Source of the DNA: a virus
IMG/VR virus record: IMGVR_UViG_3300020457_000037
Span: 1 to 34,380 of that record
Direction: 5' to 3' (one strand)
Length of the DNA: 34,380 nucleotides
Of this stretch, positions 1 through 34,380 are shown piece by piece. The position numbers were made by a program, and so were the translations under genes. The notes beneath the pieces were generated by a model. That model did not search any database. It saw only the letters and a list, made by a program, of their open reading frames with translations, and was not told the DNA's origin. Each line of letters starts with the position of its first letter. Position 1 is the first letter of the stretch.

Positions 1-575
1 GCACCACCAATAACTTCTGTTCCTGATGCTATAGAACCAGATACGATATTAAATTCTCTAACTGTGTTTCTTACATTAGGATCATTTGTAGCACCACTAT
101 CGTCTATTAGTTTATGAATACGACCATCAGAACCTGTTAAATGAAGTTCCCAGTTACCTGGATCCATTTTTTCTTTTAGTCTGCCTCTATTAAGGCTTAC
201 AGCAAATATTGTATTTGTATCTGTATCAGTTCCGCCTTCTGTCGTAAAAAATTTAGATGTGCCTTGTGGTAATAGTAAATTTCTTAATTGTCTATAGATC
301 GCTTTTGAAGATGCAGGATCATTATCACCTGTAAGAGATCCGCTACCGTGAAAGTCACCAAAAGCAACTGAAAATTGTACAGAAGCCGTAGCATCTGTTC
401 CTACCTCACCGTTGAAAATATCAAAATAGTGAGCGCCAGAACTACCTGTTTGTGTTGAAGATGTGAAAAACGCCTGTAAAGTTCCAACCCCACCGGACCA
501 CATACCAGATGACACAATACTTATCTGGCCTGTTTTTACATCGTTTGCTATATCAAAGTTTTGAAATACTGACAT
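1..575 (-). CDS. Virion/tail-associated protein, partial (C-terminus beyond left edge)
   Basis: An open frame of 191 codons starts at 575 and runs off the left edge, so the C-terminus is missing. The start is fixed by AGGAG about seven bases upstream of the ATG. The protein begins MSVFQNFDIANDVKTG and is rich in Gly, Ser and Thr with alternating beta-type stretches, typical of phage tail or fibre-associated proteins. I see no enzyme motif and do not recognise the family. It is the last gene visible in the structural block, after the paralogous pair and the 261-residue protein, which supports a virion role. The function is inferred from position and composition only. Confidence 0.7.
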   Translation of the reverse strand, partial: MSVFQNFDIANDVKTGQISIVSSGMWSGGVGTLQAFFTSSTQTGSSGAHYFDIFNGEVGTDATASVQFSVAFGDFHGSGSLTGDNDPASSKAIYRQLRNLLLPQGTSKFFTTEGGTDTDTNTIFAVSLNRGRLKEKMDPGNWELHLTGSDGRIHKLIDDSGATNDPNVRNTVREFNIVSGSIASGTEVIGG

Positions 576-590
576 TATTTAACTCCTGTG

Positions 591-601
591 TTTATAAATA
601 T
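591..601. promoter_or_regulatory. TATAAATAT box in a gap between structural genes
   Basis: The plus strand reads TATAAATAT, the core of T4-type late promoters recognised by gp55. The gene it precedes (start 575) lies on the minus strand, where the box reads ATATTTATA. It sits 16 bases upstream of that ATG. Similar boxes lie at 2600 and 18085. Orientation and function are uncertain, and AT-rich DNA produces such boxes by chance. Confidence 0.3.
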
Positions 602-631
602 TAACCTTTTTGGTTTTCATAAAATTTAATT

Positions 632-1417
632 TTACCTTCTGGCCAGTTCTTGTGCAATAGACTCAGCTGATATAGTTCTTCCAGACTCAATTGCTCTTTG
701 TACAATTTCTTCAGCTGTATTTTGTGTTCTCTGTGTTACGACTGCTGTTTGTTCTCTAGCTGTAACTGCAGGATCTACTTCAGGTCGAGTACCAGTCCTT
801 ACTGATACTGGACTTCTGTTACCGTTTATTGGTCTATTTATTACACTTGGACCAGGTGTTATATTAACTGTAATTCTCTTTTGTGCTCCAGATTCTACAC
901 CTGTTACTAATATTTCTACAGATGTTGCTGATGAAACTTCTCTTGCCAAGAGTGTTGCTCTTCTTCCTGTAACTACAACAGCCCTACCTCTTCCAGAAGT
1001 ATCTCTTGTGAGTGTCTCTATAGCTATATCTCTTACAGACCTAGCATCTCTAACATCAGTAACAGAGTCCTGTTCGGCTCTTATTTGAAATTCTCTAAGT
1101 GCTGATTCATATGACTCATGATCAGGACCTGCCATAAATAGTCCATCTCTCATTTGGTGAATCTCACCTATTCTAAATCCTAAACGAGCAGCTTCATCTT
1201 CAGCTTGTATTCTACTTCTTTCTATTTCTTCTGCTGATACTTGTGGCGGTCTGACTCGAGGTGCTACTGTTGCCACACGAGGCGTTACTTGAGGTGTTTG
1301 TGCTCTCGAGTCTACAGATGTTTGAGCAACTTCTCTTTCTGACATTGTTTGAGCTTCTTCACGTGTCATTGACGACATGCTTTCAGCGCCCATATTGTAA
1401 TTTCTACCGTTTGCCAT
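632..1417 (-). CDS. Hypothetical structural-region protein, Arg/Thr/Val-rich
   Basis: This 261-residue protein has no family I recognise. The first 65 or so residues are low complexity (Ser, Thr, Gln, Pro, Val) and look disordered. The middle (about 65-130) is charged and probably helical. Residues 145-190 look beta-rich, and the C-terminal 50 residues are again helical and charged (EEIVQRAIESGRTISAESIA). It starts two bases after the stop of the upstream gene, whose product is one of a paralogous pair of virion-like proteins, so the genes are probably co-expressed late. A minor virion or assembly role is inferred from position only. Confidence 0.7.
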   Translation of the reverse strand: MANGRNYNMGAESMSSMTREEAQTMSEREVAQTSVDSRAQTPQVTPRVATVAPRVRPPQVSAEEIERSRIQAEDEAARLGFRIGEIHQMRDGLFMAGPDHESYESALREFQIRAEQDSVTDVRDARSVRDIAIETLTRDTSGRGRAVVVTGRRATLLAREVSSATSVEILVTGVESGAQKRITVNITPGPSVINRPINGNRSPVSVRTGTRPEVDPAVTAREQTAVVTQRTQNTAEEIVQRAIESGRTISAESIAQELARR

Positions 1418-1419
1418 TA

Positions 1420-1872
1420 TTAACCACCATCTCCTAATTCTTGATCTAGATCACCTTCAACTAATACTACGTCTTGATTATCTTGTAATTCGTAAACAAA
1501 TTCTTCATCACCTAGACCACCTATTACTTCAGGACTTAAAACTGTCATAGCTCCTTCACCTGTAAGTTCTACTTCGCTAGGAAGAGAATCTCCGATCTCT
1601 GGAGTAATTAGTGATCCGATTTCTTGAGTAACTAATTTATATTTTAGTGACATATCTGATGAAAGAAATGCCTGATGTATTGGCATATTCTCTATAACGA
1701 TTCCATAATTATTGGGACCTTGAGTGTTTGACTCGTTATAAAGAGAATAATCAACTTCATCGTCACCTAATGCAAATTTAGCAATAACAAAATTATTTTG
1801 TGATAGTTTTTCTCTACCTAATTTTGTTAGGACTGCGTCCACTACTAGCGATGACTTGTCCAAAAAAGACAT
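1420..1872 (-). CDS. Virion-region protein, short paralog of the 1892-2566 gene
   Basis: The product has 150 residues. Its first 80 or so match the neighbouring 224-residue protein closely: both have VDAVLTK or LDAVLTK, a GRE-LS segment, KFAL-DDEVDYSL, a YG-VIEN-P segment and a YKL-T segment. The C-terminal part differs, is very acidic (EEFVYELQDNQDVVLVEGDLD), and is shorter than in the paralog. The start is supported by AGGAG a few bases upstream (GGAGTAACATATG). From memory, this N-terminal signature recurs in marine myovirus structural regions without an assigned function. A baseplate or tail accessory role is an inference from the location. Confidence 0.75.
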   Translation of the reverse strand: MSFLDKSSLVVDAVLTKLGREKLSQNNFVIAKFALGDDEVDYSLYNESNTQGPNNYGIVIENMPIHQAFLSSDMSLKYKLVTQEIGSLITPEIGDSLPSEVELTGEGAMTVLSPEVIGGLGDEEFVYELQDNQDVVLVEGDLDQELGDGG

Positions 1873-1891
1873 ATGTTACTCCTAACTATTA

Positions 1892-2566
1892 TTAAGTTTG
1901 TTGTATATAATCAACAGTTACTGTAAAAGCAGCAGATGCACCATGATTAATACTAGTCACAACAACTGTAGTTGTTGGATTAGGTTGACCTGCTGATGAG
2001 CCTGCAGATGTATTATTAGGTACTGATTTTGCTCTTATTTCGCAAGATGTACCTGTTACAGTTTGGCTAATTGAATCGACGCTAGAAACATAATCAATAT
2101 TGCCTGTTCCTTGCGCGCCTGTTCCAGCTCCGGTCTGCAGATAAGCTATAGAAGAATTCAGTATTGTAAACATATACTGCCCAGGTTCTTGTCCACCTAA
2201 ACCTGTTAGTGTAGGTGTTACTATTTGTGCAGTTCCTGATTCTGTTTCTAGCCAGTCAACTGTTACATTGCTTAGTGCTGTAATTGTTGGTAATTTAGAA
2301 GGATTATCTGATCTTGTAATAAGTTTGTATCTCATAGTTGTATCAGGATCGACTGTAGGTTCTAATAGCGGTAAATTTTCTATTACTGTACCATAAAAGT
2401 CAGTCCCTAAAGGATGAGCTACATTCCATAAGCTGTAATCCACTTCGTCGTCAGATAGAGCAAACTTAGTAACATTAAAAGCTTGTTCGCCTCTTGATAG
2501 AAGCTCTCTGCCTTTTTTTGTTAAGACTGCGTCCAAAACTGTAGACGTGTTATTCAAGTATCCCAT
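1892..2566 (-). CDS. Virion-region protein, long paralog of the 1420-1872 gene
   Basis: The product has 224 residues. Residues 1-90 carry the domain shared with the next gene (LDAVLTKKGRELLSRG, KFALSDDEVDYSLWN, YGTVIENLPLLEP, MRYKLITR). Residues 105-224 are Ser/Thr/Gly-rich and beta-like, ending in a segment reminiscent of an Ig-like or surface-exposed fold (TVVVTSINHGASAAFTVTVD). GGAG lies eight bases before the ATG. Immediately upstream is the giant tail protein gene. The pair is best explained by tandem duplication followed by divergence of the C-terminal halves, one beta-rich and one acidic. The function is unknown. Confidence 0.78.
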   Translation of the reverse strand: MGYLNNTSTVLDAVLTKKGRELLSRGEQAFNVTKFALSDDEVDYSLWNVAHPLGTDFYGTVIENLPLLEPTVDPDTTMRYKLITRSDNPSKLPTITALSNVTVDWLETESGTAQIVTPTLTGLGGQEPGQYMFTILNSSIAYLQTGAGTGAQGTGNIDYVSSVDSISQTVTGTSCEIRAKSVPNNTSAGSSAGQPNPTTTVVVTSINHGASAAFTVTVDYIQQT

Positions 2567-2599
2567 TTGTTTTTCTCCATAAAGATGTGTAGAACTTTT

Positions 2600-2610
2600 T
2601 TAATAAATAT
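2600..2610. promoter_or_regulatory. AATAAATAT box between the giant tail gene and the paralogous pair
   Basis: The gap 2567-2632 is one of the few gaps in the structural block. It holds AATAAATAT on the plus strand, which is ATATTTATT on the coding strand, 34 bases upstream of the 2566 start. It resembles the boxes at 591 and 18085. The case for a promoter is weak on its own. Confidence 0.25.
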
Positions 2611-2632
2611 TGTTTTCTTTCAAAAAAGAGTA

Positions 2633-5600
2633 CTATTCATTGTCTAACTCTACATCAACTAAAGTATCTCCAGATGTTGATGTAGTGACTGTATAAGGGT
2701 TAACTTCTGTTATTTCAACAGCAACCTGATTTCCTTCCGGAACAGTTAAGCCGTTTTCTGTACATCCACCATAAGCTAAATTAAATAGTCCTGTGTGTGT
2801 TGTGAACAAAGAGTCGATATCTGATTTCTTAAATGATGAAGAGTAGTGAAGACCTAATGACTTACTAACAGATGAGCTGTAGTGATAAACTCTTTCATCA
2901 TTAAAGTGTGATATTATAGAACCAGTTGCAGTTGGCTGTAATATTTCAAAAAATACATTTGATCCTCCTCCTGTAAAAACTCTATTAGAAGTTGATGCAT
3001 AGTCTCTTTGTAACGGCTCAATTAAAGGATTGGCATTAAAAGATCTCAACTGATCCAAAATATAAGGATTTGCAGATGATGATACTGTCCTATAATCAGA
3101 TCTTTTTCCAGAAGTTGTAATTGTTTCTTGAAATGACCAAGAATGAGAATAAAGAATATCGTCTCTAGATCCAGAGTATTTTCTATAATCAGGTAATATT
3201 AATTTTCCAGTTTTTTCTTCAAAGCTTGAAGTTATAAAATTAGCAGTTCTAACAGGGCCAACAATTGGGTTTGATCGATAATAATTGTCAGAAGAAGTTA
3301 ATTCTGAGTCAATAACAAATGTTATATTGCCTTTTCTAAATTCATTATCACCACTCTGCGTGTAGTGTGACATCACATCAATATTTGATTTATAATGTTT
3401 TTCTTCTAAGAAAGGTCTGTTTCCAACAATTACTTTTGGTCTTTCTAAAATAGTAGGTTCGATTAATATACCAATATTTTTCTTAGCACGAGCAGGTGAC
3501 ATATTTCTAAGATGATCAAATAAACTTAAATCATAATATTTTATAAGCCTTAAGTAATCCCAAAAACCAAAGCTTGTCGTCCATTTTTTCCAGTAAGTAT
3601 CGGAAATCCTGTCTAATTTTCCGTGTGTATATCTATCAGAATACATATCTCGCGGATCACCTAAGTAAGAACCGAAGTCTAAATCAGCAAGTGACAATAT
3701 AATATCTTCATTAATTACATCTGAAGGTGCAAAAAATATTCCTAGCTTATTGCTGTCTAGTGGTGCCCTATCATGAGAACTTAATTCTATTCTTTCTGTT
3801 GTGCTGAGCACTGGGTCAGCGCCATCTGGATATTTAAATTTTGCATTCTCAATTCTAATTTTATTTGATGTCTTGTTTAACCCTATTGAAGGAACAAAAG
3901 ACTTCTGTCTATCAGAAACAGATTCAAAGTTTACTTCATCTGCAAAGCCTGATCCTGTTGCAAATACTTGTCCGCCTGTTAATGAATAATCTTTTATACC
4001 GAATGGCAATGAGTTTAAATTAATTTTGTCATCCATAGAAAATCTTAGATTCATATCGAAAAAAGAAGAACTAGGATGATTTCCATTTACAGCTTTTGGA
4101 GCTGAAACATGATTGTAAAATGCTGACTCAGAAAGAGGTGTTGACCAATATCTCCACTCCATTACAGACCCAGAAAGTCTATTACCGTATCTTGCAGTTT
4201 CTCCTCCAGACATTCCTGCATTTCCACCAATATTCCAATAGTGGTCTCCTGTAGAACTTGATGCATACCAAGAAACTAATTGGTCAGAACCAGATATTGT
4301 AAAACTTGCAGATGCTTTAGTGATAATTTCATCAACACCAGAATCATAATAACCTGCAAAAATATCAAAACTCTGTGTTAAAGATCCAGAATCAGATGAT
4401 AGTGTCATATCAGAGTAGCTGCTTGTTAAGTCTGATTCTGCTCTTCTTCTTCTGACCATTACTGACCAATATTCATTATTGTAAACTGGTAATGAATCTA
4501 AGCTAGCAGAAATAAATCCTTCACTTCCGCTTATTGCAAAAGATAATTTTCCTTTTGTGTCTTGACCGTCAACATTTTTTATATAAATTGCAGATTCAAT
4601 TGTGTTAGTTGTATCATATTTTCCTGCAAGTATTGTATCTCTCTCAACACCTGTTTTAAATCTAAATTCTACAGTATCATTAACTCTTTGTGTCTCTGTA
4701 TTTCTGTACCACGGTGATGTTATTTTCTGTGACCCTTTAAGATGAACTGCATATGTGTACTTTTGCTTTATCTCAAACTCAGGTTGTCCGCCCTGAATCT
4801 TTGGTCCACCGTATTCTTGTATTCTTAATATAGATGTAGGTATACCATAAGCTGCAATTAGAGCTTTTAATCCTTGCTTAGTTCCTTTTGTTTTTAAAAG
4901 ATACGGCATACTTGATAAAAGTCTGTTCCATATTTCTCTTGAAATATCTTGTTGTGACTTTTTAGAAAATCTAACATTGAATACACCAGTATTTGATCCT
5001 GACTCTTGCAATCCTAACTGATATTCTGGTAAGCTGACAAGATCTTTTCCTTCTAACATGTTGAAACCTAGTGATTCTGCAACTGGCTTTACGAGCTCTG
5101 CTGAAATACCTTTTGTTATATCTTCTGATCTATCATGACTGTCTGTCATTGCTTTTATGTGAGTCCAAATTATATCATAGTGGTGTCCCATCATATCCAT
5201 AAATCTTATAAAAGGCTCATTATCTGAATCATAAGAAATATGAGCAGGTGTTAAATTAATAAGTCTATTCATATTCGTATTATCATAAACTGATGCAGAA
5301 GTAATTTGATTATCGAACCATGTTGTAAACTGTGAGCTAGTAACTGGATGCAGGACATACGGCGCTGTTAATGTTCCATCACCACTAGATTTAGGCGCAG
5401 CATTATCATAAATTATTCCGTTTGAAGATGACAAATAAGAAGATGATTGAAAATACATATAATTCTCAAAATCATCAAATCCATTTATAACTTTTCTCTT
5501 TTCCATATCCCAGTGTTCTTGTCTAGATAGTGATCCTGAAACTAAAGATCCTGATGCTTGACCTGTTACAGCTGGTGTTGAATTTGTACCACCTAATGAC

Positions 5601-8600
5601 TGGCTCTTTTGTGCATACAATTCTATATTTGATAGCTTATCTTTAAAATTTCTTATTCTTTTTTCTACAGAACCAAAGTGTGAAAAATTTTCAAACTGTG
5701 TGTAGTCTACATTTACACTTACATCTAACAAACTTCCACTAAATATTTTATCTTCAATCTGTTTTCTTGTATCTAAATTTACACCGACAAGATCAGTGTG
5801 GTTTTTATATTCTGTTTCTCTTTTTCTTATTATTGGCTCTGATTCATCGAGCTTAGGTGCTTTTAATACTGTGTCAGATATTACTTCATCTATAAACGGT
5901 ATTAGATCTACACTTTCATTTAAATCAGGTGTAACTTCTTGGACAATATATGCTGTGTCAAACTCTTCTACATCATCTGGCAAAGGTTCTAATAATTTAT
6001 ATGCTATCGAGCCAGGATAATTTGTCATATTAACAGGTTTAAAATTAATAACTAAACCTTCTTTATCCGGAGCAAATACAATTCTAGTGTAAAGATTGTC
6101 AGCGTCTTTTATTCTATACCTAACAAAAAACTGATCAAATGCTACAGACAAATCAGGTGAGTCAGAGCTTCCACTAACTGCGCCTATTGTTCCGCCGTAC
6201 TCTCTATAAGATGTATTTAGTATAAGTGTGTTTCCATCAACATCTAATATCTTACCTTCAAATCTACCCATAACTTTTGAGATCTCTTCTTCTGCCTCTC
6301 TATAACCTATTTGAAATCCTGATCCAAATGTTGTGTACTTATTTACTGCAAAGTTTGATTGTATTCCGCCTTGAACATTTGCTGCGTTGTCATATTCTTC
6401 TTCTACCAATAATTCGTCTGGCCCTAAGTAGTCTTGTATTGTTAGTGCGAGAGGTGCTAACTTTGCTGTCTGATCGACTTTTACTCTTTCATTTGATGTC
6501 AATAATATGTCAATTCTAACTTTATCAACCCACAGCTCTCCAAAGCCACCGTTGCTGCCTACTACATAAATTGATGAGTTTGTATACAATCCAAAAGATG
6601 CATCATTAGGTATTACGTAGTCTACAAAAGCGTCTTCCCACTCATTAAGTTCAAAACACTCGACATACTTGCTAAATCTTTCATCAACAGAACCGTCTGT
6701 ATTATATGTTGCTACATCAGTCCACTGTAATTGTGTTGCAGAATTACCATCAGCACTAATCTCACCACTTCCTTGAAACTGCCATCCTAATATTCCACCC
6801 CAGTTAAATTTACCGTTTGTAGATGTTGTTTTATTATTCTTTATTAAGTCATAAGAAGGATAATACTGTTCTTGTGTATTATAAAATTCTAAAATTAAAT
6901 AGTCTGTATAAGAATTAACATAAACAGATGATCTTCTTGTATAGCTTTCTTGTGTATCATTGTCTGTTAGTGCTAAGAATGGTGTTTGTCTACAAAGCTC
7001 TAAACAAGAAATCCACTCACTTCCGTTCCAAAGCCAGCCTAATGCTTCTGAGAAATATAGTGTCGACCCGACTGTCATTATTGCAGGTATTATTAATCCT
7101 TCACCTGGTGGTGTTTTTACATTATACCACTCACCACTTTCTGTATTCCATCTCCAGCCATTTTCTTTTAAATCATTCTTAGCAGACCATTTTCCTTTGT
7201 TGACATTATACACCCAATCAGCACTTGTAAAGCTAACTTTAAAACCTTTTATTTCTAGATCATAATCATCCTGCCATCCTGTTCCTGGAGGTGTTGCGGG
7301 AAGAGGTTCTGTAGGAACTCTTCCTGTATCGAGTACTGGAAATTGTGAATATCCCATTTGAGTAGGAGTTAGTGTCGGCTTAAACATAGCGCCAATTGCT
7401 TGCCCAAGCAAAGGTGTGCTAGCGCCAGGAATAGGTGGTATAAGAGAATCACTATCTATAGGCACAACAGAACTATTAGTTAAAATATCTTCGTTCCCTA
7501 CTATTTGCATCCTGTATAATATTCCATTTGGCCCTACTTTTGTGAGCAGATCATCATTTCTTCCAAACCAAATAGTGCCACCTGCAGCATCAGTTACTGA
7601 TGTAATAGCAGAATTCGTTACAGTTTCTCCACTTTGACCGTCAATTCTATATGTTTTAAAACCTCCACCAGGAGAAAATATGCTTATTGCTTCTCTGCTA
7701 GTAAACTGATTTAATTCTATTTTTCTTAAGTAGTATTCTTCTATTGATAAATCACCTTTTTTAAATTTAACATCAGGAAAATTTGTGCCATCAACTTTTC
7801 TAAGAAGCTGTGTTCCGTCTTGATCTTGCTGCCTGAATGATGTGATCCTTTTCATCATTTGTATTTGCTCTTGACGTACTTCAAATGCTGAAACAATAGG
7901 TGCATCAGGTGCATAAAAAACATTTTTTCTCCAGTGATATAATCTTACTCTCGCACCTTTTCTTCCACCTTCATCAAAAACAGGTTCTGCGGGTCTGGAC
8001 TTCTGTTTCCAGGAAATTCTTACTGTGTCTCCTGGCTTTGCGCCGTAACGTGCTAAAGGTCCTATTGTACTTGATGATCCTGATACACCGCCTCTATTTG
8101 TCGCTATAGCTTGATATCTGTGTTTCCACCAACTTTGATTGTAATACTCACCTGATATTCTTGGATCATCTTCACCTCTGCTTACATAATATCCTGTGTC
8201 TGCTGTTGCTGCTGCTATAAAAGCTGATTGCCTCTGCGCCAATATTTCTGGCTGATAATTTAAGTCTGGAAAATACATACAAGGAGAATTTTCTCCGTCT
8301 ACACCTCCGTATGTCCAATGTGCATGATAACCAATATGTGCTGTTCCAACTTCACTCCATTTTTGGTCACCTGGTGCTGCACTCCATCCAGAAGACCATA
8401 TTCTATCTCCGTACTTTTCACCAAGAATCCATATTGCTTGATTGAGTGAATTGTCCCATTGTATTATTTTCCCTTTATAATCTGTTCTTCCAACATAGTC
8501 ACCAGGAACAGATAACTCATCATCAGGAATTGTAAATAATTTTCTTATTTCTCTATGTTCTGTATCTTGTATAGTAATTTGTGAAGAAAAATCATCAACA

Positions 8601-10216
8601 GCAATACCATCAGTAATTAAAATTGTTGATCCAATCATCTTTCTTGTGAAAGGTTCATCAGTAGGATTTAAAACAGCTTTTAATATTCTTCTTTGTACTT
8701 GATCACTAGAGTCTGGATCATGAAATCTTATTGTTCCAGCCTCTGCTATTTCTGCTGTGTCTGTTGAGTCATCTTCATTTCTTGTAAAATCACTAACAGA
8801 ATTTCCTAATTCTAATTGTCCGCCTGCATACAAGAAACCTACACCTACAACAGACGACTCATTTTGTGTGTCGTAAACACCCTCAGGGAAGTGTGTGGCC
8901 CTTAATGTAATTAAGTCATTTCCCTCTCCTACGTTAGTAAGGATAAATGTTAATGTTAGTCGTTGCCATTTACCTGTTAGTTCATACTTTTGAGAGGTTT
9001 TTGTAGAGCCTTCTGCACCCCACGGTCCGGCATGTGCTAATAGCTGAACTCTAGATCCAACAGCTTCTTGATCTGCTTTTACATACAAACTAAAAGTCAT
9101 CTCTTCACCTTCTATAGATCTATGAATCTTTAATAGTGGAGATAGTCCAAAAGACCTATTTGCTGATGACGGTTCTTCCGACTCTGTTGTTTGATATTCA
9201 ACTCTAACACACTGATTTCCAACAGGTGTCTGCTCAATAACAGTGTCTATAGTCATTAGCGCAGAATTTTCTTGAGATATAGAGTTTACACCGTTTTTAT
9301 AAACTGGATGTGGCCTCCATTGATAGTCACTATCTAATATTCTTCCTTGTAATAAATTTTGTGTTTTTTCTGCTGTGGTTAGTGTTGGCTCAACAATGTA
9401 TTCTGCATTTATTGCTGGAGTTACTCTGTTTCCTAAAAAATAAGCATTATTTATTCTTAACATTCCGTTAATATATGATCTTGGAACTTCATCATAACCT
9501 ATTAGAGTTACTGTATTAGAATCTTCACCTCCTGCAAACTTAACTGATTGATCATTATCAGCAAAATCATTTAAACATGTGTAAGCTGCAACCCTGAACT
9601 TTTCAAGATAGTCAGTATCATTTACAAAAGGAGGTGATAGAATTATTTCAGTTCTATCACTTGAAATTTTTGTTAGTGTCGCTTTGTCTTCTTTTGGGTA
9701 AAGTGCATCGCCTATTGAAGTTTCTGATGCAGGGTGATCATCTGAAGAAAATATTTTTCCGCTTGAGTCTTCTTCAAATCCACCTAAGTATATCTTTTCA
9801 TCATTATTAACTAAAAGAGGAAATGGACTTCCAAACATATTTCTGTAAAAGCAAAATTTTACTCTAAATCTGCCTCTTCTAAATCCAAGATCTCTTAATA
9901 TTTTTCCAGTATCTATTACTACAGTTGGGTAACTTAAGTCATTATCAAAGTTAGTTTCAAGTTCATTGTGATTTAAATATGTAGTTGTTATTAATGAATC
10001 ATCTGCACCGAACACATTTATTCTTACATAATCATCTGTGTGCGCACCAAAACTGTGCTCTGGCCATTTAACAGAACCATACGTTTCATTTTCAAATTGA
10101 GGAAATTTTTCACTATCTCTAAAGGGTACAAAATCATTTCCTTCTGGAAGTGTTACAAATTTTGCTATCTTTTGAGGAAGTAATTGACTTCTTCTATTTT
10201 TAGGATCAATTGCCAT
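2633..10216 (-). CDS. Giant baseplate/tail protein with gpI/gp7-like core, CBM-like and LamG-like modules
   Basis: The product has 2527 residues. The start follows GGAGTTGTAA. Visible modules, by approximate residue: a beta-rich N-terminus (1-150); a carbohydrate-binding-like jelly roll (about 318-478) ending in GQLELGNSVSDFTR, the usual end of phage CBM-type domains; Trp- and Tyr-rich regions (600-1200); a helical P2 gpI-like segment (about 1647-1810) with LLKTKGTKQGLKALIAAYGI; a LamG/concanavalin-like domain (about 1820-2045) with GSVMEWRYWSTPLSESAFYN; and a long unassigned C-terminus with ARAKKNIGILIEPTI. In P2 and T4, gpI/gp7 partners gpJ/gp6 in the baseplate wedge, and here a gp6-like gene lies just upstream. 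I infer a wedge protein that also carries glycan-binding surface domains. T4 gp7 is about 1030 residues, so this one is unusually long. Confidence 0.8.
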   Translation of the reverse strand: MAIDPKNRRSQLLPQKIAKFVTLPEGNDFVPFRDSEKFPQFENETYGSVKWPEHSFGAHTDDYVRINVFGADDSLITTTYLNHNELETNFDNDLSYPTVVIDTGKILRDLGFRRGRFRVKFCFYRNMFGSPFPLLVNNDEKIYLGGFEEDSSGKIFSSDDHPASETSIGDALYPKEDKATLTKISSDRTEIILSPPFVNDTDYLEKFRVAAYTCLNDFADNDQSVKFAGGEDSNTVTLIGYDEVPRSYINGMLRINNAYFLGNRVTPAINAEYIVEPTLTTAEKTQNLLQGRILDSDYQWRPHPVYKNGVNSISQENSALMTIDTVIEQTPVGNQCVRVEYQTTESEEPSSANRSFGLSPLLKIHRSIEGEEMTFSLYVKADQEAVGSRVQLLAHAGPWGAEGSTKTSQKYELTGKWQRLTLTFILTNVGEGNDLITLRATHFPEGVYDTQNESSVVGVGFLYAGGQLELGNSVSDFTRNEDDSTDTAEIAEAGTIRFHDPDSSDQVQRRILKAVLNPTDEPFTRKMIGSTILITDGIAVDDFSSQITIQDTEHREIRKLFTIPDDELSVPGDYVGRTDYKGKIIQWDNSLNQAIWILGEKYGDRIWSSGWSAAPGDQKWSEVGTAHIGYHAHWTYGGVDGENSPCMYFPDLNYQPEILAQRQSAFIAAATADTGYYVSRGEDDPRISGEYYNQSWWKHRYQAIATNRGGVSGSSSTIGPLARYGAKPGDTVRISWKQKSRPAEPVFDEGGRKGARVRLYHWRKNVFYAPDAPIVSAFEVRQEQIQMMKRITSFRQQDQDGTQLLRKVDGTNFPDVKFKKGDLSIEEYYLRKIELNQFTSREAISIFSPGGGFKTYRIDGQSGETVTNSAITSVTDAAGGTIWFGRNDDLLTKVGPNGILYRMQIVGNEDILTNSSVVPIDSDSLIPPIPGASTPLLGQAIGAMFKPTLTPTQMGYSQFPVLDTGRVPTEPLPATPPGTGWQDDYDLEIKGFKVSFTSADWVYNVNKGKWSAKNDLKENGWRWNTESGEWYNVKTPPGEGLIIPAIMTVGSTLYFSEALGWLWNGSEWISCLELCRQTPFLALTDNDTQESYTRRSSVYVNSYTDYLILEFYNTQEQYYPSYDLIKNNKTTSTNGKFNWGGILGWQFQGSGEISADGNSATQLQWTDVATYNTDGSVDERFSKYVECFELNEWEDAFVDYVIPNDASFGLYTNSSIYVVGSNGGFGELWVDKVRIDILLTSNERVKVDQTAKLAPLALTIQDYLGPDELLVEEEYDNAANVQGGIQSNFAVNKYTTFGSGFQIGYREAEEEISKVMGRFEGKILDVDGNTLILNTSYREYGGTIGAVSGSSDSPDLSVAFDQFFVRYRIKDADNLYTRIVFAPDKEGLVINFKPVNMTNYPGSIAYKLLEPLPDDVEEFDTAYIVQEVTPDLNESVDLIPFIDEVISDTVLKAPKLDESEPIIRKRETEYKNHTDLVGVNLDTRKQIEDKIFSGSLLDVSVNVDYTQFENFSHFGSVEKRIRNFKDKLSNIELYAQKSQSLGGTNSTPAVTGQASGSLVSGSLSRQEHWDMEKRKVINGFDDFENYMYFQSSSYLSSSNGIIYDNAAPKSSGDGTLTAPYVLHPVTSSQFTTWFDNQITSASVYDNTNMNRLINLTPAHISYDSDNEPFIRFMDMMGHHYDIIWTHIKAMTDSHDRSEDITKGISAELVKPVAESLGFNMLEGKDLVSLPEYQLGLQESGSNTGVFNVRFSKKSQQDISREIWNRLLSSMPYLLKTKGTKQGLKALIAAYGIPTSILRIQEYGGPKIQGGQPEFEIKQKYTYAVHLKGSQKITSPWYRNTETQRVNDTVEFRFKTGVERDTILAGKYDTTNTIESAIYIKNVDGQDTKGKLSFAISGSEGFISASLDSLPVYNNEYWSVMVRRRRAESDLTSSYSDMTLSSDSGSLTQSFDIFAGYYDSGVDEIITKASASFTISGSDQLVSWYASSSTGDHYWNIGGNAGMSGGETARYGNRLSGSVMEWRYWSTPLSESAFYNHVSAPKAVNGNHPSSSFFDMNLRFSMDDKINLNSLPFGIKDYSLTGGQVFATGSGFADEVNFESVSDRQKSFVPSIGLNKTSNKIRIENAKFKYPDGADPVLSTTERIELSSHDRAPLDSNKLGIFFAPSDVINEDIILSLADLDFGSYLGDPRDMYSDRYTHGKLDRISDTYWKKWTTSFGFWDYLRLIKYYDLSLFDHLRNMSPARAKKNIGILIEPTILERPKVIVGNRPFLEEKHYKSNIDVMSHYTQSGDNEFRKGNITFVIDSELTSSDNYYRSNPIVGPVRTANFITSSFEEKTGKLILPDYRKYSGSRDDILYSHSWSFQETITTSGKRSDYRTVSSSANPYILDQLRSFNANPLIEPLQRDYASTSNRVFTGGGSNVFFEILQPTATGSIISHFNDERVYHYSSSVSKSLGLHYSSSFKKSDIDSLFTTHTGLFNLAYGGCTENGLTVPEGNQVAVEITEVNPYTVTTSTSGDTLVDVELDNE

Positions 10217-10540
10217 TTACAACTCCGTAAAGTCTCTATTGATATAGTCTAATGTGTCTTCTCTTGTCCTATACCTTCTTTGATATAATTGGATATATAA
10301 GTTTTGACATATGCTAGGATACGATTCTCCTGTCACAGGATCTTCATATAATTTTATCGTATCATTCTTATCTCTCATTGTTATTTTTAATCTTTTGTTA
10401 TCGTTTTCTTCAAACTCAGATTCTCTTTTCATAAAAGAATTGTGAGCTTTTTGATACTTTTGATTATATGCAACTTCATCTCTTGATTTTAGAGATTGAT
10501 AGTATAAATTGTCTTTTAATTCTTCTTCATTGTATGGCAT
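10217..10540 (-). CDS. Small charged protein of the baseplate operon
   Basis: This 107-residue protein lies between the 369-residue beta protein and the giant tail protein. It is rich in Lys, Glu, Asn, Tyr and Arg, with helical segments at both ends (EEELKDNLYYQSLKSRDEVA and YQRRYRTREDTLDYINRDF) and a short central strand region (YEDPVTGESYPSICQ). The ATG overlaps the stop of the upstream gene, and the stop is followed directly by the leader of the giant gene, so translation is probably coupled. I recognise no family. A baseplate connector or chaperone role is possible but unproven. Confidence 0.75.
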   Translation of the reverse strand: MPYNEEELKDNLYYQSLKSRDEVAYNQKYQKAHNSFMKRESEFEENDNKRLKITMRDKNDTIKLYEDPVTGESYPSICQNLYIQLYQRRYRTREDTLDYINRDFTEL

Positions 10541-11649
10541 TATTGAACTACCTTAAATTGAAAATCGTTGTCTATAAATTGTACTGTTCTTGTTGCACCA
10601 CTGCCGCTTTCTATTTTAAATAAAACGTTATAATATCTTTCTGGCTCTAAGCCATCAGTCCTTAGTGTAAAGAAATTACTAGTAGCATCACAACTTAATT
10701 TTGATCCACTACCAAAAGGTATTATTGTATGCTCATTTTTAGAATCAACTATAGAATAAAAACTTGATGCTGATGGGAAATATGCGCAGTCTATGTATGC
10801 AGATGATGTGCCAAAAGTCCTAGCAGGATATTTTTCTCTACCTTTAACTCTAATTTTTGAAACAGTGCCCATTTTGTATTCTCTTCTAAAGCTGTTCATA
10901 AATACATCTAAATTACCTAACTCATCAAGCGATAGTGCAGAAAGTGAACCTGTTGTCCATACTGCATCATCCCACTGAGCTTCAAGAGTCGGTTTAAATA
11001 TTGTGTGTGAGTCACTTGAAAAGAATTTAAGTGTGCCAAAATTTAAGACTGAGTCTTCAATAGTTGTAGGCCTTTTAATTAAAAATCCTTCATTAGACTG
11101 GCTTCCTGCTATAAGAGTGTTTACCATGTCTGTGACATCAATTCTAGCATCAGATCCTGTTTTTGAAAAAGAAAAAGATGATGAAAAATGAGATCCAGAA
11201 AAATATGTTGCACCCCAGTCAGCCTGGCTACCAGACTTCCATTCTAAAGATTCAGATACACCTGTTCTATATCTCCAACTAACACCTTCTTCTACATTTG
11301 GGTCATCTGATAATTTGCCATCGCCTTCTGTCCAGCTTTGTGAGACAACATAAACTTCTATGTCATTATTATCTCTAGTTAATTCAAATGCTCCTGCATC
11401 ATACAAGTTTAAAAAGTACTTTACATCTGAACCTATTGTACCATCTGATCTAGACCTAGAAAATTCTGTGAGCGGAAACTTCATAACTGCTCTTTGTATT
11501 GCACTAGTCGAAGTGCCTTCTGCTTGAAAAGATTTTCCTACTTCAAGTATCTCATCACCTCCAAAGTTTTGTGCGCTTGATGTAGCAATAACAGCTGCAC
11601 CTCTTCTTAGTGTTGAATCTTTAGTTGGTTTTTTAAAAAGATGTGCCAT
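10540..11649 (-). CDS. DNRLRE-like beta-sandwich virion protein
   Basis: I place the start at the ATG at 11649, which overlaps the gp6-like stop as TAATG with AGGAG about eight bases upstream. A GTG 18 bases further upstream would include that ribosome site and is unlikely. The product has 369 residues. The first 190 follow the DNRLRE pattern: an opening DSTLRRG-N-G-LEVG stretch, a R-VMKFPL strand, then SQSWTEGDG, a GVSWRYRTG loop and a later DVTDMVNTLI-G-GFLIKRP segment. DNRLRE is a beta domain of secreted and surface proteins. The remaining 170 residues form a second beta-rich domain. The gene lies between the gpJ-like and gpI-like genes, so it is probably a baseplate-attached surface protein. 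Confidence 0.72.
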   Translation of the reverse strand: MAHLFKKPTKDSTLRRGAAVIATSSAQNFGGDEILEVGKSFQAEGTSTSAIQRAVMKFPLTEFSRSRSDGTIGSDVKYFLNLYDAGAFELTRDNNDIEVYVVSQSWTEGDGKLSDDPNVEEGVSWRYRTGVSESLEWKSGSQADWGATYFSGSHFSSSFSFSKTGSDARIDVTDMVNTLIAGSQSNEGFLIKRPTTIEDSVLNFGTLKFFSSDSHTIFKPTLEAQWDDAVWTTGSLSALSLDELGNLDVFMNSFRREYKMGTVSKIRVKGREKYPARTFGTSSAYIDCAYFPSASSFYSIVDSKNEHTIIPFGSGSKLSCDATSNFFTLRTDGLEPERYYNVLFKIESGSGATRTVQFIDNDFQFKVVQ

Positions 11650-13652
11650 TAATAATCTCCTAAACACTTACCAACAATATCAATATCTGGAAATTTAACT
11701 TCAAATATTGATGGGTCCAAAGATGGATAAACAATACCACTTTTTATTGCTGTTGATATGTCAAAAATATTTCCACTATAACCAGAAGCTTTTTCAAATT
11801 TATTAGTTATCACTATCAAATTACCATCAGGATTTTCAGAAACTGGTGGAACAACACTGTTTACACCGTCAACTAAAGAAATCTGATATGCTACGTCAGA
11901 AAGGATTATTGGCTGATTAATTTGCCACTTATCAACATTAAAATATTCTTTTACTTTTTGAATACATTGAAATATGACTTCTTCTTTATTATAGCCTCTT
12001 TTTGCATAGATTGTAAATCTTACACCGATATTAATAACATAAGCGTTTTTTAAATTTATAGCGTCAGTTAATATTCTATATTGCCCTAAATAGGACTTTA
12101 TATTTCGCTTTGTTGCTTCATTTACATTTACTAATTGTTTGTTATTATTATATCCTAGTACATAAAAATTAAGTGCCATCGGATTAGGAACTCTAACTTC
12201 CAAATCAGAAACTTTTAATGATTCACCTTTTTCAACAAATTCTTCCATTAACACTTCAGGTGTTAAGACATCTCCTTGTATTACACCTTCACCTGAGTTT
12301 AGTTGGTCATCTTGTGTTATATAAACTTTTGAAACATTACCAAACTTTGCAGGTAAACTATAAATTCTCGTCACGTAGTCTTGCTTTGTTACAGCTCTTG
12401 ACTGTGCTTGAAAATATTGTTTTACATTTTCTTTTATTTCATCTATTGTTTCTGCTCCTTTACCTCCTGTTGCAGGTGAATCGTTATTCACAGATATTGA
12501 TGCAAATGATTCATTCACTAGAGCTGTGTCAAGTCCTGTATTATTTATATCTGCTGTTACACTTCTTAGAGAAGAAATTGAGTTTGACGGAACATTATCA
12601 TCAACCCCACCACCAACAGAATATTTCACAGTTAGCGTTGTGTTTGCAGGTGCTACACCATAAACTGCAGTTTCTAAAAAGTTTGCAGGATCTAATGCAG
12701 AATTAGAATTTAAAAAGTCAGAATTAACATTTGAATTACCAACTGTTGATGGGTTAGGAATTACTTCTTCATCGTTTTCTGTCGCTGTTCCTGATCCAAA
12801 TCTTAATTGGTAAGATCCGTCTGATTTAACATAAGACTTATACCTCTTTTTTGTTCTCAACAATTTGATCATATAAGGTGTTGTGTCATTGTATGCTGCT
12901 AAATTAGGATCAAATTCTGCATCATTTCTAACTTCTTCGTAAACTAAATCTTGTGCCAATGATTCTACTTGATACCATTTATTTCCATCACTATCAACAA
13001 CAGATATTATTTCTAAAACATTTTTATTTCCTAATGTTAACATGTCATAAGCTTTTGCACTACCAAATGAAAATGTTTCTGTAATAACTTCGCCACTAAC
13101 AGCTCTTGCTTGTTTTTTAAGTAAATATTTTGAAGGTGTACTAGTATTATCTACCTCATATATTGAAACTTCTACAGGATCTACAGAACCTGATGTGCTA
13201 AAGTCAACTTCGCTAACTGTTCTAAAAGTTTTACCATACTGATCAGATGCAATTACAGTTCCTTCTTTAATTCGATGACCATACCTAAAGTCTGGCGTTA
13301 CAGTGTCTCCAGAGCCTCTTGCAGGAACTGTCTGAAAAAAGTCTACTGTAACATTTGAAGGAGTTGAAACTTTTGGTCTATATCCGTAAGACTGTGCTAT
13401 ATCAAAAACAGTTTTTCTTTCTTCTGCGTAAGCTAACAAAGACTCACGAAATTGCTCATCAATATAAAATGACAATATGTCACCAACATAAGCTGCCATT
13501 TCAATAAACATCATTCCAGGACTTGTTTCATTAAAGTCTGAATATGATCCTGGAAAGTAAGTTTTTGCATACTCAATTAGATCACTTCTTAAACCTGTAA
13601 AGTCTTTATTTAAAAAGTTTATGTCTTTAGGTCTTTGTTGGTCAATAGCCAT
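11649..13652 (-). CDS. 6: Baseplate wedge protein, T4 gp6 / P2 gpJ-like
   Basis: The product is a 667-residue homologue of T4 gp6, with the gpJ fold in its core. The N-terminus is diagnostic: a FTGLRSDLIEYAKTYFPGS segment, SPGMMFIEMAAYVGDILSFY, then a GYRPK motif, all characteristic of T4-type wedge subunits. The middle is beta-rich (VGGGVDDNVPSNSI, then the KGAETIDEIKENVKQYFQAQ hinge typical of Baseplate_J proteins, followed by RAVTKQDYVTRIYSL). The C-terminus has the alpha/beta segments expected for baseplate interfaces. GGAGG precedes the ATG, and the gp25-like gene ends two bases upstream, the same order as in other contractile-tail phages. In T4, two gp6 and one gp7 form the wedge core around the tail tube. 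Confidence 0.92.
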   Translation of the reverse strand: MAIDQQRPKDINFLNKDFTGLRSDLIEYAKTYFPGSYSDFNETSPGMMFIEMAAYVGDILSFYIDEQFRESLLAYAEERKTVFDIAQSYGYRPKVSTPSNVTVDFFQTVPARGSGDTVTPDFRYGHRIKEGTVIASDQYGKTFRTVSEVDFSTSGSVDPVEVSIYEVDNTSTPSKYLLKKQARAVSGEVITETFSFGSAKAYDMLTLGNKNVLEIISVVDSDGNKWYQVESLAQDLVYEEVRNDAEFDPNLAAYNDTTPYMIKLLRTKKRYKSYVKSDGSYQLRFGSGTATENDEEVIPNPSTVGNSNVNSDFLNSNSALDPANFLETAVYGVAPANTTLTVKYSVGGGVDDNVPSNSISSLRSVTADINNTGLDTALVNESFASISVNNDSPATGGKGAETIDEIKENVKQYFQAQSRAVTKQDYVTRIYSLPAKFGNVSKVYITQDDQLNSGEGVIQGDVLTPEVLMEEFVEKGESLKVSDLEVRVPNPMALNFYVLGYNNNKQLVNVNEATKRNIKSYLGQYRILTDAINLKNAYVINIGVRFTIYAKRGYNKEEVIFQCIQKVKEYFNVDKWQINQPIILSDVAYQISLVDGVNSVVPPVSENPDGNLIVITNKFEKASGYSGNIFDISTAIKSGIVYPSLDPSIFEVKFPDIDIVGKCLGDY

Positions 13653-13653
13653 T

Positions 13654-14091
13654 TTATCCTCCAGCCCTAGCTAAATTAAGTGTAATAGAATCTGTAGCAC
13701 CAGGGTCTATAGAAGTAGAAAACGTCAAACTAATATTCACAAGATTTTCTTCTTCAGTCAAATCTACAGTTATATTTTTTATTACTACGTGAGGAAGCCA
13801 TTTATCTACAGCTTCTCTAATTGATACATCTATCTTGCTTCCTAGCGTATCATCCATTGGTTCAAAAAGAACATTAAATAATTCACACCCTAGTTCAGGT
13901 TGATTAATTCTTTCTCCCTTTACAGTTAGCAATAAGTTTTTTAAATTAGACTTTGTTTGCTCGCTTAAAGTTTTTGTAGATTTAAACCAACCATTTTTGC
14001 CAAGTGAAAACGGAAGTGACACACCTATAAATGTATCAGGATCTTTGTCACGTGTTCTTACTGCTGCGTTTCTTGGATTTTCTAAAGCCAT
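13654..14091 (-). CDS. 25: Baseplate wedge protein, gp25 / GPW-like
   Basis: The product has 145 residues, close to T4 gp25 (132). It carries the GPW_gp25 pattern: SLPFSLGKNGWFKSTKTLSE, then NLLLTVKGERINQPELGCEL and LFEPMDDTLGS, followed by an amphipathic helix and a beta C-terminus (VNISLTFSTS). In T4, gp25 links the wedge to the first sheath disc and helps trigger contraction. The ATG overlaps the stop of the upstream gene and AAGGAAAA lies upstream. The next gene downstream is gp6-like, which is the conserved order. Confidence 0.93.
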   Translation of the reverse strand: MALENPRNAAVRTRDKDPDTFIGVSLPFSLGKNGWFKSTKTLSEQTKSNLKNLLLTVKGERINQPELGCELFNVLFEPMDDTLGSKIDVSIREAVDKWLPHVVIKNITVDLTEEENLVNISLTFSTSIDPGATDSITLNLARAGG

Positions 14092-14537
14092 TATTTTAAT
14101 TTTCCTTTAGGGTTTAACAAGCCTTTAAGTAAATTACCTGTAAGTGTTCTGAATCTACCTTGTAGTTCTCGAGACCTGCCCCGTGTAGTTAAATATCTAC
14201 CAGCTCGAGAAGTTGACAATCCTATCTCTAAATCATTTTTCATTTCTTTATATAAACGATCACGTTCAATCTGATTCGGTGTTTTACTAATTTCTTCAAG
14301 CCTGTCAGCAATAAACATAAAAGACTTCCTCTCTAAGATAGGTTGCCCTGTGTCTCCGAAAGAGACTTCTGCTCTCGTTACATAATCATGTATTGCATTT
14401 CCATCTTTTGTAGCTTCTTTTATATTGCTACGCATTTCTTTTATTTTTGCTTTCGTCTTCAGAAACTTATTCTGATTTGTATGCTCATGCTTTATATTAG
14501 ATAAATTACGAATTAAACGTCTAAGACTTAGTGCCAT
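14091..14537 (-). CDS. Hypothetical basic protein upstream of gp25
   Basis: This 148-residue protein is strongly basic and mostly helical, with Lys/Arg/Asn-rich N-terminal half (RRLIRNLSNIKHEHTNQNKF) and a C-terminal Gly/Arg/Leu segment (SRELQGRFRTLTGNLLKGLL). It overlaps the upstream gene by 17 bases and the gp25 start by one base, so it belongs to the same transcript. There is no recognised domain or membrane segment. A baseplate assembly or minor virion role is inferred from position. The start has only a weak ribosome site (GAGAAAAAGC), consistent with coupling to the upstream gene. Confidence 0.7.
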   Translation of the reverse strand: MALSLRRLIRNLSNIKHEHTNQNKFLKTKAKIKEMRSNIKEATKDGNAIHDYVTRAEVSFGDTGQPILERKSFMFIADRLEEISKTPNQIERDRLYKEMKNDLEIGLSTSRAGRYLTTRGRSRELQGRFRTLTGNLLKGLLNPKGKLK

Positions 14538-14940
14538 GCTTTTTCTCTATTGCTTTTATAACTTTTGCTGAGTGTCCACTCATTGCTTTTTTCATAAAGT
14601 CAGGCATTGGTCCTGCAGGTTGGGCAGGTGTAGGTTGTGCTAGCTCACTCATTCTTTCTGTTGTATATGCTCCGCCTCCCATAGTCGGTACTGGCTCTCC
14701 TGAAATTCCACCCTGAGTTTCATTTAAAATCTTATTTAACACAGGGTCTTTAGCTAGCTGCTTTTCTTCTTTTGGTTCTTCCATATAGCTAGGAACATTG
14801 TCTTCCATGCTTAGCTGACCGTTCTTTTGTGGTGCTGGATTCACTATTTCCTGAATGACAACTTTAATTTGTTTGGCCACTTCTTTTTCTACAGCTTCTT
14901 TTATTATTTTCTTTAGAACTGTTATTGTATTTGCTTTCAT
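14521..14940 (-). CDS. Hypothetical protein with N-terminal helix and Pro/Gly-rich linker
   Basis: The product has 139 residues. Residues 1-32 form an amphipathic, probably coiled-coil helix (VLKKIIKEAVEKEVAKQIKV). Residues 33-115 are rich in Pro, Glu, Gly and Met and look disordered, and the last 25 residues are a basic helix (SGHSAKVIKAIEKKHGTKS). AAGGTGATAAAATG gives a good start. The layout of two helices joined by a flexible linker suggests a tether or assembly protein. It lies between the 507-residue protein and the basic protein in the baseplate operon. Confidence 0.7.
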   Translation of the reverse strand: MKANTITVLKKIIKEAVEKEVAKQIKVVIQEIVNPAPQKNGQLSMEDNVPSYMEEPKEEKQLAKDPVLNKILNETQGGISGEPVPTMGGGAYTTERMSELAQPTPAQPAGPMPDFMKKAMSGHSAKVIKAIEKKHGTKS

Positions 14941-14956
14941 TTTATCACCTTTATTT

Positions 14957-16480
14957 TTACTCTATGAAATCTGCTGTTGCTTGAATATCTTCAATTCGTG
15001 TTAAGCATGCAGATATGTCAACTATTTGTGCATCTAATATTGCTCTCATTTCTTGTTCAGAAATTGTTGCGTTCTCAGATTGTCCTGATGCTCCTTCATC
15101 ACAAACCATCCAACCTTCGCCAGGTATCTCAAAAGATTCTACTTGATATGTTGCATCTTCTTCTTGTTCTACTTCTGGTGGTATGGGTCCAACAAAAACT
15201 TTTTGATTTTCAAACTCTACACAGCCACCTGTAATTAAGTCACCAACTTTTAGTGTCAGTCCTGGCTTTAAATATAAGTCTAAGTCATCATTTAGTGCAG
15301 CAACTTCTGCATCTAAATCAGAGCCGTATCTTCCTGCGCTTCCGTCTCCCATATCACCTTTTCTTTTACCTTCTATCCATGTGCCTCCTAAAGCTTCACA
15401 ATCTTCTTTTGTTAAACCGTCTTCCAATCCTCTTTGATTAGCACATGCCTGTATCATTGCAGATAACGTCGCTATTAATGTTGGTAAAATTCTATTTGCG
15501 TCTAATATAGATCTTGCAAGTGTATCTATCATTTGTGCCAAGCCTAAAACCATTTGTTTTATCATCATATAAACAAGAGCGAGTTTAACCGCTTTGCCAA
15601 CCATAAATATGCTTTCAATTATTCTTATTACTCTTTTTACAGTATTAACTGCTGTTCTAACTGCTTGGACTACTCTTCTAATTTGTGATAATATTCGCTG
15701 TATGTCTCTTACAAGCTGTAATAATTTTTGTGCTTCTGGCCTGTACTTACAAACATCTCCTTCAGGATCATACTTTGCTTTATCTGCGAGCATTTGAACT
15801 TTTGAAACAAGCTTTGTTTGTAGTGAAGTTATTTCATTAATTTTTTCTTGTATAGGGACCCACCAAGTCATATCTAATCCTGGTATGTCTAAATCTAAAT
15901 CAAGGTCTATATCAATATCAATTACTCTTTTCGTATCTGCCCTAACATTTCCAGCTAGCTCTTGTAAGCTGCAATAGTCATCTTCACCACCTCCGACTGG
16001 TGATACTACAGAGCCGTCCGGTCCGACTCGATATCCTGGGCCTGGAACTTGAAATGGTGCTTCATAAACAGTACCATCCGGTCCTATTACTGTTCCGTTG
16101 ACAATTAAGTCACCTGGTAATAATTCTGCGTCTGCTCCGAACAACCTCACTTCGCCACCATAACCTGCGTGTATTACTTCGGCGGTTTCACCCTCACAAA
16201 CTTCCCATCCTGGTTCTACAATAAAAAACGGTTCAGGAGCAATCAATTTAGTTCCAATTGGTGTCGTAACTAACGGATCCATTTCTAACTGATCATCTCC
16301 AATATCAAAAATTTCTGCAACTGCTTTATTTTGTTTTTCCTCTTCTTCTGTTATAGTTGCTTTTGTAAAACTGTTTGAAACTTTAATTGCACATCCGCTA
16401 AGCACTTGATCTCCCATGAGAAGTTTAGCACCACCAGATAATGTTCTCCTAAGGCTTGTTATATTATTACAATCTAACAT
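14957..16480 (-). CDS. Baseplate/hub-associated protein with three internal repeats
   Basis: The product has 507 residues. A short module occurs three times: LLMGDQVLSGCAIKV (20-34), LLPGDLIVNGTVIGP (120-134) and LKVGDLITGGCVEF (410-423). Each is followed later by a Pro-Gly-aromatic turn (EPGWEVCEG, GPGYRVGPDG, GEGWMVCDEG). Residues 186-200 are an alternating Asp/hydrophobic tract (DIDIDLDLDLDIP). Residues 210-350 are a long helical region with a very hydrophobic part (SIFMVGKAVKLALVYMMIKQ), and a CEALGGTW segment follows at about 361-368. There is no enzyme motif. It is directly downstream of the OB-fold spike gene with a one-base overlap, so I infer a hub or spike accessory protein. The hydrophobic centre might contact membrane, but this is a guess. 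Confidence 0.72.
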   Translation of the reverse strand: MLDCNNITSLRRTLSGGAKLLMGDQVLSGCAIKVSNSFTKATITEEEEKQNKAVAEIFDIGDDQLEMDPLVTTPIGTKLIAPEPFFIVEPGWEVCEGETAEVIHAGYGGEVRLFGADAELLPGDLIVNGTVIGPDGTVYEAPFQVPGPGYRVGPDGSVVSPVGGGEDDYCSLQELAGNVRADTKRVIDIDIDLDLDLDIPGLDMTWWVPIQEKINEITSLQTKLVSKVQMLADKAKYDPEGDVCKYRPEAQKLLQLVRDIQRILSQIRRVVQAVRTAVNTVKRVIRIIESIFMVGKAVKLALVYMMIKQMVLGLAQMIDTLARSILDANRILPTLIATLSAMIQACANQRGLEDGLTKEDCEALGGTWIEGKRKGDMGDGSAGRYGSDLDAEVAALNDDLDLYLKPGLTLKVGDLITGGCVEFENQKVFVGPIPPEVEQEEDATYQVESFEIPGEGWMVCDEGASGQSENATISEQEMRAILDAQIVDISACLTRIEDIQATADFIE

Positions 16481-17688
16481 TACTTACCCTGCTTAGAAAC
16501 ATAAACGTGTTTACTTAACAATGCTTCTTTTAAATTTTGTTTACTAAATTTTCCACCTGGTCCGAATAATGCAACCATACCAGCTCCAGCTTTCTGTTTT
16601 AATGGATCAATACTTGGGGCTCCTGCAAGTGGACTTATTCCTGTACCTGACTGTAAATCTGTTCCTGCAGATTGTAACGACTGAGCCATATAAAATAGTA
16701 GATCAACTAGTGCATCACCTAAAACAGCAGGCTGAACGCCTACAGATTCTTCAGGTGCACCAACATAAACTCTTTTTCCAACAATGTTTGTGTCGTTTTG
16801 AGAAATTAAATTTAGATTAAATCCTGAATATAGATTAATATTATTTTTTTCTCCGCCTTTTGTGTTAAAAATTAGCCTGTCAGCATTTATTAAGATTTGT
16901 TTTCCAGAATGATTTGCAGGTGTTATAAGTTCATTGACAGTTCTCGCAGGGCTTAATTTTATTTCTTCTTTTTCTGTCATATAAATTGAAGTTGCATCAT
17001 TTATAATATTTTCTTCTTTTGGTTCATTAACTCTTTTGTCATCTTCATCAGGATTTGCTATCCTTATTTTTATAACTGATCCAGACTTACTTTTTGTATT
17101 GTCATTTTTTCCTAATTTAATTGATTGTCTTTCTCTTCCATCAATTACAATATCACCTGCTGTTTGTCTCGTCGGCCTACCAGGCTCTGGGAAAAAACCT
17201 TTTAATGTGTCTTCATAATCTTTTTTATCATAATTACGCTGTGTGCTTCCTACATCTGTAGCACCTACAACAGAATTATGATTTAATGATCTACTAATAT
17301 TGATAGGATTAAAATAAAAAGCTTGGTCTGCAAAGCATATAATAGCTACCAATTCACCATAAACAGGATATTTTTTTATATTTGCTTCGAGAGGAAATAC
17401 CCAGTCTGAAGGCAGATCGAATCCATCAAAACACTTTACTTGTATGCAACCAATATGTCTCTCATCTATATCTTTTATTGCATTAATATCTTTTTCATTA
17501 TAAACTACTGCTTTTACTTCAGCTGCAATAATTTGAATTGATGCTGTTTTGGACTTATCAACTATATCTAAGCCAATATCTCTTGCACGCTTTTCAGTGA
17601 CTATATCGTCAGAAAATTCCACAGGATTGAGCTTATTGACTTTATCTATCCAGATTCCGCCGTAACGTTCGACAGTGTTGCTAGACAT
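16480..17688 (-). CDS. Baseplate hub/spike protein with gp5/gpV-like OB fold
   Basis: The product has 402 residues, with AGGAG before the ATG. Residues 56-135 show the OB-fold layout of T4 gp5, P2 gpV and VgrG proteins: IGCIQVKCFDGFDLPSDWVF, then ANIKKYPVYGELVAIICF with the conserved P-x-x-GE turn. The middle is polar and charged (160-250), and a later beta stretch (ILINADRLIFNTKGG, NINLYSGFNLNLIS) resembles the start of a spike helix, ending in KHVYVSKQGK. There is no lysozyme domain of the kind found in T4 gp5. It is the first large gene of the tail operon and is followed by the repeat protein. It is inferred to form or seat the cell-puncturing tip. Confidence 0.75.
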   Translation of the reverse strand: MSSNTVERYGGIWIDKVNKLNPVEFSDDIVTEKRARDIGLDIVDKSKTASIQIIAAEVKAVVYNEKDINAIKDIDERHIGCIQVKCFDGFDLPSDWVFPLEANIKKYPVYGELVAIICFADQAFYFNPINISRSLNHNSVVGATDVGSTQRNYDKKDYEDTLKGFFPEPGRPTRQTAGDIVIDGRERQSIKLGKNDNTKSKSGSVIKIRIANPDEDDKRVNEPKEENIINDATSIYMTEKEEIKLSPARTVNELITPANHSGKQILINADRLIFNTKGGEKNNINLYSGFNLNLISQNDTNIVGKRVYVGAPEESVGVQPAVLGDALVDLLFYMAQSLQSAGTDLQSGTGISPLAGAPSIDPLKQKAGAGMVALFGPGGKFSKQNLKEALLSKHVYVSKQGK

Positions 17689-17691
17689 TTA

Positions 17692-18069
17692 CTACTCCTG
17701 TATTTGTAGGTTTATATCATCTACCTCATTTTGTATTGTTTCTGTTGCTTTGCTTATTCTGTCGAGAATACCTTTTTTCTCTTCATCAGAAAGTCCAAAT
17801 TCAGTAGAATCAGACTTACCTTCAACAGACATTACGCGTTGTACAACTGCGGCAAGTTTTACTAGAAGTTCATCATTTCTTATATTAGCTTCTGTGAAGT
17901 CACTGATCATTGGAAATAATTGAATTGCAGTATTTGGATCTTTAATAAAGACCATTAGCTCTTGTATTAAGCTCTCAATCTGAATTTTATTTCTTTTTGT
18001 ATTATCATCGATCTTTTTGAAAAGATCTGAAAGATTCATACCCTCATATATTTCATAATCATTAGACAT
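17692..18069 (-). CDS. Helical acidic protein at the head of the tail operon
   Basis: The product has 125 residues. It is acidic and almost entirely helical, with likely coiled coil at 10-45 (LSDLFKKIDDNTKRNKIQIE) and 90-125 (SDEEKKGILDRISKATETIQ). AAGG lies nine bases before the ATG. It is the first gene after the gap that separates the sigma-factor gene from the structural genes, and it lies three bases before the spike gene. I recognise no family. A chaperone or assembly role for the hub is possible. Confidence 0.72.
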   Translation of the reverse strand: MSNDYEIYEGMNLSDLFKKIDDNTKRNKIQIESLIQELMVFIKDPNTAIQLFPMISDFTEANIRNDELLVKLAAVVQRVMSVEGKSDSTEFGLSDEEKKGILDRISKATETIQNEVDDINLQIQE

Positions 18070-18084
18070 AAAACTAGCCTTTTG

Positions 18085-18095
18085 ATTATAAATAT
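18085..18095. promoter_or_regulatory. TATAAATAT box between sigma-factor gene and tail operon
   Basis: The plus strand reads TATAAATATA in the 34-base gap between the gp55-like gene and the tail operon, 16 bases before the 18069 start. It matches the T4 late-promoter core, but on the strand opposite to the genes; the coding strand reads TATATTTATA. It shares this layout with the box at 591. Confidence 0.32.
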
Positions 18096-18103
18096 AGAGA
18101 AAA

Positions 18104-18820
18104 TTAATATATTCTCATAGATCCTGATGTTGAGATAATGCCTTTATGTTCCCATTGGTGGTTAAGCGACTTGTAATGATTTCTCATAACATTGAGAACT
18201 TTTGTTATGTGTTGTGTCTGAGCACCAGATATTTCTCTTAACAAGATGTATAATGCTTTTTTATTAAAGATCTCTATACTTTCAACACGTGACATTAAAT
18301 CTAAAATAGAATATGCAATCTTAATATCTCTCTGCTTCTTAAAAACTTTCTCAGCATTATCTTGCCAGTAATCAATGACAGAGTCAAAAAACATTTTTTT
18401 ATCTTCTTGCTCGATTGTTTTTTCTTCATAGACAACTTTCTTAACATCTTTGTGTTTTAAGTCAATCACATCAGTATGAGTTTTCATTTTCTTATAATTT
18501 GCATTATTGTGGCATATTAGCCAGTTCTTTACAACAACACTAAAATAACTAAAAGCTTTGCCTTTGCCTTGTTTATATTTGTCTAGACGTGTTATCATAA
18601 AAGATATTACTTCATGCTTGACAGTTTCTGTAGGCACATCAAAATGATAAAACTTAAATGTGTGAATTATGTTTTCACATAGTTTTTCAAATGGCTGACG
18701 TAGGTGTGCATTATAAATTGTATTCTTTTCTCTCCAATCGTCTGTGGCATTATAGTCAATGATTGCTTGCTCTGTCCCTTCGTGAAAATACATTCTTGTT
18801 TTTGATTTTTTACGCGGCAT
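18104..18820 (-). CDS. 55: T4 gp55-like late-transcription sigma factor
   Basis: This 238-residue protein belongs to the T4 gp55 type of phage sigma factor, which directs host RNA polymerase to late promoters together with the sliding clamp. The signature is at about 80-115: KYKQGKGKAFSYFSVVVKNW followed by LICHNNANYKKMKTH, the region-2-like core helix of these proteins. The N-terminus is basic, residues 130-220 are helical, and the C-terminus is a short tail. T4 gp55 is 185 residues, so this one is longer. The ATG overlaps the upstream stop as TAATG. It sits exactly between the early-type genes and the late structural operon. Confidence 0.85.
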   Translation of the reverse strand: MPRKKSKTRMYFHEGTEQAIIDYNATDDWREKNTIYNAHLRQPFEKLCENIIHTFKFYHFDVPTETVKHEVISFMITRLDKYKQGKGKAFSYFSVVVKNWLICHNNANYKKMKTHTDVIDLKHKDVKKVVYEEKTIEQEDKKMFFDSVIDYWQDNAEKVFKKQRDIKIAYSILDLMSRVESIEIFNKKALYILLREISGAQTQHITKVLNVMRNHYKSLNHQWEHKGIISTSGSMRIY

Positions 18821-19080
18821 TATTTTTTTCCTTCTAGTAAGTTGTCTAGTTTATCAATTTCTTCTTTTAACATTTGAAATGTAGAACCGGTTTCGTCATC
18901 AGATTCAAATGCTCCTAATGTGTCAATTTCTTTCATCGTTTTTATTGTGTCTTGTATTGTCAAATAAGTTCCATCTAAAACTTGCTCTAAAAAATCAACT
19001 TTATTATACAAGTTTGTTATTACATACAATTGTACAATTGATACGACTCCAAAAAATATTAATCCTATTGTCTCAATCAT
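18820..19080 (-). CDS. Single-span membrane protein with acidic coiled-coil tail
   Basis: I place the start at the ATG at 19080 rather than a TTG six bases upstream. AAGGG lies about ten bases before it. The product has 86 residues. Residues 3-22 are one transmembrane helix (IETIGLIFFGVVSIVQLYVI), and the rest is an acidic helical tail that probably forms a coiled coil (VDFLEQVLDG, MLKEEIDKLDNLLEGKK). It overlaps the HD-domain gene upstream by eight bases and the sigma gene downstream by one base. The function is unknown. Small tail-anchored proteins of this type are frequent in this window. Confidence 0.72.
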   Translation of the reverse strand: MIETIGLIFFGVVSIVQLYVITNLYNKVDFLEQVLDGTYLTIQDTIKTMKEIDTLGAFESDDETGSTFQMLKEEIDKLDNLLEGKK

Positions 19081-19825
19081 TTTCAAATAACCCTTTTAGT
19101 TTGCTTACATCTAAGTTTTTTACTAGCTCTTCTTCTTGAGACTCACCTTTCATATACTTAGGAAAGTCTATACGAGACTCACCTGATAACATAAAAGTTT
19201 CTTTCTCTTGCCTTGCTGCAGAGCAATCTGCAAAATGTATAATATGAGGCAAATTAGTTTTCATTGCCTTCCATTCTGCACCTTCCATAAAGTAAGATGT
19301 GTTTTGTTCATTATACAATCCATCAGCAAGTCTAACACCCAAGTATTCTGATTCTGACATAGTAATATTAAATTGATTTAATATCCATATTGCTCTATCA
19401 GTAACTGTCATGTAATGTATTGCAGGATTGTGGTTATAATATTCTTGTAATTTTTTAGCACGCCATTCATCTGTGTTTGGAGAATAATAATCATCATCCA
19501 TATTGCCTATCTTTCCGAGGTCATGGAACATAGCTGCAAATACAACGGACTCAGCTGATATATCATCAACGTACATACCCTGTGCTTTGAATAGCTCATA
19601 GTAACTTAGCGACCACTGTATTATATTAAGAATGTGTGCTACATAACCTCCTGGAAATGCATTGTGATACCAAGCCCTTCCAGATGCTGGTGCTAAAACC
19701 ATTCTTTCTTCAAAGTGTTCATGAAGTAATTTTATCTTTTCTAGACGTTCACCTGTAAAGTGTGTCTCTATAACTTTTTGTAACTCAGACCAATTCTCTT
19801 GTATCTGATCTGCATTTGGTCTCAT
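19073..19825 (-). CDS. HD-domain phosphohydrolase
   Basis: The product has 250 residues. The HD-superfamily metal ligands are in order: His64 (GGYVAHILN), His101-Asp102 (AAMFHDLGKIG) and a distal Asp200 (HFADCSAAR). HD enzymes hydrolyse phosphate esters, often nucleotides or cyclic dinucleotides; the substrate here cannot be read from sequence. AAGGAGAAAGTATG gives a firm start, and ATGA couples it to the upstream 3D-domain gene. T4-like marine phages often carry HD hydrolases for nucleotide pools, and signal degradation is another possibility. It is followed by a membrane mini-protein and gp55. Confidence 0.82.
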   Translation of the reverse strand: MRPNADQIQENWSELQKVIETHFTGERLEKIKLLHEHFEERMVLAPASGRAWYHNAFPGGYVAHILNIIQWSLSYYELFKAQGMYVDDISAESVVFAAMFHDLGKIGNMDDDYYSPNTDEWRAKKLQEYYNHNPAIHYMTVTDRAIWILNQFNITMSESEYLGVRLADGLYNEQNTSYFMEGAEWKAMKTNLPHIIHFADCSAARQEKETFMLSGESRIDFPKYMKGESQEEELVKNLDVSKLKGLFEND

Positions 19826-20337
19826 ACTTTCTCCTTAGTCCAATTTAATTTAAAAATATCTACATTTGTAAATTTATACGGCTTAACATTTTCAGATTCT
19901 AATATGTCTACAACATTAACCCATTTAGCATTCATTGTGTCTCTTACTTGATAGACACCGTCTTTTCCGTCTGTTCCTTTTAATAAAACAAAATCACCAT
20001 AGTCAAACGGTCCTCCCCATCTTTTAAGTAAGTTACGAGAAAGAGCAACAAATTTATATCGTGATGCATGGTGTATCCTTATTCTAGTTCCATCAGCTGT
20101 AATGTTTGGTGTGTCATCACACTGTATTGTGTTTGGTTGATACATTGTTACGTCAACTTTAATACCGTGCTGATAGAATTCTGAGAGTCGCAACGACAAC
20201 TCTTTGTTTTGATTTGCAAGAAACTCATAGTGTTGATGATATGTGTCTTTATTTGCCTTCATAAAACGAGTTGCTACATAACCATTTATCGTGGTTATCA
20301 ATGCTAGTACTATTAGATATTTGCTTAAGTTTTGCAT
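19822..20337 (-). CDS. Membrane-anchored 3D-domain (Asp-box) protein
   Basis: The product has 171 residues. Residues 7-25 form an N-terminal membrane anchor or uncleaved signal (YLIVLALITTINGYVATRF), and residues 28-55 are a helical stalk. From 62 on it matches the 3D double-psi barrel of MltA-type and YocH-type wall proteins: VDVTMYQPNTIQCDDTPNIT, then ADGTRI, KFVALSRNLL, FDYGDFVLL, and the Asp residues at 82, 133 (VRDTMN) and 144 (VVDIL). 3D domains occur in peptidoglycan-active enzymes. Which residues would catalyse here is uncertain. AAAGGAG precedes the ATG, and the gene has its own copy of the five-copy promoter-like module. A role in altering the infected cell wall is inferred. Confidence 0.75.
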   Translation of the reverse strand: MQNLSKYLIVLALITTINGYVATRFMKANKDTYHQHYEFLANQNKELSLRLSEFYQHGIKVDVTMYQPNTIQCDDTPNITADGTRIRIHHASRYKFVALSRNLLKRWGGPFDYGDFVLLKGTDGKDGVYQVRDTMNAKWVNVVDILESENVKPYKFTNVDIFKLNWTKEKV

Positions 20338-20357
20338 GGCGTGCTCTCCTTTAATTT

Positions 20358-20405
20358 GTTATATAAATCTAACACTTTTTTACGTAAAAGTAAAGGCTTT
20401 TTTTT
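20358..20405 (-). promoter_or_regulatory. Promoter-like module, copy 1 of 5 (before 3D-domain gene)
   Basis: On the minus strand, an eight-A tract is followed by GCCTTTACTTTTACGT, then AAAGTGTTAGATT and the -10-like TATAAC, with AAAGGAG and the ATG at 20337 close behind. There is no TTGACA-like box 17 bases before the -10. ACTTTT and AAAAGT form a dyad around the variable centre. The full pattern recurs at 24079, 31823, 32355 and 33894. Confidence 0.65.
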
Positions 20406-20423
20406 GCTTTTTTTAAAGTTTTT

Positions 20424-20558
20424 TTAATCAATTTCTAGATTATAGTTTTTAGATAATTCTATTTTCTCTTGTTGTCTTGATTTTTTCTTTTTTGATTTGT
20501 GTGCTTTCGTCGTCGGTATCGGAAAGTCAGACATTTTTGGTTTGTAGACTTTTTTCAT
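20424..20558 (-). CDS. Small Lys-rich protein (44 residues)
   Basis: A 44-codon ORF lies two bases after the stop of the upstream gene. GGGAG lies about five bases before the ATG. The product begins MKKVYKPKMSDFPIPTTKAH and then has a very basic tract (KSKKKKSRQQEK), suggesting nucleic-acid contact. In the same frame after its stop the sequence continues as KNFKKSKKKPLLL, close to the real C-terminus KNFKKYEKKPLRE of the 32382 gene. This suggests the promoter-like module moved together with a gene end, or that a stop has shortened this gene. Confidence 0.62.
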   Translation of the reverse strand: MKKVYKPKMSDFPIPTTKAHKSKKKKSRQQEKIELSKNYNLEID

Positions 20559-20560
20559 AA

Positions 20561-20716
20561 CTACTCCCAATCATCATCTGATTCGACGAATTGGTCATAA
20601 CCTTGATCTAAATTTTCATCGTCCATTTGTAGATCATCTAATAGTAATTCTATAGCTGCCCAGTCTTTATCATACAATGCAGCTTCTAAGCGTATTATTA
20701 TATCTTCTCGCTTCAT
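20561..20716 (-). CDS. Small acidic protein (51 residues)
   Basis: The frame is open from an ATG at 20821, but I prefer the ATG at 20716 because AGGAGA lies eight bases before it, while the upstream ATG has no clear ribosome site. The product starts MKREDIIIRLEAALYDKDWA and is helical then very acidic (DDLQMDDENLDQGYDQFVES). If the longer start is used, the product has 86 residues. The family is unknown. The gene is part of a run of small genes behind the SRPBCC-like gene. Confidence 0.62.
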   Translation of the reverse strand: MKREDIIIRLEAALYDKDWAAIELLLDDLQMDDENLDQGYDQFVESDDDWE

Positions 20717-20820
20717 AATATATGTCTCCTGCTGGTTCCCTACTAAGTATGGATAATCAGGTAAAATTAAACTGCTTATTGTTGTAGAATCTTTGTCAAC
20801 ATTATATTGTATATTAATCA

Positions 20821-21072
20821 TTACGCCTCTGCAAGTTTGTAATTTAAAGCTGGATATTTTTCACTTCTCATATTATTTACTTCTTGCCAATAATCAAATA
20901 TCATATGCTCAAGTATTTCTTGTGCGCAAGCATTAATATCTGTTGTTGCAAACTCTTTTTTTAATTCGACAACGTCGGGCAATATCTTCCAGAGTTTTAT
21001 TAACTCATTTTGTATTATTCCAAAGTCTAGTATTGGTGCAGCTTGATCTATCATTTTCTTTTCCCTATACAT
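20821..21072 (-). CDS. Hypothetical helical protein (83 residues)
   Basis: The product has 83 residues, with GAGGAAG about eight bases before the ATG, which follows the upstream stop directly. A second ATG six codons in (MIDQAAPIL) also has AGGG in front, so the start could be 21054. The protein is mostly helical, with aromatic residues in the middle (FDYWQEVNNM). There is no recognised domain. It is transcribed in a tight run with its neighbours. Confidence 0.65.
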   Translation of the reverse strand: MYREKKMIDQAAPILDFGIIQNELIKLWKILPDVVELKKEFATTDINACAQEILEHMIFDYWQEVNNMRSEKYPALNYKLAEA

Positions 21073-21300
21073 TTAAATATCTTCCTCTTCCTGTTTAGGC
21101 GTATCTGGCATTTTTATTATTTGAATTTTCATTTCTTCTAATTTGTTGATCCACTCTTCTAACAATTCTATTATTTTATTTTTTGTCACATCATGATCAT
21201 CGTTGTCTAATATCTTATCGACCCATTTTTTATATGTGCCTAGAAAACCAGACAACCATATTGCTATTTCAGACCTTTCTTCAGGCCAAGACTTCTTCAT
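21073..21300 (-). CDS. Hypothetical helical protein (75 residues)
   Basis: The product has 75 residues and starts MKKSWPEERSEIAIWLSGFL, with a GGAG-type site (AAGGAGACTATAATG). It is predicted to be two or three helices with many Trp residues for its size and an acidic tail (PKQEEEDI). It lies between the SRPBCC-like gene and another small unknown. I recognise no family. Confidence 0.68.
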   Translation of the reverse strand: MKKSWPEERSEIAIWLSGFLGTYKKWVDKILDNDDHDVTKNKIIELLEEWINKLEEMKIQIIKMPDTPKQEEEDI

Positions 21301-21310
21301 TATAGTCTCC

Positions 21311-21751
21311 TTAATTAAATTTGAAGAATAACTTATATCTAATCTTTCTAGAAATAAAGTATAGATTTATTAGTGCTTTATACAATAAGTCTAAAGCTTT
21401 ATTTTTTGTTGTGAACTCTATTTCATCAATAATAATTGTATTATCTTTTGATGGGCCGTGCTTTTCTATAGTGTGCCTATGCGACCAGAATTTAATTCCA
21501 AAGAAATTTCCGTCCTTAAGAATATCATTGAAATACAGTTTATTTCTGTCAGTGGTGTATGTTACAACTTTAAAAGTTATCAATCGTGATAACATTAGTA
21601 TTTTTGTTATTGCGCCACGTCTTAGTCCTCTGTGATGCACAACTTCACAACCTGCTGGCGTTAAGTATCTCAACAATTTTCCTTCTTTGTTTGTAAATTG
21701 TTTTTTAACAATCCAAAATGATTTATTTTTTAATACAGTTGTGAACTTCAT
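21311..21751 (-). CDS. SRPBCC (START-like) ligand-binding fold protein
   Basis: The product has 146 residues. The pattern fits the SRPBCC helix-grip fold in the cyclase/ligand-binding branch: an N-terminal strand, the loop LTPAGCEVVHHRGLRRGAIT, strands TFKVVTYTTDRNKLYFNDIL, then a SHRHTIEKHGPSKDNTIIID segment with the usual W-H-H-x-E turn and D-E-I-E-F strand, and a long C-terminal helix. Such proteins bind hydrophobic ligands in a cavity; the ligand here is unknown. The ribosome site is weak. No catalytic residue can be named. It sits between small genes on one side and the deformylase group on the other. Confidence 0.62.
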   Translation of the reverse strand: MKFTTVLKNKSFWIVKKQFTNKEGKLLRYLTPAGCEVVHHRGLRRGAITKILMLSRLITFKVVTYTTDRNKLYFNDILKDGNFFGIKFWSHRHTIEKHGPSKDNTIIIDEIEFTTKNKALDLLYKALINLYFISRKIRYKLFFKFN

Positions 21752-21758
21752 AATTTTA

Positions 21759-21932
21759 TTATTTCCAATAAATATCGCGCCGCAGTCCCTTAAGTAATAA
21801 AGCTTCCTCTATTTTTTCTGCTATCACTTTTCTAGCTGCAGAAGAGCATAAGTTAGTTTGTGTATCTGAAAATTTTTCTAATACTTCTTCAATCACTTTT
21901 TTATCTATTGTTATTTCTATTTTCTTTGACAT
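21759..21932 (-). CDS. Small helical protein (57 residues)
   Basis: I use the ATG at 21932, just after GGGGG and the stop of the mini-membrane gene upstream. An upstream start would lie within that other gene in another frame. The product begins MSKKIEITIDKKVIEEVLEK, with a beta strand followed by a helix, and has the Ser-Ala-Ala-Arg-Lys segment SSAARKVIAEKIEEALLLKG. A ribbon-helix-helix-like layout (short strand, two helices) is possible but not convincing. Confidence 0.62.
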   Translation of the reverse strand: MSKKIEITIDKKVIEEVLEKFSDTQTNLCSSAARKVIAEKIEEALLLKGLRRDIYWK

Positions 21933-21933
21933 A

Positions 21934-22080
21934 TTACCCCCATACCATAAAATAGCAATACACACCAGCAAGAAAAATCCATACAGCTATTTTTAAATAT
22001 TCCATAAGTTCATCTTGACGTGTAAACTTTACTGGACGTTTTCTTTTTTCCACTCTATCCCAATCACCTAAACGTCCCAT
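21934..22080 (-). CDS. Small membrane protein (48 residues)
   Basis: This 48-codon ORF fills what would otherwise be a gap. GGAG lies six bases before the ATG at 22080, and the stop ends one base before the ATG of the next gene. The N-terminal 28 residues are polar and basic (MGRLGDWDRVEKRKRPVKFT), and residues 29-47 form one membrane helix (LKIAVWIFLAGVYCYFMVW). The type is likely single-span with the N-terminus in the cytoplasm by the positive-inside rule. Confidence 0.72.
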   Translation of the reverse strand: MGRLGDWDRVEKRKRPVKFTRQDELMEYLKIAVWIFLAGVYCYFMVWG

Positions 22081-22259
22081 TACGCACTCCACTTCTTATC
22101 ATCTTCATAATCCTCATGGAGAAGTTGTTTATACTCCTCATCTTTATTAGTTATACTGTCATATAACCATTTTATATACCAACGAACTCTAGCACCAAGT
22201 TCCATATCATTTGGATATTTATCCACCATGTCTCTTATGATTTTTATAGGTTGTTTCAT
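22080..22259 (-). CDS. Small charged protein (59 residues), coupled to deformylase
   Basis: A 59-codon ORF starts at 22259 with an ATGA overlap on the deformylase stop and ends with a TAATG overlap on the next start, so it sits in perfect register with the operon. The product begins MKQPIKIIRDMVDKYPNDME, has an aromatic and basic centre (RVRWYIKWLYD) and an acidic C-terminus. It is helical, and the family is unknown. Confidence 0.72.
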   Translation of the reverse strand: MKQPIKIIRDMVDKYPNDMELGARVRWYIKWLYDSITNKDEEYKQLLHEDYEDDKKWSA

Positions 22260-22888
22260 TCCATTATCCAGCCTTCATTTATAAAATTCTGAGCCTTCTT
22301 ATATTTTATTACTTTAACAGCGTCTCCCTTTTTAAGAGTCACTAGTTGATTACGACCTATTTTCTTTTCAGTACGTCGTATTGTTGTGTTTACTTTTCTG
22401 TCCATACATACTACTCCATTTAAATGATCAATTTCATGCTGTACACATACAGCCTCTAACATTCTGAGCTCTTTGTCATTTTTTAATTTCTTTTTATCTT
22501 CCCAGCTACCTGCACCAGTTTCACCTGTCTCTACTCCTGTGAATATCCAGCTTCCTTCTACTTGTTCTGTCTTTACCTCGATCGTCTCGTACCGTTTGGT
22601 TCGTACTCCTTTGCCAGGGTAAGATAAACAACCTTCATAATAATTAATCTCATTTTCTTTCTTAACAATCTTCGGGTTGATGAGTACCAAAGGTTCACGA
22701 ACATTGACAACGGCCACTTGTGCATCAATTCCCACTTGATTAGCTGCCAACCCAATGCCGTCTTTTCTTTCGACAAGTATCTGAAATAGTTCTTTTGCAA
22801 TAACCAATCCTTCTTCAACTGTAACCTCCTTGAGCTTTTTATTTATGATAGGATTATCTTCTTTAAAACAATTAATTACTTTGGCCAT
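22256..22888 (-). CDS. def: Peptide deformylase
   Basis: The product has 210 residues. All three signature motifs are present: GIGLAANQVG (44-53), EGCLSYPG (85-92) and QHEIDHLNG (150-158). The Fe/Zn ligands are Cys87, His151 and His155, and Glu152 is catalytic. The enzyme removes the formyl group from new proteins. Phage deformylases are known in cyanophages, where they are thought to support the heavy synthesis of proteins during infection. Between the second and third motifs there is an inserted stretch of about 20 residues (VETGETGAGSWEDKKKLKND), and about 50 residues follow the last motif, so it is longer than minimal phage forms. CGGGAGTTAA precedes the ATG. Confidence 0.95.
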   Translation of the reverse strand: MAKVINCFKEDNPIINKKLKEVTVEEGLVIAKELFQILVERKDGIGLAANQVGIDAQVAVVNVREPLVLINPKIVKKENEINYYEGCLSYPGKGVRTKRYETIEVKTEQVEGSWIFTGVETGETGAGSWEDKKKLKNDKELRMLEAVCVQHEIDHLNGVVCMDRKVNTTIRRTEKKIGRNQLVTLKKGDAVKVIKYKKAQNFINEGWIME

Positions 22889-23058
22889 TTAACTCCCGGT
22901 TTCATCCAAGAAGTAGCACCAACTTTGTTTACATATAGTTGAGCATCTTCATCATTACGTGCTAAAAACTTTACAGGTACAGAGTCTTTACCTTTACCTT
23001 CAAGATAAGTGTATTCTCCATAACCTCTCCATTGACTTTTACTTTTCTTTTTTGGCAT
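22876..23058 (-). CDS. Small basic protein (60 residues)
   Basis: I chose the ATG at 23058, preceded by AAGGAGAACTATA, over an earlier in-frame start that would lie deep in the upstream gene. The product begins MPKKKSKSQWRGYGEYTYLE and has a beta-type centre (DSVPVKFLARNDEDAQLYVN). It overlaps the deformylase start by 13 bases. The family is unknown. Confidence 0.7.
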   Translation of the reverse strand: MPKKKSKSQWRGYGEYTYLEGKGKDSVPVKFLARNDEDAQLYVNKVGATSWMKPGVKWPK

Positions 23059-23230
23059 TATAGTTCTCCTTAACTTCTTTCCAAAGTTCGTTAATAGATT
23101 TAGTATCTCCACCTTGTTTTATGAAGGCTTCTTTTCTTGTCATTATAGTGAGCGGAACATCAGCCAAACCTGGTGGACGTCCCCATTCATCACACATAAT
23201 CTGTTCTTCTAACCATTCTTTTTTAGTCAT
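23039..23230 (-). CDS. Small hypothetical protein (63 residues)
   Basis: The product has 63 residues and starts MTKKEWLEEQIMCDEWGRPP. Its ATG overlaps the stop of the upstream 159-residue gene, with AGGAAAA before it, and its 3' end overlaps the next gene by 20 bases, including that gene's ribosome site. It is polar with no domain I recognise. The overlap suggests translational coupling. Confidence 0.66.
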   Translation of the reverse strand: MTKKEWLEEQIMCDEWGRPPGLADVPLTIMTRKEAFIKQGGDTKSINELWKEVKENYNAKKEK

Positions 23231-23709
23231 TATTTTCCTGCCTTGTGATTTAAGAAATCTTTTTGCGCTTCAATTGCCTTCTTAAGCTCTTTCTTCTCAG
23301 CTGCCATCTTTATAAGCTTCTTATTTTCTTTTTTTCTTTTAACTTCTTTTGCAGCAAGTCTTTCTTTCTTAATAGCATCAACGTCTGTGACTGGCCTCTT
23401 ACCTTTTAGTTTCGGCTGCTCCACACCCTTGTGGTAGACGTTGCCGGCTTTGTCTACAAATTCCTTCATCCACCTCCACCCACGTGGACGTCCAGTTGAT
23501 TTAGCAGATGCACCTTTTCCAAATAGTCTGTCTCTTTCAGAGTCAGACATTAGACTTAAACACTTTCTCATTGTAGCTGTACTACTTAGTACTGATACAG
23601 AATTTAAGCTGACGTTTGCAACAGGTTCACCTGTTTCTCTGCAATCCATATAAGCTACTTCATCTATAAAGTAACCACCATTTTTCTTGAATGTTTCTGA
23701 TTGATTCAT
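23230..23709 (-). CDS. Hypothetical protein with basic coiled-coil C-terminus
   Basis: The product has 159 residues, with AAAGGAG before the ATG. Residues 1-60 look globular with a Cys-containing segment (VAYMDCRETGEPVANVSLNS), residues 65-90 have GASAKSTGRPRGWRWMKEF, which resembles an exposed binding loop, and residues 110-159 are a Lys-rich coiled coil (KKERLAAKEVKRKKENKKL). The basic tail suggests nucleic-acid contact. The family is not recognised. Confidence 0.7.
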   Translation of the reverse strand: MNQSETFKKNGGYFIDEVAYMDCRETGEPVANVSLNSVSVLSSTATMRKCLSLMSDSERDRLFGKGASAKSTGRPRGWRWMKEFVDKAGNVYHKGVEQPKLKGKRPVTDVDAIKKERLAAKEVKRKKENKKLIKMAAEKKELKKAIEAQKDFLNHKAGK

Positions 23710-23729
23710 AAAAACTCCTTTATTTTAAA

Positions 23730-24062
23730 TTATGCTAAGTCGCCATACATTAGCAGTGAACATGTAACCAATTCATCACCGTCAGTCCACAATCTATTTT
23801 CTGGTAGATCATTGTATTCTCTGTAGACTTCGCCAGTTGTGTCGTTCGATATTTGTGTGATCTCTATTTCACCATTTGATTCATACCACTCTACGACGAT
23901 AACGTAATTATTAGCTAGTGCTTCATCACGTTCTGGGTGTGTAATTAATTTACTTTCAAATAGCAGCTGTGCTACTGTGGTTTCTCTAATACCAGAGCCA
24001 ACCTCATCAACTGCGATATTATCATTAGATCTAAAGCATTTTTCTTGCATATTTAAACTCAT
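23730..24062 (-). CDS. Hypothetical acidic protein (110 residues)
   Basis: The product has 110 residues and starts MSLNMQEKCFRSNDNIAVDE. It is acidic with beta-type stretches (NYVIVVEWYESNGEIEITQI). It is the first gene behind copy 2 of the promoter-like module, with the conserved GAGGTTATTA leader before the ATG. There is no recognised domain. Its placement directly behind the module marks it as an early-type gene in this reading. Confidence 0.68.
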   Translation of the reverse strand: MSLNMQEKCFRSNDNIAVDEVGSGIRETTVAQLLFESKLITHPERDEALANNYVIVVEWYESNGEIEITQISNDTTGEVYREYNDLPENRLWTDGDELVTCSLLMYGDLA

Positions 24063-24078
24063 TAATAACCTCTTATTT

Positions 24079-24128
24079 ATTATACCCTAATCTAGCCCTT
24101 TTTAGGGACAAAGTAAAGGCTTTTTTTT
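24079..24128 (-). promoter_or_regulatory. Promoter-like module, copy 2 of 5
   Basis: Minus strand: A-tract, GCCTTTACTTTGTCCC, a TAAAAAGGG half, GCTAGATT, four bases, then a perfect TATAAT and the AAATAAGAGGTTATTA leader ending at the 24062 ATG. The A-tract overlaps the final Lys codons and stop of the upstream membrane gene. This copy has the best -10 box of the five. Confidence 0.7.
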
Positions 24129-25056
24129 ACTTTTTTTTATTTTTTTTACTTAAGTCTCTTAAATCTACTGCGCCTTTAGGTAAGTCTCTATCATCATAAT
24201 GATGCCCATCATTTCCGTTTTGTCCTATAATATCCATTCGTTGTTCATCTTCTTCGGTATATAACAGCTCTTTTTTTGGTTTTTCTTTGTACATTTCCCA
24301 CCAACGCTTCTTGGTTTTGTTTTTTTGTTTTGAAACTACAGGGACACCTGCACTTAACTCAAATGCCATATTTGCCGCAATAACTAGTGATACTGCTAAC
24401 GGGTCAAATACAAATATCAATATGAATATAAAGAATTTTACAACTGTGTCTATCTCAGTGTTAAAAACTCTAGCAAGATATATTGCAGGACCAACATCAA
24501 TTCCTGTGTCTACGAGTATCGCTTTAAGATCACCGATTTCTTGCTTCACATCTAATGTAGATTGATTGAGCTCATCTATTTTTGGTTGATATTCTTCTCG
24601 TAGTTTTTTACGTGCTGTACGATAGTTGTCTGGTAGTTCTGCTATGGCATCTTCTAATTCTTGTTTTAGAAATATCTTATCTTCATTTAACTGTGCCAAA
24701 CGATCTTCTTTAAACATTAACACAGTAGATTGTTTTTCAAACTCTGTCGTAGCACCTTGATATGCATTTGACAGATATCCGAATATACCAGCTGATGTAA
24801 TCAAAATAAGAATTAATGTGCCGACTAATAAATAGTTTTTAAGAAACGTAGGTACCGTCTTCCAATATCTGTAGAGAAACGAGGCTGTAACAAGCTTGGC
24901 AAACTCTAAAGAGCCTGCCATAATAACCACACTCGTTTGAGCGCCGGCAAATAGTTTTGATAATCCAAATACAGAGAAAAATGCTGCACTGATTGCAACA
25001 GCTCCAGCTGCAGCAGCTACTAGGTACGGAAATATTCTTGAGTTTACAAAATCCAT
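24127..25056 (-). CDS. Multi-span membrane protein with internal coiled coil
   Basis: The product has 309 residues. Three membrane helices occupy about 9-37, 41-60 and 72-93 (LLVGTLILILITSAGIFGYL), a soluble coiled coil spans 105-175 (LNEDKIFLKQELEDAIAELP), and a fourth hydrophobic helix follows at about 205-230 (FFIFILIFVFDPLAVSLVIA). The C-terminal 75 residues are polar and end in KKNKKK. The ribosome site before the ATG is not convincing. The family is common in marine myovirus genomes in my memory but has no assigned function. A structural role in the inner membrane during infection is possible. Confidence 0.75.
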   Translation of the reverse strand: MDFVNSRIFPYLVAAAAGAVAISAAFFSVFGLSKLFAGAQTSVVIMAGSLEFAKLVTASFLYRYWKTVPTFLKNYLLVGTLILILITSAGIFGYLSNAYQGATTEFEKQSTVLMFKEDRLAQLNEDKIFLKQELEDAIAELPDNYRTARKKLREEYQPKIDELNQSTLDVKQEIGDLKAILVDTGIDVGPAIYLARVFNTEIDTVVKFFIFILIFVFDPLAVSLVIAANMAFELSAGVPVVSKQKNKTKKRWWEMYKEKPKKELLYTEEDEQRMDIIGQNGNDGHHYDDRDLPKGAVDLRDLSKKNKKK

Positions 25057-25062
25057 ATAATA

Positions 25063-25248
25063 TTAAATATCGACAAATTCAGCTTCTAATATGTTTTGAC
25101 AAAAGTAATATTCGTTGTTATTTTTAAGAACTATATCTGCATTCCATTGTTTCTTCCAAAAGTCCACACCTTTAACATCAGAGCTCGGGACAGATTGTTT
25201 TCCTTTTACAAGGTACAACTGCCCCGAAACTTCGATGATTTGTTTCAT
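25063..25248 (-). CDS. Hypothetical protein (61 residues)
   Basis: The product has 61 residues and starts MKQIIEVSGQLYLVKGKQSV, a beta hairpin pattern, followed by KGVDFWKKQWNADIVLKNNN and YYFCQNILEAEFVDI. It is a compact, probably all-beta small protein. Its ATG overlaps the stop of the mini-ORF upstream as TAATG. I recognise no family. Confidence 0.65.
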   Translation of the reverse strand: MKQIIEVSGQLYLVKGKQSVPSSDVKGVDFWKKQWNADIVLKNNNEYYFCQNILEAEFVDI

Positions 25249-25337
25249 TACAAAGCCACCCTAAGCCTACACACAATTCCCGTTATCCTTTGGATATAGT
25301 GTAAGAAACGGAAAATCACCTCTTTGTAATTAAACAT
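25248..25337 (-). CDS. Possible mini-protein (29 residues)
   Basis: A 29-codon ORF starts at 25337, with GGATAAGG seven bases before the ATG, and ends in a TAATG overlap on the next gene. The product starts MFNYKEVIFRFLHYIQRITG, amphipathic and basic. It closes the gap between the Hsp20 gene and its downstream neighbour, in line with the packing elsewhere. It could be chance. Confidence 0.45.
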   Translation of the reverse strand: MFNYKEVIFRFLHYIQRITGIVCRLRVAL

Positions 25338-25344
25338 TATAACC

Positions 25345-25794
25345 TTATCCTATTTTGACAAATGTCTTTTTAGGTTTTTCTGGCTCAATCTTCGGTATCT
25401 CAATGGATAAAATCCCATCTTTGAAATTAGCCGAAATATTATCACCGTCAAGTGATTCACCTAGTGTGAACTTCCTCTCAAAAGCAGAATGCTTTAACTC
25501 ACGCCTGAGAACTGTAGCTTGGGTATCTTCATCAAAACCGTGCTTACTGCCTTTTATTGTCATAACACCATCTTCAACCTCGACATCAAGATTCTTCTTG
25601 TCTATCCCAGGAATTTCAGCAACTACGCCAACTTTATTTTCATACTCATACACATTAACTTTTGGATATGCTGTACTAGAAAATGGGTTAACTCCAACAG
25701 TCTGTGCGACTTCTGGAAAGTTCGTTTCAAACATACTATCAAACATCTTATCAAAAGGTGCTAGAAAGTCGTCTCTTTTAATTACTAAGCTCAT
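25345..25794 (-). CDS. Small heat-shock protein, Hsp20/alpha-crystallin
   Basis: The product has 149 residues. The alpha-crystallin domain spans about 42-138: PKVNVYEYENKVGVVAEIPG, then VEVEDGVMTIKG, the variable loop, and the hallmark GILSIEIPK (127-135). The tail ends in FVKIG, an I-x-I-type anchor for oligomers. Hsp20 proteins hold unfolding clients without ATP. Phage copies are common in T4-like marine phages and may help in virion assembly or host stress. AAGGAG lies upstream. The region before the gene carries two identical palindromes, making this one of the few genes here with visible local control. Confidence 0.93.
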   Translation of the reverse strand: MSLVIKRDDFLAPFDKMFDSMFETNFPEVAQTVGVNPFSSTAYPKVNVYEYENKVGVVAEIPGIDKKNLDVEVEDGVMTIKGSKHGFDEDTQATVLRRELKHSAFERKFTLGESLDGDNISANFKDGILSIEIPKIEPEKPKKTFVKIG

Positions 25795-25816
25795 TGTTTT
25801 TCTCCTTATGTTATTC

Positions 25817-25900
25817 TTATGAACTAACTTGAATACCTAACCAATTAGCGTATTCATAGTATATAGAGAAAAAACTATGCCAAACCTCACTATATGTCAT
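25817..25900 (-). CDS. Possible mini-protein (27 residues) between palindromes and Hsp20
   Basis: A 27-codon ORF begins inside the first palindrome at 25900 and ends 22 bases before the Hsp20 ATG. AAGGA lies eight bases before its ATG. The product starts MTYSEVWHSFFSIYYEYANW and is rich in aromatic residues. A second short frame (14 codons) begins in the other palindrome and ends in an ATGA overlap on this start, like a leader. This may be a real peptide or a by-product of the palindromes. Confidence 0.4.
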   Translation of the reverse strand: MTYSEVWHSFFSIYYEYANWLGIQVSS

Positions 25901-25908
25901 AATGACAT
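25894..25908. promoter_or_regulatory. Palindrome, copy 1 (operator-like) upstream of Hsp20
   Basis: ATGTCATAATGACAT is a perfect inverted repeat of seven bases around one central A. An identical copy lies with its centre 41 bases away, close to four DNA turns, so two dimers could sit on the same face. Both copies have TAT on the left. The location upstream of a chaperone gene suggests an operator. Confidence 0.6.
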
Positions 25909-25934
25909 CCTTTTTTTTAAAACTATTTTTTTAT

Positions 25935-25949
25935 ATGTCATAATGACAT
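25935..25949. promoter_or_regulatory. Palindrome, copy 2 (operator-like) upstream of Hsp20
   Basis: This is the second exact ATGTCATAATGACAT. It abuts the stop codon of the 25949-26233 gene and is separated from copy 1 by an A/T-only tract apart from three bases. Its stem is too short, and not followed by U residues on the coding strand, so it is unlikely to be a terminator for the upstream genes. Confidence 0.6.
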
Positions 25950-26233
25950 TATCTTAATTCTGCGCCAATAACTTTTGCACATGTTCTTATTCTATCATCC
26001 CATTTATTTCTTTTTATAGAATCTAAAATTTGTTGTGACTGTGATCTGTTAAACGGCTTATCGATAACTTTTTCTCCAGAAGTGATAACTGTGTTATCAG
26101 ACTTTGCGCATGTCTCGAGAAATTGTAACACTTCTTGGAACTGATTGTATGCTTGAACATTTGCACCAATATTTCTAGTCTGAAGTGTCAATAATATGTA
26201 CTGGTCGTATCCCGATAATTTATTGTATTCCAT
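25949..26233 (-). CDS. Hypothetical protein (94 residues)
   Basis: The product has 94 residues, mostly helical, starting MEYNKLSGYDQYILLTLQTR. The central segment is QAYNQFQEVLQFLETCAKSD, and the end is RIRTCAKVIGAELR. It has two Cys residues but no metal motif. It starts one base before the stop of the four-helix membrane gene. The family is unknown. Confidence 0.65.
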   Translation of the reverse strand: MEYNKLSGYDQYILLTLQTRNIGANVQAYNQFQEVLQFLETCAKSDNTVITSGEKVIDKPFNRSQSQQILDSIKRNKWDDRIRTCAKVIGAELR

Positions 26234-26234
26234 T

Positions 26235-26594
26235 TTATGCCTTTATGTTTAAGTTAGAAAATTGTAGTAGTATGATTGCTACTGCTAATATTATTGAAAT
26301 TATTGTGTGCCATCCTGGCAGCTCTTTTAAAATTAATGCTGTCATTATTCCAAAGATAACTGTTCCTAGCCCGAATCCCATCATCCTAATATTCCAAACA
26401 CCACCAAAGATGTTGTAAGATAAGAATGCAGCTTTCCACAAAAGCCATCCGATCGGAACTCCCATAAGTATTACTATAAAATCATTGTTCAATATCTGTC
26501 CTATTCGGCCTGATAGAAACTGTCCTTGTATTTGATACCACGCGATCACGTTTGCTACTATCAGATAAACTATTAATGTTGTAATTTGATTCAT
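26235..26594 (-). CDS. Four-helix membrane protein (119 residues)
   Basis: The product has 119 residues with four hydrophobic helices at about 3-20, 40-60, 70-90 and 97-115 (FIVILMGVPIGWLLWKAAFL; GTVIFGIMTALILK). The size and topology recall small multidrug-resistance proteins, but the conserved membrane Glu of that family is absent from helix 1, so I do not call it a transporter. It overlaps the preceding mini-gene by four bases (ATGA). Confidence 0.72.
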   Translation of the reverse strand: MNQITTLIVYLIVANVIAWYQIQGQFLSGRIGQILNNDFIVILMGVPIGWLLWKAAFLSYNIFGGVWNIRMMGFGLGTVIFGIMTALILKELPGWHTIISIILAVAIILLQFSNLNIKA

Positions 26595-26752
26595 ATTCCT
26601 AAAATTTCCTCTTCATCTTCTTGCTCTCTCATTTTCATATGTTCTTCTTTCAGCTTGTCCATTTTTTCTTGATCGTCTAACAGCACTTGATATATTGTTC
26701 TAAATAATTCTTTTATTGATAGCCATAAAGATTTCATGTTTGTTTGTCTCAT
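26591..26752 (-). CDS. Small charged helical protein (53 residues)
   Basis: This 53-codon ORF is bounded by ATGA overlaps at both ends: its start at 26752 on the coiled-coil gene and its stop at the four-helix membrane gene. The product starts MRQTNMKSLWLSIKELFRTI and ends in an acidic helix (MREQEDEEEILGI). It is probably an amphipathic coiled coil. An alternative start five codons later is possible. Confidence 0.7.
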   Translation of the reverse strand: MRQTNMKSLWLSIKELFRTIYQVLLDDQEKMDKLKEEHMKMREQEDEEEILGI

Positions 26753-27282
26753 TTGTGTGTGTGAAAAAATTTCTTTTTGTTCATAGTCTTCAACAGCTTA
26801 TTGATTTCACTAACTTCATCTTCAATCATGTCAATAGACTTTATCATTGCTTTATACTGTCTGTCTAGCTTAACATCTATTTCCTCTGTGGTGTCGAATA
26901 AATCATCTAGATCTACATTGATTGCTGCCATTCTATTTTGTGTTAAGTTTACTGATGATGCAAACTCATCTATAGTTACCATTCTATTTAATTTGGCATC
27001 TATATCTCTTTGCATTTTTATTAATGCTTCATCTGCAAGTTGACCAGATTCTATAAGTTGCCCTAAGAACGTAATGTCATCCAATATCTTTCTTAACTGT
27101 TTGACGTAACTCTGTATTGTTTTTGGATCATTTAAATCCGTAAACACAGCAACTTTATTATCAGTCTCTTTGTATTGTTTATCCAATTCTTCTACACGAT
27201 CATTTGCTTTTTGTACACCAAGATATAATCCTGACGTAAAGCAAAATAGTGCACATGATGCTATTGCTATTACTTGTTTCAT
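26749..27282 (-). CDS. Membrane-anchored coiled-coil protein (177 residues)
   Basis: The product has 177 residues. Residues 4-22 are a hydrophobic signal or anchor (VIAIASCALFCFTSGLYLG). The rest is a long acidic coiled coil (VEELDKQYKETDNKVAVFTD, then repeated hydrophobic heptads to about 165) with a short basic end (KKKFFHTHK). It starts with an ATGA overlap on the gene for the secreted beta protein. Together they look like an envelope module. The two Cys residues in the anchor are not a convincing lipobox. Confidence 0.72.
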   Translation of the reverse strand: MKQVIAIASCALFCFTSGLYLGVQKANDRVEELDKQYKETDNKVAVFTDLNDPKTIQSYVKQLRKILDDITFLGQLIESGQLADEALIKMQRDIDAKLNRMVTIDEFASSVNLTQNRMAAINVDLDDLFDTTEEIDVKLDRQYKAMIKSIDMIEDEVSEINKLLKTMNKKKFFHTHK

Positions 27283-27869
27283 AATTTTACCTCAAATCCT
27301 ATTTTAGCTTTATAAAATTCTTTACCTTGTAACTTTGATATTTCACCTAAGTTGTATATTCTAATCTTATCTGTTAAGGGATACGACGTTTTAAATTTGT
27401 TTTCAAACTCAAATGTATCTCTACCATCATCTTGACTTGGTGGAAAATATCCATCAAATGAAAACTCAACGTCTACTTTGTCCCAGTATTTTTTCTTTGT
27501 ATTCCCACCGAATGATATGAATGTTTCAAAGTCTTTACTAAATACATTGTCATTACTATTACGACTTGTAAAACCAAGTGACATTCCTTTCCAACTTCGT
27601 CTTGCATCTATTTTTAGATACCTTACACCTTGACTTTCTTTATTCATATATTCTGGTTTAAAATACACGCCATCATCGATTTTTACCCAAAACAAATCAT
27701 CTATATAAAACTCTCCTAGTTCTCTTTCCCATTGTCTGTTAAGGTAAAAGTTATCTTTGCTTATTCCAACACTGACCTCATAATCATCAGGATTAGGTTG
27801 TACATTTGGCGTCCTTGCTGCAAATGAACTGAATAACATTACACCTGCCAATAAACTGTCTAATACCAT
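27279..27869 (-). CDS. Secreted beta-rich protein with signal peptide
   Basis: The product has 196 residues. Residues 1-19 form a signal peptide (LLAGVMLFSSFAA), with likely cleavage near Ala17-Ala18. The mature part has many alternating strands (YEVSVGISKDNFYLNRQWER; DVEFSFDGYFPP; FEFENKFKTSYPL; YKAKIGFEVKL), giving the pattern of a small beta barrel or periplasmic beta protein. AGGAGACTAAAATG gives a strong start. Only the periplasm or outer membrane would fit, so the host is probably Gram-negative. A role in blocking a second phage or changing the envelope is speculation. Confidence 0.7.
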   Translation of the reverse strand: MVLDSLLAGVMLFSSFAARTPNVQPNPDDYEVSVGISKDNFYLNRQWERELGEFYIDDLFWVKIDDGVYFKPEYMNKESQGVRYLKIDARRSWKGMSLGFTSRNSNDNVFSKDFETFISFGGNTKKKYWDKVDVEFSFDGYFPPSQDDGRDTFEFENKFKTSYPLTDKIRIYNLGEISKLQGKEFYKAKIGFEVKL

Positions 27870-27870
27870 T

Positions 27871-27948
27871 TTAGTCTCCTACTCCGAAGTATTCTAATAT
27901 ACCCCATATTACTGCTATGCTGATTGCGAAAAACATTATGTAACTCAT
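27871..27948 (-). CDS. Mini membrane protein (25 residues)
   Basis: A 25-codon ORF starts with a TAATG overlap on the previous stop and ends one base before the next ATG, with its own stop forming part of that gene's ribosome site region. AGGAG lies 12 bases before its ATG. The product is a single hydrophobic helix (MSYIMFFAISIAVIWGILEY). Confidence 0.55.
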   Translation of the reverse strand: MSYIMFFAISIAVIWGILEYFGVGD

Positions 27949-28049
27949 TAGTATTCTGGTCTCCTTCCAAAATTATTTTTTTCGAATCTCTTTTTTAAGT
28001 GTCTCTTATACCATATAAGAAACAAAATCATTTTAATTTTATCAACCAT
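27948..28049 (-). CDS. Mini membrane/basic protein (33 residues)
   Basis: This gene starts at 28049, inside the end of the UVDE gene. An earlier in-frame ATG would lie deep in UVDE and is rejected. The product has a hydrophobic start (MVDKIKMILFLIWYKRHLKK) and a basic end (RFEKNNFGRRPEY). The downstream mini-gene overlaps its stop as TAATG. Confidence 0.58.
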   Translation of the reverse strand: MVDKIKMILFLIWYKRHLKKRFEKNNFGRRPEY

Positions 28050-28980
28050 GTAACTCAAGATATTTCTCAACTGCAAGCTCCTTGTGTTTAGCTTCAACAA
28101 CAATATCAAGATCATAGCCGTAAGTGTCAATCTTCTGATAGACATAATCAGAGTGTGCTTGCGGCCTTATTTTTGGATCATTCTTTTCTTCACTTCTTGA
28201 TTCAGAATAGTGGAAACACGGTGTGATTCCTTCAGGCCAAGTTGAAGCAGCTAGCTCAACTGCAGCACTCTCAGTAAGATCTCCAGGACAAAACCTGTGG
28301 TGATGATAATCGAAAACAATTGGTATGCCAATACGTTTGTAGACATAATCATATAATTCCTGAGTTGAGTAACAAGTTGCTTTATCATCGTTTTCAACAG
28401 TTAGACGTGTCTGGACTGATTCTGGTAGGCGCTTAAAGTTCTGAACAAATCTTTCTATTGCATTTTCTTTTTCGCCATAAACACCACCGGCATGAATATT
28501 AATTTTATTGTACGGTGTTCTTGATAAACCCATCATGTCAAATACTTCACCATGTATTGTAAGATCGTTAATACAGTTTTGTACTACGTGCTCGTGAGGT
28601 GATGTAAGAACATTGAATTGTCCAGGGTGTGTTGTCAACCTTAGACCGTGTGTGTTTGCCTTTGTTCCTGCTGAGCGCAACCACTGTTTAATCTCTTCTA
28701 GATCTTTTAGGTCTGACCATTCATACTCTGTCTTCCAAGGGATCATCGTTGATGATATCCTAAACAGCTTATAACCCTTTTCAATATTCCAGTCTACTAT
28801 CTTATCTAGATCTTTTACATTCTTAAGAATCAGCTCTGATGCAAGGTCTGTGCCCTTTGCTTCAAATGTGCGCTTAATCATTTTACGACCTGTTGTGATT
28901 CTTCCTATACCTTTCGGTTGTCCGCCATATTGCTGCGGATAGCTAAGTTGCATATTAATGCATGCATAACCTAAATTCAT
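28042..28980 (-). CDS. uvsE: UV-damage endonuclease, UVDE/UvsE family
   Basis: The start is the ATG at 28980, with AGAGG seven bases before it; the longer frame upstream overlaps another small gene. The product of 312 residues opens MNLGYACINMQLS, the family's usual first strand. TIM-barrel signatures follow: the FRISSTMIPW motif, LTTHPGQFNVLTSPHE, NIHAGGVYGEK, LTVENDD and FDYHHHRF, with the His, Asp and Glu residues that bind the metal cluster. The enzyme nicks DNA 5' to UV photoproducts and other lesions, starting repair in the dark. It lies two genes from an MBD4-like glycosylase and close to a ligase, forming a repair group. Confidence 0.93.
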   Translation of the reverse strand: MNLGYACINMQLSYPQQYGGQPKGIGRITTGRKMIKRTFEAKGTDLASELILKNVKDLDKIVDWNIEKGYKLFRISSTMIPWKTEYEWSDLKDLEEIKQWLRSAGTKANTHGLRLTTHPGQFNVLTSPHEHVVQNCINDLTIHGEVFDMMGLSRTPYNKINIHAGGVYGEKENAIERFVQNFKRLPESVQTRLTVENDDKATCYSTQELYDYVYKRIGIPIVFDYHHHRFCPGDLTESAAVELAASTWPEGITPCFHYSESRSEEKNDPKIRPQAHSDYVYQKIDTYGYDLDIVVEAKHKELAVEKYLELHG

Positions 28981-28990
28981 TTGTGCCTCT

Positions 28991-29131
28991 TTATTTCTTT
29001 TTAACACGACGTCTGCGATATTTTCTTTTTGGTTTAACTTCTTTCTTCTCTTCATGCCAAGGGTATAATGTGTATTCTTTCTTACCAAGAATAAACTCCT
29101 CGACTTGTTTCATTACTTCTATTATCTTCAT
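28991..29131 (-). CDS. Small basic protein (46 residues) between two repair genes
   Basis: This 46-codon ORF starts in a TAATG overlap on the glycosylase stop and ends ten bases before the UVDE start. The product starts MKIIEVMKQVEEFILGKKEY and ends in a very basic tract (KPKRKYRRRRVKKK), which strongly suggests DNA or RNA contact. It could serve as a repair accessory, but this is inference from charge and position. Confidence 0.68.
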   Translation of the reverse strand: MKIIEVMKQVEEFILGKKEYTLYPWHEEKKEVKPKRKYRRRRVKKK

Positions 29132-29553
29132 TAACTATGTCCCATTTCTGTTTGCATCTCAAGTGCTGTAGCCAAATATAAATTTAACACCTTGTCAGTT
29201 GGCCTCACATTAAGATTGTTGTTTTGAAATATTTCCCATGAGTCTTTTGCATACTTTCCGATTCCGTGTAAATCAATTGGATCATTAAATCCGTCTATAT
29301 ATTCTTGACTGAATCGTTTGAGTGTTGCTGCTCTCTTGTATTGCATACCGAGCGGCATCAGCAGTTCTGAAAGTTCTGCTAGCTTAGCATTTGCTAGTGC
29401 TTGTGGAGTTGGATACGTTTTAAATAGTTTGTGTCGTACCTTATCCACTTGTTTTCTAGTTGTGAGATTTAACATAATACAACAGACCAACATTTTCCAT
29501 GGGTCATTTTTATATATATCTTGCAAAAGTCTCAAATTGCGAATTTTTATCAT
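29131..29553 (-). CDS. MBD4-like HhH-GPD DNA glycosylase
   Basis: The product has 140 residues and resembles the C-terminal glycosylase domain of eukaryotic MBD4: NDPWKMLVCCIMLNLTTRKQ, a YPTPQALANAKLAELSELL segment, MPLGMQYKRAATLKRFSQEY, the helix-hairpin-helix DLHGIGKYAKDSWEIF (94-109), then RPTDKVLNLYL, where Asp120 aligns with the catalytic Asp560 of human MBD4. There is no C-terminal four-Cys cluster of the endonuclease III type, which also fits the MBD4 branch. MBD4 removes thymine or uracil mispaired with G. The methyl-CpG domain is absent. The start shares an ATGA with the upstream gene. Substrate preference is inferred. Confidence 0.82.
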   Translation of the reverse strand: MIKIRNLRLLQDIYKNDPWKMLVCCIMLNLTTRKQVDKVRHKLFKTYPTPQALANAKLAELSELLMPLGMQYKRAATLKRFSQEYIDGFNDPIDLHGIGKYAKDSWEIFQNNNLNVRPTDKVLNLYLATALEMQTEMGHS

Positions 29554-29765
29554 ATAACTTCGACTATGTTCGATGCCTTAACTGAAGTTAGTTCCCATGA
29601 GTTTGGATTAGTAGACATAAGCTCACCAATCTTATTCTCAACAACTGAAACAGTAGTTGCTTCTCCGACAAGAATCTCTTCTTTTAATTTCTTGATTCTT
29701 GTATTTCCTTTATTACCTACAGGAACTTCTATTTCCTGTACAACTGTTGCTATATAGTATTTCAT
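29550..29765 (-). CDS. DUF4494-like small phage protein
   Basis: The product has 71 residues: an N-terminal strand (MKYYIATVVQEIE), a KKLKEEILVGEATTVSVVEN segment, then a helix and closing strand (SWELTSVKASNIVEVI). The pattern of a short hairpin, a central V-A or V-G-EA helix and a final S-x-x-N-V-E strand resembles DUF4494, a family found in phages and Bacteroidetes. The identity is by eye only. It shares an ATGA with the glycosylase gene. Confidence 0.6.
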   Translation of the reverse strand: MKYYIATVVQEIEVPVGNKGNTRIKKLKEEILVGEATTVSVVENKIGELMSTNPNSWELTSVKASNIVEVI

Positions 29766-29780
29766 TTATTTTCCTTTATT

Positions 29781-29879
29781 TTAGAATTTGAAAAAATCTT
29801 CATAATCATCGGCGTACATTTTTGCCACGAAATACAACACTACTGCTGTAATTCCTAATCCGAGATATAAACCTAACAT
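29781..29879 (-). CDS. Mini membrane protein (32 residues)
   Basis: This 32-codon ORF has a very good ribosome site (AGGAGTTAACATG). Residues 2-20 form one membrane helix (LGLYLGLGITAVVLYFVAK), followed by an acidic and aromatic end (MYADDYEDFFKF). It fills the gap between two genes. Confidence 0.72.
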   Translation of the reverse strand: MLGLYLGLGITAVVLYFVAKMYADDYEDFFKF

Positions 29880-29888
29880 GTTAACTCC

Positions 29889-30212
29889 TTATTTAATTTG
29901 TAAATTTTGTAACCACTCAGGTACATTCTTTTCCATATAATGCTGTATCACAAATGCTTCTGCTAAGTGTGAGAAGAACCAAAAGAAACAAAGTATCGGA
30001 ACGTATATTCTATAGTCCAAACCTATAACAGAAACACCTAACCAAGTAAAGAATATCATACCCATTGACTTAGTTAGAAAACTAATACCACTAAATCCCA
30101 GACTCATTATGCTTCCTCTTGCGACAACTACATAAACTCCGATGGCTAGATGTAATAAGTTTAAGAATGACGGTGCAATCACACCCATTAAAAAGTATAA
30201 ACCTATTTCCAT
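29889..30212 (-). CDS. Multi-span membrane protein (107 residues)
   Basis: The product has 107 residues with three hydrophobic stretches (about 4-32, 44-64 and 66-85; YVPILCFFWFFSHLAEAFVI) and a polar tail (HYMEKNVPEWLQNLQIK). The start is a TAATG overlap on the DNA-ligase stop. The function is unknown. The third stretch has a conserved-looking His-Leu-Ala-Glu that might face the membrane core. Confidence 0.72.
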   Translation of the reverse strand: MEIGLYFLMGVIAPSFLNLLHLAIGVYVVVARGSIMSLGFSGISFLTKSMGMIFFTWLGVSVIGLDYRIYVPILCFFWFFSHLAEAFVIQHYMEKNVPEWLQNLQIK

Positions 30213-31570
30213 TAGACTTGCCTTCCGTTTTCATAAACTGTTTTACAGACAGGAAATCTCAATGAGTATTTGCCTGTCTTGTCTTGTGATTCTTCAAAGT
30301 ACTGTACAGTGATTTCTTTACCAACAATATCTTTTGGATTATTATAGTAGTGATTTCTCTGATCCAATGTAAAACCAGATCCAACAGATACTGTATTACC
30401 CTTGTGTTCTATTAGCACGTTTGTCATAGTCTGTATTGTGACTTCTTGCTTTAGCTCTTTATCAACGATTCTAAATGGTCCGTACTCGATGTCTTTGACT
30501 ATATATTCTTCATCATGCATCTTCTTTACTTTAAGAATATCATTAGAACGTTTACCTTTGTAAGGCGCATCTTTACGAAGCATAATTCCTTCCCAACCCA
30601 TTGATTCAGCCATCTCTAACAAGCCAATAATCTCATCTTTATCTTCAACAAACTCATGAGTTACGATATCAATTGGAAAGTCATGATCCCATAATGGATT
30701 TCCAATCTTCCAGTGTATATCATCATAACGTGCCGCAAAAGCTCTGTGTTTGCTTGATTCACCAGAATCAAACTCATCAAGTGTAAGAATATCGAACACC
30801 TTAAATTTAGGATTTTTAATTGTGTGATCTTTGCGTCTGATCTCTTTAATAACTGATTGGAAGTCTTCATCACCGTTATCATCAACAATACATAACTCAC
30901 CGTCCAATACAACATTTTCTTTCATAATAGAGTGTTCAGCAATTGAATCTGTAATATTACTTAGCGTAAAAAATTCTTTACCTTGACGTGAAAAGTATTT
31001 TACAGTACCGTTTTCAATACGCATAAGAACTCTTACACCGTCAAGTTTTCTGGACCACATCCAACGATCTTCAGTAGGATCAAAACGTTTTGCGAAGTCT
31101 TCGTACTTAGTAGCTAGTGCAACATCAAATGTAGGAATCAAACCAGGAATAACTCTGTTAATTAGCTTTGCATCACAACGTGCTTTTAAGTTTCTGCCGA
31201 AAACAAGTGATAACGGTAAGTCCCATGTTGTACCAATTCTAAGTCTGTAATTGTTTACACAACCTAGCGCGCTGTGACCTGTGATGTTTCTGTTGCTCAG
31301 CATCTGAAGAAGATCGAATATAGTGCCATCGAACTCGAAGTCGAGATCTTCACGTTTAAGAATATTCTTCCAAGTTACACCGTACTGCATATAAGAATTA
31401 TACATCATCGAAACTAGCTTTTGTAATTCTGTGTTAGGAACTAAGTAGTCTTTTAAAACTTGGACTTTGTCATTTGTGCTAGTTGTAGCATTAAGACGTT
31501 CATGGAGAATTTGAAGATTGTGAAGCAATTCTCTATCTCTTGGTGTATTAACTAGTCTACGATTATTCAT
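30212..31570 (-). CDS. 30: ATP-dependent DNA ligase
   Basis: The product has 452 residues, near T4 gp30 (487). All nucleotidyltransferase motifs are seen: I, RKLDGVRV with the AMP-binding Lys175; III, VVLDGELCIV with Glu225; IIIa, FKVFDILTL (256-264); IV, EGIMLRK (327-333); V, LKVKK (346-350). The C-terminal 100 residues form the OB fold (YIVKDIEYGPFRIV ... GKYSLRFPVCK). The N-terminal 160 residues are a helical DNA-binding region like that of T4 ligase. The enzyme seals nicks, for Okazaki joining and repair. The 3'-phosphatase gene next but one upstream would supply clean 3' ends. The ATG overlaps the previous stop. Confidence 0.95.
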   Translation of the reverse strand: MNNRRLVNTPRDRELLHNLQILHERLNATTSTNDKVQVLKDYLVPNTELQKLVSMMYNSYMQYGVTWKNILKREDLDFEFDGTIFDLLQMLSNRNITGHSALGCVNNYRLRIGTTWDLPLSLVFGRNLKARCDAKLINRVIPGLIPTFDVALATKYEDFAKRFDPTEDRWMWSRKLDGVRVLMRIENGTVKYFSRQGKEFFTLSNITDSIAEHSIMKENVVLDGELCIVDDNGDEDFQSVIKEIRRKDHTIKNPKFKVFDILTLDEFDSGESSKHRAFAARYDDIHWKIGNPLWDHDFPIDIVTHEFVEDKDEIIGLLEMAESMGWEGIMLRKDAPYKGKRSNDILKVKKMHDEEYIVKDIEYGPFRIVDKELKQEVTIQTMTNVLIEHKGNTVSVGSGFTLDQRNHYYNNPKDIVGKEITVQYFEESQDKTGKYSLRFPVCKTVYENGRQV

Positions 31571-31809
31571 TATACGAACTCCGGGTGACCGTTAAGTGCA
31601 GCATTAAAGTCTGGATATAAATCACAAAGATCATCTAGTGATTTTATAGTTCCTTCGAAACCTGGCATATCTTCTTGATCATCAAAACTAGCTGTGATGA
31701 ATGGACCGTTCTCATCAACATCGACATCGAAGTCGCCTTCAATATAGTCTGGAACATCTCTATCCAGATCGATTTCTGTTGAAATAAAGTTTGTGTTTGT
31801 GTTTTTCAT
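31570..31809 (-). CDS. Small very acidic protein (79 residues)
   Basis: The product has 79 residues with a high Asp/Glu content (STEIDLDRDVPDYIEGDFDV) and few basic residues. It is the first gene behind promoter-like module 3 and is coupled to the ligase by a one-base overlap. Strong negative charge and early-type placement suggest a DNA mimic or a binder of host nucleic-acid proteins, but this is only a hypothesis. The family is unknown. Confidence 0.7.
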   Translation of the reverse strand: MKNTNTNFISTEIDLDRDVPDYIEGDFDVDVDENGPFITASFDDQEDMPGFEGTIKSLDDLCDLYPDFNAALNGHPEFV

Positions 31810-31822
31810 AATAACCTCTTAT

Positions 31823-31874
31823 TTAATATGCCTTAACTTAACACTTTTTCGCGACAAAGTAAAGGCTTTTTTTT
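31823..31874 (-). promoter_or_regulatory. Promoter-like module, copy 3 of 5 (before ligase operon)
   Basis: Minus strand: A-tract, GCCTTTACTTTGTCGCGA, AAAAGTGTTAAGTT, then CATATTAA as -10-like box, and AAATAAGAGGTTATT before the ATG at 31809. The third box is GTGTTAAGTT rather than GTGTTAGATT. ACTTT and AAAGT make a dyad around TCGCGA. Confidence 0.65.
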
Positions 31875-31891
31875 AATTATTTTCACTTTTT

Positions 31892-32338
31892 TTAGAAGTC
31901 ACCTTCTGCAACTTGCCAAACATCCATCCCTTCTCTTCTCCACATATCAACAACTTTCTTTCTATCATCAACAACCAGGAATACAGAGTCTTTACCTAAC
32001 TCATGTAACCATTCTCTTTTTAGTTCTGCATCATCAACAAACTTCATGTGCTGTGGTCTCATTCTTAATATATCCCATTTTATCTCGTTATCTTCCAACC
32101 ACTTCTTTGTAGCATTCTCAGTGACGTCTAACCGACCAGAAAATATTACAACTCTAAAACCTTTTTCCCACATCATCTTTGCAAGCAACACGACGGGCAA
32201 ATTAGGTTCATCTAACTTTATATTCTTAGGATCAAAGAATTTGTCCCAATCCATCTTACCGTTATCCTTAGTAGACAGATTGCGACGTTTCTCTATATCG
32301 GCTAGTGTGCCGTCCAAATCAAATATTACTGTGTTCAT
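31892..32338 (-). CDS. HAD polynucleotide 3'-phosphatase, Pnkp C-terminal domain-like
   Basis: The ATG at 32338 with AGAGG before it gives 148 residues. The HAD motifs are FDLDGTLAD (Asp7, Asp9), FSGR (66-69) and VVDDRKKVV (Asp124, Asp125). The ending VVDMWRREGMDVWQVAEGDF matches the end of the 3'-phosphatase half of T4 polynucleotide kinase (pseT), including the WQVA-GDF signature. The kinase half is missing and no separate kinase gene is seen here. The enzyme would remove 3' phosphates so that ligase can act. It is the only gene directly behind module 4. Confidence 0.85.
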   Translation of the reverse strand: MNTVIFDLDGTLADIEKRRNLSTKDNGKMDWDKFFDPKNIKLDEPNLPVVLLAKMMWEKGFRVVIFSGRLDVTENATKKWLEDNEIKWDILRMRPQHMKFVDDAELKREWLHELGKDSVFLVVDDRKKVVDMWRREGMDVWQVAEGDF

Positions 32339-32354
32339 ATAACCTCTCATTTAT

Positions 32355-32404
32355 TTTATATTAGAATCTAACACTAAAAACCTATTCGCGTAAAGGCTTT
32401 TTTT
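32355..32404 (-). promoter_or_regulatory. Promoter-like module, copy 4 of 5 (before 3'-phosphatase)
   Basis: Minus strand: A-tract, GCCTTTACGCGAATAGG, then TTAGTGTTAGATT, four bases, TATAAA and AAATGAGAGGTTAT before the ATG at 32338. The first half lies within the last codons and stop of the upstream Cys-rich gene (KKPLRE). The CTTT after CCTTTAC is replaced by GCGAA in this copy. Confidence 0.62.
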
Positions 32405-32618
32405 CATATTTTTTAAAGTTTTTATGGTCAAGGTCCAACTCAAACAGGCAGTCAAAACATATAGAATAACCTCCAGCCATGTCTTTATTACGATCACACC
32501 TATCACAATGCTCAGCAACGTCTGTATTGTTCTTTATATGTTTGGGTGTGTAAGGGCACATAAGACAACCGTGACCGCAACAATAACCTCGATCTAATAA
32601 GAATTCTTTAGACAGCAT
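32382..32618 (-). CDS. Cys-rich DUF5522-like zinc protein
   Basis: The product has 78 residues. RGYCCGHGCLMCPYTP (11-26) is the core motif of DUF5522, small bacterial proteins with a CC-G-GC-CPY cluster. A second metal-type set follows: HCDRCDR, then YSICFDCLFEL, giving eight or nine Cys residues in all, enough for two zinc sites. The end KNFKKYEKKPLRE overlaps promoter-like module 4. The function of DUF5522 is unknown. The ribosome site is weak, consistent with coupling to the mini-gene upstream. Confidence 0.72.
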   Translation of the reverse strand: MLSKEFLLDRGYCCGHGCLMCPYTPKHIKNNTDVAEHCDRCDRNKDMAGGYSICFDCLFELDLDHKNFKKYEKKPLRE

Positions 32619-32738
32619 CTACAGCGGCAGACCACTCAATAAGATGTGAGTGTCTATCCAGACTTTAATTAAAAATCCCACACTCACACCCAGGGCAAAT
32701 CCGATCAAAATTAATATTATGTCTTTATCATTATTCAT
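32619..32738 (-). CDS. Mini membrane protein (39 residues)
   Basis: A 39-codon ORF starts at 32738 and ends directly before the next ATG. Residues 6-25 form one membrane helix (DIILILIGFALGVSVGFLIK), followed by a short polar end (VWIDTHILLSGLPL). The Shine-Dalgarno site is poor (AAAAAG). Confidence 0.58.
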   Translation of the reverse strand: MNNDKDIILILIGFALGVSVGFLIKVWIDTHILLSGLPL

Positions 32739-32768
32739 GTGCTTTTTAACGAAAAATTTTTTTCCAGG

Positions 32769-33008
32769 CTAATTCAATTCAGGGCTCAACTCATACGCCT
32801 CATCAACAACCAGAAAGGTCAATATCCATTTCCGGTCAGGACCGTCATCCCACTCCTCATAACCGGCCAATTTACATGTATTGGTGGTCATACGCTTTAC
32901 AACAGGATCCATCTGGTCCTCGCGATCGCATATAATTAGTATCTCGTTGCCCCGCGTCCGGACCATAACTTTGTTATCGGGCCTATTATAAGTGTTATCA
33001 GGCTTCAT
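32769..33008 (-). CDS. Hypothetical protein (79 residues)
   Basis: I use the ATG at 33008, with AAGGAG four bases before it, because the longer frame runs into the upstream membrane gene. The product starts MKPDNTYNRPDNKVMVRTRG and has two strands (NEILIICDRED, KWILTFLVVDEAYEL) around a Lys/Arg/Trp-rich centre, suggesting a small alpha/beta fold. It is the first gene of the GC-richer block reading from the left. The family is unknown. Confidence 0.65.
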   Translation of the reverse strand: MKPDNTYNRPDNKVMVRTRGNEILIICDREDQMDPVVKRMTTNTCKLAGYEEWDDGPDRKWILTFLVVDEAYELSPELN

Positions 33009-33243
33009 TACGCTCCTTGCGTATCCGATACGGATTCCACTCTTCGCCGTCCTCCACCCAGTCATCTAAGTCCCAGTCGGGCTCGCGAATACCACGTTTG
33101 ACTTCGAGATTGTCTAGCTCTTCCGTGGCATGCAGGAGTGCACTTTCAAGCTCTTCCTTTTTATGCCTATACCATGCGAGCCGACCGATATACCATGCCC
33201 TAGCTAATAAGAATCCGATTGCCGCATATAATAGTTCATTCAT
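32998..33243 (-). CDS. Small membrane-anchored acidic protein (81 residues)
   Basis: The product has 81 residues, with GGGAG before the ATG. Residues 3-20 are a membrane anchor (ELLYAAIGFLLARAWYIG), followed by a basic stretch and an acidic, helical tail (ATEELDNLEVKRGIREPDWD, then DDWVEDGEEW). The positive charges next to the anchor place the tail inside. It overlaps the next gene by 11 bases. Confidence 0.7.
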   Translation of the reverse strand: MNELLYAAIGFLLARAWYIGRLAWYRHKKEELESALLHATEELDNLEVKRGIREPDWDLDDWVEDGEEWNPYRIRKERNEA

Positions 33244-33267
33244 AATAACTCCCTTTAGATATAAGTA

Positions 33268-33879
33268 TCACGATCCCTTGGCTTTATTCATACTAGCTGG
33301 TAATCTATGACCCTCTAATTTTAACTGTTGCTCGATCCGAGACTCTAAAATCTGTTTCCAATTGAGCGGTGCGCTAAGACCCTCTATCAGACTATTAGTA
33401 ATATTAATTCGCTTCGCCTTAGCCGTAGGGGTGGGGACAATAGCAATAAACTTAATATGCGTATAATCTAACTCTCTCATAATCCGTACTATATTAACAT
33501 TAGTAGGATCAGGCACCTTAGGCCCCTTACCTGTACTACCAACGGTACGGTGTTCACCCCGCTCATACATCTCCAGCCGCTGCCCGAACTTGTAAGTCTC
33601 ACCCACCTTTAATATTTCTATGTCTTCGGATCCGGGAGTATAAGCTATCATAATATAGGCACCGGGTCCTACACTGTTCAAACGCTTCCGATCCGTACCC
33701 CGGCTAGTTCGGTAGTCTGTATGTAATGTGAAGGTCGATCCCAAGAGCTTGTTGGTTGGGTTGGTCCACGGATCCGATATCTCCAAGTCTCCTAGTATTT
33801 CACATTGCAACTCATCATCCGGCTTGGAGCCGTATTTGCTAAGCTCGAGTATCTTTTGTAATGTCTTAGTGTATTTCAT
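33268..33879 (-). CDS. GIY-YIG-like nuclease superfamily protein
   Basis: The product has 203 residues. The core region has GPGAYIMIAY (71-80, the GIY position), ILKVGETYKFGQRLEMYERG (89-108, with KVG for YIG and Arg101), and a later LNWKQILESRIEQQL (172-186) with a Glu at 180 or 183. This order and spacing suit the GIY-YIG fold, seen in homing and restriction nucleases and in phage host-attack proteins. KVG in place of YIG is a variant, and activity is uncertain. It is behind module 5 with the GAGGTTACTT leader, and lies in the GC-richer block. Confidence 0.58.
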   Translation of the reverse strand: MKYTKTLQKILELSKYGSKPDDELQCEILGDLEISDPWTNPTNKLLGSTFTLHTDYRTSRGTDRKRLNSVGPGAYIMIAYTPGSEDIEILKVGETYKFGQRLEMYERGEHRTVGSTGKGPKVPDPTNVNIVRIMRELDYTHIKFIAIVPTPTAKAKRINITNSLIEGLSAPLNWKQILESRIEQQLKLEGHRLPASMNKAKGS

Positions 33880-33889
33880 AAGTAACCTC

Positions 33890-34021
33890 TTAATTTATAA
33901 GTAAATCTAACACTTCTCGGGGTAAAAGTAAAGGTTTATTTTCAACTATTTCGGTAGGGGCTTCTACGGTATACCGTATTGATATATATTTTAGTATAGG
34001 GTTAAAAAGTATACGTGACAT
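33890..34021 (-). CDS. Possible small protein (43 residues) overlapping module 5
   Basis: A 43-codon ORF starts at 34021 with AAGG eight bases before it and stops ten bases before the 33879 ATG. The product starts MSRILFNPILKYISIRYTVE and ends NKPLLLPREVLDLLIN. Its last third is the promoter-like module read in the frame that gives KPLLL. It may be a real gene whose end carries the module, or an accidental frame through a control region. Confidence 0.4.
   Translation of the reverse strand: MSRILFNPILKYISIRYTVEAPTEIVENKPLLLPREVLDLLIN
33894..33942 (-). promoter_or_regulatory. Promoter-like module, copy 5 of 5 (before GIY-YIG-like gene)
   Basis: Minus strand: AAAATAAACCTTTACTTTTA, CCCCGAGAAGTGTTAGATT, TACT, then TATAAA and TTAAGAGGTTACTT before the ATG at 33879. 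The A-tract and the G of GCC are degraded, while CCTTTACTTTTA and AAGTGTTAGATT are kept. It lies in DNA of higher GC content than the other copies, so its conservation is informative. Confidence 0.65.
33965..33978. promoter_or_regulatory. 14-base perfect palindrome upstream of module 5
   Basis: TACGGTATACCGTA is its own reverse complement. It lies about 20 bases upstream of the A-tract of module 5, between a terminator and the promoter-like module, and inside the possible 43-codon ORF. An operator is possible. No second copy was seen in the window. Confidence 0.4.
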
Positions 34022-34046
34022 AAAAACAGCCTTGTGTGAGGAAAAT

Positions 34047-34082
34047 AAAAAAAAGGAGCTCTCGATTTCGGCAGAGAGCCCC
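34047..34082 (-). terminator. Rho-independent terminator after the 34112 gene
   Basis: On the minus strand, GGGGCTCTC, a ten-base loop and GAGAGCTCC form a nine-pair stem (one G-U), followed by eight T residues. It lies about 30 bases after the stop of the 34112 gene and is the one clear intrinsic terminator in the window. Module 5 follows it, so a new transcript would begin here. Confidence 0.9.
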
Positions 34083-34111
34083 TTATCATCTTAACGGAGG
34101 TTACTTGTTAA

Positions 34112-34380
34112 TTATTCATCAGCTTCAACATCAGTGAATAGCTCTTCCTCGGAGGAATCACCGGTGAACTTTTGGAGTACTTGCTTTACATAAGTTCTCT
34201 CAGATTCTAAGCCGCCAGTACTATCGAAGCGTGGGAGGATAGTTACCTCAGCCGCCTCTGCTAGTGTGAATCCGTCGCTTAGCAGTCCAGCAGCTTCCAC
34301 GGAGGTTCTTGTACTTACGTGTGTACTCAGCTTACCTTCATCGCCAGCAGATTCTATACGTGTCATATAGCTAAGTTCGG
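34112..34380 (-). CDS. Hypothetical acidic protein, partial (N-terminus beyond right edge)
   Basis: The frame is open to the right edge, and no ribosome site stands before the first ATG at 34366, so the gene probably starts outside the window. The visible 88 or so residues include EAAGLLSDGFTLAEAAEVTI and end GDSSEEELFTDVEADE. It is acidic, Ser/Thr-rich and helical in the second half. No family is recognised. Composition is GC-richer than most of the window. The terminator behind it ends the transcript. Confidence 0.65.
   Translation of the reverse strand, partial: ELSYMTRIESAGDEGKLSTHVSTRTSVEAAGLLSDGFTLAEAAEVTILPRFDSTGGLESERTYVKQVLQKFTGDSSEEELFTDVEADE

Follow-up and report, generated by a model that had tools for sequence, protein, structure and literature searches.

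The question raised by this locus is what kind of promoter is formed by a set of repeated intergenic sites in the genome of an uncultured marine phage. The window analyzed here is a complete IMG/VR record of 34,380 bases, probably a fragment of a larger genome, and the minus strand is its gene strand over nearly the whole length. A preliminary description reported five promoter-like sites on this strand, which were thought to have no normal −35 box and perhaps to work with a phage factor. Re-reading of the sequence bears out five repeated sites, all on the minus strand (Table 1), with CTTTAC elements that start at plus-strand coordinates 33933, 32395, 31864, 24118, and 20395. In all five copies, the elements follow the same order: A-tract, CCTTTAC, centre, TARRTT, YA, a GAGGTTA or GGAGAGC leader, and ATG (hereafter, the module). 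Copy 4 differs in letters; it has CCTTTACGCG, where CCTTTACTTT had been given. Measured between the last bases of CTTTAC and TARRTT, four copies have a distance of 24 bases and copy 4 (32395) has 25, exactly as claimed; the leader types likewise agree (GAGGTTA-type in copies 2–5 and GGAGAGC in copy 1).

Table 1. Putative promoter modules in the window and the genes behind them. Box assignments and start points are predictions.
Feature	Position	Strand	Candidate −35 box	Spacer	Candidate −10 box	Predicted +1	Leader	ATG	Remarks
Module copy 1	20338..20425	-	TTTACT 20394-20389	17 bp	TAGATT 20371-20366	A 20360	GGAGAGC	20337	UP-like A-tracts
Module copy 2	24063..24148	-	TTTACT 24117-24112	17 bp	TAGATT 24094-24089	A 24083	GAGGTTATTA	24062	
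Module copy 3	31810..31894	-	TTTACT 31863-31858	17 bp	TAAGTT 31840-31835	A 31829	GAGGTTATT	31809	Heads DNA ligase operon
Module copy 4	32339..32425	-	TTTACG 32394-32389	18 bp	TAGATT 32370-32365	A 32359	GAGGTTAT	32338 (likely; ORF list had 32350)	Spacer-19 class
Module copy 5	33880..33963	-	TTTACT 33932-33927	17 bp	TAGATT 33909-33904	A 33898	GAGGTTACTT	33879	Weak A-tract
Gene after copy 1	19822..20337	-							171 aa, function not recognised, phrog_21574; module also in four other contigs of the group (orthologous family 4)
Gene after copy 2	23730..24062	-							110 aa, function not recognised
ATP-dependent DNA ligase, second gene after copy 3	30212..31570	-							phrog_114 E=1e-71
Polynucleotide kinase 3'-phosphatase-like (HAD_PNKP), after copy 4	31892..32338	-							PHROG 415/505; PF25109 E=1e-27
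Gene after copy 5	33268..33879	-							203 aa, function not recognised; G001 ortholog with module too

The composite pattern CTTTAC-N18/19-TARRTT-N4-YA occurs five times on the gene strand of the window and is absent from the opposite strand, whereas 300 first-order Markov (dinucleotide) shuffles of the window have a mean of 0.007 and a maximum of one occurrence. Because this pattern was drawn up after the sites were known, the recurrence of the module in related contigs provides independent and stronger support. With a two-part family matrix, for which the training set took in four window copies and left out copy 4, the window copies score 35–54 bits (copy 4, 35 bits), and 1.5 Mb of second-order Markov sequence gives no score above 8.

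Related contigs were found by a ligase query and a pattern scan, and the whole records were then searched and read. The module is present in about 20 related uncultured contigs, many of which are overlapping or near-identical; the distinct contig groups that carry it share roughly 74–85% DNA identity. The preliminary description had staked its reading on the presence of the module upstream of genes in related phages, and this is the pattern found in these contigs. More distant contigs with the shared ligase lack the module, and neither the window DNA nor the module consensus, used as queries, found a relative among cultured phages. The nearest baseplate protein (45%) is that of Microcystis phage Mel-JY01; in this phage and in immuto, the nearest cultured phages by baseplate, there are no module sites beyond the control level. 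The group has no close cultured relative, and one of its members (G016) encodes a DnaE-type polymerase. The sole match in the genome collection (L079), a contig in a Planctomycetaceae bin, was rejected as a clue to the host; the stretch of it that was read has phage-like sequence at one end, and it is a probable chimera.

The reported lack of a −35 box does not hold. TTTACT (TTTACG in copy 4) is located 17 bp (18 bp in copy 4) upstream of TAGATT or TAAGTT, and it had been overlooked because the downstream YATNAW box was taken as the −10 element. TARRTT is a better −10 candidate than the YATNAW box. When CTTTAC-N-TARRTT was searched in all contigs with N from 10 to 30, 27 distinct sites were found at N18 and 11 at N19, compared with 0–5 at every other length. 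This single peak corresponds to a −35/−10 geometry of 17–18 bp and agrees with sigma70-type promoters in both the distance between hexamers and the placement of a leaderless ATG 6 nt past the −10 hexamer. Generic sigma70 patterns match in the window no more often than by chance, and plain hexamer matching was therefore not counted as evidence; TTGAC/TATAAT pairs at 17–18 bp spacing are not enriched either. The family was partly collected with patterns containing TTTAC, TTT, and TARRTT, such that those letters are to some extent conserved by construction. The independent evidence therefore consists of the spacing, the flanks (A-tracts), the YA, and the leader. Within the module −10, T-12, A-11, and T-7 are present, and positions −10, −9, and −8 are R, R, and T. 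TARRTT matches TATAAT at three or four of six positions, with T at −8 (27/27 aligned sites, TARRTT itself being in the search pattern) where sigma70 prefers A, and the sigma preference of the host may differ. As for an extended −10, TG is found at −15/−14 in the GTGT copies, and GG or GC in the others.

The box previously described as TATAAT-like (YATNAW) begins exactly 4 bases past TARRTT. At the predicted start point (column 35 of the alignment), A is present in 41/41 modules, preceded by a pyrimidine in 41/41 and followed by T in 35/41, whereas the last position of the box, equivalent to −7, is unconserved (A12/T11/C4). Because the pyrimidine-then-A pattern is constant and the last position variable, the A of YA(T), 6 bases past TARRTT, is best read as the transcription start, and the box is probably not a −10 element. 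Leaderless relatives point in the same direction. In two thymidylate-kinase-like genes (G016, 30225; G020, 16805; 307 aa each), the ATG lies on the predicted +1 A, the P-loop follows directly after it, and there is no in-frame start upstream. The ATG of an 81-aa gene (G016, 51636) is likewise on the predicted +1, as are those of genes of 182 and 157 aa, though these two have upstream in-frame starts. In G002, G004, and G009, the start of the conserved gene is 11–13 bases further downstream. As a −10 element cannot overlie the first codon of its own transcript, the YATNAW box is excluded as the −10 for leaderless copies. Such members indicate the start base without RNA data.

Upstream of the −35 candidate, three A-tracts are found about 10 bp apart (−66 to −60, −55 to −49, and −46 to −39), and the autocorrelation of the A fraction peaks at lag 10. 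At −44, −43, −42, and −40, positions outside the search pattern, the A fraction is 0.98–1.00 in the 41 modules. Given this 10-bp phasing, the tracts resemble UP elements or curved DNA and would fit a UP element. At the other end of the module, the AAGAGGTTA leader is present at 18 of 81 candidate starts with a module vs. three of 3,798 others; these counts take in nested starts, and only the contrast is meaningful.

Taken together, the modules are with high probability strong promoters that resemble the early promoters of T4 in their build and are used by the housekeeping-type RNA polymerase holoenzyme of the host. The sequences themselves show the anatomy, the register, the conservation, the gene context, and the leaderless coincidence; the sigma70-type recognition, the strength, and the early timing are inferred. 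In such a promoter, the three phased A-tracts would serve as a UP element that binds the alpha C-terminal domains, TTTACT at −35 to −30 would be the −35 box, and TARRTT, after a spacer of 17–18 bp and sometimes with TG at −15/−14, would be the −10 box. Transcription would start 6 bases past the −10 box, at the A of YA(T), and the transcript would carry a short leader with GAGGTTA as a Shine–Dalgarno sequence, or no leader where the start point and the ATG coincide. Separate transcription units of early or middle genes (those of DNA metabolism and numerous small genes of no recognised function) would begin at re-used copies of the module, and structural genes would be served by a different element. 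The phage factor proposed previously is not needed for this anatomy, yet one may exist. The T at −8 and the lack of TATAAT suggest that the main sigma factor of the host reads TARRTT, that a strong UP element and −35 box compensate, or that the polymerase is modified.

Other assignments of the elements have to be weighed against this housekeeping-type promoter. The middle-type promoter first proposed, with YATNAW as the −10, no −35, and CCTTTACTTT...AAAAGTG as a phage activator site in a MotA-like logic, appears very improbable. Although the YAT part is highly conserved and an activator box does replace the −35 in T4 middle promoters, the −7 equivalent of the box is variable, the ATG of leaderless relatives falls within the box and hence places it no longer upstream of +1, and CTTTAC and TARRTT are paired in a strict 17–18 bp geometry. 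In addition, sigma70 region 2/4 domains, the only transcription factors covered by the search, were found in none of the phage contigs; these are fragments, and the missing parts of the genomes could encode a phage sigma or appropriation factor. This result also bears on a dedicated holoenzyme, in which a phage-encoded or host alternative sigma factor, or a phage protein that binds RNA polymerase, would read TARRTT and part of the spacer. The use of TARRTT in place of TATAAT throughout, the lack of enrichment of TTGAC/TATAAT pairs, and the conservation of the spacer within subclasses would be accommodated by such a factor. However, the UP element, −35 box, spacing, and start geometry are exactly of the housekeeping type, and copying can equally explain the spacer, which makes a dedicated holoenzyme quite unlikely. 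A further reading, in which a phage-modified or phage-specified polymerase recognizes the constant TARRTT together with the conserved spacer, and in which the phages own a promoter class that moves with its ribosome-binding leader from gene to gene and from phage to phage as a mobile regulatory cassette, is considered unlikely as well.

The conservation of the spacer within subclasses extends far beyond the needs of a plain sigma70 promoter, and two further explanations concern this region. The ACTTTT/AAAAGT dyad, described as present in several copies, is complete in copy 1 only; copies 2, 3, and 5 have part of it, and copy 4 has none. In the spacer-18 class, the outer CTTT/AAAG arms are constant (21–22 of 22 distinct cores), but for the inner four pairs complementarity is limited to 9–13 of the 22, with no compensation among these cores, and the spacer-19 and CTTTCA variants have no dyad. 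These observations do not sustain a dyad for a dimeric activator as a general feature; with a dyad that is uncompensated and not present in spacer-19 copies, at most a subset of modules could have a dimeric regulator. A housekeeping promoter whose spacer holds an operator (a CTTT-TCGCGA-AAAG dyad), at which a phage repressor or activator would control early genes, is favored by the constant arms and by CTTTGTCGCGAAAAAG, which is palindromic at 14/16 positions. Nevertheless, the left arm was chosen by the search pattern itself (TTT), and this explanation is rather improbable given the behavior of the inner pairs and the variants without a dyad. The spacer may instead be conserved purely from recent copying of a mobile or recombining intergenic cassette and not through any function, a doubtful though not negligible explanation that is compatible with the housekeeping-type promoter. 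An identical 31-base core precedes non-homologous genes in the window (copy 4) and in G016, two identical cores are found in L004, and near-identical spacers precede non-homologous genes. Together with the near confinement of the AAGAGGTTA leader to module genes, these patterns agree with the earlier proposal that the module is copied as a unit, and they are taken as evidence that the cores, often with the leaders, spread by copying. On the other hand, the carrier contigs have diverged to 74–85% DNA identity while the cores are near-identical, such that selection or continuing exchange would be needed as well.

Across the related contigs, the genes downstream of the module belong to 20 families. 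The recognised functions are mostly in DNA metabolism (the DNA ligase operon, polynucleotide kinase 3'-phosphatase, DnaE-type polymerase, thymidylate-kinase-like proteins, and an AAA ATPase), one RNA-ligase match is weak, and no recognised virion proteins are present among the 20 families. The previous assignment to a promoter family, probably early or middle, is supported. In module-free intergenic DNA, 8-mer enrichment revealed another element, ATATTTAT, which is present in 10/10 contigs tested, often about 25–55 bases upstream of structural-region genes, and biased toward the gene strand (64 vs. 19 on the opposite strand in twelve contigs). ATATTTAT is a probable late promoter; the T4 late motif TATAAATA shows no clear enrichment. 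The module and ATATTTAT appear to split the genome much as the T4 early and late promoters do, with the timing itself a prediction. With these two elements, candidate promoters can be mapped across a group of uncultured marine myoviruses, with probable early units behind the module and probable late units behind ATATTTAT.

Among known systems, promoters recognized by the Bacteroidetes sigma factor have the form TTTG ... TAnnTTTG, and Bacteroidetes mostly do not use Shine–Dalgarno sequences. The module shares TAnnTT in the −10, but a promoter of this type was rejected because there is no TTTG at −33 and no following TG, and Shine–Dalgarno-like sites are found upstream of 231 of 451 called genes. 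Sigma70/sigma-A consensus promoters with a UP element and an extended −10 share the element order, the 17–18 bp spacer, and the start distance; they differ in the −10, which in the module matches at only three or four of six positions, and in the presence of all elements together, which most host promoters do not show. The T4 middle promoters, in which a MotA box at −30 is combined with a −10, also have a conserved upstream block and several copies before replication genes, whereas the module has an in-register −35 and no MotA box, and its formerly proposed −10 coincides with +1.

The closest resemblance is to the early promoters of T4-type phages. A literature search for the exact module consensus, thin on subscription journals, found nothing relevant; however, contrary to the earlier statement that no such consensus has been described, a very similar one has been published for T4-type early promoters (PMC1524935; PMC2988021). 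These promoters have GTTTAC at −36 to −31 (in RB43, position −36 is either G or C), an A-rich stretch at −40 to −44, A-11, and T-7 (PMC1524935), and those of T4 are of the UP/−35/TGn/−10 type with further consensus (PMC2988021). As a control, NTTTAC-N18-TAnnnT was found 16 times on 50 kb of the T4 gene strand, compared with 0–3 times at other spacings. The module and the early promoters of T4, RB69, RB49, RB43, 44RR, and Aeh1 share the A-rich UP region, (G/C)TTTAC at −36 to −31, N18 to TAnnnT with T-12/A-11/T-7, a partial TG at −15/−14, and many copies upstream of early genes, the timing for the module being a prediction. In contrast, the module has C at −36, TARRTT with T at −8 where T4 has TATAAT, and a conserved spacer and leader, and the phages that carry it differ from the Straboviridae (T4-like genomes) in their DnaE-type polymerase and lack of a close cultured relative. 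For this polymerase, this isolation, and the R R T in its −10, we do not class the module among the T4 early promoters, although it appears to work like one. A T4-early-type architecture alongside an unrelated replication polymerase suggests convergence on the capture of the host polymerase.

Upstream of copy 5 of the early-promoter-like module, the palindrome TACGGTATACCGTA has a counterpart, TACGGCATGCCGTA, at the orthologous locus of the related phage contig G001 (L040, 1630), in which the sequence change is compensated. This palindrome may possibly serve as an operator. The terminator-like hairpin near the same copy was noticed by eye; its loop of 10 bases made the scan miss it. In both the window and the related contig G011, a different palindrome, ATGTCATNATGACAT, overlaps the codon at which a small gene (product beginning MTYSE or MTYGE) probably starts.

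Additional features in the window
Feature	Position	Strand	Remark
Peptide deformylase gene	22256-22888		
Hsp20 gene	25345-25794		
Palindrome TACGGTATACCGTA	33965-33978		Upstream of module copy 5
Terminator-like hairpin GGGGCTCTC...GAGAGCTCC, then T run	about 34050-34083	minus	Just upstream of copy 5
Perfect palindrome ATGTCATNATGACAT	25894-25908, 25935-25949		Two copies; also G011 6257
ATATTTAT element	18096, 2611, 602, 21776	minus	About 25-45 bases upstream of genes

A stretch belonging to a Planctomycetaceae metagenome bin (CAJXFK010000002.1) has phage-like sequence with two modules at one of its ends (L079, 1-750); the contig is probably chimeric. In the related contig G010, a module precedes a gene for a 1033-aa protein of unknown function (L050, 720-3818), which starts 5 nt past the predicted +1; the sole match of this protein is a weak one to an RNA ligase.

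Among ten related contigs, ATATTTAT is over-represented in intergenic DNA without the module and often precedes genes of the structural region. This element is probably a late promoter. In reverse complement, the T4 late TATAAATA reads TATTTATA.
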